From the NCBI GenBank assembly GCA_003151975.1, contig PLZD01000024.1, positions 1-64,000 of the forward strand: a stretch of 64,000 bases of DNA, read 5' to 3'. Both the position numbers and the translations under genes were made by a program. The notes beneath the pieces are model-generated. The model was given only the letters and a program-made list of their open reading frames with translations. It searched no databases and had not been told where the DNA came from. Every line of letters starts with the position of its first letter. Position 1 is the first letter of the stretch. The DNA comes from Elusimicrobiota bacterium. GTDB taxonomy: Bacteria > Elusimicrobiota > Elusimicrobia > UBA1565 > UBA9628. Below are positions 1-64,000 of the stretch, one piece after another.

Positions 1-2279
1 CCGTCCAAGATCGCCAGAGCCTCGGCGCCGCGCTTGCTCTGCTCGAGCAAGGCCGCCAGGCTGAGCGCGGCCTCGAGGCTGTCGGGCCGAATCTTAAGCG
101 CCTCTCGAAAATCGGCCTGCGCTCCCGGGGCATCTCCTTTCGAAACGAAGCGCGCGACGCCGCGATCCAGGCGCAGAGAGGCGTCCGCCGGGAAACGGGC
201 GACGCACGCGTCGAAATAGAAAGCGGGAAGGCGCCGACGATCCTCGAGATCCGATGATCCCAGGCAAGCCGCGCGCGCGTCGGCCTCAAGCGCCTGCGCC
301 AAATCCGTCCGCGCGCCCGCTTCATCGTTAACGCTCATCTTGACGAAACCGCGCGCCGCCAGCCAGCGCGCGCGCGTCACGCCGGGAGCCTCGGATAGCG
401 CTGCGCCCGCGTCGTCGAGCACGCCGAGAGCCGCACTGCGTTTCCCCGCCCGGGACAGCGCGACCGCTTCGCGGATGCGCAGCTCGCCGGACTGGGGCGA
501 AAGATCCACCGCGGTCTTAAGATCGGCCTCGGCCTCGGCGTACTTCCCCTGGCCCAACTCGATGTCGGCGCGCAATGCGCGGGACTCGGCCTGGTCCGAC
601 GGCGTCGTCGCCGCCGCGACGAGGCGGCCCGCAGCGGCCAGGGCCTCGGCGGGTCGGCCAGCCCGCATCAGCAGCGACACTTGACGGCGCGAGCGAAGGA
701 GGTACTGATCCCCGGTCTGGGGTTCCCCGTTCGATTGGAGCCCCGACGCCGCGTCCAGATCGAAGGCGTTCGTGGAGCCGCTTCGCACGGTCGCCTCCAA
801 GAGCTTGGCCGACCTCAGGTCCAGCTCGGCTTTCCGCGTCTCACCGAGCGCGCTCCAATGCGCGGCGTCCGCCGTCAAGGCGTCCATGTAGACGATCGCG
901 GCGATGCTCCCGTTCCGGCCCGAGATCGCGGCCAGGCCCAGGACCTCGGCGGCCCGTCCGTCGTTGTAGAGCGCGTCCTCGCCGGGGAACTTCCGGAAGG
1001 CAGGCCACCAGCGGTCGCGGATCTCCAGGGACAAGAAGCAGACCATCGAAAAATAGACGACGGCGCAGCAGCCCAGCAGCGCATGGAGGCTCCAGCGTCG
1101 CGACGGCTTTGATGGGCTCGCGCCGGATTTCCACCGCGCCGCCGCCGTCGCCAAGCCGCAGCCTGCCAGCACGTCCAAGACGGGGACGACCGAGACGCGA
1201 TAGGCCGGGATGCCTCCGGCGACGGCGTAGCCGCTGAAGGACGCGGCGACGACCGCCAACGCCTGCAGGCCTCTATTTTTATAATTCCCCGCGAGTGCGG
1301 CCAGCGCCAATAGCAGAAAGATCCAGAGACCTCGCCAGAACAAAACGAATCTTTGGAGGCAGAACCAAGCGTAGCGAAGCGGATGAGCGGCGATGTTGCG
1401 CACCGCCAAGCCGACGAGCGCCGCTTGCTGGTCCTGCCAACTCAAGCCGAGCTTCTTGAAGCCGGGCTGCAGCGCCTCGGCGACGTCGAGCGACTGCTCC
1501 ACGGTCGTGTCCACGTACGCGCCCGCCGTGCTCCTCAAAAGGATGTAGGAGCCCTTGAGGTCGAACGGGATAAACTTCCGGAACTGCAAGGCGTTGCGGA
1601 TCGCCATCGGCGAGAGGAAAAGGACCGTCGCCGCGGCCAACAGCCCGATCTTCCGCCACCGGCGCTCGGGGAACTTCCACCAAAACAGATAGGCCGCGGC
1701 CAGGAGCACGGGGAACGGAAAATGCGCGGCGCGGCAGAGCAGGCTCGTCGCTAGGGCCGCGCCCAGAACGAGTGCGGAGGCTCCGCTTCTTCTCTCGACC
1801 CAGAAGACGGCGGCGATCGCAAGTCCCAAGACGCAAAATCCGTAAAATCCGTGGACGTTGAGGCTCGAGACCGCCATGATCTGGTCGGGATCCAAGGCCA
1901 GCAGCGTCGCGGCGAGGAGTCCGGCCAGAGGCGAGAGCAGCAGGCGGGCCAGGGCGTACGCCGCGACGATGGCGAGCGTCGACAAAGCGGCCTGCGCCAT
2001 GCGCACGTGACCGGGGTGAGGATGGCCGAAGGGGCTCTCGACTGCGGCGATGAACGCGGGATAGATCGGCGCGCGGAAGGCCGTGGGGGTGGTGGCCGGC
2101 AAGATCGACAAGACGTGATAGCTCGAGAGCGCTATGCCCGCCTCGTAATATCCCTCCTCTTGGTCGGCCCGCGGCATGTAGACGCCGTAATAGGACCAGG
2201 CTTGATGGAATCTCAGCGCGGCCCCGATGAGCAGCGGGATCAGGAGGAGCCAGGAGGTCGCCCAGGGACTGCGCCTCAC
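1..2279 (-). CDS. GT-C-type membrane glycosyltransferase with C-terminal TPRs (partial, 3' end outside window)
   Basis: At least 759 aa; the reading frame runs off the left end without a stop. It starts with GTG at 2279, overlapping the TGA of the SGNH hydrolase gene as GTGA, so translation is probably coupled. The N-terminal 400 or so residues hold many hydrophobic segments and closely resemble the protein at 4541-6979: both have R-F-H-Q-A-W-S-Y-Y near residue 25 and an acidic D-Q-E-E-G-Y-Y motif in the first periplasmic loop, where GT39/GT83 (PMT/ArnT-like) enzymes keep a catalytic Asp/Glu. These enzymes transfer a sugar from a polyprenyl-phosphate donor at the outer face of the inner membrane; the substrate here is unknown. 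The C-terminal half is soluble and made of TPR-like helical pairs. Being last of a four-gene minus-strand operon with an SGNH hydrolase suggests work on surface glycan or acyl groups. Confidence 0.75.
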   Translation of the reverse strand, partial: MRRSPWATSWLLLIPLLIGAALRFHQAWSYYGVYMPRADQEEGYYEAGIALSSYHVLSILPATTPTAFRAPIYPAFIAAVESPFGHPHPGHVRMAQAALSTLAIVAAYALARLLLSPLAGLLAATLLALDPDQIMAVSSLNVHGFYGFCVLGLAIAAVFWVERRSGASALVLGAALATSLLCRAAHFPFPVLLAAAYLFWWKFPERRWRKIGLLAAATVLFLSPMAIRNALQFRKFIPFDLKGSYILLRSTAGAYVDTTVEQSLDVAEALQPGFKKLGLSWQDQQAALVGLAVRNIAAHPLRYAWFCLQRFVLFWRGLWIFLLLALAALAGNYKNRGLQALAVVAASFSGYAVAGGIPAYRVSVVPVLDVLAGCGLATAAARWKSGASPSKPSRRWSLHALLGCCAVVYFSMVCFLSLEIRDRWWPAFRKFPGEDALYNDGRAAEVLGLAAISGRNGSIAAIVYMDALTADAAHWSALGETRKAELDLRSAKLLEATVRSGSTNAFDLDAASGLQSNGEPQTGDQYLLRSRRQVSLLMRAGRPAEALAAAGRLVAAATTPSDQAESRALRADIELGQGKYAEAEADLKTAVDLSPQSGELRIREAVALSRAGKRSAALGVLDDAGAALSEAPGVTRARWLAARGFVKMSVNDEAGARTDLAQALEADARAACLGSSDLEDRRRLPAFYFDACVARFPADASLRLDRGVARFVSKGDAPGAQADFREALKIRPDSLEAALSLAALLEQSKRGAEALAILD

Positions 2280-3991
2280 GGCGCGGCCTTCTTGCGTCCC
2301 TTGAGCACCGACGCCAAGCTCATGGCGGCAAATTTCGAGTCCGGCTTGAGGAGCAGCGCGGCCCGGAAATCCGATTCCGCGCCGGCGGGGTCCCCCGCCT
2401 GGAAGCGCGCCACGCCGCGGTCCACCCTCAAGGAATCTTCTTCGGGGAACCGATCCACGCAGGGATCGAAGTAGGACGGCTCGAGGCGTCCCCGATCCTG
2501 GAGATCCCCGACGCCCAGGCACGCCGTGCGCGCGTCGGCCGCCAGCGCCTGCACGAAGTCCGCGTGAGCCCCCGCTTCGTCCCTGACGCGCAGCCGCACG
2601 AAAGCACGGGCCGAAAACCAGCGCGCCCGCACCGTTCCGGGTGCGCCGCGAAGCAAAATCAGTCCGCGATCGAACCGGCTCAAGGCCTCCTTGCGCTTGC
2701 CCGCCCGGGCCAGCGCAATCGCCTCGCGCAGGCGCTGCTGTTCGAGTTCGAGCGCCAGACTTTCCGCGACGCTCAGAGCCGGCTTCCGGGGCGACGCGAG
2801 GACCCCGGACTTGGTGAGCGCCGCCAGGACGTTGTCGACGATCAGACGGTTGCCGACCAAAGTGCAGTGCCCCCAGCGTCCGCCGAATCTGTCGCCGAAA
2901 ATGGCGCCATACGGCTCCTGCGCGAGCGCGCTCAGAAAGTTCTCCCGGTTCTCGATGAAGATGACGCCCTTGTCCTCGCGCAGGAGCGTCTCCAGAGGGC
3001 GGATGTCGAGCGTCGGATACTGCATGACGGCCAAGCGTACGCCCGCCTCCCGCACGCGGGCATCGAGGCCCCGCAGGCTGGCCGCGGTGACGTCCGCGCT
3101 GGAGAGCGCTTCCTCGAAAGGGGCCATCGTCCCGCTGAAATCCCGATCCGACTCCGCCGCCTCCTGCGTGAGCCGCTTCGTCTTGTTCCATTCGCGTTGG
3201 TCCGCGTAGAGCTCGGCCAGCTTGATGAGCGGGTCTTCATTGTCGTCGGGACTGACGGCCTTGAAAGCCCGCTCGGCTTCCTCGTGCCGGCCCGCGACCC
3301 AGTACTCAACGCCCACATTCCACAACGCTTGCCGATCGCGCGAGCCTCTGAGATAGGCCTGCTCGAACAACGGCAGCGCCTTGATCCGTTCTCCGCGATC
3401 GAAGTAGAAAAGTCCCAGCGCAAGATACGGGTCGGGCAGATTCCCGCGGCGTTGGATGTCCTGGAGGCCTGCCGCCTCGGAGACGCAGCGGGGCGGCGGC
3501 GCGGCGGCGACTGGACGCGGGCGCGAGAAGTCGCGCCAATAGCGCACGAGTCCGATCAGCCGGGAATGCCGCGCGATCTTCTCCCAGAGCGAATCGGACC
3601 GCCTGACCGCGAACCAACGATTGTCGTTGACGCCCATCATGGCGATGACCAAGTCCGGACGGTAATCGCGCAGATAATCGGGAAGACGAGCCAGGATCAG
3701 GCTCGTCGTCGTTCCGAAGCGTCCCTTGTTGATGACGCGGTAACGGCCCGGGTCCCGCGCGTCCAGGCGCTCTTGGAGCTGCGCCGGCCACGAATGGTCA
3801 GAGACGAAGGTCCAAGCGGCCGTCGTCGATTCGCCGAGGCAGAGTATGCGAAAGACGCCGCCGCCGCTGGACGCCGGCCTTTCGGCGCGCTCGAAGGAGC
3901 GGCGCGCGACGAGGCCGGCCGTCTGCAAGGCGAGCTCCGCGAAAACGGCGGTCAACAACAGCACGGCCGCCGCCTGCGCCGCACGCCTCAA
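2276..3991 (-). CDS. Membrane-anchored SGNH/GDSL hydrolase with C-terminal TPR repeats
   Basis: 571 aa. A TTG start at 3991 is chosen because an in-frame TAG lies just upstream and GGGGGAG sits about 8 bases before it. A single N-terminal hydrophobic segment (about residues 5-27) should anchor it with the bulk outside. SGNH blocks are visible: G-E-S near residue 54 with the nucleophile Ser, a Gly block around N-K-G-R-F-G, and G-V-N-D-N near 120 for the oxyanion Asn. A late W-G-H may supply the catalytic His, though the classic D-x-x-H spacing is not obvious. TPR-like repeats occur near 180-270 and again over the last 150 residues. The family removes or transfers acyl groups on glycans and lipids. 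Its neighbours, a GT-C enzyme after it and small proteins before it, suit envelope glycan tailoring. Substrate unknown. Confidence 0.75.
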   Translation of the reverse strand: MRRAAQAAAVLLLTAVFAELALQTAGLVARRSFERAERPASSGGGVFRILCLGESTTAAWTFVSDHSWPAQLQERLDARDPGRYRVINKGRFGTTTSLILARLPDYLRDYRPDLVIAMMGVNDNRWFAVRRSDSLWEKIARHSRLIGLVRYWRDFSRPRPVAAAPPPRCVSEAAGLQDIQRRGNLPDPYLALGLFYFDRGERIKALPLFEQAYLRGSRDRQALWNVGVEYWVAGRHEEAERAFKAVSPDDNEDPLIKLAELYADQREWNKTKRLTQEAAESDRDFSGTMAPFEEALSSADVTAASLRGLDARVREAGVRLAVMQYPTLDIRPLETLLREDKGVIFIENRENFLSALAQEPYGAIFGDRFGGRWGHCTLVGNRLIVDNVLAALTKSGVLASPRKPALSVAESLALELEQQRLREAIALARAGKRKEALSRFDRGLILLRGAPGTVRARWFSARAFVRLRVRDEAGAHADFVQALAADARTACLGVGDLQDRGRLEPSYFDPCVDRFPEEDSLRVDRGVARFQAGDPAGAESDFRAALLLKPDSKFAAMSLASVLKGRKKAAP

Positions 3992-4025
3992 GGTCTAGTC
4001 TCCCCCGAGAAGCCTTGGACGCTCT

Positions 4026-4235
4026 TCAATCAGGAGGCGCGTTGGGGTCGGCTGGGGCGTTCGGATCGGGGCCCACTTTGGGATCCCGGCCCGCCTTCGG
4101 GTCTTTGGGAGCTTTGGGATCTTCGGGGACCTTCGGTCCTCCGGCGGCAGGAGTTCCGCCGGCTTTCGTTTTCGCGTCCTTGTCCGCGGGTTTTTTCGGC
4201 GACATAATCCCCCTCAGGAATTCTCTAAGGCTCAT
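4026..4235 (-). CDS. Small Pro/Asp/Lys-repeat protein
   Basis: 69 aa, ATG at 4235, overlapping the end of the upstream gene by 11 bases. The N-terminus is short and basic. From about residue 33 the chain is a degenerate tandem repeat with a period of about six residues built on D-P-[KN]-A-P-x. There is no hydrophobic segment or cysteine. No family is recognised. Similar six-residue Pro repeats end the DUF4932 protein at 7478-8857. It may be a disordered linker or substrate-like tail. It is supported as a gene by its place between two genes of the same operon. Confidence 0.5.
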   Translation of the reverse strand: MSLREFLRGIMSPKKPADKDAKTKAGGTPAAGGPKVPEDPKAPKDPKAGRDPKVGPDPNAPADPNAPPD

Positions 4236-4485
4236 GGCTCTTCACGGCGTCCGGGCCCGCCTTCGCGTCCGGGCCGGACGCGCGGTCCGCGGGCGCGCCG
4301 CCGTCCGCGCCGGCCTCGGCGTCAGGCTTGGAAACGGGATCCCTCAAATGATCGGCGGGCTTCGTGGGATCGCCCTGCTTCGCCTGCGGCACCTGCGGTG
4401 CCTGCGGTGCAGGAGACTTCCTCGCGTAGGCCAGCCAACCGACGGCGAAGAGAAGCACCAAGAACGCCGCCCAGACTTTTTTCAT
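4225..4485 (-). CDS. Small single-pass membrane protein with Pro/Ala/Asp-rich tail
   Basis: 86 aa from ATG 4485, which follows GGGAAGGA at very short spacing. An upstream in-frame ATG at 4509 overlaps the -10 box and is unlikely. Residues 1-22 are M-K-K followed by a strong hydrophobic helix, then a Lys/Arg, giving a signal anchor. The rest is low-complexity, rich in Pro, Ala, Gln and Asp, and likely disordered outside the membrane. It is the first gene of the minus-strand operon that contains the SGNH hydrolase and the GT-C enzyme. Function unknown. Confidence 0.55.
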   Translation of the reverse strand: MKKVWAAFLVLLFAVGWLAYARKSPAPQAPQVPQAKQGDPTKPADHLRDPVSKPDAEAGADGGAPADRASGPDAKAGPDAVKSHEP

Positions 4486-4508
4486 TTCCTTCCCGAACGT
4501 CAGGGTCA

Positions 4509-4514
4509 TTATAT
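4509..4514 (-). promoter_or_regulatory. Consensus -10 box for the 4485-to-1 operon
   Basis: Reading leftward, TATAAT is a perfect -10 hexamer 24 bases before the ATG at 4485. No good -35 is found at 16-18 bp (best is TTCAGG), so it may need an activator. It lies in the 55-base divergent gap between this operon and the plus-strand GT-C gene. Confidence 0.45.
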
Positions 4515-4540
4515 AACATAAACGAGGATTCCCTGAAAAA

Positions 4541-6979
4541 ATGAGTTCCGGTCATCGGCCCTGGTCCTGGAGGTTGCTCCTGCTCGCCCCGATTCTGGTG
4601 GGCGGCGCGCTGAGATTCCACCAGGCCTGGTCTTACTACGACGTCTATTCGCCCGATACCGACCAAGAGGAAGGATACTACGGTACCGGCATCGGCCTGC
4701 TCAGCTGCCACGTCTTATCGGTAGGCATTCCCGACGTCGTTCCCCGGTCGTGGCGGGGGCCCCTCTACCCCACCTTCATCGCCGTGGTCGAAGGCGCGTT
4801 CCGCCGCCCCTGGCCCGGCCACGTCAGGATGGCCCAAGCCTTTTTGTCCACCGTCGAGATCGGTCTCGTATTTCTCTTGGGAGAAATCATCCTGAGTCCC
4901 ATGGCGGGCTTTCTGGCGGCGACGTGGGCGGCTGTCGATACGGGCCAAATAGAAGCCGTTTCGACCCTCAACGTGCACGGCTTCTACGCCTTCTGCATGT
5001 TGGCCGTGCTCATCGCGGTCCTCAAGTGGCTCGAGACCAGAAGCCCGAGAGCGACCGTCGTCTTGGGCTTCGCGCTGGCGGCGAGCCTGCTGTGCCGCTC
5101 CGCCCATTTCCTGCTGCCCATCTTCCTTTGCGCGGCCTACGCGTTCTGGTGGCGTTTTCCGGAGCGCCCCTGGAAGACGATCGCCCTCTTGGCCGCGTCG
5201 ACGGCGCTATTCCTCTCGCCGCTGACCCTGCGCAACGCGATTCAGTTCAAGAAGCTGCTCCCAGCGGACGGCTACGCGGCCGCTTCCGACCTGCTCGCGG
5301 CGACGCAAGGCGCCTACAAGAGCGTGACGGTAGACCAAGCCGTCGACATCGCCGACTCCATTGAGCCGGGATTCCGTTCGCTGGGGTTGCGCGGCGACGA
5401 ACTCTACGCGGCGATGGTCAAGCTCGCGATGAGAAACATCGTCGCCCACCCGCTGGCCTACGCGGGCTTCTGCCTGGAAAGACTGTTCATGTTTTGGGGC
5501 GCATTGGCGGTGCCCCTCATCCTCGGGGCGTTCGCCTTATGGGCAAATCCAAAAAACAAGAGATTGCAGGCGGCAGCGCTGGTCTGCCTCTCCTTCAGCG
5601 GCTACGCATTCGTCAAGGGCGGTTCGCCGGTCTACAGAGCTCCCGTCCTGCCCTTGCTTTCGCTGTTGGCGGGCTGCGGCCTGGCCAGCGCCCTGACGCT
5701 GGCGAGTCGCGCGGATCTCGGAGGAGGAGGCGCGGCCAAGGACCGCGGGCTAGATTGGAGCCTGCGGGCGGTTCTGTACGGTCTTGCCCCGATCTACGCC
5801 GCCATGCTCGCGTTCCTCGCTTTGGAATTGGGGCAGACTCGGCTGCACCGCTTCCACCTCGCGGTAGAGCCGCAACACCTTTGCCCCGATCAACGCGTTC
5901 TCGATGTCCTGCGGCTCGAGGCGGTGCATGACCAAAGCGAGCGGGCGACGGAATCCTACGTCGTCGCCCTACTCCAGAGAGCCGCGCATCGGGCTGAATC
6001 GGGAGACGAGAACGGCCGCGCATCTGACATCCGGGATGCGTCGTCGATGGCCGCGCTATGCAGCGAGGTTCGCATGTCCCATTCCGCCAAGCTTGTCCTC
6101 CAGGACCTTGCCGGCGCCGCGGCAAAAAAACCAAAGATTGTATGGCCCGCGATCCCGCGGCCGAGCGCGGAGCGGATCACCGACGGCCTGCTCCAGCGGG
6201 CGCAGTCGGCGGTCAACGGAGACCGGCTTCAAGATGCCTTGTCGTTGGCGGACAAGGCGGTGACGGTCGCCGCCCGTGCGTCGCTGGCGACGCACGCCCG
6301 CGCCCGCGCGGAGCGTGCCCAAGTGGAGCTTCTGCTGCGCGATTACAAGAGCGCCGAATCGGATCTCAGGAGCGCCGCGTTCCTGGAGCCGCGCCCGGGA
6401 GGACAGTACGCCATGCCGCTGGCGCTGGTCCTCAGCAGGGAGGGGAAGACCGCGCAGGCCCTGGAGCTTCTCGAGGCGAAAGCGCCGCCGTCCGAGGGAA
6501 GCGACCGGGCGGCACGCGCCCGGCGGCTGGTTTGGCGCGCCGTGCTGCGGTTCGAGCTCAAGAAGAACGCGGCGGCCATATCCGATTTGGAGGAAGCCAT
6601 CAAGCTCGACGCGCCGACCGCATGCAAGCGCGATCCGGAGGTAGAGGAAGCTGATCGCATCCGGCCGGGGTTTTTCGACCTCTGCGCGGCGCGCTACCCC
6701 TCGGACGCGCGTCTGAGGCTCGACCGCGGCGTGGCGCGGTACGCCGCGGGAGACGCGCCGGGCGCGGAGGCGGACTTCCGCGAGGCGTTGAGGCTCAAGC
6801 CGGGATACTTGGAGGCGGCGATGAGCCTGGCCTCGGTGCTCGAGCGGCGCGGCGCGGTCAGTGAGGCGCTCGCGGTCGTGCAGGGGTCCTTGCGCGATGC
6901 GGGCGGCCGAGCGCGGGAGGCGATCTACGCCGACGCGAGGTCCCTGGAGACGCGGCTGAGCCGCAGGAACCGTCCATGA
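4541..6979 (+). CDS. GT-C-type membrane glycosyltransferase with C-terminal TPRs
   Basis: 812 aa, paralogue of the truncated gene at 1-2279 but divergently oriented. Residues 1-400 hold roughly ten hydrophobic helices. The first large loop keeps the acidic D-Q-E-E-G-Y-Y motif expected of the GT39/GT83 catalytic site. The remaining 400 residues are soluble, with TPR-like pairs, and the last 120 residues match the C-terminal TPR block of the SGNH hydrolase (L-R-L-D-R-G-V-A-R followed by A-G-D-A-P-G-A-E-A-D-F-R). Its role is likely transfer of a lipid-linked sugar to a surface acceptor. A GAGGA lies 12 bases before the ATG, rather far. Confidence 0.75.
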   Translation: MSSGHRPWSWRLLLLAPILVGGALRFHQAWSYYDVYSPDTDQEEGYYGTGIGLLSCHVLSVGIPDVVPRSWRGPLYPTFIAVVEGAFRRPWPGHVRMAQAFLSTVEIGLVFLLGEIILSPMAGFLAATWAAVDTGQIEAVSTLNVHGFYAFCMLAVLIAVLKWLETRSPRATVVLGFALAASLLCRSAHFLLPIFLCAAYAFWWRFPERPWKTIALLAASTALFLSPLTLRNAIQFKKLLPADGYAAASDLLAATQGAYKSVTVDQAVDIADSIEPGFRSLGLRGDELYAAMVKLAMRNIVAHPLAYAGFCLERLFMFWGALAVPLILGAFALWANPKNKRLQAAALVCLSFSGYAFVKGGSPVYRAPVLPLLSLLAGCGLASALTLASRADLGGGGAAKDRGLDWSLRAVLYGLAPIYAAMLAFLALELGQTRLHRFHLAVEPQHLCPDQRVLDVLRLEAVHDQSERATESYVVALLQRAAHRAESGDENGRASDIRDASSMAALCSEVRMSHSAKLVLQDLAGAAAKKPKIVWPAIPRPSAERITDGLLQRAQSAVNGDRLQDALSLADKAVTVAARASLATHARARAERAQVELLLRDYKSAESDLRSAAFLEPRPGGQYAMPLALVLSREGKTAQALELLEAKAPPSEGSDRAARARRLVWRAVLRFELKKNAAAISDLEEAIKLDAPTACKRDPEVEEADRIRPGFFDLCAARYPSDARLRLDRGVARYAAGDAPGAEADFREALRLKPGYLEAAMSLASVLERRGAVSEALAVVQGSLRDAGGRAREAIYADARSLETRLSRRNRP

Positions 6980-7017
6980 ACCGCTCGGCCCCGCGCGCCG
7001 CCGGCCCCGACTTTTTT

Positions 7018-7026
7018 TGTTATACT
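7018..7026 (+). promoter_or_regulatory. Extended -10 (TGTTATACT) placing +1 at the ATG
   Basis: TATACT at 7021-7026 is preceded by TG one base upstream (extended -10) and a T-tract. No -35 is visible. The ATG at 7035 begins 9 bases after the box ends, so the transcript would have almost no leader; there is no Shine-Dalgarno sequence. Confidence 0.5.
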
Positions 7027-7034
7027 CATTTTTA

Positions 7035-7481
7035 ATGAAATGGCAATGGACGCTGGCTTCGTCGCTCTTGCTCATTGTGGCGTGCCCGGCGATCGGCGCG
7101 AACGCCCCGACGGACCCGTTCGCCCCCGCGGACCGGGCGATCGCTGACGCCGAGAAGGCCATCGCGGAGATGACGAAGTGTTCCGCCGAGTCGGCCGCGC
7201 TGAAACGGGATATCACGGCCAAGAAAAAAGAGATCATCAGCCGCTACGGTTCCGTTCCCCCCTCTTACTCGAACCTTCTCACCATCAAGAACGCGCGTTT
7301 CCAAAATCAACTCAAGGTCTGCAATGCGCTGAATTCCGGCGCGTTGTTCGACCGCGCGATGAACATCTTGCGGGGCGTCGAGCCTAAGAGCATGGACGGA
7401 TTCAAGGAACGCAGGGACCGCATCGAGGAGCTGCGATCGCAGTTCAACGACGTGGTCTCGCAAGGATCGCAGTCGCGGTGA
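7035..7481 (+). CDS. Small secreted protein, function unknown
   Basis: 148 aa, start taken at ATG 7035 (M-K-W-Q-W). A Sec signal peptide covers about residues 1-22, ending near I-G-A-N-A. The mature part is helical and charged with two cysteines (in T-K-C-S and K-V-C-N) about 60 residues apart that could pair. No family recognised. Its TGA overlaps the GTG of the DUF4932 gene, so the two are co-translated and probably act together in the periplasm. Confidence 0.65.
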   Translation: MKWQWTLASSLLLIVACPAIGANAPTDPFAPADRAIADAEKAIAEMTKCSAESAALKRDITAKKKEIISRYGSVPPSYSNLLTIKNARFQNQLKVCNALNSGALFDRAMNILRGVEPKSMDGFKERRDRIEELRSQFNDVVSQGSQSR

Positions 7482-8857
7482 GGCTCCGCTGGCCCTTTTT
7501 GGGCCTGGCGGCCTTGGTGTGTCCCGCGCTGGCGTGGGCGGCGCCGCCAACGACGATCCGCATCGACGTCGATCCGCGGATGGAGTTGGAAAGCGTCGTC
7601 AGGCTCCTGGGCCCCGCGGCGGGCGATCCCGAAGGTTTCGTGCGCCGCGACATCCCTTACGCCCGCGCGATCGCCGACCATTTCGCCGCCGACCGCCGCC
7701 ACGCCGCCGTCCGAGCCGACTCCGAGCCCGCGTTTAAGAACTTCAAGTTCAGCGACCGGCGGCAGGTCCTCCTGCGGCTCTCGCCCCCTCCCGCGCTGCA
7801 GGTCCGAGTAGAGATGCCCTACGCTTTCTATGAAAGGGCCGGAGGCCGCGACAAAGCGGACGCCTGGCTCGACGGCCTGCGGACATTCTGCCGTGATGCC
7901 GGCTTCCTCGACTTCCTCGCGTCCTCGCGCGGCTTGCTCGCGCCGCAAGTCGACGCGTTCCGCAACGAGGTCGCGCGCGTGGACTACCTCGGCAAAATCG
8001 AGGCTTACACGGGGCTTGGGCTGCTCGGGAGCTACTCGATCGCGCTTTCCCCGTTCGACGCGACCGGAGGCGTCGCCAACGAGGTCGCGGTCCTCGACGA
8101 CGGCGCGATGGAGATCTCGTCGGTCATCGGCCCCGAGCAGCGGCCCGGCGCCGGCTTCGACTTCTGGTCGAAGCGCATCCCGAGCGTCCTGTGGCACGAG
8201 TCGGGGCACGGCATCGAGGATGGGATGGGCGATCTCTTCTCGGACCAAATCGCCTTGAGCTCGGCGAGCTACCAGCCGAGCTGGAACTGCTACGGCGACT
8301 GGCAGCAGTGCTTCAAGGAAAACGTGGTCAGAGCCGTCATGATCCGCCTCATCGCGCAGGAATTCGGCCAAGCCGCGGCCGACGAGCAGCTGGCTTACGA
8401 GACCGAGACGCGATTCCCGTATCTCAAGACCATGCTCGACCGGCTGCGGGACTACGAGAAGCACCGGGACCGGTACCCGACCTTGGCGGATTTCTACCCG
8501 GAACTTGTCGCGGTCCTCCCGGTCCCGCCCCCGAAGCGCGGGACGTGGGAATTCTCCTCCGTCCCGTCGGCGGTCTCGGGCGCGCCCGCGGCGAAGAGGC
8601 TGCGCGTGCTGCGGTATCTCGAGCAGATCATCGCGCGCGCCAAGGAACCCGCGGTCCTCGCCGCGGCGCGGCGCGCGCGCGATTCAGTCGTTCAGGAATC
8701 GGAAACGATGCGGGAACCTGTCGGACACAACTTTGAGGCCGATCCCGCGACGGCCCCCAATCCCGAGTCCCGTCCCAATCCGGGCGCACTGCCCAATCCC
8801 AACGCGCCGCCAAATCCCGGCGCGCCGGCAAATCCTCAAGCTCCTCCGAGCCGCTAG
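7478..8857 (+). CDS. Exported DUF4932-type putative metallopeptidase (intact HExxH) with Pro-repeat tail
   Basis: 459 aa from GTG 7478. A signal peptide spans about 1-22. It opens with the family signature V-D-P-R-x-E-L near residue 31, followed by the I-P-Y/H-F and A-A-V blocks of DUF4932. H240-E-S-G-H244 is an intact zinc-peptidase HExxH, and E281, in C-F-K-E after a C-x3-W-x3-C pair, is conserved in relatives and is a good candidate for the third ligand of a gluzincin-like site. A later D-Y-E-K-H-R-D-R-Y-P-T-L-A-D-F-Y-P block is the other family hallmark. Residues 422-459 form a disordered tail of N-P-x-A-x-P repeats. Catalysis is inferred from the motif only. It is the clearest active member of a set of eight DUF4932 domains in the window. 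Confidence 0.75.
   Translation: MRLRWPFLGLAALVCPALAWAAPPTTIRIDVDPRMELESVVRLLGPAAGDPEGFVRRDIPYARAIADHFAADRRHAAVRADSEPAFKNFKFSDRRQVLLRLSPPPALQVRVEMPYAFYERAGGRDKADAWLDGLRTFCRDAGFLDFLASSRGLLAPQVDAFRNEVARVDYLGKIEAYTGLGLLGSYSIALSPFDATGGVANEVAVLDDGAMEISSVIGPEQRPGAGFDFWSKRIPSVLWHESGHGIEDGMGDLFSDQIALSSASYQPSWNCYGDWQQCFKENVVRAVMIRLIAQEFGQAAADEQLAYETETRFPYLKTMLDRLRDYEKHRDRYPTLADFYPELVAVLPVPPPKRGTWEFSSVPSAVSGAPAAKRLRVLRYLEQIIARAKEPAVLAAARRARDSVVQESETMREPVGHNFEADPATAPNPESRPNPGALPNPNAPPNPGAPANPQAPPSR
8757..8852 (+). repeat. Tandem six-codon Pro/Asn repeats at the 3' end of the DUF4932 gene
   Basis: About six imperfect copies of an 18-bp unit centred on AATCCC encode N-P-x-A-[PL]-P. They end the reading frame just before the stop that overlaps the convergent gene. 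A related D-P-N-A-P-x repeat occurs in the 69-aa protein at 4026-4235. Confidence 0.7.
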
Positions 8858-9546
8858 GCGCGGAAGTAAGCCCAAAGAGACTCGCCCTCGAAGGAGACTT
8901 CCGTCACCAATCGGTCGAGGAGCAGCAGGGCCAACTGGGAAGAGTGCGCCGTGAACGCCGCGGAGAGGTCGCACCGGAGGAAATCGGGGAACGGCGCCCC
9001 ACGCTCGAGCCGCAGAGACCACCCAGAGGCTTTTGAAATCGTCGTGCCCGAGACCTCGTGCAGAGACGAGAAGTCGCTGAGCGCCTTCTCCAGCGCGGGA
9101 TTTCCAAGGCCTCCTGGCCGAAACGGCTCGCTGTGAAAGCTCACGCGCGTAGCTTTCGGATTAGTTCCCTTGCCGCGGCGGCACAAAATGCCTTGCGCGC
9201 CGCCGCGGCCGGTCCCCAGGAATTGAAGACTTTCCCAGCGCCCGGCCTCGGCATTCCAAACCACGCTCAGCCATGGAAATCCCGCCGCGGGCTCGCGCGG
9301 GAATTCCAAATCCGGCGCTGCGAACTCCGCGGCCGCGCGTTTGATCCAGCCGCCGAAATCCGCGCCGCCCCGAAATCGCACGGCCAGCGTAGAGAAGCCC
9401 GCCCGGCCGAGCACGCCGCCCTCCCAGATGTCCGCGGACCCGGCCTCCGACAATCGCCCGACCGCGGCCTGAAGCTCGCCGAGCTTGAGCTTCGGAAAGC
9501 AATCGGAAACGGCCCTGAGCCAGTCGAGGCATTCCTTGGAGTTCAT
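8854..9546 (-). CDS. Uncharacterised protein co-translated with the HExxH hydroxylase
   Basis: 230 aa, ATG at 9546, overlapping the upstream TGA as ATGA. No signal peptide, membrane helix or known motif. The middle is rich in Gly, Trp and Phe and looks like a mixed alpha/beta fold. I do not recognise the family. The strict coupling to a putative peptide beta-hydroxylase suggests a partner, substrate-presenting protein or immunity-like factor, but nothing in the sequence decides. At 230 aa it is large for a classic RiPP precursor. Confidence 0.6.
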   Translation of the reverse strand: MNSKECLDWLRAVSDCFPKLKLGELQAAVGRLSEAGSADIWEGGVLGRAGFSTLAVRFRGGADFGGWIKRAAAEFAAPDLEFPREPAAGFPWLSVVWNAEAGRWESLQFLGTGRGGAQGILCRRGKGTNPKATRVSFHSEPFRPGGLGNPALEKALSDFSSLHEVSGTTISKASGWSLRLERGAPFPDFLRCDLSAAFTAHSSQLALLLLDRLVTEVSFEGESLWAYFRA

Positions 9547-10910
9547 TTCGTAGAAGGAGCCGGAACCTCGTCGTCGCTTTTCGGCGTCAGAAACGCGACC
9601 CGGGCGACCTTGTCGACCAGGTCCTTCGACTTATGAAAGCCCGTGCTGCCGAGGGCGAACTTCCGGCGGTGATCGTCGCACGCGTCGCGCTGTTCCTTGA
9701 GCAGGGCGGGCGGAAACCATTGGATCGCGTGGTTGAGTACGCCCGCTTCGCGCCACATGCCCAGCACGAAGCGTCGGCCGAACTCGGTGAAATCTCCGTA
9801 GCGGACCAAAGTGCGCAGCGCCTCCTCAACCTGCAGGATGCGCCGCGAGACGTTGACCATGCTCTCGATGTGCTCGGCCTCCGGGTAGCTCTCGCGGGAC
9901 AAGGAGCGCGACAAATAGCGCGCGACGTTCAAGAACGCGTGGGCGCCGAGAAGCAGGCCGCGCAGGCGCCTGGCGTCCTCGCGCCACGGAGAATAAAAGA
10001 TCTGACCGGATTGCCCCGGCATCAGAATCGGGTCGACCACGAGCAGTTGGTTCATCTTTTGATGGCAGTACTCGTGGATGAGCGTCTCGGCCTGCAGCAG
10101 CGGGTCGTCCGAATGGGATAGGCAGATGGTCCCGCGCATGTTGACGTACGAGGAACTTACGCTGCCGTGGTTCATCGGGTTCTGGAGCGGGATGAGAGCG
10201 CGCAGCATGTCGGTCATCTCGGCGTGAAGGCCTGGGTCGCGCACGGCCATGTCCGCGAGAGCGGCCTTGAGGACCTCCGCGAAACGCGCGCGCTCCGCGT
10301 CCTCGAGCGTCGCCAGGCCGTGCATCACGACGCCGTGCACCATCAGCCAGCCCCGGTCGTCAACGACGATGCCGGGCGCCGCCTCAATCAGGCGCGGCAG
10401 CCGCTCGACCGGTGAGTGGCGGCCCGCGATGGTCAGGCCGCCGCGGGAGATGACCAGCTTCTGCGGCTCGGAAGGAGAGCCGGGCAATTCGAGGAAGTAG
10501 GGCGAACCGAATAAGTAAAACCGCCCGTCGGGATCGGGACCGGCGTCGAGCTCCAGGGAATCCCCCCGGGAGAGCGCCAAGGACGCGGCAAATCCCTGCA
10601 GGAAGCCCATCTGAAGATGCCAGTCGCGCTCCGCGGCCCGCACGCCGAATTGCTGGTCCCAAAGATAGAGCCAGTAGTCCATGCACGGGTGGCAGGCCAG
10701 CCGGTCGCGGGCGGCGCCGCCCCGCTTGAGGAGGTAGCGCAGGCCGGCGAGATAGCGGCGGCGCTGCAAGGCGCGCGGCGCGCGCGCGCGAAAGGCGGGC
10801 TCGACGCCGCGCAGAGCTTCGAGAACCGCTTCCACGCGCTTGCGGCCGACCCAGTCCCACTGGGCCGTCCTGCCCCCGCCGTAGATCCAGAGCTTCTCGT
10901 CAAGGCGCAT
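9543..10910 (-). CDS. Putative alpha-ketoglutarate/HExxH-type peptide beta-hydroxylase (mod_HExxH family)
   Basis: 455 aa from ATG 10910; the frame stays open to a TTG at 10985, but those codons give an unconvincing N-terminus. The diagnostic region is residues 275-326: L-I-H-E-Y-C-H279-283, then Y-S-P-W-R-E-D-A-R-R-L and L-L-L-G-A-H-A-F. This H-E-x-x-H plus Y-x-P-W-x-x-D-x-R-P-L-x-G pattern is the signature of the 'HEXXH motif' peptide-modification family, for which non-haem iron, 2-oxoglutarate-dependent Asp/Asn beta-hydroxylation has been described. The protein has no signal peptide, so it acts in the cytoplasm. It is followed by an ATGA-coupled unknown gene and preceded (99-base gap) by a methyltransferase in the same direction. 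No radical SAM or cyclodehydratase partner is nearby. Confidence 0.75.
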   Translation of the reverse strand: MRLDEKLWIYGGGRTAQWDWVGRKRVEAVLEALRGVEPAFRARAPRALQRRRYLAGLRYLLKRGGAARDRLACHPCMDYWLYLWDQQFGVRAAERDWHLQMGFLQGFAASLALSRGDSLELDAGPDPDGRFYLFGSPYFLELPGSPSEPQKLVISRGGLTIAGRHSPVERLPRLIEAAPGIVVDDRGWLMVHGVVMHGLATLEDAERARFAEVLKAALADMAVRDPGLHAEMTDMLRALIPLQNPMNHGSVSSSYVNMRGTICLSHSDDPLLQAETLIHEYCHQKMNQLLVVDPILMPGQSGQIFYSPWREDARRLRGLLLGAHAFLNVARYLSRSLSRESYPEAEHIESMVNVSRRILQVEEALRTLVRYGDFTEFGRRFVLGMWREAGVLNHAIQWFPPALLKEQRDACDDHRRKFALGSTGFHKSKDLVDKVARVAFLTPKSDDEVPAPSTK

Positions 10911-11009
10911 GAATTGGAAATGAATGATACAAAGAAACAAACGGCCAAGAAATTCCAATATGCGCCGCGCTCCGAATATCGACAAGCTGAGTTCGGCCGC
11001 GCTGTGCGG

Positions 11010-11786
11010 TCATCGTCGGAATAGCTCGGAGCCTCCACTATGATACGGCCTCCGCGGATGGGCGGTCGAACTTCTGATCCACAGCTCTAAGAAGTCCGTC
11101 CCGATGGGTTCTTTCTTCGCGAGTTTATACCCGAGGGGGATCTCACCCCCGAAGCCGTGGTAGGTCGCAACCCTCGTGCCGTCCTTCGCAACCTCGAGCT
11201 TCGTTCGTACGATTTCGACGTATCGAGCGAACTTGTCTTTATCGAGCGACACGGTTGCGTCAATTCGCATCGACCTTTTCCAATTTTCGCCAAAAGGGTT
11301 GTACAAATAGAAAGCGTCAAACGAAGACCAATCCAAATCTGCCATATTCCCAAGAATGAAGGACGCCTGGTTCGCCCCAAGTTCTTCGGCGGCCTTTTTA
11401 GCTGCCGCGAACAAATGAGGACGCTGTTCAATTCCAACAAACCGTCCGGGGCCTGAAAGCGCGGCGACCGTGCAAAACTTTCCGCAGCCTGAGCCCACGT
11501 CCAATACTCGTGTTTCTTCGTTGGGCATCAAGAGTTCAGCGGCCCGGATGGCCACCTCCACCGGAGTCCAATGAGTCTGTGAAAGATTGCTGATCGAGGG
11601 CGGATACATCTGGTCGAATCGGAAGTCAGGCACCTTTCGCCCACCGCGCAGATCCTCGATAAGTTTTCCAACTTCTTCTTCCCGATGTCTATTTGAATTC
11701 AGCCAGTTTTCAAGAATCTCCATATCCTCAAGAAGCATGGGGTTAGGCGGGTCAGACTTGTAGGGAATTGGAGCGCGTTTCTTCAT
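11010..11786 (-). CDS. Class I SAM-dependent methyltransferase
   Basis: 258 aa, ATG 11786 with GAGG about 9 bases upstream. Motif I is clear, V-L-D-V-G-S-G-C-G-K (about residues 95-104), followed by an acidic end of strand 2 (V-G-I-E-Q) and L-Y-N-P-F as a motif IV-like N-P-F. This is a Rossmann methyltransferase, but the substrate cannot be read from it. Base composition is plainly lower in G+C than in all neighbouring genes, with A- and T-ending codons frequent, so it may be a recent acquisition. It has its own promoter and precedes the HExxH hydroxylase on the same strand. Confidence 0.8.
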   Translation of the reverse strand: MKKRAPIPYKSDPPNPMLLEDMEILENWLNSNRHREEEVGKLIEDLRGGRKVPDFRFDQMYPPSISNLSQTHWTPVEVAIRAAELLMPNEETRVLDVGSGCGKFCTVAALSGPGRFVGIEQRPHLFAAAKKAAEELGANQASFILGNMADLDWSSFDAFYLYNPFGENWKRSMRIDATVSLDKDKFARYVEIVRTKLEVAKDGTRVATYHGFGGEIPLGYKLAKKEPIGTDFLELWIRSSTAHPRRPYHSGGSELFRR

Positions 11787-11806
11787 GAGACAGCCTCAGG
11801 CCCCGA

Positions 11807-11835
11807 AGGATACCCCCTCTTCCGGCAGCAGTCAA
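11807..11835 (-). promoter_or_regulatory. Sigma-70-type promoter for the methyltransferase/hydroxylase unit
   Basis: Read leftward: TTGACT (11830-11835), 17-bp spacer, TATCCT (11807-11812). It is followed by a leader of about 15-20 bases with GAGG before ATG 11786. It lies back-to-back with the plus-strand promoter at 11843-11871. Confidence 0.7.
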
Positions 11836-11842
11836 GCCTTCC

Positions 11843-11871
11843 TTGCCGCCGGGGAAGCGTATTGTTATAAT
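11843..11871 (+). promoter_or_regulatory. Sigma-70-type promoter for the 11901-14914 operon
   Basis: TTGCCG (11843-11848), 17-bp spacer, consensus TATAAT (11866-11871). A Shine-Dalgarno AAGGGAG at 11888-11894 sits 6 bases before ATG 11901, so this unit is leadered. Confidence 0.7.
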
Positions 11872-11900
11872 GGCGCGAAGACGCGACAAGGGAGATTTTC

Positions 11901-13538
11901 ATGAGAATGAAGGCACTGGCGGCGTTCATCCTGATTGCGGCGTGCCCCGCAACGGTCTTCGCCGAAGGCCAGGCCGCGCCGCCCCCCGCCAAGACCGCCG
12001 CGACCCCGCCGGCCGCGCCGGTCCGCCGCATTTCCGTGAGCGTCGATCCCCGGCTCGAGCTGGAGAGCGTGGTGCAGCTTCTGAGTTCCGCGGACGGCGA
12101 TCCCGCGGGCTTCGTCCGTCGCGACACCCCGTACGCCTGGCTCATCGACCGGCGCTTCGGAGAACTTCACAAGCACGCGGCGGTCAAGCTCCAGTCCAAA
12201 TCGTACTTCAAGGGCTTCAATTTCCTCGATCGGGATCTTTTCCTCCTCAGGCTCTCGACTCCCCCGGAATTGGCCGAACCCGCGGCGTTGCCCTTCGCTT
12301 TCTACGATAGGGCCGGCGGGAAGGAGAAGGTGGAGCTCTGGCTCAAGGACCTGCGGGCTTTCTCCAAGGACGCGGAGTTCTCGAAAACTTTCGCGCCGCT
12401 CTGTGAACTCATGGCGCCGCCGGTCGCAGCCTTCCGCTCTGAACTGGACAAAGCCGACTACCTTGCGAAGCTCGAGTCCTACGCGGGACTGGACTTGATC
12501 GGCGGCTACTCGGTCCTGCTCTCGCCGCTGTCCGCCGACGGCAGCGTGGCGTCCGACATCAACGAATTGGAGGACGGCTCGCTTTCCATCACGACCGTGC
12601 TCGGGCCTCGCGACACGCCCTCGTTCGGGATCGAGTTCTGGTCGCCGAGCCTCCGCGCGCTCTTGTGGAATAAGGCCGGCCACGGGATCGCAGATCCCCT
12701 GGCGGACCTTTACCCCGACGCCGTGGCGCAGAGCTCGTCAGCCTTCAAGCCGGGAACGGGCTGCATGGACGATTGGCCCCAGTGCCTCAAGGAGCACGTC
12801 GTCAGGGCGGTCACGCTCCGCCTGATCGCGCGCGAGTTCGGCGACGCCGCCGCCGAGGAACAGCTCCGCTTCGAGAACGACAAGAATTTCCCATATCTTC
12901 CGGCGATGGTGGAGCGACTGCGCGACTACGAGAATGCGCGCGAGGATTATCCGACGCTGGCCGACTTCTACCCCAAGCTTCTGGAAGTCCTCCCCGGAGG
13001 CGAGTCCCGCGCCGCCGCGTTGGGATTCTCCGCGAACTCCCTCTCCGACCTCAAGAAGCTCCAGCTCAAGCGCTATCTGGAGCAGGTCGCGGCGCGCTCT
13101 GGAGACAAAGACATGAAGTCGTCGGCGGATCGCGCCATCGCTTCCCTGACGGAGAACACGGCCCGTCAGCGGGGCAACGAACATTTCGGCAGAGGAGAGT
13201 ACGCGGCCGCGCTCGATGATTTCGACGCCGCGCTTTCCGCGGCGCCGGGCGACGTCGAGACCATGCTGGGCCGCGCCGTCGCGCTGGAGTCGCTCCTGCG
13301 CTTCGATGAGTCGCTGTCCAGCTACGACAGCGCGATTGCGGCCGCCGAGGCGGGCGCAGGCCCGTCCAGCAAGGGGCTGCTGGCCAGCGCCTTGTCATCG
13401 CGCGCTTCGCTGGAGGTCAAGATGAAGCGCCCCGCGCCGGCGCGCGCCGATCTCGAGGCCGCGCTGAAGGCGGCGCCGGAGGGCTGGCCCATAATGGAAG
13501 CGACGCGCAAGCAGCTCAAGGATATCAAAGGACAGTGA
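11901..13538 (+). CDS. Exported DUF4932 pseudoenzyme with C-terminal TPRs
   Basis: 545 aa. Signal peptide to about residue 21, then a Pro/Ala spacer. The DUF4932 domain (about 44-375) aligns closely with the protein at 7478-8857, including V-D-P-R-L-E-L, the C-x3-W-x2-C pair and the K-E-H-V-V-R-A block, but the HExxH site reads N-K-A-G-H (257-261). The first His and the catalytic Glu are gone while the last His and downstream Glu remain. It should be catalytically dead but may still bind a ligand or a partner. Residues about 415-545 are TPR-like. Its stop overlaps the GTG of the next gene. Confidence 0.75.
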   Translation: MRMKALAAFILIAACPATVFAEGQAAPPPAKTAATPPAAPVRRISVSVDPRLELESVVQLLSSADGDPAGFVRRDTPYAWLIDRRFGELHKHAAVKLQSKSYFKGFNFLDRDLFLLRLSTPPELAEPAALPFAFYDRAGGKEKVELWLKDLRAFSKDAEFSKTFAPLCELMAPPVAAFRSELDKADYLAKLESYAGLDLIGGYSVLLSPLSADGSVASDINELEDGSLSITTVLGPRDTPSFGIEFWSPSLRALLWNKAGHGIADPLADLYPDAVAQSSSAFKPGTGCMDDWPQCLKEHVVRAVTLRLIAREFGDAAAEEQLRFENDKNFPYLPAMVERLRDYENAREDYPTLADFYPKLLEVLPGGESRAAALGFSANSLSDLKKLQLKRYLEQVAARSGDKDMKSSADRAIASLTENTARQRGNEHFGRGEYAAALDDFDAALSAAPGDVETMLGRAVALESLLRFDESLSSYDSAIAAAEAGAGPSSKGLLASALSSRASLEVKMKRPAPARADLEAALKAAPEGWPIMEATRKQLKDIKGQ

Positions 13539-14914
13539 AGCGGAAGACGCCCGGCCCGGCGGGCCTTGCGGACGCGATCAAGCTTTTCGAGCAAGGCCGT
13601 TTCGCGGAGGCCGCGGAGGGGTTCAAGAACTCCATCCGTCAGGGAGAAGCGCGCGGCGTACGGGAGTTCCTGGAGTCCGCCGCCCATCGCCCCTTCGCTT
13701 CGGGTCGGCCCCGCCCGCCGCTGAAGGAAGCCCTCGACGCGCGCGATTATCCAAAAGCGTTCAAGGAGGCCGAGCGCGCCTTTGCCGAAGACCGGCCGCT
13801 CGCCTACCGTCTCCTGCGCGACCTCTGGCTCGAAGGCGTTTTCGATATACCTCCGGCGCAAGCCCGCTCGCCGTGGGGCTGCTTCTTCCTGTCGTCGGAA
13901 GCGTGGAAGCACGGCCATACCCTCGACGCGCTCCGCTGGCTGCAGAAGGCCAGCACGGCGTCCCCCCGCTTTTTCTGGATGCGCTACTTCATCGCGGAAC
14001 TGCTGATGCGCCGCGCCGATCTCTTCGCGATGGCGCGCGCGGAGATCGATCAAGTCATCAAGGCCTGCCCTTGGCTGTGGGAAGCCCGGTGCCTGCGCGC
14101 CGAGATTTTGTGGACTTTGGGCGTCGCAGGGCCCCTCAAGGGGCTCGCCGATATCAAGGTATCAAAGAACTCCCAGTCTTCCTTTCTCGCCTGGCGCGGC
14201 GCGCTTAACATGTGGACCGGCCGCTACGCGCAAGCGCTGCCCGACTTGGACGCGTCGGCGGCACTCTCCAATCCCGACGCGCCGTGCTGGCGCGGCGGCG
14301 CCCGCGTCATGCTCGGCCGGCTCGATGAAGCCGTCAAGGACCTTACCGTGGTTCTCAACGGCGACCCCCACGATCACGAAGCGCGCATTTGGCGCGGGGA
14401 GGCGTACCGGCGCTTGGGCCTATATAAGGAAAGCTTGGCCGACCTCAATGACGCGATCACGCGATCCGAGGACGCCGTCTGGGCCTATGTTAACCGCGCG
14501 CTCGTGCATCTCGAGCTCGGCGACAAGGCTTCGGCCATGCACGATTTCATCCGCCTGGCACCTCCGCGCGACTTGGGCGAGGCGGGAGTAAAATATGACG
14601 ACGATTGGAGCCTCGATGAGCGCCGCATGCGCGCCGTGCTCGACCGCGCGCTGAAATCGGCGCTCGGCTGCCGGCGCTCGGACCCGCATCTGAACCTCGC
14701 TTGGATGAGGCACGCGGGCATTCCCCTGCCGGCGCGGCCGACGCCCCAGGTTCGATTGCTTTATTGGCTGCAGGAGCAGAAGGTCCCGGCGCCGCCGGAG
14801 CTCGTCTTCGGCACGGACATCCTGACCGAGGACGCCGCGAAGGACGTCCTGTCCCGGCGCGGCGCTACTTCAGCCGCCAAGGCACGCGCGACTTCTCGTA
14901 AGTCCCGAGCTTGA
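13535..14914 (+). CDS. Cytoplasmic TPR protein
   Basis: 459 aa from GTG 13535 (GTGA overlap with the gene before). No signal peptide. Made almost entirely of TPR-like helical pairs, several with the W-R-G form (A-R-I-W-R-G-E-A-Y-R and C-W-R-G-G-A-R). A putative partner or scaffold for the co-translated DUF4932 pseudoenzyme, although that one is exported and this one is not. The last 50 bases overlap the convergent gene at 14865-16463. Confidence 0.7.
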   Translation: MKRKTPGPAGLADAIKLFEQGRFAEAAEGFKNSIRQGEARGVREFLESAAHRPFASGRPRPPLKEALDARDYPKAFKEAERAFAEDRPLAYRLLRDLWLEGVFDIPPAQARSPWGCFFLSSEAWKHGHTLDALRWLQKASTASPRFFWMRYFIAELLMRRADLFAMARAEIDQVIKACPWLWEARCLRAEILWTLGVAGPLKGLADIKVSKNSQSSFLAWRGALNMWTGRYAQALPDLDASAALSNPDAPCWRGGARVMLGRLDEAVKDLTVVLNGDPHDHEARIWRGEAYRRLGLYKESLADLNDAITRSEDAVWAYVNRALVHLELGDKASAMHDFIRLAPPRDLGEAGVKYDDDWSLDERRMRAVLDRALKSALGCRRSDPHLNLAWMRHAGIPLPARPTPQVRLLYWLQEQKVPAPPELVFGTDILTEDAAKDVLSRRGATSAAKARATSRKSRA

Positions 14915-16463
14915 CGGCGGTCTTGCCGTCGAGGACGACGAAATCCGCGGGCCACGGATTGCCGTCCAGAGCCGCGCCGATTGTCTGCTCGTCCGCGGCC
15001 ATATAGAGCACCACCGGGCGCGTGACATCCGACGGATTGAGCGCCGTGGTCACAAATCCCAGCTTACCCGAAATCCTAAGCGGCTCCTTCTCCCCGGGCC
15101 GCGCGTTGAAGGTGATGCCGTCGGCCGCCAGATGCCCCGGCAGATGAAGATCGTCGTAGCGGCGCGCGATCCATAAATTATCTTCCGCGGTGCCGATGAC
15201 GACCAGGGCTTTGCCTGTGAGATTCGTGGACAGTGCCTGCCTGTCGGTCAACGCCACGGCCCGGGACCAACGGAGCTTGCGCAATTCCTCGACGCGCGTT
15301 CTCAATTCCGGCGCCAGGCGCTCGGGGAGGATGAGCACCGCGGGACCGGGGTCGGCCATCGCCTTGCTGATGTCGCCGGAGAAAGACAGCGCGGACCTGC
15401 GGCCGGCGGCCAGCGCGTCGAAGACCTCGATGAGCCGCGGATAGAAATCGAGCAAGGTGGGATAGCGGTCGCGGTGCCGCTCGTAGTCCTTCAGGGCGTC
15501 CATCAACGGCGCCAAGTAGGGCAGGCCGATGCGGGCGTATTTGATCGGCCACTCGGCGGCTTGGGACTTTTCGCCCGCGCGGTCGAGCATGCGGGCCCCG
15601 ACCGCGAACGAGATGTGGCGCTGGGCGCATTCGTACCAATTCGGGGCGCATTCGCTTCCGATCGGCTCGAGGAGCGCGCTCGACTTCTCCAGCGCCGCGC
15701 GCTGGGTCTGCGCGTCCGCCAACAGCTCTTCGAGCACGACGTCGTGCCAGACCTGGGGCATGCGCGTCGCCAGCCGGAACTGGAAACGGCCATCGAAGTC
15801 CTCCGCGCCGTAGATGGTCGTCACGCGCGTGGTCCCGTCCGGGTCGGGCCGGACGATGTTCATCGACAGCGCGGGCTCCGCGAAAGGCGAGACGATGATC
15901 GTGTAGCGCGTCTTGACCGGAAGGCCGGTATAGTCCTTGAGAGCCGCGCGGCAATCCAAGCCGCGCGCTTGGTCGCGGACCTCCTTGACGAAGCCCTCGC
16001 GTTCCGGCGCGGTGCGGGCGTAGAACTCCATGAAGCCGCTCACGCGCGCGAAGTCTTTTAAGAGAAGGCGGAACTCCTCCGCGCCTTGGGTTCCCCCCAT
16101 GAGTTCCAAGAAAGGATCGGGAACGGTCTCGCGCAGCTCGAGCCCCGGCGGGTCGCCGAGGGCGAACAGAAAATTATAGGCCTTGATGTAGGTGAAGCCT
16201 TTCGCCGTCAACTCGGCGTATCGGTCGACGACGGGATGACGCTTGAAGGGCGCAAAATGCGCCTCGGCGGCGTGGTCGTAGGGGATGTCGTGCCGGTGGA
16301 AGCCGGAAAATCGCTTGTCCGCCCCCGCGAGCAGCTGGACGACGGCGAAGAGCTCGTAGCGGGGGTCGGCGCGAATTCCGGGATAGGTCTCTGATGGCGC
16401 GTCCGCCGCGCGCGCGGGGACGCAGAGCAAGCATAAGAGCGCGAGCCGAGCGATCGCTTTCAA
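14865..16463 (-). CDS. Exported DUF4932-like pseudoenzyme with an unknown C-terminal domain
   Basis: 532 aa, TTG start at 16463 overlapping the previous stop as TTGA. Signal peptide to about residue 20. The DUF4932 part (about 30-340) keeps the A-D-P-R-Y-E-L opening and the D-R-Y-P-T-L-L-D-F-Y-P block, but the HExxH position reads H-D-V-V-L and the downstream Glu is Arg (C-A-Q-R-H). The last 170 residues form a separate alpha/beta-looking domain (L-V-V-I-G-T-A-E-D-N and V-L-Y-M-A-A) absent from the other members. I do not recognise it. It is the final gene of the minus operon that starts at 24257. Confidence 0.7.
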   Translation of the reverse strand: MKAIARLALLCLLCVPARAADAPSETYPGIRADPRYELFAVVQLLAGADKRFSGFHRHDIPYDHAAEAHFAPFKRHPVVDRYAELTAKGFTYIKAYNFLFALGDPPGLELRETVPDPFLELMGGTQGAEEFRLLLKDFARVSGFMEFYARTAPEREGFVKEVRDQARGLDCRAALKDYTGLPVKTRYTIIVSPFAEPALSMNIVRPDPDGTTRVTTIYGAEDFDGRFQFRLATRMPQVWHDVVLEELLADAQTQRAALEKSSALLEPIGSECAPNWYECAQRHISFAVGARMLDRAGEKSQAAEWPIKYARIGLPYLAPLMDALKDYERHRDRYPTLLDFYPRLIEVFDALAAGRRSALSFSGDISKAMADPGPAVLILPERLAPELRTRVEELRKLRWSRAVALTDRQALSTNLTGKALVVIGTAEDNLWIARRYDDLHLPGHLAADGITFNARPGEKEPLRISGKLGFVTTALNPSDVTRPVVLYMAADEQTIGAALDGNPWPADFVVLDGKTAVKLGTYEKSRVPWRLK

Positions 16464-17623
16464 CGCGCCGGTTCCCCTACGCTCTCCCGAAATCGGGGGC
16501 CGAAGAAATCGGTCGCCTTCCGGAGCGGCCCCGCGGGAGGGAGCTTCAAGGCGAGCTCCGGAGTCCCGGGGAAAGCCAGCTCATGGTAGACGCTGAAAAG
16601 CCGCGGGTAGAAACTCCAAAGCGTGGGATACTTGTCTCTCTGGCGCTCGTAATCTTCCAATCGCCGCGCGAGCGCGTCCACGTAGTCGGTCTTGACGGCC
16701 GGACCATAGGGGCCCTTCATGGTTTCGCCGTAAGCCGCCTTGCTCAGGCGCGCGACGAGTGCCGCGACCAAATACGCTTTGGCGCAGTTGGCGTCGTTGG
16801 TGCGGCACTTCGCCACCTCGGGCCCGTAGAAAGCCTTCGTGTCGGGGACATTGGCGGCCTCGAAGTAGTAGAAGCTCGGATCGATGAAGACGAACAGAAG
16901 CTCCTGCCAAAGGAAGCCTGCGTTCGGACCGAAAAGCGTATGGCGCCCGTCCTTTCCCTTCGGATTCAAATCGTAGCGCGCGAGGTTGTAGACTTCGAAA
17001 GGGCGCGTCACCGCATGGGGCGTCGCCCTCGGATCGGGATAGGGCACGATGAAGGAACTGCTGTACTCGTTGCGGTAAAGCGGGTCCAGGAAATAGTGAC
17101 AGCGGACCTCGAGGCCGATCCCGAGATAGGATTCGACGCGGGCCACGGGATCGACGGGCCCGATCTCCTTGCGGGCCTCGGCTGCGATCTCATCGTACAA
17201 GGCCTTGTGATCCGAGAAGAAGCGCGGGAAACCCGAGACCTCGGACAAGTCCCGAAGCTCCCAGAGGAAGCGCTGCATGAGGGCCTGATCCTGCTCGGAA
17301 TCGAGGTACGGCGGCGAGACGGACGGATCGGCGAGCGTGAGCGCGGGCGGAGGCGTATAGTACATCAAGATGATCCCGAAGCCCTCGTGGCCCTTGCGGC
17401 GATACGACTCAGAGTAAAGCTTGACGGCGGGGTGGTTCTTGAAGCGTCCGAACTTCTCGTCCACCTCGCGCGCGTACGAATCAGGCGTTTCCGAAGGCTG
17501 CCCGTATCCCGCGAGCCGCTGCACGATGCCGAGCAGTTCGAGGCGCGGATCGACGCTCAAGTCGAAGGTCGAGGCGGCGGCCGTCCGGCAGATGAGCAGA
17601 AGAGCGAGGCCGGCGGCTCTCAT
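16460..17623 (-). CDS. Exported DUF4932-like pseudoenzyme
   Basis: 387 aa from ATG 17623, which overlaps the TGA of the large gene before it as ATGA. The longer upstream frame is rejected because it has no signal peptide and overlaps coding sequence. Signal peptide about 1-18; then S-V-D-P-R-L-E-L, the family opening. The metal site is degraded: Q-E-L-L-F replaces HExxH and the later Glu is Ala (C-A-K-A-Y). The C-terminal D-K-Y-P-T-L-W-S-F-Y-P block is kept. A binding or structural role alongside the four-domain protein is likely. Confidence 0.7.
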   Translation of the reverse strand: MRAAGLALLLICRTAAASTFDLSVDPRLELLGIVQRLAGYGQPSETPDSYAREVDEKFGRFKNHPAVKLYSESYRRKGHEGFGIILMYYTPPPALTLADPSVSPPYLDSEQDQALMQRFLWELRDLSEVSGFPRFFSDHKALYDEIAAEARKEIGPVDPVARVESYLGIGLEVRCHYFLDPLYRNEYSSSFIVPYPDPRATPHAVTRPFEVYNLARYDLNPKGKDGRHTLFGPNAGFLWQELLFVFIDPSFYYFEAANVPDTKAFYGPEVAKCRTNDANCAKAYLVAALVARLSKAAYGETMKGPYGPAVKTDYVDALARRLEDYERQRDKYPTLWSFYPRLFSVYHELAFPGTPELALKLPPAGPLRKATDFFGPRFRESVGEPAR

Positions 17624-20600
17624 CTTTGGTCGGGAGGCGCGTCCAGCTCCGCGAGCTGGCGGGCGAGCTCCGCGCGCCCCCGCCAATCCGCCGGAACGAG
17701 CTCGAGCGCCTTGCGCAGATCGGCGCGCGCCTGATCGGACCGGCCCTTGGCCACGTAGAGGTACGCCCGCGAGGAGAGCGCTTCGGCCGTGTGCTCCCAT
17801 TCCGGCCCGCCGATCGCCAGACCCGCCGCGATGGCCCGGTCATAAAATTTCAACGCCTCGGACTCGGCCCCGGTCTTCGCCTTGAGGACCCCCATATCTT
17901 CCAGGGCCTCCACGTCCGCGGGCGCGATCGCCAGAGCCTGAGAGAACGAAGCGGCCGCCGTCTCATAGCGTCCGGCGGAGAATTCAGCAACCCCGCGGTC
18001 CTTCAGACGGCGCACCTTCGCCCCCTCGGGACCGGAAGCGAGCCGCGGCGGCCGCGCCGCCGGGGACGCGGGAGCGCCGTGGTGCTCGCCGAAGACTTCC
18101 CGCAGGCGCGGATAGAAGGCCGCTATAGCGTGATAGAGGTCCCGATGCGCCTCGTACTCCTTGAGCCTCTCGCAAAGCGCCGGCAGATACGGGAAGCCGC
18201 GCTCCTGGTACTGCCGGAGCGCCTCGCGGTAGGGCGTCTCTCCCAAATCTTGATACATCAGCCGCAGGGTCACGGCGTAGACCAGATGCTCCTGAATGCA
18301 GCCGGACCACGAGCCGCCCGGCTGCTGATCGTTGCAGCCCTTGGGCGCGGGTCCGCTCGGCCCATCGGAGTCAGCGACCAGTGGGTTGGTGACGGTATGG
18401 ATGAGTTCGTGTGCCGTCGAATCCCCGAACATGTCGAACATGAACCTGACGCCGCCCGCGTCGGCGCCGGAGGCCCCGCGCAGGCGAATCTCGCGCCGTC
18501 TGCCGGCCTCCGTCATCGTGAAATTGCCCGCCTCGTCGCCGGGAAGCAGGACGGCCAACGGGAACACGTAATCCGCGTCGAAGCGCGCGCCGAGATAGGC
18601 GGCCGCGGCTTGGACGCTGGTGCTCCGCAGCGCCTCGCCGCGCGCGATCGCGACGAACCCGGCGTAGTCCTTGGCGTGACCGTCGAAGAAGACGCGGAAG
18701 TCCGACTTCTTCGCAAAGCGCCGCAGTTCTCCAAAAAAATCCTCGACTTTCTGACGGCCCCCGGCCGCGGCGAGATCGTCCTCGGGGATCGCCCCGGCCC
18801 GCGCCAATTCTGGAGGAGCCGAAAGGCGGAACATGAGCCGCAGCGCCAGATTGCCCTGCGGGTCGGCTTTGACCAGCGCGTCGACGGCGGCGACCGCGGG
18901 CTCATGCGCGAACCTCGAGAAATGGCGCTCGGCGTCTTCCCGGTAGGCCGTCGGCACCGCGCCGGACCTCGCGTGTCCCGGTGTCGGAGAGATCAGCCGC
19001 AGCACCGAATAAAGCTCGACGCGCGGGTCGACCATGTATTCGATGCGCGTAGAATCGGCGGGCGCGGACACCCCTCGCGCGTAACGAGGCGCTTGGCCGT
19101 CTTCCCGCGGGGACGGCGGCGCTTGGCTGAGGACTTCGGCGAGACGCGGATAAAAGTCGGCGAGGCTCTTGTAGCGATCCCTGTTGGCCTCGTACTCCTT
19201 GAGCCTTTCGGAAAGCACCCCGGCATAGGGCATTCCGGACGCCGGGGCCCGCGCGCCGCGCTGGGACTGAAGCCTCTCCATGACCGCCGAGACGATGTTC
19301 TCCTTGGCGTCGAGCCCGGGCGACGAGCCGACCGACGGCGCCGGAGCGGCGGGCATCATGCCGTTGACGCGGTCGTAGACGAGGCCTGAGGCGGCCGAGC
19401 CCGCGTAAGAGTCGAAGCCGAATGAGGGCAAACCCGCGCGGGAATAGGACGCCGGCCGCAGTTCGATCACGTCGCTGCCGTCGCGCGTTATCAGCGAGAT
19501 CCGGCCGGCGCGGTCCGGAGTGAGGGCGCCGCAGAGGACGAAGCGACGGTTCTCGTTGGACGGATTTCCCAAGTAAGCGGCCGCGGACTCGAGACTGACG
19601 CCGCCACGCGCCTCGCGGCGCGCGGCATCGACGAAGCCTCGATAGACATTCCTGTGGGTATTAAAAAAGCCGCTGAAATCGGAACGCTGGGCGAAGTCCC
19701 GCGCGGCCGCGAAGAAGGCGTCGACCTTATCCCGCCCCCCCGCTTGCGCGAGATATCCTTCCGGAATCGGTCCCGTCAATGCCAGCTCCGGAGGGTCGGA
19801 GACATAGAACAACAGCTGCGCCGCCAGGTCCTGGCCCGGCGCGCTGCGCGCGAGAGCGTCAGCGAGAGCCACGGCGGGGTGGGCGGACCACGCGGAGAAA
19901 TGACGCCGGACCTCCGCCGGGTAGCCGGCGGCGGGGCTCCCGCCCGCGGAGAGCGTCAGCAGGACGGACAACAGCTCGCTGCGCGGGTCGACGCTGAAGA
20001 GTTCCGGCGGCGCGGGCGGCGGGGACCCGGCAGACTTTGCTTCCGCCGTGGCCGCCGTCTCGTTGGCAGCTTGCGCCGCGATCTTCTTCACGAGGAGCTC
20101 GCGGAAAACCTCCACGAGTTGGGGAAAGAACGCCTCGAAAGTGCCGTCGCTTTTCTCATAAACCCGGAGCCGGTCGCAGAGCGGGGTCAAATAAGGGAAG
20201 CCGCGCCCCGTGTAGTCGCGCAGCATCCGCTCGTAGGCGGGATCGCCGTCGGTCCGGGCCAGCATGCGCAGCGTCACGGCGATGTCGACGTGCTCCATCA
20301 CGCAGCCGATCCACGAGTCCGCGCAGCCCGAGGCGTTGAGGGAGGCGTAAGCGGCGAGCTCGTCGCGGTTGGCCAGCACCAGCGGGTCGGTCACCGTGTG
20401 CACCAGCTCGTGCGTCACCGTGGCGGCGAAGTCCTCGAAGCTGAAGCTCAGGCCCGTCTCATTCTCCGCCATCTCCGAGCGCATGCGCAGCTCTTTGACG
20501 TTGGCGTCGAAGTCTACGGGCAAGGTCGGCGCGAGGATGAAGCGATACTGGCCCGCAAACTTCGTCTTGAGATAATCCTCGGCCGAATCGACGCGTTGGC

Positions 20601-22551
20601 CCGCGCGTTCCTCGCGGCGCGCGATGGCGATGAAGCCGTCGTAATCCGGCTTGCGCGCCGCGTAGAACTCCATGAAGCCCGAGCGCTTGGCGAAATCGCG
20701 CAGCTCGTCGAGGAAGGCCTTGACCTCGGCCTCCCCGCCGGCGGCGTCGAACTCGCCGCTGGAGAGGGTCTCCGCCGGCGCCAGGGCCGGCGGCTCGGAG
20801 AGGCCCAGCAGGAGCTGGGAGAACAGCATGGGAGGCGTGCCGCGCTTGAGCAGGCGGGCCAGATGCGAGACGACGGGATGTCCGGAGTAGGCGGTGAAAT
20901 GCTTGCGCACTTCGGAGATGTAACTCTTGGTCCCCGCTGGAGTCTCTGCCAAGTCTCCCTTGGAAAGCTGCCAGACGACAGAGAGGAGCTCGACGCGCGG
21001 ATCGACCTCGAAGGAGTAATCCACGCTTGAAGCGCCGCGCGCCGCCTTGGGCCCTGAGGCCTCCGTCGCGGGCTTGGCCGCCGCCGGCGCGCCGCCCAGC
21101 AGCCTCGCGACGTTGTCGCAAGCCGCCGCGGGTCCCGCGCCGGCGCCGCAGAGAGAGCGCGCCTTTGATAAATCCTCGCGGGAGGCTTCGGCTTTCCCGA
21201 GCGCGGCTTCGGCTGAAGCGCGGATCAGCAGCGCCCCGACGCTCTCCGGCCGCAGGGCGAGAGCCGCGCCCGCGTCGGAGGAGGCGGGCTCGTAGCGCTT
21301 TAGGAGCAACTCGAGCGCGCCGCGCTTGATCCGGTAATCCGCGGATTCGGCGCCCGCGATGAGCTTGTCCAGATACCCGACGGCTCTGCCGCGCTGGCCG
21401 TCAGTGGGGAAGGGGCCAGCCGCGTCCATGGCCCATTCCGGTCCGGGATCGCCGGGGTTCGGCGCGGGCGCCGGCGCGGCCGCGACCGCGGCCGGAGTCT
21501 TGGACTGCGGGAAAACGGTCAGGAGGCGCGGATAGAATTGGGCGAGGGTCGGATACTTGTCCCGGGACGACTCGTATTCGCGCAAGAGCGCGAGCAAGGC
21601 CTTCATGTAGGGATATTTTTTCTCTCCCTCTTCCACCCGCTGCTTGTCGCCGGCCCGCTCCCCGTCGTCGAGGGCGATCAGGCGGATCATCACGGCGCGG
21701 ACCATGTTCTCCTTGACGCACTGCTTCCAGTCGTTGTAGCACTCCCAGGGAAGCTGATCCTTGATGGGCTGGCTGCGCGCGATCTCCTCTTCCGACAGAT
21801 CGCTCAGGATATCGACGACCCCGTGCGAGAGTTCGTGCCAGGCGGTCTGGTCGAACGAGTCGCCGCCGTAATCTAGGGTCCCGCCCAGGCCCGCCTCGGG
21901 ACCCTCGATCGTCTTGATGACGTACGAGCCGTCGTCGAGCCGGATCACGGCGTTGACCATGCTGCCTTTCTTGAAAAAAGGAGAGAGATGGATGGAATAT
22001 TCACCGCTAAACGGCAGGCCGGTGTAGCGCTCGATCTTGCCGATGTAGTCTTTGCGCTCGATCGCGAGCCGGAACTTCGCGACGTCGGGCTGAAGCGCCT
22101 TCTGCTGCTCCGCGAAGAATTCCAAAAACGGCGATGTGTGCGAGAAATCGCGCAGGGCCGCAAGCCACTCGGCCATCTTCGCCTTGCCCCCGGCCATGTC
22201 GAGAAAGGAATCGGGAACCAGATATTGCGGCGCGAGATCAGGCGGCGGGGTGAGCCTCTCCAAGACGTCGCCTCTCTTCATGAAATCAAAGTTCTTGGCG
22301 TCGAGCGCCGCGGACGACCGCACAGCCGCGTGCCCGCGCCAGGTCTCGAACCTCTTGCGGGCCGCGCGCGCGTAGTTGATGTCGGGCGCGACGAACCCGT
22401 GCGGCGGCTCGTTCTGATCCGCGAGCAGCTGAGTGATCCCCAGCAGTTCGAGCGCCGGGTCCATGTCGACGCGGATGGGACGCTGGGGTTCCGCCGCGCC
22501 GCACGGCGTTAGAAAGGCAAAGGCCAAAGCCAGCACCGCGCCGAGCCTCAC
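17620..22551 (-). CDS. Giant exported protein with four DUF4932 domains and C-terminal TPRs
   Basis: 1643 aa from GTG 22551 (GTGA overlap with the TPR-TP-methylase gene). Signal peptide about 1-20. Domain 1 (about 25-350) has H239-E-L-S-H243 and E281. A TPR-like linker (about 385-490) follows. Domain 2 (512-825) has H714-E-L-V-H718 and E753. Domain 3 (851-1143) has lost the motif (Y-D-R-V-N near 1059) but keeps E1084. Domain 4 (1169-1470) has H1381-E-L-I-H1385 and E1421. The last 115 residues are TPR repeats. Each domain opens with D-P-x-x-E-L and, except domain 3, keeps a Cys pair just before the conserved Glu. Three potentially active and one dead site in one exported chain is unusual. Peptidase activity is inferred from motifs only. 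Confidence 0.8.
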   Translation of the reverse strand: MRLGAVLALAFAFLTPCGAAEPQRPIRVDMDPALELLGITQLLADQNEPPHGFVAPDINYARAARKRFETWRGHAAVRSSAALDAKNFDFMKRGDVLERLTPPPDLAPQYLVPDSFLDMAGGKAKMAEWLAALRDFSHTSPFLEFFAEQQKALQPDVAKFRLAIERKDYIGKIERYTGLPFSGEYSIHLSPFFKKGSMVNAVIRLDDGSYVIKTIEGPEAGLGGTLDYGGDSFDQTAWHELSHGVVDILSDLSEEEIARSQPIKDQLPWECYNDWKQCVKENMVRAVMIRLIALDDGERAGDKQRVEEGEKKYPYMKALLALLREYESSRDKYPTLAQFYPRLLTVFPQSKTPAAVAAAPAPAPNPGDPGPEWAMDAAGPFPTDGQRGRAVGYLDKLIAGAESADYRIKRGALELLLKRYEPASSDAGAALALRPESVGALLIRASAEAALGKAEASREDLSKARSLCGAGAGPAAACDNVARLLGGAPAAAKPATEASGPKAARGASSVDYSFEVDPRVELLSVVWQLSKGDLAETPAGTKSYISEVRKHFTAYSGHPVVSHLARLLKRGTPPMLFSQLLLGLSEPPALAPAETLSSGEFDAAGGEAEVKAFLDELRDFAKRSGFMEFYAARKPDYDGFIAIARREERAGQRVDSAEDYLKTKFAGQYRFILAPTLPVDFDANVKELRMRSEMAENETGLSFSFEDFAATVTHELVHTVTDPLVLANRDELAAYASLNASGCADSWIGCVMEHVDIAVTLRMLARTDGDPAYERMLRDYTGRGFPYLTPLCDRLRVYEKSDGTFEAFFPQLVEVFRELLVKKIAAQAANETAATAEAKSAGSPPPAPPELFSVDPRSELLSVLLTLSAGGSPAAGYPAEVRRHFSAWSAHPAVALADALARSAPGQDLAAQLLFYVSDPPELALTGPIPEGYLAQAGGRDKVDAFFAAARDFAQRSDFSGFFNTHRNVYRGFVDAARREARGGVSLESAAAYLGNPSNENRRFVLCGALTPDRAGRISLITRDGSDVIELRPASYSRAGLPSFGFDSYAGSAASGLVYDRVNGMMPAAPAPSVGSSPGLDAKENIVSAVMERLQSQRGARAPASGMPYAGVLSERLKEYEANRDRYKSLADFYPRLAEVLSQAPPSPREDGQAPRYARGVSAPADSTRIEYMVDPRVELYSVLRLISPTPGHARSGAVPTAYREDAERHFSRFAHEPAVAAVDALVKADPQGNLALRLMFRLSAPPELARAGAIPEDDLAAAGGRQKVEDFFGELRRFAKKSDFRVFFDGHAKDYAGFVAIARGEALRSTSVQAAAAYLGARFDADYVFPLAVLLPGDEAGNFTMTEAGRRREIRLRGASGADAGGVRFMFDMFGDSTAHELIHTVTNPLVADSDGPSGPAPKGCNDQQPGGSWSGCIQEHLVYAVTLRLMYQDLGETPYREALRQYQERGFPYLPALCERLKEYEAHRDLYHAIAAFYPRLREVFGEHHGAPASPAARPPRLASGPEGAKVRRLKDRGVAEFSAGRYETAAASFSQALAIAPADVEALEDMGVLKAKTGAESEALKFYDRAIAAGLAIGGPEWEHTAEALSSRAYLYVAKGRSDQARADLRKALELVPADWRGRAELARQLAELDAPPDQR

Positions 22552-24257
22552 CGCGAGCCTCGCGCAGGCACGAGAATGGTCACCGCTTCGTCGGCTTTCT
22601 CGAGAGCTGGACCAAGACGCGAAAGCGGCACCGTGTTGGGCGCGAATTCCCCATCGGCCGAGCCGGCCAAGAGGGTGATGGGGTGTCCCGCCGGATAGAG
22701 CCGGGCCAGCTTGCGGCTGAACTCCACGCGCCGGGCTCCATCGACCGCGAAATTGTAGAGCACCAGAGGAAGCCTGGGGTCGATGCCGCCCAAGTCGCTC
22801 GAGTCGCGGGCCTGCAGGCCCTGCGCGCCCCCGTGAAGCGTCGCCGCCGCCATGCTCGGCAAGACGTCCGAAATCGAGACCGATGGCGCGCAGCGCACGC
22901 TGCTGCCGCGCCGGCGGCTCTTTATCGTGAGCCGGTAGGCCAGGCGCCCGTAATAGAGCGGGTGGCCGCGCGTGACCATCGCGATGCGCCGGTGCTTTTT
23001 GAAGCCGGGCATCACGTCGCGCGCGCACTTGATCGCTTCCTGGTCGTCGCGGCGGAAGACGATGGCCTGGAGCGGGAGCGGGAACAGCCCGACAAAATCG
23101 ACGACGGCCGAGTCCGAGAGGTTGCTGTAGATCTTCTCGCAGCCGCGCAGTTCGGCCAGGGCCTGGCGCGTGACCTGGAACGGCTGGCGATACCCTAAGC
23201 CGATGATGATCAGCTCGCGTCCCGGCGGCGGCGGGACCGGCTTGGGAGATTCCTCCAAAGTCCGCGCCACCAAGCCGTAGAACTCCGCCTTGGCTTTGAG
23301 GTGCGGTTCGACGGAGGCGTCGGCCGCGGCCGCGGCGAAATGCTCGCGGCTTTCTTTGTAGCGGCCCTGCCGGCAGCGCAGATAGCCCAGGCAATGCCGA
23401 CGCGACGCCTCCGGGATGACCGCGCCCGTCAGAAGCTTCTCGGCCCGCGCGCTTTCATCGCAGAGGATCGCGGCCCGGACCAACTCGACGGCAAGCGCGG
23501 GGTCCCGCGGAGACAATTCGCAAGCACGCTCGAGGTCGCGCAGAGCCGTGCGCACGTCCCCTTTGACCAGATAGACCTGGGCGCGGCGGTGCCAGAGCGC
23601 GGCATCGCCGGGGCGAAGGGCGATGGCCCGTCCGAGCTTTGACGCGGCGTCCTTATATTGGGCCTGATCGAGATGGATGCTCGCCGCGCGGATATCGGCT
23701 TCCGGGTCGCCGGGAAGCATGACCCGCATGCGGTCGAGGTCCTTCAACGCCAGCCAAAACAAACCCAGCCGGTTGAGGACATCGGCGTGCTCGGCCAGCA
23801 CCCACGGCGCGGGCTCGTAGGCGACCGCCGCGTCGAGGTCGGCGCGCGCGGCGTCGAGCTGGCCCCAGCGCGCGAGCATGGTCCCGCGCAGGCCTTTGGC
23901 CCAAGCCTCGCCGCAGCGAGCCACGGCCTCGTCGAGATATTTTTGGGTCTTCGGGCGGTCTCCCTCGCGCGCGCTCAGCAGAGCTTTGATCGCGTAGCCG
24001 GCCGCGGCATCGGGCCGGCGGCGCGAAAATTCGGCGGCGTCCTGGGACGCTTCATCGAAGCGGCCGGCCTGGTACCGCTGGGCAGCGCGGTAGACATAGG
24101 CCCAAGGATCCGCGGCGTCTTCGAGGATCGCGGCGTTAAGATCGGCCTCCGCCGCGGCCAGGTCGCCGCGCAGCAAGGCGGCTTCCCCCCTTTCGAGCAG
24201 GGAGCGCGGGGGCTTCTCATTGCGATCTTGGGGCCCCAGGCCGAGCCAGCAGCGCAT
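22548..24257 (-). CDS. TPR protein fused to a TP-methylase (tetrapyrrole-methylase fold) domain
   Basis: 569 aa from ATG 24257, which has AGAGG six bases upstream; a GTG at 24305 is the alternative. Residues 1-340 are about nine TPR units. The C-terminal domain (about 355-569) has the TP-methylase P-loop-like opening I-I-I-G-L-G-Y and the R-G-H-P motif in V-T-R-G-H-P-L-Y-Y-G. This fold includes cobalamin-pathway methylases and the borosin backbone N-methyltransferases; the G-H-P form recalls the latter rather than the G-D-P of cobalamin enzymes. It lacks a long C-terminal extension that could serve as an in-cis core peptide. Shared blocks such as L-Y-P-A-G-H link it to the proteins at 31719, 33650 and 25848. 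First gene of an operon with three DUF4932 genes. Confidence 0.75.
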   Translation of the reverse strand: MRCWLGLGPQDRNEKPPRSLLERGEAALLRGDLAAAEADLNAAILEDAADPWAYVYRAAQRYQAGRFDEASQDAAEFSRRRPDAAAGYAIKALLSAREGDRPKTQKYLDEAVARCGEAWAKGLRGTMLARWGQLDAARADLDAAVAYEPAPWVLAEHADVLNRLGLFWLALKDLDRMRVMLPGDPEADIRAASIHLDQAQYKDAASKLGRAIALRPGDAALWHRRAQVYLVKGDVRTALRDLERACELSPRDPALAVELVRAAILCDESARAEKLLTGAVIPEASRRHCLGYLRCRQGRYKESREHFAAAAADASVEPHLKAKAEFYGLVARTLEESPKPVPPPPGRELIIIGLGYRQPFQVTRQALAELRGCEKIYSNLSDSAVVDFVGLFPLPLQAIVFRRDDQEAIKCARDVMPGFKKHRRIAMVTRGHPLYYGRLAYRLTIKSRRRGSSVRCAPSVSISDVLPSMAAATLHGGAQGLQARDSSDLGGIDPRLPLVLYNFAVDGARRVEFSRKLARLYPAGHPITLLAGSADGEFAPNTVPLSRLGPALEKADEAVTILVPARGSR

Positions 24258-24353
24258 ATGGCGCCTCTCGCTGCTTTCAGAGCGCGGAACGGCCTTCACG
24301 GTCACTCCAGCATTTAATCATTTGCCTCGAACGGTCTTCAAGACGGCGGCTCG

Positions 24354-24647
24354 CTAGGGATTTCTCAAGCACTCGTCGTGGTTGTCCACGTTGCGCAGCG
24401 TGATCGCGCCTTTCGACGGACCGTATTCCCAAGTCATGCGGTACTTGTCCGTCACGTAGGCTTCGAATATCTTGCCGCCGAAGTCTCCAAACGCGCCCTT
24501 CACTTCGTGCGCATTCAACGAACGGTGGCGTGGATCGGCCTCCAGAAAGGCCAGGCGGGTCTTGAGTTGGTTGTAAACGGCTTCCGGCAGGCGTACGACT
24601 TGCTCCTCGAAGCGTTCGGTGGTAACTAGGACGAACGACGGCTTCAC
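24354..24647 (-). CDS. RelE/ParE-like toxin of a type II toxin-antitoxin pair
   Basis: 97 aa, overlapping the antitoxin stop as ATGA. Size and pattern fit the RelE superfamily: an N-terminal basic helix pair (E-E-Q-V-V-R-L-P) and a C-terminal strand pair (Y-R-M-T-W-E-Y, then I-T-L-R-N-V-D-N-H-D) with an Arg and a His where RelE-like mRNA interferases carry active residues. The antitoxin comes first, as usual. It could be inactive; the sequence alone cannot tell. Confidence 0.7.
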   Translation of the reverse strand: MKPSFVLVTTERFEEQVVRLPEAVYNQLKTRLAFLEADPRHRSLNAHEVKGAFGDFGGKIFEAYVTDKYRMTWEYGPSKGAITLRNVDNHDECLRNP

Positions 24648-24925
24648 CGGCGGCGCTTGCGGTCCAGGCGCGCCGACAAAGCGTCCGCGGAGACATGCTT
24701 GCGGAGCTTTCCCGCGCCGATGTCAGCGGAGGCTTTTTTTTCGCCGTCCTGCCAGCGCCTCGTCCAGAAGTAAGCCTGGGCCGCCGGCACGGGAACCTGC
24801 GGGGTCAGCAGGATGGACCCGTCGCCCATGCGCTCGCAGCGGTACAGCACGGAGCCCTCCGCGACGACCTCGCGCGGCAATGTCAGCTGGTTGCGCTTGC
24901 CCAGCGTCAGGTATTTGGCTTGCAT
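24644..24925 (-). CDS. AbrB-like antitoxin
   Basis: 93 aa. The first 50 residues fit an AbrB/MazE-type swapped-hairpin DNA-binding domain: K-Y-L-T-L-G-K-R-N-Q-L-T-L-P-R-E-V, then L-Y-R-C-E-R-M-G-D-G-S-I-L-L-T-P. The charged C-terminal half would wrap the toxin. The ATG lies 7 bases after the -10 box with no room for a Shine-Dalgarno, so it is probably translated from a leaderless message. Autoregulation at that promoter is likely by family precedent. Confidence 0.7.
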   Translation of the reverse strand: MQAKYLTLGKRNQLTLPREVVAEGSVLYRCERMGDGSILLTPQVPVPAAQAYFWTRRWQDGEKKASADIGAGKLRKHVSADALSARLDRKRRR

Positions 24926-24931
24926 ACTGAA

Positions 24932-24960
24932 AGTATAACAGGCACCGGTTTATCCGTCAA
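24932..24960 (-). promoter_or_regulatory. Promoter of the toxin-antitoxin pair, leaderless
   Basis: TTGACG (24955-24960), 17-bp spacer, TATACT (24932-24937), then six bases and ATG 24925. The expected +1 falls on or next to the A of the start codon. Confidence 0.75.
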
Positions 24961-24990
24961 TAGGTATTGCGGAATTACGGAAAATCGGAT

Positions 24991-25851
24991 TTAGAAGCCA
25001 TCATGACCACGGTCACGCCAGCTCTTGATCGTCTGCCTTACTCCGTCGTCAAGGCTGGTCCGGGGCGTCCAGCGGAGGCTTTCGCGCGCGGCGGAAATGT
25101 CGGCGGGATGCCCGGAGGGCTGGCCGGCCGGCCGGCGAGACACAGCCTTCTTTCCCCCGATAAGTCGGCGCGCGAGCGCCGCGACGGCGGCCTCGGAACT
25201 CAGAACTCCCGAGCCGATCTGGAACGCCCGCCCCTCGACGCCGGGTGCTAGCGCCGCGAGCTCGTACGCCTGAGCCACATCTTCGACATAGACGAAATCT
25301 TTCCAGGACGCCTCGGCGTCGCTGGGAGCGCGACCGGCCAGAGCTTCTCTTATAACGCTTGACGGGAAGTCGCCCGGCTCTTGTCCCGGACCGTAGACGG
25401 AAAACAGCTCCAGCGTGACCAAGGGCGGCGCTCCCTTTCGGGCGATGACCGCGCACAGCTCCGCGTCCGCGCCGGGTCCGAAGCGCTCACGCACGGAGTG
25501 AGCCGTGCGAACCCAACGAACGAGGCGCGGGAGCTCCAAATGGAGGACCGCCGCCAGGCGCAGCGTGGCGGCCGCCTCTTTTTCGAACGAGGACCCCTCG
25601 CGGTCCTTCGCAAGATGAATCACGAAATCGGCGCGGCTCTTTCGCGCGCAGGCGGCTAGCGACGCGGCATCGCCCAGGTCGCCGATGTGGCGGGAAACTT
25701 TATCCCAGAGCCGCCCCAAACGATCCGGCGACGAAGTTTTTCTGACGAGCAGATGAATCTCGGCCTTGGCGGCCGCCAAGCGTTTGACCACGGCCGAGCC
25801 GATGAATCCCGTGCCGCCGGTGACCAGGACTCGCCTGCCGGCCAGGCTCAC
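24991..25851 (-). CDS. NAD(P)-dependent epimerase/dehydratase-like SDR, catalytic Tyr/Lys not visible
   Basis: 286 aa from GTG 25851 (GTGA overlap with the TP-methylase gene). The nucleotide-binding T-G-G-T-G-F-I-G near residue 10 is perfect for an extended SDR, and S-V-Y-G-P-G-Q marks the typical post-catalytic loop. The Y-x-x-x-K expected just before it is not there; the region reads A-E-L-C-A-V-I-A-R-K. Either the active site is altered or this is a binding protein. Usual substrates in the family are nucleotide sugars. Last gene of the minus-strand block that begins at 37548. Confidence 0.75.
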   Translation of the reverse strand: MSLAGRRVLVTGGTGFIGSAVVKRLAAAKAEIHLLVRKTSSPDRLGRLWDKVSRHIGDLGDAASLAACARKSRADFVIHLAKDREGSSFEKEAAATLRLAAVLHLELPRLVRWVRTAHSVRERFGPGADAELCAVIARKGAPPLVTLELFSVYGPGQEPGDFPSSVIREALAGRAPSDAEASWKDFVYVEDVAQAYELAALAPGVEGRAFQIGSGVLSSEAAVAALARRLIGGKKAVSRRPAGQPSGHPADISAARESLRWTPRTSLDDGVRQTIKSWRDRGHDGF

Positions 25852-26507
25852 TCGGGCGATGGGGCCGTCGACGCGGGCGCAATCGGCGCGGCGACGAGCA
25901 CGACGCCGCCGTCGATGGCCGCCGAGGAGAGGCGCGCGACCGAGGAGACTTTCTCGTGAGCGCCGGCGGCATAGAGCCGGACTTCGCGGTCCTTGGGATA
26001 GCGCTCCTTGAGCAGTGCGAAAAGCTTGTCCCAGCTCCGCTTCGGCGCCGACTCGGCGTAGACCACCAGCGGCAGCCGCGTGACGAGGACCTTTGAGTCG
26101 CCGAGAAGCGTCTCGAGCTCGTAAGCCTGGATGCCTTGGTAGCCGTAGTCGCCGCCGAGGAAGCTCACCGAACGCGCGAAGGCGCTGCCGATCGGGGAAA
26201 TGGCCCCTGCCACGCGGAATGGCACTCGGGCCTTGCGGCACTTGAGCTGGACTTCCCGAGCCAAGCGGCTGGAAAATTCCGGATGACCCCAGACGGCCAC
26301 GCCCACGTCCTCGCCGCCTTTGGCCGCCTTGACGATCTCCGCTGCCGACTTCGGACGCGCGACCTTCTTGCAATAGCCCTTCAGCCAGTCGAAAACTTTT
26401 TTGTCGGCGATTTCGCAATAGACGACCCGGCAGGCGCCCAGGATTTGCAAAGTCTCGAGGGTCGTCTCGGCGGGCGGATTGACGCCCAGTCCGCAGATTC
26501 TAATCAT
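25848..26507 (-). CDS. Stand-alone TP-methylase domain protein
   Basis: 219 aa from ATG 26507 with GGGGGC just upstream. It corresponds to the C-terminal domain of the TPR fusions without the repeats: I-C-G-L-G-V-N-P-P at the start, W-G-H-P-E-F near residue 85, G-A-I-S-P further on, and R-Y-P near residue 175 replacing the R-Y-P-A-G-H block. SAM-dependent methylation of a peptide backbone or small molecule is possible by fold. No fused core peptide is present. Coupled by overlap to the SDR gene. Confidence 0.7.
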   Translation of the reverse strand: MIRICGLGVNPPAETTLETLQILGACRVVYCEIADKKVFDWLKGYCKKVARPKSAAEIVKAAKGGEDVGVAVWGHPEFSSRLAREVQLKCRKARVPFRVAGAISPIGSAFARSVSFLGGDYGYQGIQAYELETLLGDSKVLVTRLPLVVYAESAPKRSWDKLFALLKERYPKDREVRLYAAGAHEKVSSVARLSSAAIDGGVVLVAAPIAPASTAPSPE

Positions 26508-26553
26508 CGCCCCCTTTATATCAAAACCGGAGGACAAGCGAAACCCTCGGCGC

Positions 26554-28371
26554 TCACAGCGCGCCGCCGTTCTTGAGGCAAGCCAAAGTCTTGAGATGCT
26601 CGTAAGACGCCTTGAGCGAGCCCTCGTCCAGCATCGTCCGGCACAGCTGCGAATCGCCGCAATCCTCGAAGTTCCCCGAGCTCCGCGCTCGGGCGTATCC
26701 GACGATGTCGGCGCAGTGCTGCCGCACGTCGTCGGGGGGCTCCGGGGCGTCGCAGTAGTCGGCCTCTGAGAAGCGCGTGTACGCCCCAAATTCGAAAAGG
26801 CACGACTCGCTCTGCTGAGGCAGCAGGAAGCGCTGCGTGAGCAAGCCGCAAAGACGGTCCGGCTCGTCGATGTGCGCGAAGATGATGGCGCAGATGTCCG
26901 CGCGCTCGGAACGCCTCCGGCCAAGCATGGCCTCCTTGCAGTACCACCGATAGTCTCCCTTGCGGTCGACCAGTTCGCGCAGCGCCATCATGCCGTAGGT
27001 GCGCATCAGGCACATCGACGGCAAGGAACCGGGATCGCCCTTGGAGCCCAGGACGCCGCACGAGGAGGCCTTATCCGAACGAAACGCGGCAGCGGCCTGG
27101 TAGTCGACCGCCAATTTGGCGACTTCTCCCGCCCCGTCGTCAAGGGCGTCCTGGGGCCGGGAGAGGCCCGCCGCGAACTTCCCGATCGAGAAGGAATTCA
27201 CGCAGGCCGGATCGGCGTCAGGCGTTGCGTCCGCCTCGGCGGCCGCGGGGGCCGCGCCGGCTTGCGGCGCGTAGCGGACCGGCTCGACCTTCGGCGCCGG
27301 CGCGGGCGGCCTGGCTTGGCGAACGATTGCCGCCGGCGCGGCCGGAGCCGGGGCCGCCGACGCTGGACCTAGCGCCTCCAGGAAGGCGATCAGCGCCCGT
27401 TTTTCTTCCTTAGAAAGCATGAGGGGCACGATGTCCCGGTCTTGCCGCGTGAGCTGCTGCGCGGGTCCCAGGTCTCCGCCGCGATCGTAGAAGTCGACGA
27501 CATCGGACAGGGCCGCCATGCTGCCGTCGTGCATGTATGGCGCCGTGAGGGCGACGTTGCGAAGTGAGGGCGTCTCGAACGGCCGCAGCGAATCGGGTCC
27601 GGCGTCCGGCCGGGGCTTCAGCCCGACGAAGTGGAATTCCTCGTCGGTCAGGAAAGGTCCGTTATGGCAGCGCAGGCAATGGGCCTTGCCCGCGAAGACC
27701 ACGAGCCCTTCCTTCTGTAAGGGCGTGAGCGCGGAGCGATCTTCGTCGAAGAGGTCGATCGGGGCCGGACCGACGCGCGCCGCCGACCTAATGAAAGCGG
27801 CGAAGGCTTTGCCCGCGTTGTCGGCCGTGACGCCCCTCCATCCGAAAACTCGCGAGAATCGCTTCGCATACGCCGGAGAGCTTTTGAGCAGGGCGGCCAA
27901 GTCGCGCGGCGGCATGTTCATCTCTTGCGGGTTGGCCGCCGCCTCCAGCGCGGCATTGGCGATCCCGTCGGCCCGCCCGTCCCAGAATAATCGCTGCCGG
28001 AAGCGGGCGTTGAGCAAGGTCGGAGTGTTCCGCTTAAGCTCCTTTCGCTCGGAGCCCCGGCCCCTGCCCAAGGTTCTGGGCAGGCCGTCGGTCCACGCCA
28101 GCGCCGGAACATGGCACGTCGAGCAGCTCACCGTCTTGTCGCGTGAGAGGCCGGCGTCGAAGAACATCGTCCGGCCAAGCTCGATTTCGTCTTCGGGGGA
28201 ATTCTCATCACGCGCGAAGGAAGCGAGGCGCAGGTCGAACCGGCTGATCAGGACGCGTCGCCATGCTGCCTCGACGGCAACGGAGTCAACCGCCACCTCG
28301 GCGGGCTGCGCTCCCCGCGCGAACCCAGTCACGCAGGCCAGGATCAGCCAGGACAACGGGACCGACGGCAA
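26554..28371 (-). CDS. Exported MauG/MbnH-type dihaem protein with Cys-rich C-terminal domain (copy A)
   Basis: 605 aa, TTG start at 28371 with AAAGG about 8 bases upstream. Signal peptide about 1-20. The dihaem peroxidase part (about 25-340) has two C-x-x-C-H haem sites, C-S-T-C-H and C-L-R-C-H, plus F-W-D-G-R and P-Y-M-H-D-G-S typical of the bacterial CcP/MauG superfamily. Some of these use hydrogen peroxide to oxidise Trp in a partner protein. An Ala/Pro linker leads to a Cys-rich domain (about 400-605) ending in the C-G-D-S-Q-L-C-R motif shared with other secreted proteins here. The length is roughly double that of a plain dihaem peroxidase because of this domain. Second gene of module A, after the FGE-like gene. 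Confidence 0.85.
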   Translation of the reverse strand: MPSVPLSWLILACVTGFARGAQPAEVAVDSVAVEAAWRRVLISRFDLRLASFARDENSPEDEIELGRTMFFDAGLSRDKTVSCSTCHVPALAWTDGLPRTLGRGRGSERKELKRNTPTLLNARFRQRLFWDGRADGIANAALEAAANPQEMNMPPRDLAALLKSSPAYAKRFSRVFGWRGVTADNAGKAFAAFIRSAARVGPAPIDLFDEDRSALTPLQKEGLVVFAGKAHCLRCHNGPFLTDEEFHFVGLKPRPDAGPDSLRPFETPSLRNVALTAPYMHDGSMAALSDVVDFYDRGGDLGPAQQLTRQDRDIVPLMLSKEEKRALIAFLEALGPASAAPAPAAPAAIVRQARPPAPAPKVEPVRYAPQAGAAPAAAEADATPDADPACVNSFSIGKFAAGLSRPQDALDDGAGEVAKLAVDYQAAAAFRSDKASSCGVLGSKGDPGSLPSMCLMRTYGMMALRELVDRKGDYRWYCKEAMLGRRRSERADICAIIFAHIDEPDRLCGLLTQRFLLPQQSESCLFEFGAYTRFSEADYCDAPEPPDDVRQHCADIVGYARARSSGNFEDCGDSQLCRTMLDEGSLKASYEHLKTLACLKNGGAL

Positions 28372-28374
28372 GAC

Positions 28375-29118
28375 TTAGCCTTTGGCTACTCGGAAGCCCA
28401 AATCCCACTTGCGCGTGGCGGGAGCCAGCGTGCGGCACGGCGTCACCAGCTTGCCGTCATCGCTCTTCCTGTAGTTTCCGCCGCCGACGTAAACGCGATC
28501 CCAGCCCGCGTCAACCCAGGCCGAGCCGTCCTTCGGGGCGCCGACGTAGGAAGGATGGGACCAGTCCTGCACCCACTCCCAAACTTTCCCGGGCATGTCG
28601 CAGAGTCCTTGCTTGGTCTTTTCCTGCTCGCTGGCGCACACCGGGCGCAACGCGGTCTGGTTGGTGCCCCAGGGATACTTCGAGCTCGCGCCGGCGCTGC
28701 GCGCGGCGTATTCCCATTCGGAGTCGCTGGGAAGGCGCCCTCCGACCCACTTGGCGAAGGCTGCCGCCTGGTTCCAGTCCACGCAAGTCACCGGCAAATC
28801 GTCTCCCTTAATATCGGAGCCGCACTGCGTGACCGGCGTGCATGCGCCGGCCGCAACACAGGCCGCGTACTGCTTCTGAGTCACGGGGGTCTTCGCCAGC
28901 GCGAAGGACTTGACCGAGACCGTGTGCACCGGCCGCGTCTCGCCCCACTGGTCGGTCCCCATGCGGAAGGTCCCCGCAGGAAGCTTCACCCATTCGATCG
29001 CCGCGTCCGCGGCGGGCGCCGCTTCGGCCTTGCGTTCCGGCCCGGCGGCGTTGGACATTAGAGGTACAAAAGAGACACTGAAGGAAAAAACTAAGATTCC
29101 GCGTGTGTTCATTTTCAT
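28375..29118 (-). CDS. Exported FGE/SUMF-fold protein, non-canonical active site (copy A)
   Basis: 247 aa, ATG 29118 after GGGGGA. Signal peptide about 1-25. The sulfatase-modifying-factor fold is recognised by F-R-M-G near the start, P-V-T near 75, W-E-Y-A-A-R, G-K-V-W-E-W-V-Q-D-W and the final D-L-G-F-R-V. The usual R-G-G-S-W is replaced by V-G-G-G-N-Y and the two catalytic Cys of true formylglycine-generating enzyme are not both present (one Cys, in T-P-C-R). It is therefore unlikely to be a genuine FGE; the four other Cys may form structural disulfides. It is always paired with a dihaem protein here, suggesting a partner or substrate. Confidence 0.8.
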   Translation of the reverse strand: MKMNTRGILVFSFSVSFVPLMSNAAGPERKAEAAPAADAAIEWVKLPAGTFRMGTDQWGETRPVHTVSVKSFALAKTPVTQKQYAACVAAGACTPVTQCGSDIKGDDLPVTCVDWNQAAAFAKWVGGRLPSDSEWEYAARSAGASSKYPWGTNQTALRPVCASEQEKTKQGLCDMPGKVWEWVQDWSHPSYVGAPKDGSAWVDAGWDRVYVGGGNYRKSDDGKLVTPCRTLAPATRKWDLGFRVAKG

Positions 29119-29139
29119 CGGTTCCCCCGCTGTGAGCTA

Positions 29140-29168
29140 AGTGTAGCTCCAATACCGCGAACTGTCAA
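29140..29168 (-). promoter_or_regulatory. Promoter of module A (FGE-like/dihaem)
   Basis: TTGACA (29163-29168), 17-bp spacer ending in ATTGGAGC, TACACT (29140-29145). The leader is about 15 bases with GGGGGA before ATG 29118. Nearly the same sequence precedes module B. Confidence 0.8.
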
Positions 29169-29178
29169 GGCTCGAGAA

Positions 29179-30993
29179 TTATCGCCTCGGCTTGAGGCAG
29201 GCGATGTCGCGCAGGCGCGACAAGGACTCTTGAATCGCCCCCGGGGCCGCCATGCCGCGGCAGAGCGCCGAGTCGCCGCAATCGTCGACGCGCCCCGACG
29301 CCTTCGCGCGGGCGAATCCCACGATGTCGTGGCATTCCTCCCGCACGAAGCGCGGCGGATCGGGGGCGTCGCAATAGTCGGGCTCTCGAAACCGGCTGTA
29401 GGCGGAGAAATGGAAGACGCAGGCGTCGGTCTCCCGCGGCGTGACGACGCCGCCCGAGGCCAGCAGAGCGCACAGGCGCGCGGGCTCGTCGATGTGCGCG
29501 AGGATCGCCGAGCATTCGGCCTTCCCGTAGTAAGGGAGCTCGTGCACGCGTATGCCGCATGCGTCGACGAAGCGCGGGCTGCGCGTGACGAGATTCCTAA
29601 TCTGCAGCATGCGCACGGCGTCTCGCCGGCATCTCCGAGCGGCCCACGAGCCCTCCGCCGCCGCCTTCGGCGCCAGGGCGTCGCACCGGGAGACGTCGTC
29701 CGCCCCGTAGGCGACGAGCGATTGATGGAGCACGATCAGCACCAGCAGTTCGCCTTCTCCCTCGTGGGCCGCGCCGGGCTTGAAATAATCCGAAATGAAT
29801 TTATCGAACGCGAAGGATTTCTCGCAGGCCCCGTCCTCCTCCGCTTCGGGCTCAGGGGAAGGAGCCGAGGGGCCTTGCAAGACCGTCTGCGCGGGGGCGT
29901 AGCGCTGCTCCTCGGGTGCGGGAGCCGGGGCGGGCTTCTCGGGCCGCGCCGGCCTCGCGACCGCCGGCGGGGCGGGCGGCGGAGCGGTCTCGCCCAACGA
30001 TCCCAGGAACGCGACGAGAGCCCTCTTCTCCTCCGCGGTGAGCTTGAGCGGCACGATGTCGGCGTCTTGCCCCGTGAGAGCCTGCCCGGCGCCCTGGTCG
30101 CCGCCGCGATCGTAGAATTCCACGACGTCCGTCAGCGTCGCGAGCGTTCCATTGTGCATGTACGGAGCGGTCGCGCCGAGATTGCGCAGCGGCGGCGTCA
30201 CGAACGTGCGGCCCGCGTCGGGGTCGGCGGCGCCGTTCGCCTTGAGTCCGATGAAATGCTCTTGGCCGTCCGACATGGACGGCCCGTTGTGGCAGCGCAG
30301 GCAGTGGGCCTTCCCGGTGAAGAGCACGAGCCCTTTCTTCTGCAGCGGGGTCAGCGCGGAACGATCGTCGGCGAATCTCTCGAAGGGCGAGGGATCGGCC
30401 CGGGGCACGGTCTCGACGAAAGCGGCGAACGCCTCGCCGACGAGGTCCGGGGCGACCGGCCTTCCGGGATACACCCGGGCAAACCACTTCGAGTACTTCG
30501 GCGAGAGGGCGATCTCTTGCGCAAGCAGCTCCGGCGGGACGTCCATTTCATCGGGGTTGGCCGCGGCGGTCAGCGCCGCCTCCGCGACGTTATTGGCGCG
30601 CCCGTCCCAGAAGAAGCTTTGACGCAAGCGGACGTTGAGAAGCGATATCGTGTTGCGCGAGAGCTCCTTGCGCGTGGCGCCGATGCCCTTGCCGCGCGCG
30701 CGGGGAAAGCCGTCCGTCCAGCCGTGGGACGGAACGTGGCAGGCAGCACAGCTCAGGCTCTTGTCCTTCGATAGTTCGGCATCGAAGAACAGCGCCCGGC
30801 CGAGGGCGACCTCATCGGCCGAGGGCTCGGGGCGCGCGAGGCCCGAGCCCGGCTTGAACGCGCTGATTTGAATCCGATGCCACGCCGCTTCGACCGCCGA
30901 CGAATCGACGGCGACTTCCGGAGGCGAACCGGCTCTCGCCAGCCCCCCGAGACTGAGGAGGGCTAGGCCCGCGGACAGAGCCCGGCCGAACAA
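29179..30993 (-). CDS. Exported MauG/MbnH-type dihaem protein with Cys-rich C-terminal domain (copy B)
   Basis: 604 aa, TTG 30993. Paralogue of 26554-28371 along its whole length: signal peptide about 1-21; haem sites C-A-A-C-H and C-L-R-C-H; P-Y-M-H-N-G (Asn instead of Asp); an Ala/Pro linker with R-Y-A-P; and the Cys-rich domain ending C-G-D-S-A-L-C-R. The periplasmic peroxidase or protein-oxidation role is as for copy A. The gene ends only 10 bases before the promoter of module A. Confidence 0.85.
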   Translation of the reverse strand: MFGRALSAGLALLSLGGLARAGSPPEVAVDSSAVEAAWHRIQISAFKPGSGLARPEPSADEVALGRALFFDAELSKDKSLSCAACHVPSHGWTDGFPRARGKGIGATRKELSRNTISLLNVRLRQSFFWDGRANNVAEAALTAAANPDEMDVPPELLAQEIALSPKYSKWFARVYPGRPVAPDLVGEAFAAFVETVPRADPSPFERFADDRSALTPLQKKGLVLFTGKAHCLRCHNGPSMSDGQEHFIGLKANGAADPDAGRTFVTPPLRNLGATAPYMHNGTLATLTDVVEFYDRGGDQGAGQALTGQDADIVPLKLTAEEKRALVAFLGSLGETAPPPAPPAVARPARPEKPAPAPAPEEQRYAPAQTVLQGPSAPSPEPEAEEDGACEKSFAFDKFISDYFKPGAAHEGEGELLVLIVLHQSLVAYGADDVSRCDALAPKAAAEGSWAARRCRRDAVRMLQIRNLVTRSPRFVDACGIRVHELPYYGKAECSAILAHIDEPARLCALLASGGVVTPRETDACVFHFSAYSRFREPDYCDAPDPPRFVREECHDIVGFARAKASGRVDDCGDSALCRGMAAPGAIQESLSRLRDIACLKPRR

Positions 30994-30996
30994 CGA

Positions 30997-31722
30997 TCAG
31001 CCTTTGACGATGCGGAATCCCAACTCGGGGCGGCGAGTGTCGGGCGCCAGGCGCCGGCACGGTGAGATGAGCTTGCCTTCCTTGTCGCGGAAATAAAAGC
31101 CGCCGCCGACGTAGACGCGATCCCAGCCCGCGTCGTTCCAGGCCGTGCCGTCCGCGGGAGCGCCGACGTAGCTGGGATGATACCAGTCCGCGACCCACTC
31201 CCAAACGGTTCCCGACATGTCGCAAAGCCCTTCCTTGGTCGCGGCCTTGCCGTTGGCGCAGACCTCGCGCGGCGTGACGTGATCGACTCCCCAGGGATAC
31301 TTCGAGCTGACGCCGGCGCCGCGCGCCGCGTATTCCCATTGGGCGTCGCTGGGGAGGCTCCCGCCGGCCCACTTCGCGAACGCGTCCGCCTGCTCCCAGC
31401 TCACGCAGGTCGCCGGCACGTTGTCGCCCGCGCGGTAGCCGTCGCATTCCTTGATCGGCGTGCAGGCTTTCGCTTCGACGCAGGCCCGGTACTGCTTATT
31501 GGTCACCGGAGTCTTGGCCATCGCGAACGACTTCACCGCGACCGTATGCACGGGCCGGGTGTCGCTCCATTGATCGGAGCCCATCTGAAATGATCCCGCC
31601 GGGAGCTTGACCCATTGGATCGCCGCGTCGGCCTTGCTGTCCGGTCCGGCGGCGTTGGACATTAACGGCGCAAAAGAGAGACTGACGGCACACAGCAGTA
31701 TTCGGCCCGCGTTTATTTTCAT
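30997..31722 (-). CDS. Exported FGE/SUMF-fold protein, non-canonical active site (copy B)
   Basis: 241 aa, ATG 31722 after GGGGGA, overlapping the TGA of the TPR-TP-methylase gene as ATGA. Signal peptide about 1-24. Close paralogue of 28375-29118, with the same replacement of R-G-G-S by V-G-G-G and a single Cys in S-P-C-R. Cysteine positions in the N-terminal half are shared, which supports structural disulfides. It has its own promoter inside the end of the preceding gene. Confidence 0.8.
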   Translation of the reverse strand: MKINAGRILLCAVSLSFAPLMSNAAGPDSKADAAIQWVKLPAGSFQMGSDQWSDTRPVHTVAVKSFAMAKTPVTNKQYRACVEAKACTPIKECDGYRAGDNVPATCVSWEQADAFAKWAGGSLPSDAQWEYAARGAGVSSKYPWGVDHVTPREVCANGKAATKEGLCDMSGTVWEWVADWYHPSYVGAPADGTAWNDAGWDRVYVGGGFYFRDKEGKLISPCRRLAPDTRRPELGFRIVKG

Positions 31723-33653
31723 CGTTTCCCCCGGTTTGCGCTAAGTGTAGCTCCAATTTCACGAACTGTCAAGACGCGAGACGGAACGTACAGGACGGCT
31801 CCGAGGTCCGCGCTCAGCAGCGGCTTCTTAAAATCCCGCAGCGCGTACGGCGCGACCTCCTGCTCCTTGTCCCCCGACCCCGCCAGGAGATACATCGTGT
31901 GCCCGGCCGGATAGCGGCGGGACAGCAGCTCGTAAAGCCGTTCGCGGTGTTCTGGCCCCGCGATGCAGTAGACGACCATCGGGTAGCGGGGCTCGACCAG
32001 ATCTTCATTGTCGTTGAGCCAGCACATGTCGAACACGCGCAGCCCCATCGGAGCGGCCTTCTCCCCGGGCATCGAGGAGCCCAGGGCCCACGAGATCTCC
32101 GTCAGAGAGACAGCGCCAAAGGAGTGGAACGAAATGTTTTTTTCCCGGCAGGCGGTCACCAAGTCGTTGGCGATGCGGCGATAGATGAAGGGATGGATGC
32201 GCGTGACGAAACCCGTCGGCCGGCCTTTCGTGAAGCCCGCGATGATGCGCCGCACGCGCCCCATCGCCGGCTCGCCCGGCACGCGGGTCACCGCGCGGAC
32301 CTCGCCGCGGAACAACCCCAAGAACTCGGAGACTTGAGGATCGCCGAGGTTGTTGTAGAGCACCTCGCACGACGCCAGCGCGTGAAGAATCTCGACGGTG
32401 ATCTGATACGGGTGGTGCAGGCCGATGCCGCAGAGGTAGAACTGGACCGCCTTTTGAATCGGAGGCGCCGGCGCGGCTAGGACGCGGGCGACCAAAGCGT
32501 AAAAATGCAAGCGCTCGCTGAATCGGTCTTCCGTGCCGACGGCGGCCGCGAGGAAATACTTCTCGGCTTTCCGATACTCCCCGCGGCGGCAGGCGACGTA
32601 TCCGCGCAGATAGTCGTCGTAGGGTGCTTCCACCGCGCCTTTCTCGACCTGCGCGAGGACCTCTTCGAACCGATTCTGCAAGGCGAGGACCTGCAGAAGC
32701 TCGAAGCGGGCCTGGACGTTTTCAGGCTCGAGCTTCAGCACGCGGCGCAAATCGTCTTCGGACTCTTTCAAGCGGCCGAGCACCAAGGAGAATCGCGCGC
32801 GCCGGGACAGGAGAGCCGCGTCGGCCGGGCTGCGCTCGACGGCTTTTTCCATTTCCGCCACCGCCTCCGGATAGAAGGCCTGGTCGAAATAGACGTTGGC
32901 CGCCTGGGCGTGCGGCTGGGCGGAGTCCGGCATCAACAGCGAGACGCGCGCCAAGTCCTTCAAGGCCTCGCGATAAAATCCGGCGCGGTTGTACACGTCG
33001 GCGCGCTGCGAAAACAACCACGGAGTCGGCTCCGTCTCGGCCGCCTTATTGAGGTCCGCTATGCTGCCGTTGAAATCCTGGACGCCCCGGCGCAGCACGC
33101 CGCGGATCGCGTGCAGAAAACCGGAAGACCCCGACGCCAAGGCCGCGTCGAGCAGCTTGATCCCTTCGCCGGGCGCCCCGCGCTGGCCTGCGACCAGGGC
33201 CAGCACGCCCAGCGCGCACTCGCGGGCTGCCGCGTGACCTAGGATCGGCTTGAGGTCGGCCTCGGCGCCCTCGCAATCCCCCTGCGTCAACTTATGAACG
33301 GCGCGCAGCAGACGCGCCCAGGGCCAACGCGCATCGAGCCGCACGGCGGCATCGAGATCCTCGCGCGCGGCTTCCCCCATACCGCCAAGCATGCGCGCCT
33401 CGCCCCGCCACGCCAAGCCGCACGCGTCGCCGGGCTCAAGCGCGACGGCGCGATCGAGGGCGGCCAGCGCGGGCTCCGCTTGGCCCAAGAACGCCAAGGC
33501 GCGGCCTTGAACGCGCAGGGCCCGAGCGTCCTGCGGTTTGGCCCTCCGGCAGCGGGAGAGAACCTCGCGCCAAGCCTTTTCTCCGCCGGCGGGCGCGCCG
33601 ATCAAGCCGGTCAGATACGACCGGGCGTCATCGAGAGCGCTCTCGCTCTTCAC
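31719..33653 (-). CDS. TPR protein fused to a TP-methylase domain
   Basis: 644 aa from GTG 33653 (GTGA overlap). Residues 1-390 are TPR units, including A-W-R-G-E-A-R-M. The methylase domain (about 400-644) opens with L-C-G-I-G-L-H-H-P-Y. The R-G-H-P motif has become R-I-H-P-F-I-Y, so the first Gly is lost, which may affect activity. R-Y-P-A-G-H is present. The last 20 residues are encoded by the module B promoter and look adventitious. Confidence 0.75.
   Translation of the reverse strand: MKSESALDDARSYLTGLIGAPAGGEKAWREVLSRCRRAKPQDARALRVQGRALAFLGQAEPALAALDRAVALEPGDACGLAWRGEARMLGGMGEAAREDLDAAVRLDARWPWARLLRAVHKLTQGDCEGAEADLKPILGHAAARECALGVLALVAGQRGAPGEGIKLLDAALASGSSGFLHAIRGVLRRGVQDFNGSIADLNKAAETEPTPWLFSQRADVYNRAGFYREALKDLARVSLLMPDSAQPHAQAANVYFDQAFYPEAVAEMEKAVERSPADAALLSRRARFSLVLGRLKESEDDLRRVLKLEPENVQARFELLQVLALQNRFEEVLAQVEKGAVEAPYDDYLRGYVACRRGEYRKAEKYFLAAAVGTEDRFSERLHFYALVARVLAAPAPPIQKAVQFYLCGIGLHHPYQITVEILHALASCEVLYNNLGDPQVSEFLGLFRGEVRAVTRVPGEPAMGRVRRIIAGFTKGRPTGFVTRIHPFIYRRIANDLVTACREKNISFHSFGAVSLTEISWALGSSMPGEKAAPMGLRVFDMCWLNDNEDLVEPRYPMVVYCIAGPEHRERLYELLSRRYPAGHTMYLLAGSGDKEQEVAPYALRDFKKPLLSADLGAVLYVPSRVLTVREIGATLSANRGKR
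31744..31772 (-). promoter_or_regulatory. Promoter of module B, embedded in coding sequence
   Basis: TTGACA (31767-31772), 17-bp spacer with ATTGGAGC, TACACT (31744-31749). It matches the module A promoter at most positions. It also encodes the last residues of the upstream protein. Confidence 0.8.
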
Positions 33654-36244
33654 GCGGCCCTTTCCCTTTTCGTTTTCGGCGCTTCCAGCGGCGGCACGTA
33701 GAGCATCAGGCTGGAGTGAATGTCGGGGAAGCGCTTTTCCAGATCGCCTAGACGGAGGACCGCCGGCGGCGAGTCGTACTTCGGGCCGAACATCCAGCAG
33801 CCGTGTCCGGCGGGATAGAAGCGCTCGAGGCTCCGGCGAAAGGCCTTGATCGCGGGTCCCGTGAGCCCGCTGTAGAAGCACGCCAGAAGCGGGAGACTCG
33901 TGTTGAGGTGCTTGGCCGCCTCGACGGCGGGCCGGTCGATGGCCTGGATGCCGCCGAAGTCGTCGCCGAGCCCCTTGCCCGTGTACGCGAGAAGGTGATC
34001 GATCGACGAGACGGCCCCGAAGGTCTCGTGCGGCATGCCGGTTTCCTTGCAGCGCCGGATGAGCTCGACGGCCAAGCCTCCGAAGATCAACGGATGGCCT
34101 CGAGTGACGAAGCCGACCGTGCGCCCCTTGTCGAGTTCCTTGAACATGCTGTTGGCCCACTTCGGCTCGTCCTGCCAGGCTTGGTAGGACGCGGGGCGTA
34201 TGTCCGAGCAGAACTCGGCGAGCAGGTCGCGGACTTCGGCTCCCGCGACGTTATTGAAAACGACGTCGCAGCGGCTGATCGCGTGCAGGACCTCGAGCGA
34301 GGCGGTGTACGGCGGGAAGATGCCCAGGCCGCAAAGATAAAGCATCGGCGGCTTCTGCTTGGCGTTTTTCATGGAATGCCTCTTTCTAAAGGAAGGGTCC
34401 ACCGCGCGCGAGGCGACCCAGTAGAGCCGCGCCCGCATCGAGAGATGGTCCTCTTCCGGGAGTTCCTTCATGAGCCGTCGGAAATCCGCTTCTCCGCAGC
34501 CCTGACGGCGGGCCTTGAAATCGAGGCAGCCCCTGCTAAACACGGCCTCAAGCCGCCCGCGCGCGGAGCCCTTACTGATGAGCTTGCGGATCTCAGCGGC
34601 CGCGGGCGCGCGCCGGCCGCGCTGCACGAGCAGGCGCAGGCGGGCCAAGCGCAGGGTCTCTTCCTCGGGCGCGAGACTGACCGCGCGGTCGAGGTCCCGC
34701 TGAGCGAGGGCAGGACGGTCGGTCAGAATGAAAAGTTCGGCTCTCTTGGCCAGCAGCCAAGGATTTCCTTCGGCGAGCTTGACCCCGCGGTCGAGATCGC
34801 TTTGAGCCTCCGGGTAATTTCTTCTTTGCAGATGGAACTGCGCCCGCCGCGCGTAAAGCCCGGCCCGCGGGCCGGCCGCGCGCAGGGCTTGGTCCATGTC
34901 CGAGAGCGCCTCGGCCACGTACCCCATGTCCGAAAGGATCTGGGCCCGCGCCTCGAGCGACTTCTCGCCGTCGTCGAGAAGCACCGCCGCGTCCGCTTCG
35001 CGTCTGGCCTCCTCGAGCCGGCCGCTCTCGCGAGCGGACATCGCGCGCTCGACGTGAGCGGCGGCCGCGGCTTTCGGCTCCGCGCCCGCCCCAAGCTCCC
35101 GCACGGTCTCGGCGCGCTTTTGGACGGCGAACGCGTCGCCCGGCTTCAACGCCGCGGCCAGGTCCAAGTCCTCCAAGGCCTGGCGCGGGCGCCCGGCCGC
35201 GAGCCTAGCAGCGCCGCGCCGCGCGTAGCCCAGCTCGTAGTCCGGAGACAGCGCGAGCCCTTCGTCGAAGTTCCTCTGCGCGGCGGAGAGATCCCCTTTG
35301 AGCCGCAGCATCTCCCCGCGCCAGATCCGGAACCAGCCGCAGTCGCCTCGCAGCCAGATCGCTCGGTCGATCGCCTCAAAAGCGGGCGCCTTCAAGCCCG
35401 CGTCGAGGCGCGCGCGCGACAGATAAGCCCAGGCCCAAGCGCAATCGGGACGCAGCGCGACGGCGGTCTCAAGATTCTCGAGCCCACCCCGGAACGCGTG
35501 CATCCAGTAGGCTTTGGGATCGCCGTTTGGAACGGAGCCCAACGCGTTGGCCAGGACTCCGATGTCTTCGTCGAGAATGATCGCGGACTCGGCATCGGCC
35601 AGGAACCCTTCGAGATCCTTGAGCTCGAGCTTGGCGCGGGCCCTTAACCGATGAAGCCAGCCCTGCGCCGGCTCGAGGCGGATCGCTTCGTCGAGGCTCG
35701 CGATGGCCTTGCGAGGCGTTTTGAGTCCGGAGAGCGCCAGCGCCCGGCCGACATGCGCCGGAACGCAGCCGGCATCGAGTTTCAGCGCCGCGTCGAAGTC
35801 GGAGAGCGCGTTCCGCCACGAGGGAAGCCGCCCGAGCCCCCGCCACGCCCGCCAAGACGAGACTTTCGGCTCGAGCTTGACGGCGCGATCGATGTCCGCC
35901 GAAGACAGCGACCCGCGAATGCCCGGTCCCAGACGCGCTTCCCAGCGCCAAGCGTAAGCCGCCGCCAGCCGGGGATCGCGAGCCAAAGCCTGATCGAGGC
36001 CCCAGAGCGCGTCGTCGCGCGAGCCTATGAGCCGGCGCGCCCGCGCCGTCTCCGCCATGAGCCTCTCGGACGACGGCAAGGACTGCGCGTCGGTCAGGGC
36101 CCGTCGATACGCCGCGCCGCGCATGATTCCATGCCGCCGGAAACCGTAGCGCGAGGATCTTCCGAGGTGGGTGAGCCGCTCCAGACGCTCGACGACCGAC
36201 GCGCTCCCCTCCCGAGCGAAGACGGCCTCAAGAGGATCGGTCAT
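33650..36244 (-). CDS. Large TPR protein fused to a TP-methylase domain
   Basis: 864 aa, ATG 36244. It begins with D-P-L-E-A-V-F and G-R-S-S-R-Y-G-F-R-R-H, an N-terminal signature shared with the TPR proteins at 39517 and 49461. Residues 50-600 hold about fifteen TPR units, many with W-R-G. The C-terminal domain (about 620-864) opens L-C-G-L-G-I-F-P-P-Y, then V-T-R-G-H-P-L-I-F-G-G and F-Y-P-A-G-H, the best-kept TP-methylase motifs of the fusions. SAM-dependent methylation of a TPR-bound protein is a plausible inference. No signal peptide. Confidence 0.8.
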   Translation of the reverse strand: MTDPLEAVFAREGSASVVERLERLTHLGRSSRYGFRRHGIMRGAAYRRALTDAQSLPSSERLMAETARARRLIGSRDDALWGLDQALARDPRLAAAYAWRWEARLGPGIRGSLSSADIDRAVKLEPKVSSWRAWRGLGRLPSWRNALSDFDAALKLDAGCVPAHVGRALALSGLKTPRKAIASLDEAIRLEPAQGWLHRLRARAKLELKDLEGFLADAESAIILDEDIGVLANALGSVPNGDPKAYWMHAFRGGLENLETAVALRPDCAWAWAYLSRARLDAGLKAPAFEAIDRAIWLRGDCGWFRIWRGEMLRLKGDLSAAQRNFDEGLALSPDYELGYARRGAARLAAGRPRQALEDLDLAAALKPGDAFAVQKRAETVRELGAGAEPKAAAAAHVERAMSARESGRLEEARREADAAVLLDDGEKSLEARAQILSDMGYVAEALSDMDQALRAAGPRAGLYARRAQFHLQRRNYPEAQSDLDRGVKLAEGNPWLLAKRAELFILTDRPALAQRDLDRAVSLAPEEETLRLARLRLLVQRGRRAPAAAEIRKLISKGSARGRLEAVFSRGCLDFKARRQGCGEADFRRLMKELPEEDHLSMRARLYWVASRAVDPSFRKRHSMKNAKQKPPMLYLCGLGIFPPYTASLEVLHAISRCDVVFNNVAGAEVRDLLAEFCSDIRPASYQAWQDEPKWANSMFKELDKGRTVGFVTRGHPLIFGGLAVELIRRCKETGMPHETFGAVSSIDHLLAYTGKGLGDDFGGIQAIDRPAVEAAKHLNTSLPLLACFYSGLTGPAIKAFRRSLERFYPAGHGCWMFGPKYDSPPAVLRLGDLEKRFPDIHSSLMLYVPPLEAPKTKRERAA

Positions 36245-36285
36245 GTGCGGTGAGCCCGCAGCGCGAGGCTCTTGACCACCAGTTT

Positions 36286-37548
36286 CTACCTGGGCTTCGG
36301 CTTCGAGTGAGGCCCGCCGGGAGCGATCACGGCGCCCGGGGCTTTCAATTCTCGAAGCCGTTCGCCCAGCTCAGCGATCTTCTCCTCCCGCGTGTCGACC
36401 TTGTCGGCCAGGTCTCCCTTCGAGGCCGTTTCGATCTGCATCAGCCGCGCGTGGGCCTCATCCAGCGTGGCGGTCACGGTTTTTTCACTCCCCGTGATGA
36501 AGGTCGTGGAGTCTTGTTTGCGCTTGTTGGTTTCGCTCGCGGCATTGGCGTTGGTGGTCGGGTAGTGGACCTTCAAATCGCAATAGCCCGCCACGACCTT
36601 CTGCGCGATCGGGTCGCAGCTGCGAATTCCGCCGCCCGCCATGGCGCGGCAGAACGGACGGTCGCCGCACAGGGCGAGGTTCTTCGCCGCGTGCGACTTG
36701 TGGAAGGCCAGATAATCGGGGCATGACTCGCTGGTCTCCTTGCCTCGGGCGTCCCGGGCGCAGTCCTGCCTGCCGTTGAGGATGTTGATTAAGGAATTGC
36801 AGCCCTGCACTCCCTTCTGACCCATGAGATCGGAAGTCAATTTCCCGCAAGTACTCGCAGGGTCGGTGAAATTAGCCAGGACGCCGCAGGCACGGGGGAT
36901 GGCCTCCGCCAGGTTTCCTTTCATGTTGGGCTCGGGATCGCGCCGGAAGAACTCCGAGCAGGCCGTGACGGCGTCGGGGTTGTGGCTGATGAGCGCCCGG
37001 ATCATGTTGTTCTCCAAAAACATATACCAACATTGATTCTTGGGCAACTTCGACATGGTCGTCTCATCATCCTTATCTTGATCCAAGTTCGCTAGGAGGT
37101 CGCACCGTGACCCGCTCCCCGCGGCCACGGCCGCGCACCTATAATATCCGGTGAGCTGAGAGATCAACGCCCGCTTGCGCTGCTGGAGCTCGGGCTGCTG
37201 CTGGTAGAATGTGAAGGGCAACGCCTTCGCCGCCGCGGCTTCCTTTATGATCGAATCCGGCGTGGTCGCGGACCGGCACGACGCCTCGTCACGAGGCGCC
37301 GCCGGCGGCCGGCTCAACGCGGCGGAAGTCTCCATTTCCTTGATCAGGGTCTCGGATTCGGCCAGCAAATGGTCCACTTTCTCGAAGAGAGCGCCTGCGG
37401 CGCCGCTGTTGGTCGCAACCGGCGACGGCGGCGGCGCCATCAGCGGGTCGGAGGCCTGCGCGGCCAAGGAGATGAATAGGATGGACACGAGACTCAAGAA
37501 CAGCGGCTTTCGGAGCGGCTGGTTTGAGGAATATGGGAAGAAAATCAT
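36286..37548 (-). CDS. Exported Cys-rich protein (C-G-x4-C-R-x-M family)
   Basis: 420 aa. ATG 37548 is required for the signal peptide (about 1-32, with R-K before the hydrophobic core) and lies 7 bases after the -10 box, so the transcript looks leaderless. The mature protein has about 16 Cys in helical units; the motif C-G-D-R-P-F-C-R-A-M near residue 300 is shared with the C-terminal domain of the dihaem proteins. The last 80 residues form a coiled coil. It heads the block leading to the TP-methylase and dihaem genes, and may be their exported partner or substrate. Confidence 0.7.
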   Translation of the reverse strand: MIFFPYSSNQPLRKPLFLSLVSILFISLAAQASDPLMAPPPSPVATNSGAAGALFEKVDHLLAESETLIKEMETSAALSRPPAAPRDEASCRSATTPDSIIKEAAAAKALPFTFYQQQPELQQRKRALISQLTGYYRCAAVAAGSGSRCDLLANLDQDKDDETTMSKLPKNQCWYMFLENNMIRALISHNPDAVTACSEFFRRDPEPNMKGNLAEAIPRACGVLANFTDPASTCGKLTSDLMGQKGVQGCNSLINILNGRQDCARDARGKETSESCPDYLAFHKSHAAKNLALCGDRPFCRAMAGGGIRSCDPIAQKVVAGYCDLKVHYPTTNANAASETNKRKQDSTTFITGSEKTVTATLDEAHARLMQIETASKGDLADKVDTREEKIAELGERLRELKAPGAVIAPGGPHSKPKPR

Positions 37549-37554
37549 GTTTGG

Positions 37555-37583
37555 AGTATAACAGTTGGCTCCAATGCCGTCAA
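37555..37583 (-). promoter_or_regulatory. Leaderless promoter for the 37548-to-24991 block
   Basis: TTGACG (37578-37583), 17-bp spacer containing ATTGGAG, TATACT (37555-37560), then six bases and ATG 37548. The stretch from CCAACTG to the ATG is almost the same as in the bcp promoter. Confidence 0.8.
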
Positions 37584-37623
37584 TCCGCGCCCCGGCCCGG
37601 GCTTAGGCCCGTTTTTCTCCTTC

Positions 37624-37652
37624 TTGAACTTGCTTCATAGCGGTGTTATACT
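37624..37652 (+). promoter_or_regulatory. Promoter for the Cys-rich/TPR/DUF4932 plus-strand unit
   Basis: TTGAAC (37624-37629), 17-bp spacer, TATACT (37647-37652). It is followed by a strong Shine-Dalgarno AAGGGGTGA at 37668-37676. Confidence 0.65.
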
Positions 37653-37683
37653 TTGCCTAGCTTCGTTAAGGGGTGATGATGTG

Positions 37684-38733
37684 ATGCTAGCGTCGCTGGT
37701 CCTGTCGGCCATGTTGCGCTCGCAAACCGCCGCCGCGGCAAGCCAGCCTGATCCCGGAGACCCGGAGATCCCCGGGGTCGACGAGCAGCTCAGCATCGCG
37801 GACACGACGCTGGCAAAGCTCGAGCGCTCGATGGCCGGCGCGATTCCGGAAGAGCGGAGGACCGCGGCGGCCGTCGTCAATGAGTGCCGCGCCTCGTTTT
37901 CCATCGATAAAACCCTCAAGGACCTTTCGTCGGGGGCGTATTCGCTGGAGGATCAGAAGACGATCAAGGAGGGAATTCTGTTGCCCGCGGGCTGGTATTT
38001 CGTCTACAAGGCCTTCGCCGCCCGGAGCCCCGAGCTCTGCTCGGCGCTGAGCCCATTCCAATATAACGTGAGCGCGCTGGCCCGGCTCCCAGGGGAAGAG
38101 TGGTGCCGGCACGAATACAAGCAGATGGTCTTTGCGCGCGAGCTGAATTCCCCCTCCCCGCGCTTCGCCGAGGCGTGCTCCTCCCTCATCGATGATGGAT
38201 ACTCCGGTCTATTAAAGGATAGCCCGGATGCGGTCGCCGAGGAGTGCCGGATCATCGAGCGAAACAGGCGAGACGCCGGCGCGGCCTGCGCCGCGCTGGC
38301 GCCGAGGTTCGAAAAGCCGGAGTATATCGAGGACTGCCGATGCGGGCTGGGCGAGATGACGGGCAGACCGGACCTCTGCACGACGCCGCGCGGCGACCCC
38401 TCGGGCGGACACGCGGAGCATCATGCGGGTTTCGCGGCCTTCAGCCGCGCCTACCGCGCCAAGAACCCCGGGATTTGCGGAAAGTCGCTCATGTGCCGGC
38501 GGATCATGGGCGTCGACGTCTCGGGCCAGCTCGCCGCGCAAGCGCGGGACGTCGTCTGCAAGGATCAGAGGCGGATCGTCTCGGCGAAGCTGAAGGACGC
38601 CGCCGCGGAACTGTCCAAGCTCGCCGCCCGCGGCGACGCTTCCGGCGCTCCCCTCTCGCTCGAGATGCGCAAGCGCATGGAGCGGCTGGCCATTCTGCGC
38701 TATCGGCTCTCGCAGGATGAGAAGGTTCACTAG
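37684..38733 (+). CDS. Exported Cys-rich protein (C-G-x4-C-R-x-M family)
   Basis: 349 aa. ATG 37684 (or GTG 37681) follows AAGGGGTGA by 7-10 bases. A short hydrophobic N-terminus (about 1-18) is a modest signal peptide. About 14 Cys lie in repeated helical units of the type W-C-R-x-E-Y-x-x-M-V-F-A-R-E. The motif C-G-K-S-L-M-C-R-R-I-M is near residue 275. Tandem paralogue of the next gene, with which it shares a perfect 29-bp stretch. Function unknown; disulfide-bonded and periplasmic by composition. Confidence 0.7.
   Translation: MLASLVLSAMLRSQTAAAASQPDPGDPEIPGVDEQLSIADTTLAKLERSMAGAIPEERRTAAAVVNECRASFSIDKTLKDLSSGAYSLEDQKTIKEGILLPAGWYFVYKAFAARSPELCSALSPFQYNVSALARLPGEEWCRHEYKQMVFARELNSPSPRFAEACSSLIDDGYSGLLKDSPDAVAEECRIIERNRRDAGAACAALAPRFEKPEYIEDCRCGLGEMTGRPDLCTTPRGDPSGGHAEHHAGFAAFSRAYRAKNPGICGKSLMCRRIMGVDVSGQLAAQARDVVCKDQRRIVSAKLKDAAAELSKLAARGDASGAPLSLEMRKRMERLAILRYRLSQDEKVH
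37882..37910 (+). repeat. 29-bp perfect direct repeat, copy 1
   Basis: Identical to 38810-38838. It encodes E-C-R-A-S-F-S-I-D at the same place in both Cys-rich paralogues, while flanking codons differ. Confidence 0.85.
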
Positions 38734-39520
38734 CGTGCGCGGCCCGTTGCTGCTCTGTCTCGCGCTCACGGCCTTGATGGGCTCGCACGAGGCTCTTGGC
38801 GGGCCAAGAGAGTGCCGCGCCTCGTTTTCCATCGATAAGGACATCAAAGATCTCTCGTCGGCGGCCGCCGGGCTCGGCCAAAAGCCGGCCAGAGACGTTT
38901 TTTCCGTCGGGTTCTACGTCGCCTACAAAGCCTTCGCCGCCCGCAAGCCCAAGCTCTGCGCGCAGTTGAGGTCCTTGGATTTCATGGCCGGCCTGGACGA
39001 TGCGATGGTGAATGGAGAGCAGTGGTGCCGCGGAGAATACGCGAAGATGGTCTTCGCGCGCGAGTTCAATGAGCCCTCTCCGAATTTCGCCGCGGCGTGC
39101 CGACGCTTCATCTCCGACCTTCCCGGAAGAAAGAAAAAAAGCCCGGAGGAGGCGGCACGGGCGTGCGTCATCATCGCGCGCGACAGGCTGCGCCCGGCCG
39201 AACTCTGCGAAGAGTTGGCGTCGGGATTCGATATGCGGAGCGAGCTTCCGGAATGCCTCTGCGCCTTCGGCGCGCTGACGGGCCAGACGGAGCCCTGCGC
39301 GCGGCACGTCGCGCGCACTCCCCGGCACGTGGGCCCGAGGGATGAGGACGCCTACGCGGCCTTGAGCGCCGCGCATCAAGCCAAGGATCCCGCGCTGTGC
39401 GGCGAGTCGCTCATGTGCCGGCAGATCATGGGCGTCGACGTCACCGGCGAGTTCGCGGCGAAAGCGAGGGACGCGGCCTGCGGGGACGCTCCCGCCGCGG
39501 CCGAGGAGAGCAAGCCGTGA
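38717..39520 (+). CDS. Exported Cys-rich protein (C-G-x4-C-R-x-M family)
   Basis: 267 aa from ATG 38717, overlapping the previous gene by 17 bases; GTG 38735 with AGAAGG upstream is an alternative start. Signal peptide about 1-28. Shorter paralogue of 37684-38733: same E-C-R-A-S-F-S-I-D opening, the W-C-R-G-E-Y-A-K-M-V-F-A-R-E unit, and C-G-E-S-L-M-C-R-Q-I-M near the end, but no C-terminal coiled coil. Its TGA overlaps the GTG of the TPR gene. Confidence 0.7.
   Translation: MRRFTSVRGPLLLCLALTALMGSHEALGGPRECRASFSIDKDIKDLSSAAAGLGQKPARDVFSVGFYVAYKAFAARKPKLCAQLRSLDFMAGLDDAMVNGEQWCRGEYAKMVFAREFNEPSPNFAAACRRFISDLPGRKKKSPEEAARACVIIARDRLRPAELCEELASGFDMRSELPECLCAFGALTGQTEPCARHVARTPRHVGPRDEDAYAALSAAHQAKDPALCGESLMCRQIMGVDVTGEFAAKARDAACGDAPAAAEESKP
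38810..38838 (+). repeat. 29-bp perfect direct repeat, copy 2
   Basis: Second copy of the repeat at 37882-37910. A second near-identical patch lies around the C-R-x-I-M-G-V-D-V codons of both genes. Confidence 0.85.
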
Positions 39521-41343
39521 CGCGCGGCGGCCGAGACCCCCTGGAGGCGGCCCTGCGCCGGCCCGGCGGCGTAGATGTTTTTTCAGCTCTTGCCGCCGTG
39601 GCCAATGTCGGCCGCTCGTCGCGCTACGACCGCCGCCGCCACGCGGCTTTCGCCGCGCGAGATTACGAGCGGGCGCTCGCGGCGGCGCCGCCGTCGGTCG
39701 ACGCGTGGTCGTGGGCCCGCCGCGGGCGCCTCTTAAGCCTCTTGGGCCGCCGCGCGCAAGCCGCGCGGGCCTTTACGGCCGCTCTGGCCAAAGACCGAGG
39801 GCTCGCCGCGGCGCACGCGTGGGCGTGGGAGGCAGGTGCGCAGAAGAGTTTCGGCGCGCTCGACCGAGCGATTATCAATGACGCGCGTTGCCCCGTCTGG
39901 CCGGCGTGGCGCGGGACGGCGCGGCTGGCCGAAGCGCGAGGCAAGAGCGCGACGACAGCAGCGCTGCGCGATCTCGAGCGGTCGCTCGCTCTCGATGGCG
40001 GCTTCGCGCCGGCCTTGGCCGCCGCCGCCGTGGCGCAGAGTCGGCTTGGCCGAAGCCGCGCGGCCCTAAATCTGCTGGACGAGGCCCTGCGCCGTCATTC
40101 CCGCGAGGCGTGGCTCTACCGGCTGCGCGCGCGCCTGCTCCTGGCCGCGGGAGAAGAGGACGGGTTCGTGCGCGATTTGGAGGAAGGGCTCGCTCTCGAC
40201 GAGGGCCTCGGCGACTTCGCGAAGATCTTCGGGGAAATGTCCAGCTACTCGCCGAGCCGGCTCGCCGCCGCCGCCGATCGTTTTCTCGCGAAGCGTCCGC
40301 GCGTGTTCTGGATGCTCGCTTTTCGCGGCGACTGCCGCCGCTCGCCGGAGGTCAACGATTTCGCCGGAGCCGTCAGAGATTTCGAGGAGGCCGTAGCGCT
40401 CCGGCCGGACTGCCCCTGGGCCTGGGCGTATCTGTCCCGCGCGAGGATCACCAACGCTTCCCCCGCGTCGGCGCTCGAGGCCATCGATCGCGCCGCGGCG
40501 CTGGCGCCGCGCTGCGGTTGGATTCATGTCTGGCGCGGCGAGCTCTTGAGAAGGCTCGGTCGGCACGGTATGGCTTTGCGCGAGTTTAACGCCGGCCTCA
40601 AGGCGGACCCCGATTACGAATTCGGCTACGCTTGGCGCGCGGGGACCTTGCGGGTCCTCGGCCGAAGCGCCGAGGCCGTCGCCGACCTGACGCTCGCCAT
40701 CGCGCTCGACCCCGCCTACGCGTGGAGCCTCAACGAGCGCTCGCTGGCGCTGCGCGGCCTCGGGCGCATCAGTGAGGCGCTCGAAGACCTCGACGCCGCG
40801 GCGGCCCGCGATCCGAAATACGTCTGGTGCGAGGACCCCGCGGCGCGGCCGCGCGCGCTCCAGGAACTGGACGCGGAGCTCCGCCGCGATCCCCGCAACG
40901 CGCGCGCGTGGTCGTGGCGCGGCGACGCGAACATCAGGCTCGGCGATCCCGGAGCGGCCCTGGCGGATCTGCGCCACGCCATCGCGCTGGCCCCTCGCCA
41001 GGGCGGTCTGCGCGCGCTGCGCGCCCGCGCTCTCGACGCCCTGGGGCGGCGCCGCGAGGCGCTGCGCGAATTAGATTTGGCGGCCCGCCTCTCGCCGCGA
41101 CCGGAGACCTTCCTCTGGCGCGGGCTGCTCAAGCGCGGCCTCGGACGCCTGCGCGAGGCGCTGAGCGACCTGCGCCGCGCCGCGCGCCTCGACCGCCGTT
41201 CGGCGCAGATCCTGTTCTGGAAGGGCGAAGTGGAGCTCTCGCTCGGGCTCAAACGCAGCGCGCGGCGCTCGCTCTCATCCGCCGTCGGGATGGACCGCGG
41301 CAACGACCGCGCCAGAGAGCTTCTCCGCCAGGCCTATTCATGA
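39517..41343 (+). CDS. Large TPR (WRG-type) protein
   Basis: 608 aa from GTG 39517 (GTGA overlap). The upstream frame is Arg-rich shadow sequence. Starts with D-P-L-E-A and G-R-S-S-R-Y like the methylase fusion at 33650, but carries no enzyme domain. About 16 helical repeats with A-W-R-G or V-W-R-G-E-L. No signal peptide, so cytoplasmic although both neighbours are exported. A scaffold or recognition protein is the simplest guess. Confidence 0.75.
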   Translation: MTRGGRDPLEAALRRPGGVDVFSALAAVANVGRSSRYDRRRHAAFAARDYERALAAAPPSVDAWSWARRGRLLSLLGRRAQAARAFTAALAKDRGLAAAHAWAWEAGAQKSFGALDRAIINDARCPVWPAWRGTARLAEARGKSATTAALRDLERSLALDGGFAPALAAAAVAQSRLGRSRAALNLLDEALRRHSREAWLYRLRARLLLAAGEEDGFVRDLEEGLALDEGLGDFAKIFGEMSSYSPSRLAAAADRFLAKRPRVFWMLAFRGDCRRSPEVNDFAGAVRDFEEAVALRPDCPWAWAYLSRARITNASPASALEAIDRAAALAPRCGWIHVWRGELLRRLGRHGMALREFNAGLKADPDYEFGYAWRAGTLRVLGRSAEAVADLTLAIALDPAYAWSLNERSLALRGLGRISEALEDLDAAAARDPKYVWCEDPAARPRALQELDAELRRDPRNARAWSWRGDANIRLGDPGAALADLRHAIALAPRQGGLRALRARALDALGRRREALRELDLAARLSPRPETFLWRGLLKRGLGRLREALSDLRRAARLDRRSAQILFWKGEVELSLGLKRSARRSLSSAVGMDRGNDRARELLRQAYS

Positions 41344-42500
41344 TCGTCGCTTTGCTGGCTCTAATTTTCGCGCTGCCGCTGAGCGCACAGACGCTCGAGA
41401 TCAAGACTGATCCGCGCGTCGACCTCGTGGGACTGGTCCAGCAGTTGGCGGGAGACAACTCCTTCAAACGCGAGCGCCCGCTCAAGGACATTCTCGCCCG
41501 CTTCAAACCGTGGCGCGGCCATCCCGTCGTCAAGCGGCTCGCGCGCCTGAGCAAACGCGGCTTCGGCGGCAATCTGCCGTCAAATTACGCCGTCTATCTG
41601 ACGACCTCGACGCCGCTGCGCGAGGAGTATCCCGCCCCGGCCTTCTTCTCCGACGCCTGCGGCGGGCGCGCGGAGCTCGACGCCTTCCGCGCGGAGCTCG
41701 ACGACTTCGCGCGCCAGTCGGGGTTCTTCGCTTGGGAGGCCTCATCGGCCTCACTATCGGGCGCTCTGGCCGACGCATTGAAGCGCGACATGGGGCGGAC
41801 CGATTTCGAGGGCCCGCTCGTCGACTATTTGGGACTGCGCACCTGGCGCCGCTGGACGGTCGTGCCGAGCCCGTTCTACCCGCCCGGCGGCAGCAGCTCC
41901 TGGGTGCTCGAGGAAAAGCCGGGCCGGCCCGACGTCTTCGTTGTCATCGGCCCGACCTGGTCGCGCGGCGAGCCCCCCAGGGGCTGGGAGCCCTCCTTCG
42001 GCAAGGCGGCCGACATCGCCACCTACATCTGGGCCGAGCCGATCTTCTCGACGGCCTATTTCATGTACGAGGCCTGCCACCCGCTCGCGCGCGCCCCGGC
42101 CGACGTATGCTCCGCGTCGCCGGGGCTCGGCAACGCCGAGGACTGCGTCGAGCGGCAATGGGTGAACGCCGTGATCGGTCGAGTACTCCATCTCGCGTTC
42201 GGCCCCGAGGCGGAGGGAGTCCCCGGCTATCTGCCGGCGCCGAAGGCGCGTGAGGCGCTCGATCGCTTTCTGACCCGCTATGAAGGCGCCAGGGAGCGTT
42301 ATCCCGACCTGGTCTCGGCGACGAGCGAATTGTTCGCGCCTTTCCAGGCCGACAAGGCTCCTCCCGACTGCCGCATCGTGGACCGCGGCCGCCTGAAGGA
42401 GGAGGTCTACTCCCGACGGCTGCGATACTACGTGCTGTCGAAGCTGGAGCGTCATCGCGATCCCGAGCTCGAGCGGCTGCGCGACGAACTGGAGAAGTAG
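41340..42500 (+). CDS. Exported DUF4932-like protein with altered HExxH
   Basis: 386 aa from ATG 41340 (ATGA overlap). Signal peptide about 1-17. It keeps the D-P-R-V-D-L opening and the C-V-E block, but the metal motif reads Y-E-A-C-H: Glu and the second His are kept and the first His is Tyr. It may be inactive or bind a different ligand. The C-terminal R-Y-P-D-L block remains. Confidence 0.7.
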   Translation: MIVALLALIFALPLSAQTLEIKTDPRVDLVGLVQQLAGDNSFKRERPLKDILARFKPWRGHPVVKRLARLSKRGFGGNLPSNYAVYLTTSTPLREEYPAPAFFSDACGGRAELDAFRAELDDFARQSGFFAWEASSASLSGALADALKRDMGRTDFEGPLVDYLGLRTWRRWTVVPSPFYPPGGSSSWVLEEKPGRPDVFVVIGPTWSRGEPPRGWEPSFGKAADIATYIWAEPIFSTAYFMYEACHPLARAPADVCSASPGLGNAEDCVERQWVNAVIGRVLHLAFGPEAEGVPGYLPAPKAREALDRFLTRYEGARERYPDLVSATSELFAPFQADKAPPDCRIVDRGRLKEEVYSRRLRYYVLSKLERHRDPELERLRDELEK

Positions 42501-42586
42501 AACGGACTCGAGCTATTCCTTAGTATATAGCCTCAATTCCACTTTGCCAACCATGGCGTCTTGACATTCGGTGGCAGAAAAAACCC

Positions 42587-42615
42587 TTGACAGGAATTGT
42601 AATCCGAGGTATCCT
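42587..42615 (+). promoter_or_regulatory. Promoter for the TRAP-binding-protein unit
   Basis: TTGACA (42587-42592), 17-bp spacer, TATCCT (42610-42615). A second TTGACA at 42561-42566 has no matching -10. The ATG at 42622 lies six bases after the box, but ATG 42643 behind AAAGGGGG is the better start. The 142-base gap 42501-42642 holds nothing else I can identify. Confidence 0.75.
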
Positions 42616-42642
42616 TGAGAAATGAAGAAAGGGGGAATCTCA

Positions 42643-43728
42643 ATGAATCATCGATCTCAAGCGGTTCTTTTTTTGATGGCTTTCCTGACCGCGCTCGCCG
42701 CGCCGTCCTCCGCCGCGACCTATAAGATTCGCTGGTATCTCGGCCATCAGAACCTCGACTATTTCGAGGAAGCCGCCAAGGATTTCAAGAACGTCGTCGA
42801 GACCGCCAGCAAAGGCGACATCTCGGTCGACATCGTCCTCCAGGCGACCGACGACGCGCATCCCGGCCAGCCGTCCGACGTCGCCGCCAAGGTCGCCAGC
42901 GGCGAGATCGAGATGGGCCATTCCTTCGTCGACACCATGGGCTCCGTCGATCCCAAGTACCACGCGTTCGAGGCCCCCTACCTCTTCCGCGGCTACCGGC
43001 ACATGGAAGGCGTCTTCGAAGGGCCCGTCGGATCCGAGCTCCTGGCCGATATGCGGTCGCAGGGCATCGAAGGACTCTCGTTCACGTACAGCGGCGGGGC
43101 CAACGGCATCGCCACCACGAGCCGCGAGCTGCGCTCTCCCGAGGATCTCAAAGGACTCAAGATCGGCTGCTACGGAGACGCGGTCGATCAGGCCTGGCTC
43201 AAGAGCCTGGGCGCAACCCCAGTCCCGATCGGGCGCAAGATCGAATCGATCGACAAGATGGCGCGCACCGGAGACCTCGACGGCGTCGTCATCACTTGGC
43301 GCAATTTGGAGCGCGAGTCGCTCGACACGAGCTTCAAATACTTCAACCTCCCCAATTCCTCGTATCTGGTCAGCGTCACCTACATCAACAAAAAATACTT
43401 CGAGGGCATGCCCAAAGAGTACCGCGAGTTGATCTCGAAGGCCTCCCTCGAGGCCGGACGCATCGAGAGGGCGCGGACCATCGAGCTCAACGAGGACGCG
43501 AAGAGCGAGATGGCGAGCAAGGGCGTTCGCGGCGTCTACCTGACCGAGGCCAATCGCGCCCGGTTCGTCGAAGCCCTCCGGCCCGCGTACAAGAACGCGA
43601 TCGAAGGCGTCCTGAGCCGGGGCCTCGTGAGCAAGATCAAGAATACTAAAGACGCTCCCACGAACCCGCTGATCCCCGAGGCCCTCTCGCGCTCGGAGCG
43701 CACCAAGACGGTCAAGACGACGGAGTGA
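42643..43728 (+). CDS. TRAP-type periplasmic solute-binding protein (DctP family), ligand Arg missing
   Basis: 361 aa from ATG 42643, with AAAGGGGG upstream; ATG 42622 is in frame and would add seven residues. Signal peptide about 1-25. Pattern fits DctP: G-E-I-E-M-G-H, A-P-Y-L-F-R-G, the long helix after P-E-D-L-K-G-L-K, and G-D-L-D-G-V-V. The Arg that normally follows L-K-I and binds the substrate carboxylate is Gly (L-K-I-G-C-Y). No TRAP membrane subunits (DctQ, DctM) are in the window. It may therefore serve as a sensor or bind an unusual ligand. Coupled by GTGA to a periplasmic TPR protein. Confidence 0.8.
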   Translation: MNHRSQAVLFLMAFLTALAAPSSAATYKIRWYLGHQNLDYFEEAAKDFKNVVETASKGDISVDIVLQATDDAHPGQPSDVAAKVASGEIEMGHSFVDTMGSVDPKYHAFEAPYLFRGYRHMEGVFEGPVGSELLADMRSQGIEGLSFTYSGGANGIATTSRELRSPEDLKGLKIGCYGDAVDQAWLKSLGATPVPIGRKIESIDKMARTGDLDGVVITWRNLERESLDTSFKYFNLPNSSYLVSVTYINKKYFEGMPKEYRELISKASLEAGRIERARTIELNEDAKSEMASKGVRGVYLTEANRARFVEALRPAYKNAIEGVLSRGLVSKIKNTKDAPTNPLIPEALSRSERTKTVKTTE

Positions 43729-45176
43729 CCGCTTCGCTCGGACTCTCGTTTCTACTGTTCGTCAGCGGCGGCGCGTTGAGCGCCGCCGCTGACGATTTAT
43801 CCACAGGCCTGAGGGCCCGCGTCACGGCCGAGCTCAACGGCGACAATCCCTGGCGAGCCCAACGGCTCGCCGACCAGTGGGCCTCTCTCCCGGGCCTGCC
43901 GGCCTCCGAGCGGGCCGACGCGCTGATCGAAGGCGCGCAAGCGCGCGCTCAGGTCGGCGACTACGCCGGGGCCGAGATCGCGCTGCGGGAAGCTCTGAAG
44001 TCGCGGCCCGGAGACGCCGTCGCATCGACTTTGCTCGCGGAGACGACGCGCGACAAGCCGGAGCAGGCCCTGCTCCTCGCGGAAGACGCGGCCCGCGCTC
44101 CGGTCGCTCCCCAGCGGCGCGCCGCCGCTTATCATTTGGCCGCGGAAATCCGCCGGGATCTCGGCGATCTTCCCGGCGCGCGCGACGACATAGCGAAGGC
44201 CTTGGAGTTGGCGCCCGACGATCTCGACGCGCTCGTCCTGTCCGCGTCCCTGCGCGACGATCACTCAGAGGCGCTGAAGGCCGCTCGCACCGCCTGCGCC
44301 GCGGCCGACAGCCAGCCGTCCTGGCGCCGCGCGGCCGCCGAGCGCGTCTGCGCGCGCTCCCTGTCAGATCTCAAGGATTATCCCGCGGCGATGGCGGCGG
44401 CGGGACGCGCTCTGGCGCTCGACGCGGACGATTCCGACACTTTGCGCGCGATCCTCCGGATCAAGCAGTTGGATCCCTCGGAAAAACTTCCCCCCGCGGC
44501 CTCGGCCGCTCCCGACAAGGCCGTGCCCGCTGAGAAGGCGCGGCGCGCGCTCAATGATGACTCCGGAGATCTGGAGGCCTTGAGAATACTCTTCGCGGCC
44601 GAGAAGACGGCTGAGCTCGCGGATCGCTTCACCGCCGCGATCCGCCTAGCTCCCAACTGGCAGCGGCTCGACGCCTACCGGCTCAGCGCCCGGCAGTGGA
44701 TCGAGCTCGGCGATACGAAGAAGGCTATATCTAGTCTCGAGCGTGCCGAGGACCTCGACGCCGCGTCCGTTCCCAACGAGAGGCTCGTCGGCCAAGCCAT
44801 GCACCAGTTCATCCCGGGCGCGGTGTCCGAGGCTTACGAGGCCGCGGCGCATTTGCGAATCTCCCTCGGAGATCCGGCAGGCGCGGACGCGACCCTGGAG
44901 CGCGGCCTGAAGCTCTGTCCAGAAAGCCAGCAGTTCCTTCAGCTCTTGGTCGAGCGCAAGCTCGCCGAATCGAAGCCGCGCGAGGCCCTTCCCTACGCAG
45001 AGCGGATGGTCGCGCTCGCCGAAAAGGCCGGCAATCCCGCCTATTGGAATCCGGAGAAGCAGGGCCTGGTGTCGGGCGCCGATGCCGCGAAGCAGGGCGA
45101 CCTCCAAGAGGCGCGGCAAGCTCTGGAGATGGTGCGCAAGGCGATCGCCGCCGACACTCCGCATAGCGCGAACTAG
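43725..45176 (+). CDS. Exported TPR protein
   Basis: 483 aa from GTG 43725. Signal peptide about 1-21. The mature protein consists of TPR pairs of the ordinary kind (G-D-Y-A-G-A-E-I-A-L-R-E-A-L), not the W-R-G type. It is co-translated with the TRAP-type binding protein and precedes the dihaem protein gene, so a periplasmic assembly role is likely. Confidence 0.75.
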   Translation: MTASLGLSFLLFVSGGALSAAADDLSTGLRARVTAELNGDNPWRAQRLADQWASLPGLPASERADALIEGAQARAQVGDYAGAEIALREALKSRPGDAVASTLLAETTRDKPEQALLLAEDAARAPVAPQRRAAAYHLAAEIRRDLGDLPGARDDIAKALELAPDDLDALVLSASLRDDHSEALKAARTACAAADSQPSWRRAAAERVCARSLSDLKDYPAAMAAAGRALALDADDSDTLRAILRIKQLDPSEKLPPAASAAPDKAVPAEKARRALNDDSGDLEALRILFAAEKTAELADRFTAAIRLAPNWQRLDAYRLSARQWIELGDTKKAISSLERAEDLDAASVPNERLVGQAMHQFIPGAVSEAYEAAAHLRISLGDPAGADATLERGLKLCPESQQFLQLLVERKLAESKPREALPYAERMVALAEKAGNPAYWNPEKQGLVSGADAAKQGDLQEARQALEMVRKAIAADTPHSAN

Positions 45177-45178
45177 AG

Positions 45179-45207
45179 TTGACTGGCGTTCGCGCTTTCG
45201 TTATCGT
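45179..45207 (+). promoter_or_regulatory. Leaderless promoter for the third dihaem protein
   Basis: TTGACT (45179-45184), 17-bp spacer, TATCGT (45202-45207), six bases, ATG 45214. It begins right after the stop of the TPR gene. Confidence 0.65.
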
Positions 45208-45213
45208 CTGACT

Positions 45214-47295
45214 ATGCGTGCATTCGTCTTGCTGGTGTTTCTCCTGCCTCAGGCCCGCGCCTCCGAGAATTCGAATCCCGTCGATGTGGAAGCGGCGCTC
45301 TCGAGGATCACCAAGGTCCTGACCTTTCGCCGCGAATTTTCCGCCTCCCCCCGCGAGATCGAGCTCGGCCGGCGACTTTTCTTCGATCCCGGGCTTTCCA
45401 TGAATGGGAAAATGAGCTGCGCGACCTGCCATGTGCCCGCGCATTATTATGCCGACGGTTTGCCGCAGGCCATCGGTCGAGACGGAACGCCCGTGACGCG
45501 CCACACGCCCAGCCTGCTGAAGTCCTACACCTACCGCGATCTATTCTGGGACGGGCGGTCAGCCACCATCGACGAGGCGGCCTTGATCGCCCTCCAGAAT
45601 CCCGTGGAGATGTCCGCCTCGCTGCCGGCTCTCGCGGCGCGGCTCGAAGGCGACCGCGGCTACGCCGCAGCCTTCGCCGCCGCCTACCCGGGGACCGCGA
45701 TCAGTTCCACGACGATCGGCCGGGCCCTGGGAACGTTCGTCCTGTCGCTGGCGCCCCCGGAGGACAGCCCTTTCGACCGATTCCTCAAGGACCGCACGGG
45801 ACTGAGCGACAGCGCCAAGCGCGGCCTCATCCTTTTCTCGGGCAAGGCGAATTGCTACGAGTGCCACGCTTCCAGCCACCTAAACTTCACCCGGCGCTTC
45901 CGAAACATCGGGCTGGCGCCCGGCGCCAAAGACGACCCCGGCCGCTACCGAGTGGAGTCGCGGCCGGAGATGTGGGGAGCCTTCCGGCCCTCGAGCTTGC
46001 GCAACGCGGCGCTGACGCCCCCCTACATGCACGACGGACGGTTCAAGACGCTCTCGGAGGTGATCGACTTCTACGACGGCGGAGGAGACCATACCCGCTA
46101 TCAAAGCTCGTCGATCAAGATGCTCTTCCTGACGCGGGACGAGAAAGACGACCTCCTGGCCTTCCTCCGTTCCCTGACGTCCAGCGTCAGGCCCGCCGTC
46201 GGGCGACCCATGAAACGACTGGCTCTCGCCCCGACGGCATCGTCAGTCCCGACGATACCGTCGTCGGCGGAGAGCGAGGGGCTTGTGGCGCAAGCCTCCG
46301 AGCAGGTCCTCCGGCTCGAGGCGTTGGCAACGCTTGCGGCCTCGTCCTCCACTTTGGGGCGCCCGGGCCGCGTCGGCCCCCAGGAGGCCGCGGCCTATTG
46401 TTTGAGGAGCCCCATGACGATCGCTTTGTTGCCGCCCATAGATCGCGACCTGCTTTACGCGTGCCTTGCTTTCGCGCAGAGGGACCCGGAGCGCTGCCGC
46501 GCGATCCCCGGAGGCTTCTTGGAGGGGAACTCCGTGGGCAACTGCGTCGTGTCTCTCGAGAGCATGTCGCTGCTCGTCGAATTGACGGCGCCGAGCCCCG
46601 CCTCCCTGCGCGCTTGCGCAGCGGGCTACGGCATCAGCAGTCCGAAGCTGGCTCCCGAGGATCGCAGGATCGCCTGCGCGGCGCTGGGAGGCGCAGGCGA
46701 CGAGGACTCCCGCTGCCGCGCCTTCCGTTCGTTGGTTCCCTCCGCTTTCATCGGCGCCCGCATCGAGGACTGCGCCGACTACGTCTCCTATCTTATAAAA
46801 GGAAGCGGTTGCCAAACATTCTCGACGGAATCGGTCCAGCGCTTGCTTTGCCCGGCCTTCGCGAGCTTCCGGAGGGCGCAATGCGGCTCGGACTACCTCT
46901 GCCGCGCGATGTCGGGAGACGCCAAGGCCTGCGATGACGAGCGCGCAGTCCTCGTGTCTTCGGCTTGCGCGCCGATAGCGCGCGACGGCGCGCAAGTGGG
47001 TCCGACCACGGCGGCTTCTCCCGTCCTGCGCCGCGAGATGGAGGACGCCGTTTCCTGGGCCGCGCTGCTGCCCCTGCTCGATCACACGGGGCGCGAGGCT
47101 CTCTTGCGCCTACATGGTATGCTGCTTGGGGAGAAACCGCTCGATCCGGGAGCCGCGCTCGCTGATATGGCGGCATTGCGCGCCTCGGCTTTCGACGAGT
47201 TCCTATACCGCGCCGAACACCTGGGCGCTTCGGAGAAATCGGTGCGGGAGCTCCGAAGGCGCGCCGACAAAGCTCGCAAAGGGGTTGCCTTATGA
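45214..47295 (+). CDS. Exported MauG/MbnH-type dihaem protein with Cys-rich C-terminal domain (third copy)
   Basis: 693 aa from ATG 45214, chosen for its signal peptide (about 1-17). Haem sites C-A-T-C-H and C-Y-E-C-H, F-W-D-G-R and P-Y-M-H-D-G-R mark the CcP/MauG superfamily. After a linker, the last 330 residues are Cys-rich with C-G-S-D-Y-L-C-R-A-M near 570 and a helical end. No FGE-like gene accompanies it; instead its stop overlaps (ATGA) a Cys-rich protein gene, which may be its partner. Confidence 0.8.
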   Translation: MRAFVLLVFLLPQARASENSNPVDVEAALSRITKVLTFRREFSASPREIELGRRLFFDPGLSMNGKMSCATCHVPAHYYADGLPQAIGRDGTPVTRHTPSLLKSYTYRDLFWDGRSATIDEAALIALQNPVEMSASLPALAARLEGDRGYAAAFAAAYPGTAISSTTIGRALGTFVLSLAPPEDSPFDRFLKDRTGLSDSAKRGLILFSGKANCYECHASSHLNFTRRFRNIGLAPGAKDDPGRYRVESRPEMWGAFRPSSLRNAALTPPYMHDGRFKTLSEVIDFYDGGGDHTRYQSSSIKMLFLTRDEKDDLLAFLRSLTSSVRPAVGRPMKRLALAPTASSVPTIPSSAESEGLVAQASEQVLRLEALATLAASSSTLGRPGRVGPQEAAAYCLRSPMTIALLPPIDRDLLYACLAFAQRDPERCRAIPGGFLEGNSVGNCVVSLESMSLLVELTAPSPASLRACAAGYGISSPKLAPEDRRIACAALGGAGDEDSRCRAFRSLVPSAFIGARIEDCADYVSYLIKGSGCQTFSTESVQRLLCPAFASFRRAQCGSDYLCRAMSGDAKACDDERAVLVSSACAPIARDGAQVGPTTAASPVLRREMEDAVSWAALLPLLDHTGREALLRLHGMLLGEKPLDPGAALADMAALRASAFDEFLYRAEHLGASEKSVRELRRRADKARKGVAL

Positions 47296-48329
47296 CAAGT
47301 CTGTTTCTAGCCGTTTTTTTTCTCTCGTCTTGCGGCTCGGCGTCCGCCGCGTCGGCCCCCGACCCGTGGGACCGGCTCGATGAGACGCTGGCAGGGCTGG
47401 AAAGCGCTCAGGCCGCCCTCCAGCGCTGCGTCGGATCCAGAGAGGAGCTGAAGTCGAAGCGCGCAGAGGCTCCAAGGGAGTGCCGGCCGAAGGTCTCGGT
47501 GGACATGGTCATGGTCGATCCACGGTTCAAGGACCTATTTTCCACCGACTTGATCGCCAGGCAGGTCTGCCGGGCGCGGTCTCTCAAGAATCCCTGGCCC
47601 TGCCAGGACCTGGCGGACCTGCAGGGAAGGCAGGAAACGGCGGAACACATGTGCCGTCGCCTGTACGCGATGATCCTATTCTCCCAGGCCTTGATCGCCC
47701 GGACCTCAGACGTCACCGCCGCGTGCGAGGGCTGGTGCGACATGGCGCCGGCCCGCCCGCCGCCTGAGCTTGCCGCGAGCGTCTGCGAATCCCTCGGGCG
47801 AGGGGATATCCCCCTCGCCTGCAACGACATCGCGCGCTGGAAGCACGCCGAACCCGGCTACGCCGGCAAGGAGTGCGCGTGGGAGATGCGATCCGTGCTG
47901 GGCTTGGGCGACGAAAAATCTTGCGGCACTCCCTACTTCGGCGCGGGCAGCGATGTCTGCGTGGCCACGAGCCTTTTCAAAAAGGCGAAGACAGCTGAGG
48001 GTCCCAAGGCGTGCGGAGACGATCCGATCTGCCGCGCGATGTTGGGCGAAGGACCCTCGGCCTGCGCGGCATTGGACTCGAAGATCGAGGAGCGGGCCTG
48101 CTCGCTCCCGTTCTTCAGGACCGAGGCGCCGTTGGCCGCGAGGCTCGGCCTATTGAATGAGGATTGCGTCTCGATGAGGAACCGCGCGGCGAAGCGTCTC
48201 GATGCGGCGAAGAGGCAGCTCAAGGCCCAGGAACGCACCGGGGATAATCGCCTTTCCTCACGGCAAGAGGCGCTCGCGCGTCTTCAGGCCAGACAAAAGG
48301 AACTAGAGGACGCCTACTCGATGCCGTGA
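47292..48329 (+). CDS. Exported Cys-rich protein (C-G-x4-C-R-x-M family)
   Basis: 345 aa. Signal peptide about 1-19, with L-S-S-C-G at its end that could be a lipobox, so a lipoprotein is possible. About 20 Cys in helical units; P-R-E-C-R near residue 57 echoes the paralogues at 37684 and 38717, and C-G-D-D-P-I-C-R-A-M lies near 240. C-terminal coiled coil. Co-translated with the third dihaem protein. Confidence 0.7.
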   Translation: MTSLFLAVFFLSSCGSASAASAPDPWDRLDETLAGLESAQAALQRCVGSREELKSKRAEAPRECRPKVSVDMVMVDPRFKDLFSTDLIARQVCRARSLKNPWPCQDLADLQGRQETAEHMCRRLYAMILFSQALIARTSDVTAACEGWCDMAPARPPPELAASVCESLGRGDIPLACNDIARWKHAEPGYAGKECAWEMRSVLGLGDEKSCGTPYFGAGSDVCVATSLFKKAKTAEGPKACGDDPICRAMLGEGPSACAALDSKIEERACSLPFFRTEAPLAARLGLLNEDCVSMRNRAAKRLDAAKRQLKAQERTGDNRLSSRQEALARLQARQKELEDAYSMP

Positions 48330-48351
48330 TCCTGGGAACCGACGCCGCGGC

Positions 48352-49416
48352 TTATTGGCTGGCGAGCCGGGTGTCGGGGACGGCCTGAATCTCCCGGACC
48401 GACGCTTCTAGCTCGGGGGATTTCTTGATGAAGGCTTTGGCCGCGTCCATGAAGTTGGCGCGCTCGGATTTGGGCAGCTCGATGAGGTGCAGCCCGCTCG
48501 CCGTTAGGGCCTTTAGATTGCGCCCTTCGAGATCCACGGAGAGTTTGCGTTCGTCCGTGGCCAACTCCTCGACCCACTCGCCCAGGAGCCGCCGCTGCTC
48601 GGCGGTCAAGCCGGCCAGGAACTTCTCGTTGGCGAGGATGGAGGTGACGTACATGCGATGGCGCGTGAGGTTGGCGTAGGAAATTCCTTTGACCAGCTCC
48701 GGATGGTCGCGCTGGACCAGGGCCAGCCGGTTCACTTCGGTCTCCTCGAGATCGAGAGCCCCCGACAGAACGGCGGCGATCGGCCGTTCTCTCACTTCCG
48801 GCCCGACGTCGACGCGTTTGGCGCCCAACTCTCCGAGGAAGGCCGCGGAGGCGGTCTCCCGCCTCACCTTCAAGCCCTTCAGATCGCTCAACCGATTGAG
48901 CGGCTTGCTGCCGACCAAAATCCGGTAGCCGCCGCTGTAAGTGAAAGCGTACCCCTTGAGGCGGCCCTGCGACGATTCGGACACGCCGTTCAAAAGCTTC
49001 TTGCCGACGGGGCCGTTGAAGACGGCTTCGGCATGATCGTAATTCCTAAAGACGAACGGGGCGTCAAAAATCGGCACTCCCGCCCGCGCGGCGGAAAGCT
49101 GGCTCATGTCGGCGCCGCCATTGAGCACTTGCTGATAGGCGGCGGCGTCAAGCTGGGTGTCGGGGGCCTTGCTGGCGATGAATTCGACTTTCAGCGCGCC
49201 GCCCGATTTCTTTTCGAGCTTCTGGGCGTAGGTGTCGAGAAGCTGGTCGAAAAATGAACTGCCCCGATCGTGCGCGACGATCCAGCGAATGACCTTCGGC
49301 TTTTCTGCTGTCGAGGCCCGAGCAGCGCTCGGCGCCGCGAGGATCACGGAGAGCGGCGCCAGCAGCGCCGCGGAAAGGATAAAACTGGCGGTCACGCCTC
49401 TTGATTTCTCGTTCAT
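48352..49416 (-). CDS. TRAP-type periplasmic solute-binding protein (DctP family)
   Basis: 354 aa, ATG 49416, 8 bases after the -10 box with no Shine-Dalgarno. Signal peptide about 1-34. DctP pattern: G-G-A-D-M-S-Q-L, A-P-F-V-F-R, then L-K-G-L-K-V-R with the carboxylate-binding Arg kept, unlike the copy at 42643. No transporter membrane subunits nearby. Convergent with the Cys-rich gene; the 22-base gap has no clear terminator. Confidence 0.8.
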   Translation of the reverse strand: MNEKSRGVTASFILSAALLAPLSVILAAPSAARASTAEKPKVIRWIVAHDRGSSFFDQLLDTYAQKLEKKSGGALKVEFIASKAPDTQLDAAAYQQVLNGGADMSQLSAARAGVPIFDAPFVFRNYDHAEAVFNGPVGKKLLNGVSESSQGRLKGYAFTYSGGYRILVGSKPLNRLSDLKGLKVRRETASAAFLGELGAKRVDVGPEVRERPIAAVLSGALDLEETEVNRLALVQRDHPELVKGISYANLTRHRMYVTSILANEKFLAGLTAEQRRLLGEWVEELATDERKLSVDLEGRNLKALTASGLHLIELPKSERANFMDAAKAFIKKSPELEASVREIQAVPDTRLASQ

Positions 49417-49423
49417 GCCCTAA

Positions 49424-49452
49424 AGTATAACCCCCAATTCCGGTGCTGTCAA
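49424..49452 (-). promoter_or_regulatory. Leaderless promoter of the second TRAP-binding protein
   Basis: TTGACA (49447-49452), 17-bp spacer with ATTGGGG, TATACT (49424-49429), seven bases, ATG 49416. Confidence 0.8.
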
Positions 49453-49460
49453 TGGTACAT

Positions 49461-52382
49461 TTACGGCAGGCCGGACCCAGAGAAAAGGCCGGGCGCGATT
49501 TTCCGCGCCTTCTCGAGATAGGCGACGGCCCGGCGAGGATCTCCGGACCGCTCCCGGCAGACGCCGGCGCCGATCAGCGCCCAAACGTTGCCGGGATCTG
49601 CGCGCAAGGCCGAGGCGAACGCGCGCCCGGCCGCGGCGCAGCGCTTGAGACCGCACAGCGCCCTGCCCTTCCAGACCAGCCATTCCCCTTTTTCGGTTCT
49701 ACGGCGCAAGGCCGCGTCGATGTCCAGCAAAGCTCCTTTATACTCTTCCTGCGAGAGCCTCAATTCCCCCCGCCAAGCGCGCGCCCAGAGGCATGAAGGA
49801 TCGAGCCTCACGGCGCGATCGAAGTCGCGACCGGCTTCTTGCGAAGCGCCCGCGCTGCGCCGGGCCGCGGCGCGCCAAGCATAGACCCAGGCATGGCGGC
49901 GGTCCGTGCGCACCTCGGCGGGCTCGTCGCCCAGAAAATCATAAGCGCAGCAGCAGCGCGGGTCCAATTTGACCGCCGTCTTGACGTCTGCGACGCCGCC
50001 GCGCGCGTCTCCCAGCTCACGGCGGACCTCGCCGCGCAGCGCGAGCGCCCAGGCGCAGGACGGATCCAGCGCGCAGGCCCTCCTCAACGAGGAGAGCGCC
50101 TCCCGCCGGCGGCCCTGGGCGCGTAGGATCTCCCCACGCCAACCGTGAGCCTTGGCGTCCTTCGGGTCCAGCCGGACGGCGGCATCCGCGTCGGATAAGG
50201 CAAGCGATAAGGACCCGGACTGGCGCTGCGCCTTCGCGCGCACGACAAGCGACCACGCATCGTCGGGCCGCGCCGTCACGGCCGCCGTCGCCGCGTCGAC
50301 CGCCTCCTGCCAGCGGCCCAGATTGCGCAAGGCTTCGCTTTGCAAAACGCACGCGGAAGGCAGACGCCCTTGGGCCATTTTGTAGGCCGCGCGCGCATCC
50401 GCCAGCGCTCCCTTGAAATCCCACGCCGTGCGCTTCGCTACGCCGCGGCTCAATAGGCGCCGGGCGTCTCTCGGGAATAAGCGCGCGAGCATGTTCTTGT
50501 CCGCGACGGCGCGCTCGTACTCGCCGCAGCAGCGCCACGCCTCAGAGCGAATCTCGAGCGCCGCGACGCAGCGGGGATCTCCGAGCAAAGCTTCGGTGCA
50601 GAGCTCGGCCGCCGCGCGATGGTCTCCCTCCCCGGCGCGTTCGCGCGCCGCGTCCAGAATGACGGCAAGGTCGCCGTCCGCGGCGGCGCGGCGGCCGGTC
50701 TTGAGCCAAGCGCGGGCGCGGCCGGCGCGCAGGCCCGGATGGCGTCGATCCAGTTCGATGGCCCGGCCGTAATCCGCGGCGGCCGAGCTCCAGCGCCCCA
50801 AACGCTCCTCGGCCAGGCCTTTCTGCTGCCAGATCCAGGCCTCCTTCGGAGCGAGCGACGCCGCGCGGCCGAGATCGCGCACGGCGGCGCGCTCCTTCCC
50901 GCGCGCGCTCAGAGCCTCGGCCCTCCAGGCGAAGGCGTAGGCGTTTCGCGCGTCGAGACGCACGGCTTGATCGAGATCGCTCAGCGCCGCGGTTCCACGG
51001 CCCAGAAGAGCCTGGGCTCGCCCGCGCCAGGCTCGCGCCCAGGAGTGGGCGGGCTCGAGCCTCAGGGCCGCGGAGAGGTCCTCGAGCGCGCCGCGCAGGT
51101 CGCCCCGTTCGAGCTTAATCTGGCCGCGCCACGCCCAGGCGGCGGCGTCCGAGGGATTCTCCTTCAAGTACGCCTCGAGCTCGGCGAGGGCTTCCTCGGC
51201 CTTGCGCAAGTCCGAGCACCAGACATATTTCGGATCGAGCCGGCGGGCTTGCTCAAGGCTCTTGAGCGCCTCTCCGACCCGGCCGATGCCGCGCAGCGCC
51301 AGCGAGCGCTCCGCGAAGCTCCAGGCGTAGCTCGGATCGAGCGCGCACGCCAATTCCAGATCGCCGAGGGCCTCTTTCGCCGAGCCGAGCGCGCGCTTGG
51401 CGCCGCCGCGCCAGGCGTAGCCGAATTCGTAGTTCGGGTCGAGCTCCAGGCCGCGATCGAAATCCGCCAGCGACTCCTTGACCTGCCCCGTGCGCCGGCG
51501 CACCTCGCCTCGCCACACGTGGAACCAGCCGCAGCGCGGCGAAAGTTTAATGGCGCGATCGATGGCCGCCAGAGCCTCGGGGCCCGTCGCGTTGGTCATC
51601 CGCGCGCGGGACAGATAAGCCCACGCGTAGGCGCAATCGGGCTTGAGCTCGACGGCCCGCTCGAAGCCCGCCATCGCGCCCGCGAAGTCGTTGATCTCGG
51701 GGGAGCGCAGGCGATCGGCGCGAAAGACGTGCATCCAATAGTCGTGAGGATGCGCCTTGAGCCAGCGGTCGGCGGCGCGTATGATCCGCGCCGGCGAACG
51801 GCTTTCGACGTCGCCCGCCGCGAACCGAAAATAGGCGGCGCCTTCGTCAAGCAGGATGGCCGCTTCGCAGTCCGCGACGAAGCCCTTGATGTCGCCGGCG
51901 CGCCGCCGCACGTCGCTTCGGAATTGATAAATCCAGCCCTCGCGCGGCTCGAGCGCCAGAGCGCGGTCCAGAAGGCGCAGCGCGCCGGCCTTATCCTGGA
52001 GATCCTCGCAAGCCAGCGCCGCTACGACGTAAGCGAGCGCGCACGAGGGACTCAAGCCGATCGCCTTCCGCGCGTCGGAGAGAGCCCCGCGCGCGGCATT
52101 GCGCGCGGCCGAGCTCCGGGCGGCCCGGCTGATCCCTCCGGGCTGAAGGCGGTATTGGGAGCGCGCCAGAAAACTCAAGCGGCCGACCGCTCGCAGGAGA
52201 AGCGGCCAAGGATCGCGCGGCCCGATGGCGAGGGCTTGGTCGGCGCGCGCTGTCGCCCTCATGACGCCCCGGCGGCGGAAGCCGTACTTAGAGGAGCGCC
52301 CGCAGCTTATGAGCCGCTCGAGAGCTTTGATGACGCCGAAGGCGGCCTCCCCGCCGAGAGGCGGCGGGAAGTCGCGAGCCAT
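49461..52382 (-). CDS. Very large TPR (WRG-type) protein
   Basis: 973 aa, ATG 52382, overlapping the bcp stop by one base (TGATG). N-terminal G-R-S-S-K-Y-G-F-R-R-R is the signature also seen at 33650 and 39517. The rest is about 27 helical repeats; six contain exact W-R-G and at least four close variants. The repeats also share E-F-G-Y-A-W and Y-A-W-A-Y-L-S-R-A-R with the paralogues. No signal peptide and no enzyme domain. Likely a large cytoplasmic solenoid that binds other proteins. Confidence 0.8.
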   Translation of the reverse strand: MARDFPPPLGGEAAFGVIKALERLISCGRSSKYGFRRRGVMRATARADQALAIGPRDPWPLLLRAVGRLSFLARSQYRLQPGGISRAARSSAARNAARGALSDARKAIGLSPSCALAYVVAALACEDLQDKAGALRLLDRALALEPREGWIYQFRSDVRRRAGDIKGFVADCEAAILLDEGAAYFRFAAGDVESRSPARIIRAADRWLKAHPHDYWMHVFRADRLRSPEINDFAGAMAGFERAVELKPDCAYAWAYLSRARMTNATGPEALAAIDRAIKLSPRCGWFHVWRGEVRRRTGQVKESLADFDRGLELDPNYEFGYAWRGGAKRALGSAKEALGDLELACALDPSYAWSFAERSLALRGIGRVGEALKSLEQARRLDPKYVWCSDLRKAEEALAELEAYLKENPSDAAAWAWRGQIKLERGDLRGALEDLSAALRLEPAHSWARAWRGRAQALLGRGTAALSDLDQAVRLDARNAYAFAWRAEALSARGKERAAVRDLGRAASLAPKEAWIWQQKGLAEERLGRWSSAAADYGRAIELDRRHPGLRAGRARAWLKTGRRAAADGDLAVILDAARERAGEGDHRAAAELCTEALLGDPRCVAALEIRSEAWRCCGEYERAVADKNMLARLFPRDARRLLSRGVAKRTAWDFKGALADARAAYKMAQGRLPSACVLQSEALRNLGRWQEAVDAATAAVTARPDDAWSLVVRAKAQRQSGSLSLALSDADAAVRLDPKDAKAHGWRGEILRAQGRRREALSSLRRACALDPSCAWALALRGEVRRELGDARGGVADVKTAVKLDPRCCCAYDFLGDEPAEVRTDRRHAWVYAWRAAARRSAGASQEAGRDFDRAVRLDPSCLWARAWRGELRLSQEEYKGALLDIDAALRRRTEKGEWLVWKGRALCGLKRCAAAGRAFASALRADPGNVWALIGAGVCRERSGDPRRAVAYLEKARKIAPGLFSGSGLP

Positions 52383-52930
52383 CAGGCGGCGTCGAGCAGC
52401 GTCTTGACGTGTCCGGGGACCTTCACGTCCCGATAGATTCGGGAAATCTTCCCGCCCTCGCCGATGACGAACGTCGAGCGCCGTATCCCCTTCTTGGCGT
52501 CCCAGACTCCGTACGCCTTGCTAAGCCGGTTCTTGTCGTCGACCAGCAAGGGAAACGGCAGGTCGTGATTCTTCTTGAAGTTCTTGTGGGAATCCGCCGA
52601 ATCGGGGCTCACGCCCAGGACGACGGCGCGCTTCTTCAGGATCTTGTCGTAATTCGCCTTGAAGTCGCAAGCTTCCTGCGTGCAGCCCGGGGTCTCGTCT
52701 TGCGGGTAGAAGAACAGCACCACGCCCTTGCCGCTGTAGTCCTCCAAGCGATGGCGCTTGCCGGACTGATCGAGGAGGTCGATCTCGGGAGCGGTATCGC
52801 CGAGCTTGAGGTCCTCGCCTTTGACGGGCTTCGCGGGCGGAGCCGCGGTCGGGACGGGCCCGGGGTCGCTGCTATTCACGTCGGGGGGAGCCGAAGTTCT
52901 GACGTCGGCCATCATCTTCTTTTTCGCCAT
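52382..52930 (-). CDS. bcp: Peroxiredoxin, Bcp/PrxQ type
   Basis: 182 aa. The peroxiredoxin domain (about 40-182) has T-P-G-C-T-Q-E-A-C: peroxidatic Cys and a resolving Cys five residues later, the PrxQ arrangement. F-Y-P-Q-D-E-T precedes it and V-W-D-A-K-K-G-I-R-R-S-T-F-V-I follows, both typical. It reduces hydrogen peroxide and organic peroxides, using thioredoxin as reductant. The 40-residue Pro/Ala/Asp-rich N-terminal extension is unusual for the family. It has no signal peptide. The gene starts 7 bases after its -10 box and precedes the 973-aa TPR gene. Confidence 0.9.
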   Translation of the reverse strand: MAKKKMMADVRTSAPPDVNSSDPGPVPTAAPPAKPVKGEDLKLGDTAPEIDLLDQSGKRHRLEDYSGKGVVLFFYPQDETPGCTQEACDFKANYDKILKKRAVVLGVSPDSADSHKNFKKNHDLPFPLLVDDKNRLSKAYGVWDAKKGIRRSTFVIGEGGKISRIYRDVKVPGHVKTLLDAA

Positions 52931-52936
52931 GTTTCG

Positions 52937-52965
52937 AGTATAACAGTTGGTCCCGCGGGCGTCAA
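52937..52965 (-). promoter_or_regulatory. Leaderless promoter of bcp
   Basis: TTGACG (52960-52965), 17-bp spacer, TATACT (52937-52942), six bases, ATG 52930. The segment from CCAACTG to ATG differs at only one position from that at 37548. Confidence 0.8.
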
Positions 52966-52992
52966 TCCGCTGGCCAAGACCGCGGTCCGAAG

Positions 52993-55308
52993 CTACCCCT
53001 CGTGCCGCTTCCCGGCCGTCTCGATGGTCAGCGCCGCCTTTAAGTCCTCGCGCGCGACGTTCAAATCTCCCAACGCCGCCGCGGCCTTCGCGCGGACCAC
53101 GAGCGCCTCCGATTGCCGCGGGTTGGCGGCCAGCGCCTTTTCCGCGTCGGCGCGCGCGCCCGCGTTGTCGCCCAGCTGGAGCCTCAGCTTGGCGCGCAGG
53201 ATGTGGACGCGGTCCGCGACCCAGCCGCGCGCCAGCTCCGCGTCGAAGCCGGCCAGCAGCGCCGCGATCTTCGATTCCTCGGCCCGGCCCGCACCAATGG
53301 ACTCATTAAGCTTGACCGCCAGGTCGAGGTCGGCCTTCGCCTCGGGCAATCGTCCCAAATGCCGCCGCGCTTCGCCGCGCAGGGCGTAGACCCACGGCCA
53401 ACGCGAGCCGGATTCGATCGCCGCGGAGAGCGCCGCTTCCGCGCGCGTCACGTCGCCGGCCTTCAACGCGCGCTCCCCCTCCCGGAACGGACTCTCCTTG
53501 GACGCCCGAACCCGCCGCCGCCCGGGCTTCAAATCGAGCGCGCCCACCACCGCGAGATCTTTCAAAAGGCGGAACACCTGCCCCTCGACGATGTCGAGCG
53601 GCAGCGGCAGGCGGGCGAGCAGGATATCCTTGATCTCTCCAACGCTGCGCTTGCCGTCGACGAGGCCCAGCATGTCGATGTACGACGAGGGCAGGATCCG
53701 CTTCGGGTTCACGGCCTCGCTGGAGGACGGCTTGATCACGTCGAGCCTTTGAATCGGGCGCAGGCACCCGTTCGCGGAACTCGGCAAGAAGGTCAACGAA
53801 AGCTTTCTCTTGAGCCGCCACTTCGGCACGAGCGCGTCGTCGAGCTTCTCGAGCTTCACCAAACCCTCGGCGCGCTTGATGTTTGCTTTCACGGGACCCT
53901 TCTTCAAAAAGCCCGTCTCCACGATGGACAGAATCTGCCGCGACCACTTCTTGAGCTCGAGCTTGGTGCCCTCCCACTGCCACGAGTGCTCAACGCCGCT
54001 GGAACCAAAGAGCAGGCTCTGCGACGTGTAGGAGCGCTCGAAATGGTAGTTCACGCCGGCCGCGATGGCGATGAAGGCGCCCTTGTCGGAAAGATCCAAC
54101 GGCGTCCCTTTCGCCAAGACATCCTTCGCCTCGGCCCACCACTTGCGCGCGTTGGGGTCGTGGTGATACCAGTAGCGCACGAGGGCGAGGAACGACGACG
54201 AGACCTCTTTGCAGTAGCGGCCGTAATCGCGCCACAGCTCGCGCCGCAGCCCCGCGTCTTTTTCCCGCCACCAGGTGTTGAGCGTGTAGGCCGCGCGGTG
54301 CGCCGAGAGGTGCGCCATCATGACGCCCGACGAGAGCAGCGGATCGATGAAGAACGCCGCGTCCCCGGCCGCCAACCAACCATCACCGCAAGCGGTCCCG
54401 TTCATATACGACCAATCGCCCAGCGTGAAGAAATCCTTGTCGGGGAAAGCCGGATCGACGCCGCGCATCACTTCCGCGTTCTTGAGGAGCGGCCGGATCT
54501 CGGCGCAGTCCTTCAGCGCGCCATGGAAAAACTCGCGCATGTCCTTGACGCCCTTTTCTTTCACATAAGCCGCCTTCGACACCAAGCCGACCGAGACCAT
54601 GTCTTTGGACAAGGGGATGTACCAGAACCAGCCTTCCGGTCGCGAGCAGACGAAGATCTTGGTCTTGTCGGGATGGCCTTGGTACTCGAACTTCCATTTC
54701 GCGTTCTTGAAATAGGCGTAGGCCGCGACGTTCTTGAGGTCCTCGCGATAACGCCTGGTTCGCCGCGCGGCGGAGAGGAAGCCGTTCTGGCCGCTGCAGT
54801 CGGCAAGCCACTCGCAAAGGATTTTTTTCTTCTCTCCGCCCGCGCTTTCCACCACGAGGCCGATGATCTTGCCGCCCTTTTCGATCGGCTCCAGGGCGCG
54901 GCCGGAAAAAACCTCCACGCCGATGGACTTGGCGTGGTCGAGGAGGATCTGGTCGTAGCGCGAGCGCAGGACCTGCCAGGAGAACTCCGTGTCGAGCGCG
55001 CGGCCGTACTTCTCGACCATTTCCAGGTTGAGATTATTAAAGTCGGCGTCCCACGGCTTGCGGTCCCGGCCCCAGACGAAGACGACGCCGATCTTGCGCG
55101 GGAAACCGCCCGCGTTGACCTTGTCGAACACGCCCATCTCTTTCAATACCGGGATGGAGCCCGGCAGCAGCGACTCGCCGACGTGGTGGCGCGGGAACGG
55201 GGCTTTCTCGATGACGAGGATTCTCTTCTCCGGGTTGTATTTCTTGACGAGCGTAGCCAGCGTCGAGCCCGCGGGGCCGCCGCCGACGACGACGAGGTCG
55301 TACCTCAC
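52993..55308 (-). CDS. Flavin-dependent halogenase-like protein with PqqD-like domain and C-terminal TPRs
   Basis: 771 aa from GTG 55308 (GTGA overlap). Residues 1-440 form an FAD enzyme: V-V-V-G-G-G-P-A-G-S-T at 6-16, H-H-V-G-E-S-L-L-P at 41-49, W227-F-W-Y-I-P232 (the W-x-W-x-I-P signature of flavin-dependent halogenases), and G-D-A-A-F-F-I-D-P near 315. Residues about 540-593 resemble PqqD, with L-V-D-G-K-R-S-V-G-E-I and a final helix; PqqD-like domains often bind leader peptides. The last 160 residues are TPRs. Together these suggest a tailoring enzyme acting on a carrier- or peptide-bound substrate. A reductase or hydroxylase of the same fold cannot be excluded. Last gene of the operon entering from the right edge. 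Confidence 0.75.
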   Translation of the reverse strand: MRYDLVVVGGGPAGSTLATLVKKYNPEKRILVIEKAPFPRHHVGESLLPGSIPVLKEMGVFDKVNAGGFPRKIGVVFVWGRDRKPWDADFNNLNLEMVEKYGRALDTEFSWQVLRSRYDQILLDHAKSIGVEVFSGRALEPIEKGGKIIGLVVESAGGEKKKILCEWLADCSGQNGFLSAARRTRRYREDLKNVAAYAYFKNAKWKFEYQGHPDKTKIFVCSRPEGWFWYIPLSKDMVSVGLVSKAAYVKEKGVKDMREFFHGALKDCAEIRPLLKNAEVMRGVDPAFPDKDFFTLGDWSYMNGTACGDGWLAAGDAAFFIDPLLSSGVMMAHLSAHRAAYTLNTWWREKDAGLRRELWRDYGRYCKEVSSSFLALVRYWYHHDPNARKWWAEAKDVLAKGTPLDLSDKGAFIAIAAGVNYHFERSYTSQSLLFGSSGVEHSWQWEGTKLELKKWSRQILSIVETGFLKKGPVKANIKRAEGLVKLEKLDDALVPKWRLKRKLSLTFLPSSANGCLRPIQRLDVIKPSSSEAVNPKRILPSSYIDMLGLVDGKRSVGEIKDILLARLPLPLDIVEGQVFRLLKDLAVVGALDLKPGRRRVRASKESPFREGERALKAGDVTRAEAALSAAIESGSRWPWVYALRGEARRHLGRLPEAKADLDLAVKLNESIGAGRAEESKIAALLAGFDAELARGWVADRVHILRAKLRLQLGDNAGARADAEKALAANPRQSEALVVRAKAAAALGDLNVAREDLKAALTIETAGKRHEG

Positions 55309-57317
55309 GCGCGCCTCGCCTGCTCTCTGAGCCACAACGCCGGCGCGCAGCCCGGGTCGAGCGTCTCGTCGAGCGCGCGGCTGGCCTCTTCGATCGCGCC
55401 CGCGGCGTCGCCGGTGCGCAGTTTGAGCCAGCCGCGGATCAGGAAAGTCTGTATGTCGCGCCGGCCGCGGGTCTCGCGCTCGAGCACGGACAGCGCCTTG
55501 GCGAAATCTCCGTTCGCGAGCGCCCGCTTCGCGCTCCGCGAGCAGCGGCGCAGCAAGTTGTCCATGGCGAAGAAAGAGCCCGGATCACCCAGTCCCTGCA
55601 AGGTCTCGACGGCGCCGCCGTCCACCCGGCGCGCTCCGACTTGCCGCACGAGCAAGGCGACGGAATTGCGAGGATTGAGCGCGAGCGCGCGGGAAAGAGA
55701 GCGCGCCGCGTCGTTCTTCTGTCCCAGGCGGCCCTCGAGCCAACCTTTCACGGCCCAAGCCTCGTCGGAACCCGACGCGCCGTTGCCGAGCTGACGCGAG
55801 AGCGCCTGGCGCGCGCCGGACCAATCGCCGAGGCGCGCCTTGGCTTTCCACAGCCACGCGTCGAGCCAATGATCCTGCGGGTGCAGCTCCAACGCCGCCT
55901 CGAAGCTCTCCGCCGCGTCGCGAAAGCGTCCCAGCGCGAAGAGCGCTTGGCCGCGCCAAGCCAACGCCGGGGCGCAATGGCCTTGCAGCTTGAGCGAGCG
56001 CTCCAAGGACTTGAGCGCGGCTCGCGCGTCCCCGAGCTTCAAAAGGCAAAGACCTCGACCGGCGTGCGCCCAGCTCAGGTCCGGGCTCTTTTTCAAGGCG
56101 CGGTCGAATTCCTCGAGCGCCGTCGGCCAATCGCCCAAACGCCGCAAGGTCTCGCCGCGCCAGACCCGCGCCCATGGATCGGCCGGCGCGAGCGTGAGCG
56201 CCGCGTCGAGATCGGACAGAGCCCGCTGGTAGTTCTGCAGCAAGAGATCGGTTTGGCCGCGCCAGGCCCACGCCCAGGCCGCTTTCGGAAATTTTGTGAT
56301 GTACCGGTCGAGTTCCCGCAGAGAGCGCAGGGCGGCGGGGTTGGGATGAGACATGCTGATGCGGTGCTCGATCCAGACGCCGCTGCGGTCGATGTCGGCG
56401 GCGGCTTTGAGCGCGTCCGCGGCCTCCTTCCAATTCCCCATCTCCATGTGCGACCGTGCCAACGGATAAAGCGTCGTCGGGTAGTAAGGGTTGAGCGCGC
56501 GGGCGCGCTCCAATAGCGGCAGGGCTTTTTTCCATTGGCCGAGCTCGGCGTACGACACGCCCAGCCATGAATAGCCCCGGTCGTAATCGGGCAGCGGCGG
56601 GATTGAGCGTTCGAGGTCGGACAGCGCCTTGGGCGTTTTCTTGAGCACGAACATCGCGCGCCCGCGCCAAGACAGAGCGAATCCGGATTCAGGCGCGAGC
56701 TTCAGGGCCTTATCCAAGTCCTTGACCAAGGAGCGGTCGCGCAGATCGGCCTTGGCTCGCGCCATAAACAAGAGCGGCAGCTCGCTCTTCGGATCGAGTT
56801 TCGAGGCGCGCGCGAACTCCGCGACGGAACCGCGAAAGTCGGCCTGATACCAGCGGCAGATCCCGCGCAGGACATACGGCCAGCTCCAGCGCGGCTCGAG
56901 TGCGATGGCGCGATCGAAGCTCCGGATCGCGCGCGTGTAGCGCCGATGCATCTCGTGGACCATACCGGAAAAAAGATGCGCCCAGGCGCAGGGCGAAGGC
57001 TGATCGGCCGCGCGTTCGAAGTCCGCGAGCGATTCCTCGCTCAGGCGAAGCGAGCCCCAGTAGCGCTCGTGTTTAGTGAGTCCTCGCAAGACGAGCTGTC
57101 TCGAGAGCGCGCTCTCCCGGGGATGTTTTCCGGGCGGCGCCCCCCCGGGGCCAAGCCGGAGCTTGCGTCCCATGTCGAGCAGACCCTCTTCGCCGGCGAG
57201 ATTGTTCTGCCGGTAGAAAAGAAGCGCGTGACTGATGTAGCCGCGCCAGACGAGAGCCGCCGGATGCTCGCTTTCGGGGCCGAGCAGGACGTCGAGCCGC
57301 TCAGGAGCGGACCGCAT
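55305..57317 (-). CDS. TPR (WRG-type) protein
   Basis: 670 aa, ATG 57317 after GGGAGAGG, overlapping the upstream gene by 17 bases. About 18 helical repeats, many with L-x-W-R-G and A-W-A-W-R-G-Q. No signal peptide, no enzyme motif. Directly coupled to the halogenase-like gene, so it may be a dedicated partner. Confidence 0.75.
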   Translation of the reverse strand: MRSAPERLDVLLGPESEHPAALVWRGYISHALLFYRQNNLAGEEGLLDMGRKLRLGPGGAPPGKHPRESALSRQLVLRGLTKHERYWGSLRLSEESLADFERAADQPSPCAWAHLFSGMVHEMHRRYTRAIRSFDRAIALEPRWSWPYVLRGICRWYQADFRGSVAEFARASKLDPKSELPLLFMARAKADLRDRSLVKDLDKALKLAPESGFALSWRGRAMFVLKKTPKALSDLERSIPPLPDYDRGYSWLGVSYAELGQWKKALPLLERARALNPYYPTTLYPLARSHMEMGNWKEAADALKAAADIDRSGVWIEHRISMSHPNPAALRSLRELDRYITKFPKAAWAWAWRGQTDLLLQNYQRALSDLDAALTLAPADPWARVWRGETLRRLGDWPTALEEFDRALKKSPDLSWAHAGRGLCLLKLGDARAALKSLERSLKLQGHCAPALAWRGQALFALGRFRDAAESFEAALELHPQDHWLDAWLWKAKARLGDWSGARQALSRQLGNGASGSDEAWAVKGWLEGRLGQKNDAARSLSRALALNPRNSVALLVRQVGARRVDGGAVETLQGLGDPGSFFAMDNLLRRCSRSAKRALANGDFAKALSVLERETRGRRDIQTFLIRGWLKLRTGDAAGAIEEASRALDETLDPGCAPALWLREQARRA

Positions 57318-59370
57318 CGGCCTCTCCCAGAAGACGCTCCAGACTCGAGCGCTGTTCGGGATTGAAGAGATACGGGAAGTCCTTGAGCGCCTTGCGGTAG
57401 TCCTCGACGACTTCGCGCTTGCGCCCCGCCTTTTCGTTTACCGCGGCACGCACGACGTACCCTCGCCCCATGTTCGGCGCGATCTCGATGCAGCGCTGAG
57501 CCGCGTCCAGCGCGGAGGCGGTCTTGCCCAGGGCCAGACGCGCCTGGGCCATGAGTAGGTAAGCCTCCGGATACTTCCCGTCCAAGAGCAGCGCCCGGTC
57601 CAAAAGCTTGACGGCATCACCCGCGCGGCCCCGCGCAAGCTCAAACTTGGCGCGCAGGTAGTACGCCCACGGCGTCTTGGGCTTCTCCTTCAAAATACGG
57701 TCGAGCGTCTTGAAGGCCCCCGACACGTCGCCTGTCGCCGCCAGCGCCTCGGCGAGCCAGCCGTACGCGTACCAAAACCGCGGCTCCAGCTCCAGGGCTC
57801 GCGTCAGATAGCGCGCCGCCGCCGCCGGCTGGCCGGAGTCGAAAAGGCCCTTGCCGTACCAGCCGTGCGCCAGGACGTGATGCGGATCGAGCGTCACGGC
57901 TTGTTCGAAGTCGCGCAGGGCCGCCGGGTTGTCCCACATCTCGAGCTTGAGCTGCCCCCGCCAGACGCGCAGTGACGCAACGTTCGGATTGGCGCGGATC
58001 GCGCGGTCGAGTTCCGCCAGCCCCTTCGCGAGATCGGCCTTGCTCGGCTCGCTGCCGGTCTTGAACACCCATCGATAGCGATGGTCCAGAAAAAAAGCCT
58101 GGTCGAGGTCGAAGGCGGCGCCGGCGTGATCGCCCAGCGCCCGGCGCACGAGCGACCGCTCGTGATAGGTCAGGCTGTAGTACGGGTCCATGGCGATCGC
58201 GCGGTCGAGATCGGCCAAAGCCTCCGGAAAGCGCGCCATCTTCCTATATAAAGACCCCCGCCACACGAAGGCGCGGTGATAATACGGCTGAAGCCGGATG
58301 GAGGAGCCGAAGTCCTTCAGAGCGCCCTCGAAGTCCCCGGTCACTCGGCGCGCGTTGGCCCGCCAGGCGTAGAACCAGCCCGCGTGGGGAGCGGCGCGAA
58401 TCGCGCGGGTCAGGTGCCGCACTCCCTCCGGGAAGCCGCCGGCGGTGTAGCAGGCCGCGCGGCCGAAAAAAGCGTGCGCCCAAGCCAGCCCTCGGTTCTC
58501 GGAGGCCAGGCGGGAGACGAAGCTGTAATCCTCGGCGGGGAAATGCGAGAAGTGGGACTGCGTGGCCTCGCGGCGATAGTAGGCGCCGACGGTCTCGGGG
58601 TGCGCGAAGACGAAGCGCAGGATCTTCCGGATGTAGGCGGGCGACTCGACCTTGAAGGTCTGGTGGATCTGCAAAGTGATGAAGCCCAGCACCGGGCTGA
58701 CGTTGTAGGCGTCGCGCATCAGAGACGCGCGCTGGCGTTGGGTCGGGGCGAGGCGGCAGGAGAGCAGATAAGCGGCCGAGCAAACGGGATTGGCCTTCGC
58801 GGCAGCTGCGTAAGCTTTCATAGCGGCCGGCCGCAGCCCGTCTTTCTCGAGACAGCGCCCGAGCAGAAGCCAGCCCAGCGCGCTTTTCGGCTTGAGCTTT
58901 AGGGCGGTCTCGAGGTCTTTCCTCGCGTCGGCTGTTTTTCCCTTCAGGAAGAACGCGGCGGCGCGGTAGAGAAAGGCCCACCAGAGCTTCCCATCGAGCT
59001 CCAACGCCCGAGAGAGGCTCGCCTCCGCCTCGGGCCGCTTGAGGTCGAGCTCGCCAAGCCAGGCGTGCGCCGCGGCCAGGTTCGGCTCGAGGTCCAAGGC
59101 CGCCTTCAGATCCTCGGCGGCGCCGTTAAGGTCGCCCAGAAGCCTCCGAATGCGGCCGCGCGCCGCCAAAGAACCGGCGGCGGGCGATTTCGCGATCGCG
59201 AGGTCGGCGGCCTCGTAGGCCTTCAGCAGTTCGGGGTTGTGGAGCTTCCGGAAATACGAAAGCTCGTATTCGGGGACGTGCGGCAGGCCGAAGCGCAGGC
59301 TCAGGTCCTCGAGCTTCTCGCTTTGTCCCAGCTTCTCCAGCGTCTCGATCCCATTCAAAGCGCGGGCCAT
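57301..59370 (-). CDS. TPR (WRG-type) protein, family of three tandem paralogues
   Basis: 689 aa, ATG 59370. It shares full-length organisation with 60219-62270 and 62267-64000: N-terminal L-E-K-L-G-Q, then S-L-A-A-R-G-R-I-R-R-L-L-G-D, central S-I-R-L-Q-P-Y-Y-H-R-A and a C-terminal F-P-Y-L-F-N. A central segment between repeats (about 200-290) is not TPR-like and is rich in aromatic residues. No signal peptide. Twelve bases separate it from the gene before. Confidence 0.75.
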   Translation of the reverse strand: MARALNGIETLEKLGQSEKLEDLSLRFGLPHVPEYELSYFRKLHNPELLKAYEAADLAIAKSPAAGSLAARGRIRRLLGDLNGAAEDLKAALDLEPNLAAAHAWLGELDLKRPEAEASLSRALELDGKLWWAFLYRAAAFFLKGKTADARKDLETALKLKPKSALGWLLLGRCLEKDGLRPAAMKAYAAAAKANPVCSAAYLLSCRLAPTQRQRASLMRDAYNVSPVLGFITLQIHQTFKVESPAYIRKILRFVFAHPETVGAYYRREATQSHFSHFPAEDYSFVSRLASENRGLAWAHAFFGRAACYTAGGFPEGVRHLTRAIRAAPHAGWFYAWRANARRVTGDFEGALKDFGSSIRLQPYYHRAFVWRGSLYRKMARFPEALADLDRAIAMDPYYSLTYHERSLVRRALGDHAGAAFDLDQAFFLDHRYRWVFKTGSEPSKADLAKGLAELDRAIRANPNVASLRVWRGQLKLEMWDNPAALRDFEQAVTLDPHHVLAHGWYGKGLFDSGQPAAAARYLTRALELEPRFWYAYGWLAEALAATGDVSGAFKTLDRILKEKPKTPWAYYLRAKFELARGRAGDAVKLLDRALLLDGKYPEAYLLMAQARLALGKTASALDAAQRCIEIAPNMGRGYVVRAAVNEKAGRKREVVEDYRKALKDFPYLFNPEQRSSLERLLGEADAVRS

Positions 59371-59382
59371 ACCGAATACTAT

Positions 59383-60222
59383 CTAATTTGGCCGCGTCCC
59401 GTTCAAGGGCTCGAGCGGGGCGCGGAGCATCTTCCACTCGTCTGCCTTGAGAGTAAGCGTCGGGAAGACGTCGTCGCAAAAGGACTTCACCGCCGCGCGG
59501 CCGGGCTCCTCGCAGGATTTCTCTCCTTTGAACAAGGCCTCGCACATCAGGTCGTATTTTTGGCAGCGCGCGGGATCTCCGGCCTTGAGCGCGGCCAGGG
59601 CCGCGGCTTTCATCCGGCACTCGCCCTGCAGTTTCTTGAGCGCCACGAGCCCGCAAGCCTCATCGCCTAGGAGATAATTGAAATAGCCGCGCTTTGCGAT
59701 CTCGGGATGCTTGGGCCATTCCTGACGCCCGCTCTTGTAAATGGCGCGAGCGGCCTCGGCGAAATCCTCGGGCGAGATCCCCTTCTCGCCGTAGAGCATG
59801 CGGCGCGCGTAGGGCACGAGCTCCTCCAACGGCCGGTCCTCGACCAGAGCCTTGAGCAAAAGATAGCCCGCCGCGCGCGATGTGCACACTCCGTACTCAT
59901 AGGTGAAGTGAATCTTGCCGTCGCTCTTGACGTACGTGTATTTCTTCTCCGGCGCGCCCTCCTTCGAGAGTTTCCCGCGCGGCTTGGGCCCGCCGGGAAA
60001 GTAATCGCAGAGATCGTCATCTTTGCTGACGACCTCCATGCAGGTCGCGTAATCGTAGAGCCCCTGGCGCGAGGCGGGACCGTATTGATGCAGGACCATC
60101 TTCTCCGGCGTGATCCAGCGCAGGCAGTAATCGCGCTTCTCTATAACGCTTAATTTGTCCGGCGCGGTCTCGGCGTGCGCTCCCGCGAGGGCCCAAAACA
60201 AACAGAGCGTTGCGATCTTCAT
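59383..60222 (-). CDS. Exported Cys-containing protein, distant member of the Cys-rich family
   Basis: 279 aa, ATG 60222 (ATGA overlap). Signal peptide about 1-17. About 11 Cys; near residue 230 the order C-Q-K-Y-D-L-M-C-E matches C-G-x4-C-R with Q for G and E for R. Lone exported protein inside an operon of cytoplasmic TPR proteins. Function unknown. Confidence 0.65.
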   Translation of the reverse strand: MKIATLCLFWALAGAHAETAPDKLSVIEKRDYCLRWITPEKMVLHQYGPASRQGLYDYATCMEVVSKDDDLCDYFPGGPKPRGKLSKEGAPEKKYTYVKSDGKIHFTYEYGVCTSRAAGYLLLKALVEDRPLEELVPYARRMLYGEKGISPEDFAEAARAIYKSGRQEWPKHPEIAKRGYFNYLLGDEACGLVALKKLQGECRMKAAALAALKAGDPARCQKYDLMCEALFKGEKSCEEPGRAAVKSFCDDVFPTLTLKADEWKMLRAPLEPLNGTRPN

Positions 60223-62270
60223 CGGCGCAAGAGCTCCTCGACCTCGCGCTTCTGCTCGGCGTTGAAGAGATACGGGAAGCGCTCGTAGACCGTGCGATAG
60301 TCGCCGAGCACGCCCTCATGACGGCCCTGGCTTTGGCGAATCCGCGCCCGCAGCAAGTAGGCGCGTCCCATGTTCGGCGAGATGATCAGCGCCTTCTCGA
60401 CGGCGTCGAACGCGCCCGCGTTGTCGCCGAGTTCGGTCAGGGCCTGCGCTAGGATGTACCAGCCCTCGGCGTGGCGCCCCTCGGAGCGCAAGGCCGCGCG
60501 CACGTCCTTGACCGCTTCCTTGAATCGCCCGGACTCGAGATGGAACTGCGCGCGCTGCTGGAGGGGCCACCACTTCGTCAAACAGTTTCTCGTTATTCCC
60601 TCTAGCCGGTCCATGGCGCGCTGCCGGTCGCCCGAACGGAATTCCGCCTCGGCGAGCCAACCGTGCAGGATCCACAATCTCGGCTCGAGCTCGACGGCCC
60701 GCGCGAGCCACTCGCGGGCCGCCCGGGGCTGGCCGCTCTCGACGAGGCCCCAGCCGTACCAGGCGTGAGCTAAAGCATGATGAGGGTCCAGGCGTACGGC
60801 CTTCTCGAAATCCACGAAAGCCTTCGAATATTCCCGCTTCTGGAGCCGCAGCTGTCCGCGCCAGGCCAGCAGCGACGGCACGCGCGGATGCGCGGTCAGC
60901 GCGCGGTCCAATTCCGCGATCGCCTTGTCGAGCTCGGAGGGGCCGGGCTCGCGGCCGACCGTGAAGACCCACGCGTAGCGAAAATCCTGCCGGAAGGCCC
61001 GGTCGAGGTCCAGCGCCGCTCCGACGAAATCTCCCGCCGCGCGCCGCGCCAAGGAGCGCTCGTGATTGGCGAAGGCATACTGCTCGTCGACGGCGATCGC
61101 GCGGTCGAGGTCGCGCAGGGCTTCTTTAATACGTCCAAGGTTGCGCAGCAAGGCGCCGCGCCAAGCGTAGGCGCGGTGATAGTACGGCTGAAGCCGGATG
61201 CTCGCGGCGAAATCGACGACCGCCCTCTCGGGCTTCTTGTCCTTGATCTCGCCCAAGGCGCGCCACGCGTGGACCCAGCCGGAATGCGGGGAGTCTTCGA
61301 CCGCCTGATTCAGCACGCGCAAGCCGAGTTTCGCTCGGGCGGCGTCGGGCGGACAACGCAGCACGCCGCGGCCCACGAGGCCCCCGGCCCAAGACGCCGA
61401 CGGGAAGATTTTGTGCAGGCGTGAGGAATCCTCGTACTCCTGGAACTGGTACGGCGAATAGTGAATGTCCTCTTGGCGGTAGTACCAGCCGGCGCGCTCG
61501 GGCTCCTTGAAGGCGAAGCTCCGCAGGGCCTTGAGATGGACTTCCCAAGTCAGCGGCGGCCGGAACTTCGAGAGCGTGATCAAGGCGTAGGTCGGATCGG
61601 CGTCCAAAGCGCCCTCGGCGGCCTTGACGGCGCGGCGGGGGTCGGTCTCCGCGCGGCTCCATAAAAGAAACGCCGCGGAGCAGACGGGGTTGGCGCGCGC
61701 CGCCGCGGCATAGGACTTGGCGGCCCCGCGGCGGTCTGAGAGCTTCTCCTCGCAGAGACCGAGCAGCATGAGTCCCAAAGCCGTGCCGGGCCGTCGTTTG
61801 ATCAGACGCCGCAAATCGGACTTCGCGCCTTCGATCTCGCCGTGCAGAAAACGCGAAGCGCCGCGGTAGAGATAGGCCGGCAGAAATCCCGCGTCGAGCT
61901 CCAGGGCGCGGCTCAAAGCCGTTTCCGCGTCGGGGCGCGAGAGATCGAGCTCGCCGAGCCAGGCATGCGCGGCCGCGTTTCTCGGATCGAGATCCAACGC
62001 CGCTTTGAGGTCCTGCGCCGCGCCGCCGGAATCGCCCAAAAGACGGCGGATGCGCCCGCGCGCCGCCAGCGACGACGACGATGTCGAGCGCCGGATTTCG
62101 CTCGAGACTCGTTCGAGCGCTTCGACGAGCTCAGCGTGATAAAGCCTGCGGAAGAACTCGAGCTCGTACTCGGCGATGAACGGCGTGCCAAAGCTCGCGC
62201 TGATCGACTCGAGCTTTTCCCACTGCCCGAGGGCTTCCAATTCCTTCAACGCCGGAGAGAGCTTCGTCAT
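60219..62270 (-). CDS. TPR (WRG-type) protein, family of three tandem paralogues
   Basis: 683 aa, ATG 62270 (ATGA overlap). Closest to the partial gene at 62267-64000, with near-identical blocks such as D-P-H-H-A-L-A-H-A-W-Y-G-W-G-L, V-P-S-L-L-A-W-R-G-Q and P-Y-L-F-N. The central non-repeat aromatic segment is present. No signal peptide. Confidence 0.75.
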   Translation of the reverse strand: MTKLSPALKELEALGQWEKLESISASFGTPFIAEYELEFFRRLYHAELVEALERVSSEIRRSTSSSSLAARGRIRRLLGDSGGAAQDLKAALDLDPRNAAAHAWLGELDLSRPDAETALSRALELDAGFLPAYLYRGASRFLHGEIEGAKSDLRRLIKRRPGTALGLMLLGLCEEKLSDRRGAAKSYAAAARANPVCSAAFLLWSRAETDPRRAVKAAEGALDADPTYALITLSKFRPPLTWEVHLKALRSFAFKEPERAGWYYRQEDIHYSPYQFQEYEDSSRLHKIFPSASWAGGLVGRGVLRCPPDAARAKLGLRVLNQAVEDSPHSGWVHAWRALGEIKDKKPERAVVDFAASIRLQPYYHRAYAWRGALLRNLGRIKEALRDLDRAIAVDEQYAFANHERSLARRAAGDFVGAALDLDRAFRQDFRYAWVFTVGREPGPSELDKAIAELDRALTAHPRVPSLLAWRGQLRLQKREYSKAFVDFEKAVRLDPHHALAHAWYGWGLVESGQPRAAREWLARAVELEPRLWILHGWLAEAEFRSGDRQRAMDRLEGITRNCLTKWWPLQQRAQFHLESGRFKEAVKDVRAALRSEGRHAEGWYILAQALTELGDNAGAFDAVEKALIISPNMGRAYLLRARIRQSQGRHEGVLGDYRTVYERFPYLFNAEQKREVEELLRR

Positions 62271-64000
62271 TTGAGCAAAGCCTCCACCTGGCGCTTCTGC
62301 TGGTCGTTGAAAAGATAAGGGAACCGCTCGTAGACCGTGCGATAATCGCTGAGCACGCCCTCATGACTGCCTTGGCGCTCGCGTATGCGCGCGCGCAGGA
62401 GATACGCACGGCCCAAGTTCGGAGAGATGATCAAGGCCTTGTCGACGGCCGAAAGCGCCCCCGAAAGATCCGAGAGCTCGAGCCGGGCCTGGGCCTCGAG
62501 GTAATACGCGTCGACGTGCCGGCCTTCCAACTCGCGCGCGGATTCGATGTCGGACAGAGCCTCGCGCGGGCGTCCCATTTCAAGCCGGAAGCGCGCCCTC
62601 TGGTCGTATGCCCACCAGGTCCTCGGCTTGGATTTGAGCACCAGCGCGAGCCTCGCCAAAGCCTTCTCCCGCGCGCCCGAGCGGAACTCCGCCTCGGCGA
62701 GCCACCCTTGGAATATCCACATGGCCGGCTCGAGTTCGATGGCGCGCGCCAGCCACTCGCGCGCGGCCTGAGGCGGCCCGCTCTCGATGAGGCCCCAGCC
62801 GTACCACGCATGGGCCAGCCCGTGATGCGGGTCGAGCCGGACGGCTTTTTCGAAATCGACGAAGGCTTGAGAGAACTCGCGCCGCTGCAGGCGCACCTGG
62901 CCGCGCCAGGCCAGCAAGGACGGGACCTGCGGGCGCGCGGCGACGGCGCGGTCGAGCTCCGAGAGCGCATCCGCGAGTTCGGCCGCCGTCGGCTCGCGGC
63001 CGACCGCGTAGACCCACGAGTAGCGGAAGTCGAGACGGAAGGCCCGGTCGAGGTCCAGCGCCGCGCCCACGAAATCGCCGACCGCGCGGCGCGCCAGCGA
63101 GCGCTCGTGCGTGGAAAAAGGGTAAAACGCGTCGGCCGCGACCGCGCGATCGAGATCGGCCAGGCCCTCCGAGGCGCGGCCCATCCGGCGCAGCAGCGCG
63201 CCGCGCCAGCCGTAGGCGCGATAGTAGAAGGGCTGGCGTGCCAAGCACGCGTTCAAGTCGCGCAGAGCCTGCCGCGGGAATTTGCGCACCAAAGCCAGCG
63301 CGCGCCAGGCGTAGGGCCAGCCTTTCTCGGGCGCCAGCGCGACACAGCGGTCAAGCCAGCGGCGGGCTGCGGCGTCGCGATCGGGAGTCGCGGGACCGCG
63401 CGAGATCGCGCGGCCGACGAGCGCCGCCGCCCACGCCCGGCGCGGGTGCAGCGCCTGAAGCCGGCGCGCTCGCGCGATGGTCTGAAGATGGAACGGGGAG
63501 AAGCGCGTGTCGTCTTGAATGAAACGGACGCAGAGGGCCGTCCAGCGGCGCTCGTCGAAAGCGAAGCCGAGCAGCCGCTTGAGATAAGCGTCCCAGCTTT
63601 GTCCCGGCTCGTATTGGAACAGAGCTAAGTGAGAGTAGTCGGGATCCGAATCGAAGGCTTCCTCGCAGGCGTCGGCACGGCGTCGATCATTCTCGGCGCG
63701 CGCGCGCAGAAGGCGGGACGCGGCGCAAACGGGGTCGAGCCGGGACGCCGCGGCGTAGGCCCGCGCGGCCGCCGCGCGGCGGCCGAGCTTCTCTTCGCAG
63801 AGCCCGAGAAGGATTCGCCCCAGCGCGGTTTTGGGACGCAGCTTCAGAAGGACGGCCAGGTCGGAGCGGGCCTCTCGCGCTTGCCCGCGCAACAGACGCG
63901 AGGCCGCGCGATACAAATAGGCCTGCCAAAGGTCTCCGTCCAACTCGATGGCGCGGCTTAAGCTCGCCTCGGCCTGCGGGGATGACAGATCGAGCTCCCC
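62267..64000 (-). CDS. TPR (WRG-type) protein, family of three tandem paralogues (partial, 5' end outside window)
   Basis: At least 577 aa; the frame is open to the right edge, so the ATG at 63943 is internal. Recently duplicated relative to 60219-62270: most blocks align without gaps. The last residues, P-Y-L-F-N followed by a short helix, are the same in all three paralogues. Confidence 0.75.
   Translation of the reverse strand, partial: GELDLSSPQAEASLSRAIELDGDLWQAYLYRAASRLLRGQAREARSDLAVLLKLRPKTALGRILLGLCEEKLGRRAAAARAYAAASRLDPVCAASRLLRARAENDRRRADACEEAFDSDPDYSHLALFQYEPGQSWDAYLKRLLGFAFDERRWTALCVRFIQDDTRFSPFHLQTIARARRLQALHPRRAWAAALVGRAISRGPATPDRDAAARRWLDRCVALAPEKGWPYAWRALALVRKFPRQALRDLNACLARQPFYYRAYGWRGALLRRMGRASEGLADLDRAVAADAFYPFSTHERSLARRAVGDFVGAALDLDRAFRLDFRYSWVYAVGREPTAAELADALSELDRAVAARPQVPSLLAWRGQVRLQRREFSQAFVDFEKAVRLDPHHGLAHAWYGWGLIESGPPQAAREWLARAIELEPAMWIFQGWLAEAEFRSGAREKALARLALVLKSKPRTWWAYDQRARFRLEMGRPREALSDIESARELEGRHVDAYYLEAQARLELSDLSGALSAVDKALIISPNLGRAYLLRARIRERQGSHEGVLSDYRTVYERFPYLFNDQQKRQVEALLK

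Follow-up and report, generated by a model that had tools for sequence, protein, structure and literature searches.

A cysteine-rich helical domain, encoded by eight genes in the 64,000-nt stretch of Elusimicrobiota DNA analyzed here (hereafter the window), belongs to a family whose members across the phylum sit mostly beside genes of the uncharacterized His-Xaa-Ser (Hxs) radical-SAM peptide-modifying system (HxsA/HxsB/HxsD). We judge it slightly more likely than not that this domain is an extracytoplasmic, disulfide-stapled Hxs component, onto which a MauG/MbnH-type diheme enzyme also docks or with which it is obligately paired. The association of the family with the Hxs system is well supported, and neither the family nor its fold appears to have been named.

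A preliminary description had proposed a new exported Cys-rich family from eight reading frames, each of which we located where it had been placed. As that description stated, three of them encode fusions behind a diheme oxidase: 26554 (26554–28371, minus strand; enzyme at about 28200–27352, Cys domain at 27213–26569), 29179 (29179–30993, minus strand; enzyme at about 30822–29989, Cys domain at 29835–29182) and 45214 (45214–47295, plus strand; enzyme at about 45346–46188, Cys domain at 46393–46977). The CCP_MauG domain (PF03150) is detected in all three, with E values from 9e-45 to 2e-38. Stand-alone exported Cys proteins are encoded by 36286 (36286–37548, minus strand; domain at 37284–36571, with a charged C-terminal tail), 37684 (37684–38733, plus strand; domain at 37879–38574) and 38717 (38717–39520, plus strand; domain at 38804–39490; AlphaFold model m0e8284da5cd8). 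A further stand-alone Cys protein, 47292 (47292–48329, plus strand; domain at 47472–48110), serves as our reference for disulfide numbering, and its gene is overlapped by the 45214 fusion gene by 4 nt. Two exported proteins of the FGE-sulfatase fold are neighbors on the minus strand, one between the fusion genes 26554 and 29179 (28375–29118) and the other immediately upstream of the 29179 fusion (30997–31722).

The motif on which the family had been founded takes the form C-G-x4-C-R-x(1,2)-M. Translated in six frames, the window holds seven matches to it, none of them outside the named genes, compared to zero in 60 codon shuffles and 0.0003 upon shuffling the residues of the seven proteins. 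The strict form, CGx4CRxM, accounts for five of these: CGDSQLCRTM in 26554 (26661–26632, minus strand), CGDSALCRGM in 29179 (29280–29251, minus strand), CGDRPFCRAM in 36286 (36669–36640, minus strand), CGSDYLCRAM in 45214 (46882–46911, plus strand) and CGDDPICRAM in 47292 (48012–48041, plus strand). The 37684 and 38717 products carry one additional residue (CGKSLMCRRIM at about 38476–38508 and CGESLMCRQIM at about 39398–39430, both on the plus strand). Among six of the copies, most pairs of Cys domains are significantly similar in pairwise BLAST (roughly 1e-4 to 1e-10), and the 45214 domain shows weak similarity to the other window copies. The eighth, 59383 (59383–60222, minus strand; 10 Cys in the domain), had been called a degenerate member; it shows no similarity to the other window Cys domains in pairwise BLAST and is recruited only once the profile is iterated over relatives, which places it in the family as a divergent relative. 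As a definition, the motif describes the window's branch only. In the Hxs-linked branch little of the C-G...R-x-M pattern is left, and phylum-wide the family is defined instead by about 14 paired cysteines. A search of the domain against Pfam and NCBIfam returned nothing convincing and no family covering it, in keeping with its proposed novelty.

The pairing of these cysteines emerges from their covariation. Across an alignment of 47 sequences, phi reaches 1.00 for four pairs of Cys columns, and these four held or nearly held in 57 further sequences. The assignment of the outer cysteines (64–247 and 241–270) failed on these unseen sequences, and upon their addition it was replaced by 64–270 and 241–247. 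In the joint alignment of 104, the 14 Cys columns are mutual best partners in seven pairs, giving a predicted cystine map, in 47292 numbering, of 64–270, 93–258, 104–121, 145–165, 177–195, 211–223 and 241–247. The last of these is the C-G-x4-C motif itself; it and C64–C270 are the least certain pairs, in the case of 241–247 because it hardly varies. On the tree, 18 of 29 change branches are common to both members of a pair, compared to 12 shared changes over 84 other pairs, with the seven pairs partly chosen on the same data. The Cys count is even in 32 of the 34 proteins with a clean start, and the two cystine pairs missing from 59383 are each missing as a whole pair. Predicted stapling of the domain by fixed Cys pairs is thus well supported.

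AlphaFold predicts almost wholly helical structures both for a window domain (pLDDT 84, pTM 0.81) and for an Hxs-linked relative (pLDDT 88, pTM 0.75). The chain can be described as a succession of cystine-linked helices. The disulfide-stapled helical repeat of the preliminary description therefore survives in its helices and its cysteine pairing, but not as a repeat: the sequence shows no regular repeat and no TPR/Sel1-type match. Foldseek searches with the two confident models returned no solved structure at E below 0.3, a sequence search of the domain against solved structures returned no match, and no GDNF/GAS1 or TPR/Sel1-like model in Pfam exceeded its cut-off. Since 93 of the 104 Cys proteins have an N-terminal hydrophobic segment, and given the disulfides, we infer that the domain lies outside the cytoplasm.

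Profile searches, which the preliminary description had suggested, found relatives across Elusimicrobiota and in other phyla. A profile of seven domains identifies eight copies in the source genome, of which one lies on contig 57 and the others in the window, and matches 29 of 341 Elusimicrobiota genomes, rising to 81 of 341 when relatives are added. Outside the phylum, relatives adjoin HxsB and HxsA in three Omnitrophota and one Azambacteria, and one Schekmanbacteria relative (E 2e-8) lies beside HxsB and HxsA. For a Moranbacteria protein, the fit is limited to its position and the spacing of its cysteines.

The surroundings of these relatives contain radical-SAM genes and point to the Hxs system. 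HxsB (TIGR03978 over its cut-off) is present in 90 of the 341 genomes and occurs together with the Cys family in 77 (Fisher p 3e-57), so that 77 of the 81 genomes with the family also carry HxsB. In genomes left out of profile building, 54 of 73 copies lie less than 2 kb from HxsB, compared to roughly 0.4% expected at a random position, and the median Cys–HxsB gap is 566 nt where both are on one contig. We read the neighborhoods of 104 copies in detail. As judged within the fetched stretches, 69 have HxsD or HxsB as a direct same-strand neighbor, many of them overlapping it at the ends; MauG is fused to 6 copies and adjacent to 5, and 24 have neither an Hxs nor a MauG neighbor. HxsA is a small exported peptide bearing His-Gly-Ser repeats. 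Its gene is separate and usually adjoins the Cys gene: it is less than 100 nt away in 44 of the 67 Elusimicrobiota copies with a same-strand HxsA in the fetched stretch (32 copies, over all sets, have none there). Typically the Cys gene either is flanked by HxsB and HxsA or immediately precedes HxsD, separated from its neighbors by short gaps or overlapping them. At one locus (L049), for example, its neighbors are an HxsD over the curated cut-off, an HxsB scoring 516 bits (cut-off 370) and a protein resembling HxsC that falls below cut-off. The Cys gene thus shares a gene set with an HxsB over its cut-off, with HxsA, which accompanies most copies, and with HxsD, which accompanies many.

The window itself (1–64000) contains no HxsA, HxsB or HxsD. 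However, the same contig carries HxsA and two HxsB genes farther along, at about 79.4–83.3 kb (~16–20 kb past the window end), and contig 57 of the same genome carries a Cys–HxsD–HxsB–HxsA set. A syntenic stretch in another genome (G209) holds the same fusion gene, a stand-alone Cys gene, two DctP proteins and a TPR protein, and in a one-contig genome (G204) Hxs genes, Cys genes, TPR proteins and a halogenase-like gene are spread over about 45 kb. The Cys gene is not needed for every Hxs system, as 13 HxsB-bearing genomes have no Cys match and no Cys relative was found in the Hxs loci of Myxococcota and Deltaproteobacteria that we examined.

The link to heme oxidation suggested by the preliminary description is real insofar as the Cys domain is fused to or paired with a diheme enzyme, but it is secondary to the main association with HxsA, HxsB and HxsD. 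In the three window fusions and five relatives (8/8), both CxxCH sites, the Trp of FWDGR and a MauG-type Tyr are invariant. The Tyr, in an FY.RGGD-type stretch, aligns with the Tyr of 6e1c and with the Met of bacterial cytochrome c peroxidases; the expected axial ligand at the second heme of these domains is therefore Tyr, not Met. The best solved relative of the diheme domain in the PDB is this same 'di-heme enzyme' 6e1c (2.7e-39), which we take to be MbnH. The 26554, 29179 and 45214 products score below the cut-offs of the MauG equivalog TIGR03791 (168–194 bits against 443.85), the MbnH family TIGR04039 (154–180 against 362.85) and TIGR03981, the His-Xaa-Ser system-associated MauG-like protein (103–121 against 340), and belong to none of these families.

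Within this family of genomes, PF03150 matches fall into an ordinary peroxidase group (187–203 bits) and a lower-scoring group. The latter comprises eight MauG-type genes that could be assessed, each of which either is fused to a Cys gene or has one directly downstream, along with a ninth that is cut off by a contig end and, as the tenth match, a truncated peroxidase-like fragment. The two are fused in G000, G202, G209 and G215, and an unfused MauG gene overlaps a Cys gene twice in G200. As the G200 pairs have no Hxs genes around them and a search of that genome (72% complete) gave no HxsB, the MauG–Cys unit can stand apart from the Hxs system. The fusion or pairing with MauG is one branch of the family, within one family of genomes.

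This gene arrangement also raises the main rival interpretation, that the Cys protein is a substrate: its MauG-type partner would oxidize one of its aromatic residues (and HxsB might modify it as well) to form a protein-derived cofactor, on the model of CorA/MbnP or of the TTQ subunit of methylamine dehydrogenase with its six disulfides. Known MauG-type genes adjoin the genes of their substrates: the MauG substrate is the six-disulfide beta subunit of methylamine dehydrogenase, a small exported protein encoded by an adjoining gene (PMC7876137), and in the CorA–CorB pair the MauG-type gene lies beside the substrate gene (PMC3912023). The layout is the same in G200 and in the 45214–47292 pair. 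However, no Trp or Tyr is conserved in at least 60% of the 12 MauG-linked domains, where even the family's one well-conserved Tyr drops below that level; the HxsA peptide is already present at Hxs loci; and an enzyme fused to its own substrate would be unusual. We therefore consider a substrate role unlikely.

The Cys protein could instead have an unrelated housekeeping role, as a structural envelope protein or a thiol-disulfide exchange factor that travels with the cluster. Most neighbors (TPR proteins, DUF4932 and solute-binding proteins) are of unknown function, and this reading would accommodate the 24 copies without an Hxs or MauG gene next door. The near-exclusive linkage across several phyla and the fusion to an enzyme make it improbable, and the strictly paired cysteines speak against a redox-active pair. 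Least plausible is that HxsB modifies the Cys protein in HxsA's stead, for example by forming thioether cross-links from its cysteines: the Cys gene does directly adjoin HxsD/HxsB, and HxsB resembles the thioether-forming QhpD family (TIGR03906, 8e-30), but HxS repeats are absent from the Cys family (0.64 per 1000 residues) and the cysteines, mutually paired and even in number, leave none for thioethers, which largely refutes such cross-links. The idea of the Cys protein as the Hxs precursor was dropped when a search for HxS runs found a separate HxsA beside the Cys gene; a search with TIGR03979 had returned no canonical HxsA over its cut-off.

To our knowledge, the product of the Hxs system is uncharacterized. 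Under the favored interpretation of the Cys domain as an extracytoplasmic Hxs component, the domain, helical and with about seven disulfides, would either be secreted or be tethered to the membrane by a single N-terminal helix and face outward. The genes that usually accompany it encode HxsD, the cytoplasmic radical-SAM maturase HxsB and the exported His-Gly-Ser repeat peptide HxsA, and the domain would most likely receive, hold or display the exported product. In this family of Elusimicrobiota genomes, it may bring a periplasmic diheme oxidase to whatever it binds. Binding of HxsA or its product is suggested by gene position, and docking of the enzyme through the Cys domain, with action on the bound product and oxidation as the putative outcome, by the fusion. 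A bolder version is possible, if on balance doubtful: an overlooked seven-disulfide helical receptor in the Hxs systems of several phyla would capture the exported His-Gly-Ser peptide and, in Elusimicrobiota, be wired to a MauG-type oxidase, such that a single peptide would be modified twice, inside the cell by radical-SAM chemistry and afterwards, once exported, by high-valent heme chemistry.

Since the Hxs system is widespread among uncultured bacteria, an extracytoplasmic partner that is conserved and has a predicted cystine map could offer a handle for purifying the product of the system. The MauG fusions, for their part, hint at a further chemical step and at a substrate that can be put to the test.

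Among known helical, Cys-rich domains, GDNF/GAS1 (PF02351) gave a sub-threshold match in one protein (E 0.36), far below cut-off. In contrast to the methylamine dehydrogenase beta subunit, the Cys domain has no conserved Trp pair, and it matches no solved structure by sequence or predicted fold. The window enzymes share two CxxCH sites, a bridging-type Trp in FWDGR and the Tyr with MauG, MbnH and CorB, and differ from them by the C-terminal Cys domain. The pairing of MauG with Hxs is itself known, as NCBI already ties a MauG-like protein to Hxs systems through TIGR03981; the window enzymes carry a fused Cys domain. Hxs enzymes have been mentioned as annotated families (PMC9062424). Compared to the Hxs system as defined by HxsA, HxsB (TIGR03978), HxsC (TIGR03977) and HxsD (TIGR03976), the loci here have a Cys gene embedded in the gene set, whereas the NCBIfam Hxs models that we examined describe no Cys-rich member. 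What is new here is a component and a fusion within two known settings, the Hxs system and the MauG-type diheme enzymes.

Beyond the end of the window, its contig encodes an HxsA, the exported repeat peptide of the His-Xaa-Ser (Hxs) system, at L055:15430-15891 (contig 27, about 79.4-79.9 kb). Its HGS repeats are followed by a Cys-rich tail, ...HGSHCRGGWCCPRC, which contains a single Trp and closes the protein. Genes of the exported Cys-rich helical family (Cys genes) adjoin HxsB, the radical-SAM maturase, in L083, L084, L085, L086, L088 and L090. No recognisable HxsA repeat peptide was found on the same strand within these six fetched stretches, and their loci possibly carry a variant precursor.

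Four tetrapyrrole-methylase-fold domain proteins are encoded on the reverse strand of the window (22548-24305, 25848-26924, 31719-34160 and 33650-36244), most with fused TPR repeats. Two of the four were tested and matched PF00590 (E 2e-13 and 5e-11); the remaining ones were assigned by similarity. These domains could be small-molecule methylases or borosin-type peptide N-methyltransferases. A sequence search with one of the domains returned no solved relative.

Two genes for exported FGE-sulfatase-fold proteins (28375-29118 and 30997-31722, both reverse strand) alternate in order with two genes that fuse a MauG-type dihaem enzyme to the Cys domain. A DUF4932 paralogue series occupies 7478-23394 and 40827-42500; one of its frames, at 17620-23394, is 1924 aa long and has several domains.

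TRAP-type DctP solute-binding proteins are encoded at 42622-43728 (forward) and 48352-49416 (reverse), one followed by a TPR protein. All three are kept next to the MauG-Cys pair in G209, another Elusimicrobiota genome, with no obvious transporter.

The reverse-strand gene at 52993-55335 encodes a flavin-dependent halogenase-like protein with TPR repeats, whose WxWxIP motif reads WFWYIP. Relatives of this protein are found beside Cys genes in two further Elusimicrobiota genomes (G204 and G215), and it shows weak similarity to 7ctq, a peptidyl tryptophan dihydroxylase.

Follow-up and report, generated by a model that had tools for sequence, protein, structure and literature searches.

The flavoprotein gene

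The window, the whole 64,000-nucleotide stretch of an Elusimicrobiota genome analysed here, carries on its minus strand a gene for a halogenase-like protein of 771 aa, P0001 (positions 52993-55308). The open reading frame was confirmed as a real gene; the gene-choosing script selected its frame over a long antisense reading frame, and G+C at the three codon positions is 0.63, 0.44 and 0.87. The gene starts with a GTG at 55308, which overlaps, as GTGA, the stop codon of the upstream TPR gene, and ends with a TAG. This overlap favours the later of two possible starts. The model of the full protein (pLDDT 87.3, pTM 0.86) comprises a FAD-binding halogenase part (residues 1-425; 54034-55308), a domain with the predicted RRE/PqqD fold (residues 485-600; 53509-53856) and TPR helices (residues 601-771; 52993-53508). 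The TPRs noted in the preliminary description are borne out by matches to TPR_2 and TPR_16 above the Pfam cut-offs and by model helices at residues 607-765.

The halogenase part matches PF04820 (Trp_halogenase) at 99.6 bits against a curated cut-off of 21, and FAD_binding_3 at 47.6 bits. GGGPAG begins at residue 9 and WFWYIP spans residues 227-232 (54613-54630), so that both motifs are where a halogenase-like flavoprotein was first recognised; the DPxxSSG region is also present. By sequence, the closest solved relatives are FasV (8zop, 188 bits), CndH (167), PltA (163) and CmlS (160), and the model aligns with FasV at Z 50.5 over 393 aa, with CndH at 44.3 over 374, with PltA at 42.3 over 380 and with PrnA at 33.1 over 350; Z values for the CmlS, CndH, FasV and PltA group lie at 39-50. 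Lys72, in the sequence GFPRKIG (codon at 55093-55095), is the expected catalytic lysine: it aligns with the lysine of FasV, CndH and PltA and is invariant in all 17 Elusimicrobiota members and in 56 of 56 sequences of a wider alignment. The latter is made up of the window protein plus 55 loci out of the best 80 of 379 relatives from a homologue search of genome contigs; a further alignment took in 21 of the best 80. Loss of this lysine had been named as evidence that would speak against a halogenase, and the residue is kept. As modelled, P0001 is a flavin-dependent halogenase of the CmlS/CndH/FasV type, closer to the CmlS/CndH branch than to PrnA, which we take to represent the branch of the peptide halogenases MibH, SrpI and ChlH. 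It is set apart from the CmlS, CndH, FasV and PltA group by its TPR extension and its radical SAM and Hxs neighbours, and it scores 185.2 bits with the CmlS equivalog NF033113, below the cut-off of 900.

A separate observation concerns a plasmid of Rhizobium sp. CB3171, where a radical SAM gene lies immediately before a gene annotated as tryptophan 7-halogenase (L249:2209-4937, plus strand). The annotated protein has neither the lysine nor the full WxWxIP, and the two genes are perhaps a QhpG-like peptide hydroxylase pair.

The C-terminal domain

The preliminary description likened residues 540-593 to PqqD, and as a statement of fold this was right: the model has helices at 541-587 and a strand at 591-595. 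Modelled alone (pLDDT 88.5), residues 485-600 have the three-strand, three-helix order, bbb-aaa, that the RRE definition demands in the available text of PMC12710340. Of the two profile searches proposed at the outset, the one with PF04820 succeeded, but P0001 as a single sequence has no match to PF05402 (PqqD) at E<1; two of the 17 family members match it at E<=5, the best at 0.087. Single-sequence Pfam thus gave nothing usable, and profile-profile and fold comparisons were required. Against a PqqD profile of 26 sequences (from 28 loci, two of which were extracted empty), the segment has a probability of 95.0 (E 3.7e-8), compared with 0.1-0.8 for three other P0001 segments. The value is 95.4 after wider relatives are added, and 93.0 with solely the non-Elusimicrobiota relatives among the best 80 of 379.

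How specific is the likeness to RREs? For this segment Foldseek ranks the carbamoyltransferases GdmN and NovN highest (E 3e-4 to 1e-3), followed by Rv2067c and next by TbiB1. In VIA-align, where a Z below 8 may reflect merely a common arrangement, the RRE matches span 6.7-8.9: the leader-bound RREs of TbiB1 (Z 8.9, 82 aa, 2.9 A) and lasso B1 (Z 8.7, 83 aa, 2.3 A), the PbtF RRE (7.9) and PqqD 3g2b (Z 6.7, 59 aa, 1.8 A, 22% identity), next to 10.6 for Rv2067c and 8.8 for NovN. The specificity rests on the fold search, in which RREs and RRE-bearing enzymes rank high, mixed with Rv2067c, GdmN/NovN and NO66/MINA53. With the domain as query, no PDB sequence was found at E<=10; a search of a viral fold library had no match at E<=0.001. 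As predicted, residues 485-600 have an RRE/PqqD-like winged-helix fold with a putative capacity for leader binding, and not the winged helix unrelated to PqqD that was to be watched for. The domain differs from known RREs and PqqD in its fusion to a halogenase as well as in the PF05402 result.

Does such a domain point to a peptide substrate, as was first supposed from a built-in recognition domain plus TPRs? The same C-terminal region is found in CmlS, whose own C-terminal domain aligns with it at Z 5.1 over 104 residues, and in Chloroflexota halogenases with no nearby peptide locus of the Hxs kind. Among the best 80 of 379 relatives, 35 exceed 530 aa and are long enough to contain the region, and a single one, on an Elusimicrobia contig (L094), has an Hxs or PapB-like radical SAM gene in its flanks, which covered up to 10 kb and less at many loci. 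No RiPP genes were recognised around 12 relatives, judged by eye from the first residues of the neighbours, and a literature search returned no paper on CmlS with a winged helix. Since CmlS and relatives lacking an Hxs locus share the domain, a peptide substrate can be inferred but weakly from the domain: a halogenase with an RRE-fold tail is not thereby marked as a RiPP enzyme, and the tail is, alone, no proof of a peptide substrate. P0001 might instead halogenate a small, carrier-bound or other non-peptide molecule, with the RRE fold inherited in the lineage and the link to Hxs genes indirect. The wide occurrence of the region, its alignment with CmlS and the small-molecule enzymes GdmN and NovN at the head of the Foldseek ranking speak for such a substrate, as does the fact that the nearest solved relatives work on small molecules. 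What weighs on the other side is the genomic setting.

The His-Xaa-Ser gene run

P0001 stands at the far end of a run of minus-strand genes that starts about 25 kb upstream, beyond the window; the contig is 150 kb long, its minus-strand genes extend to about 91.4 kb, and the window ends within the locus. At the start of the run is a His-Xaa-Ser system with HxsA4, two HxsB, HxsC- and HxsD-like proteins, PapB-like radical SAM proteins, TPR proteins and a second halogenase. The HxsA4 precursor (111 bits, NCBIfam cut-off 55) and both HxsB proteins (430.2 and 455 bits, cut-off 370) exceed their curated thresholds, and there is also a partial HxsB-like protein. HxsC (151.9 against 267.9), HxsC4 (120.2 against 500) and HxsD (38.4 and 22.1 against 50) fall below theirs; judged from these scores, the locus is Hxs-like, with HxsC and HxsD diverged. 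The two PapB-like proteins score 136 and 105 bits (cut-off 340), and a QhpD-type model is among their matches. The precursor consists of (GSH)n followed by a CRGGWCCPRC end, with 23 H-x-S units by count. Other Hxs systems with HxsA4 share the precursor, HxsB and HxsC- and HxsD-like proteins; the locus of P0001 adds a pair each of halogenases and PapB-like enzymes, as well as extended TPR runs and the Cys-rich CRGGWC tail.

From HxsB (81.4 kb) down to P0001, the gaps between genes are at most 62 nt, with two gene ends approximate. The second halogenase lies in this run (C27, about 68620-70374; L011:6620-8374, minus strand), is 55% identical to P0001 over residues 3-432 and has the Lys72 equivalent and the C-terminal domain, but lacks TPRs. 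Genes for a haem-copper oxidase and a flavin reductase occur at other places in the genome. Four Elusimicrobiota genomes (G000, which is the present one, G215, G201 and G195) have largely retained the gene order; in G195 the contig stops within HxsB and a third halogenase is present, and in G201 the short halogenase lies on the opposite strand. The tight packing with HxsA4 and HxsB, the order kept in four genomes and the retention of two paralogues together argue against a non-peptide substrate. So does a copy in G172 (L222, G172:C169, 8611-17404, minus strand), which lies among five HxsC4 and PapB-like radical SAM genes although HxsA4 is undetected. On balance a non-peptide substrate is unlikely. 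P0001 is by itself an ordinary halogenase; what is unusual is a conserved, duplicated, RRE-fold halogenase within a His-Xaa-Ser locus.

The TPR-rich proteins share in the conserved order. The one directly upstream (55305-57317, minus strand), called TPR by eye and by similarity and not by family search, has orthologues adjoining the TPR-halogenase in G215, G201 and G195. Two more lie at 57301-59370 and 60219-62270 on the same strand. A further one is found downstream (49461-52382, minus strand), and its orthologues likewise follow the TPR-halogenase in G215 and G201 and occur close to it in G195. Could P0001 modify one of these proteins, for example a Trp-rich TPR protein, and not HxsA4? Many TPR proteins of the run carry repeated AWAWRG-like segments, and one of the two halogenases is TPR-fused. 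Tryptophan, however, is a usual residue of the TPR consensus, and TPR families match four of the 17 family members, the second halogenase being among the 13 without a match. Such a target is very improbable.

Another candidate activity is that of a QhpG/LodB/GoxB-like maturase, which would hydroxylate the Trp of the tail, perhaps on the way to a tryptophylquinone, while the PapB-like enzymes would make thioethers as QhpD does. QhpG, LodB and GoxB belong to the same flavoprotein superfamily as P0001 and have Trp residues within proteins as substrates, QhpG in partnership with a radical SAM enzyme; the available text of PMC7876137 describes QhpG as acting on peptidyl Trp and as resembling CmlS. 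The QhpD-type match of the radical SAM proteins and the position of the tail Trp between cysteines are consistent with this activity, and P0001 scores 120 bits with the QhpG model, 82.8 with LodB and 70.3 with GoxB. These scores are under the cut-offs of 240, 400 and 400, whereas the CmlS model scores higher. Four distant plasmid-borne flavoproteins, LodB-like comparators with QhpG itself outside the alignment, are without the lysine and the full WxWxIP, both of which the P0001 family keeps; one of them is annotated next to a LodA/GoxA-type oxidase, and a second has a neighbour that resembles LodA by eye. A Trp-oxygenating role for P0001 is accordingly quite doubtful.

Other features were seen in the same genome. 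A second His-Xaa-Ser locus (L235; G000:C57:135001-150000) has a precursor with a GSHGQW end and Cys in some repeats, and no halogenase was found in the 15 kb read. Within the window, a gene pair on the minus strand at 26554-31722 occurs in two tandem copies (605/247 aa and 604/241 aa) whose starts resemble each other, which looks like a local duplication, and two small overlapping genes at 24354-24925 (minus strand; 97 and 93 aa) look, by eye, like a toxin-antitoxin pair.

His-Xaa-Ser systems are common in the phylum, with HxsB in 92 of 340 genomes and HxsA4 in 85. The halogenase (query residues 1-595, E<=1e-60) is found in 12 and a pattern coding for HCRGGWC in 10. In six of the 12 (G000, G192, G195, G201, G204 and G215), one contig carries both the halogenase and HxsA4; two of the three halogenase matches in G204 seem broken. 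In G203, G207 and G209 the halogenase sits on contigs of 15.6, 9.0 and 5.2 kb and HxsA4 is elsewhere, and in G171, G172 and G216 there is no match to HxsA4 or HxsB; the halogenase contig of G171 is 3.5 kb and the G216 copy is at a contig end. A prepilin-peptidase-like reading frame was seen by eye among the radical SAM genes of G172. Among the 92 genomes with HxsB, the halogenase occurs in seven of 10 that have the HCRGGWC pattern and in two of 82 that lack it (Fisher p 4.6e-7, kinship ignored); hypergeometric values for the association, also ignoring kinship, are 9e-10 when all 340 genomes are taken and 3e-4 for the 44 of the family. There are exceptions in both directions. G196 has a CRGGWC precursor on a 238-kb contig, of which the 60 kb read contain no halogenase of this kind, and in G202 and G210 the pattern is present and the halogenase was not found, the contigs being broken nearby. 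The halogenase genomes G192 and G203 have precursors that end in GQW and GAW. A flavoprotein in G196 was considered as an orthologue and dropped (30% identity, a PltA-like tail by eye, no C-terminal domain).

Across 30 loci (L063-L092), the HxsA4 tails comprise eight that end in W, 10 in Y and one in F, eight that contain RGGWC and three others, at least one of which is cut by a contig end. With 27 of 30 tails aromatic or containing RGGWC, the tail suggests a common site of modification or recognition. A terminal Trp as a sign of halogenase loci was rejected: aromatic residues also stand at the end of many Hxs precursors where there is no halogenase, and Trp is thus no mark of halogenation.

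A proposed tailoring role and its meaning

The reading preferred here, given a probability of about one half, is that P0001 is one of two paralogous tailoring halogenases in an Hxs RiPP-like pathway, with the tail Trp of HxsA4 as the likeliest target. Flavin-dependent halogenases make hypohalous acid from FADH2, O2 and halide and relay it by the lysine. By analogy with the family, P0001 would form a flavin hydroperoxide from FADH2 and O2, oxidise the halide to hypohalous acid and pass it by way of Lys72 to an aromatic residue. Binding of the HxsA4 precursor or of partner enzymes may fall to the RRE-fold domain and the TPRs. The PapB-like pair would make thioethers from the tail cysteines, leaving the Trp of CRGGWC(N/C)PRC between them as a natural target. 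The nearest halogenase relatives act on phenols and pyrroles, so alternative candidates are the NYLHNS Tyr and the His residues of the repeats.

The motifs with Lys72, the halogenase and RRE folds, the presence of HxsA4 and HxsB in the same run, the kept order, the association across genomes and the oxidase and flavin reductase all count for a role in the Hxs pathway. Against it are counted the domain shared with CmlS and with relatives lacking an Hxs-type locus, the genomes with the pattern and no halogenase found (G196, G202, G210), those with a halogenase and neither HxsA4 nor HxsB detected (G171, G172, G216), the tails of G192 and G203 and the aromatic tails of loci lacking a halogenase. 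Peptide or protein as substrate, which had been derived from the domain architecture, finds little footing there and draws its support from the upstream His-Xaa-Ser locus, which lies mostly beyond the window. Through this wider context the first interpretation is, in outcome, more probably right than wrong.

Flavin-dependent halogenases that act on ribosomal peptides are known: MibH, SrpI, MppI and ChlH chlorinate or brominate Trp in lanthipeptides, proteusins and lasso peptides, MibH after leader removal and SrpI and MppI with the leader present (PMC12615548). Both timings thus have precedent for P0001. The available text of PMC12615548 names no Hxs or radical SAM loci for RiPP halogenases. 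An open literature search found no paper that works out the chemistry of a His-Xaa-Ser system and none on halogenases in His-Xaa-Ser loci. A broader proposal is advanced tentatively, at somewhat less than even odds: that a branch of Elusimicrobiota Hxs RiPPs, with poly-(Gly-Ser-His), a Cys-rich Trp tail and PapB-like crosslinks, is halogenated by two RRE-fold halogenases of the phenol/pyrrole type, one of them TPR-fused. If this is true, the pathway would yield a His-rich peptide with halogenation and thioether crosslinks, of a type for which the literature searched gave no description. The conserved halogenase pair offers a testable handle, namely the isotope pattern that a halogen would leave on a named peptide, and, should the proposal hold, peptide halogenation would be extended to another branch of the halogenases.
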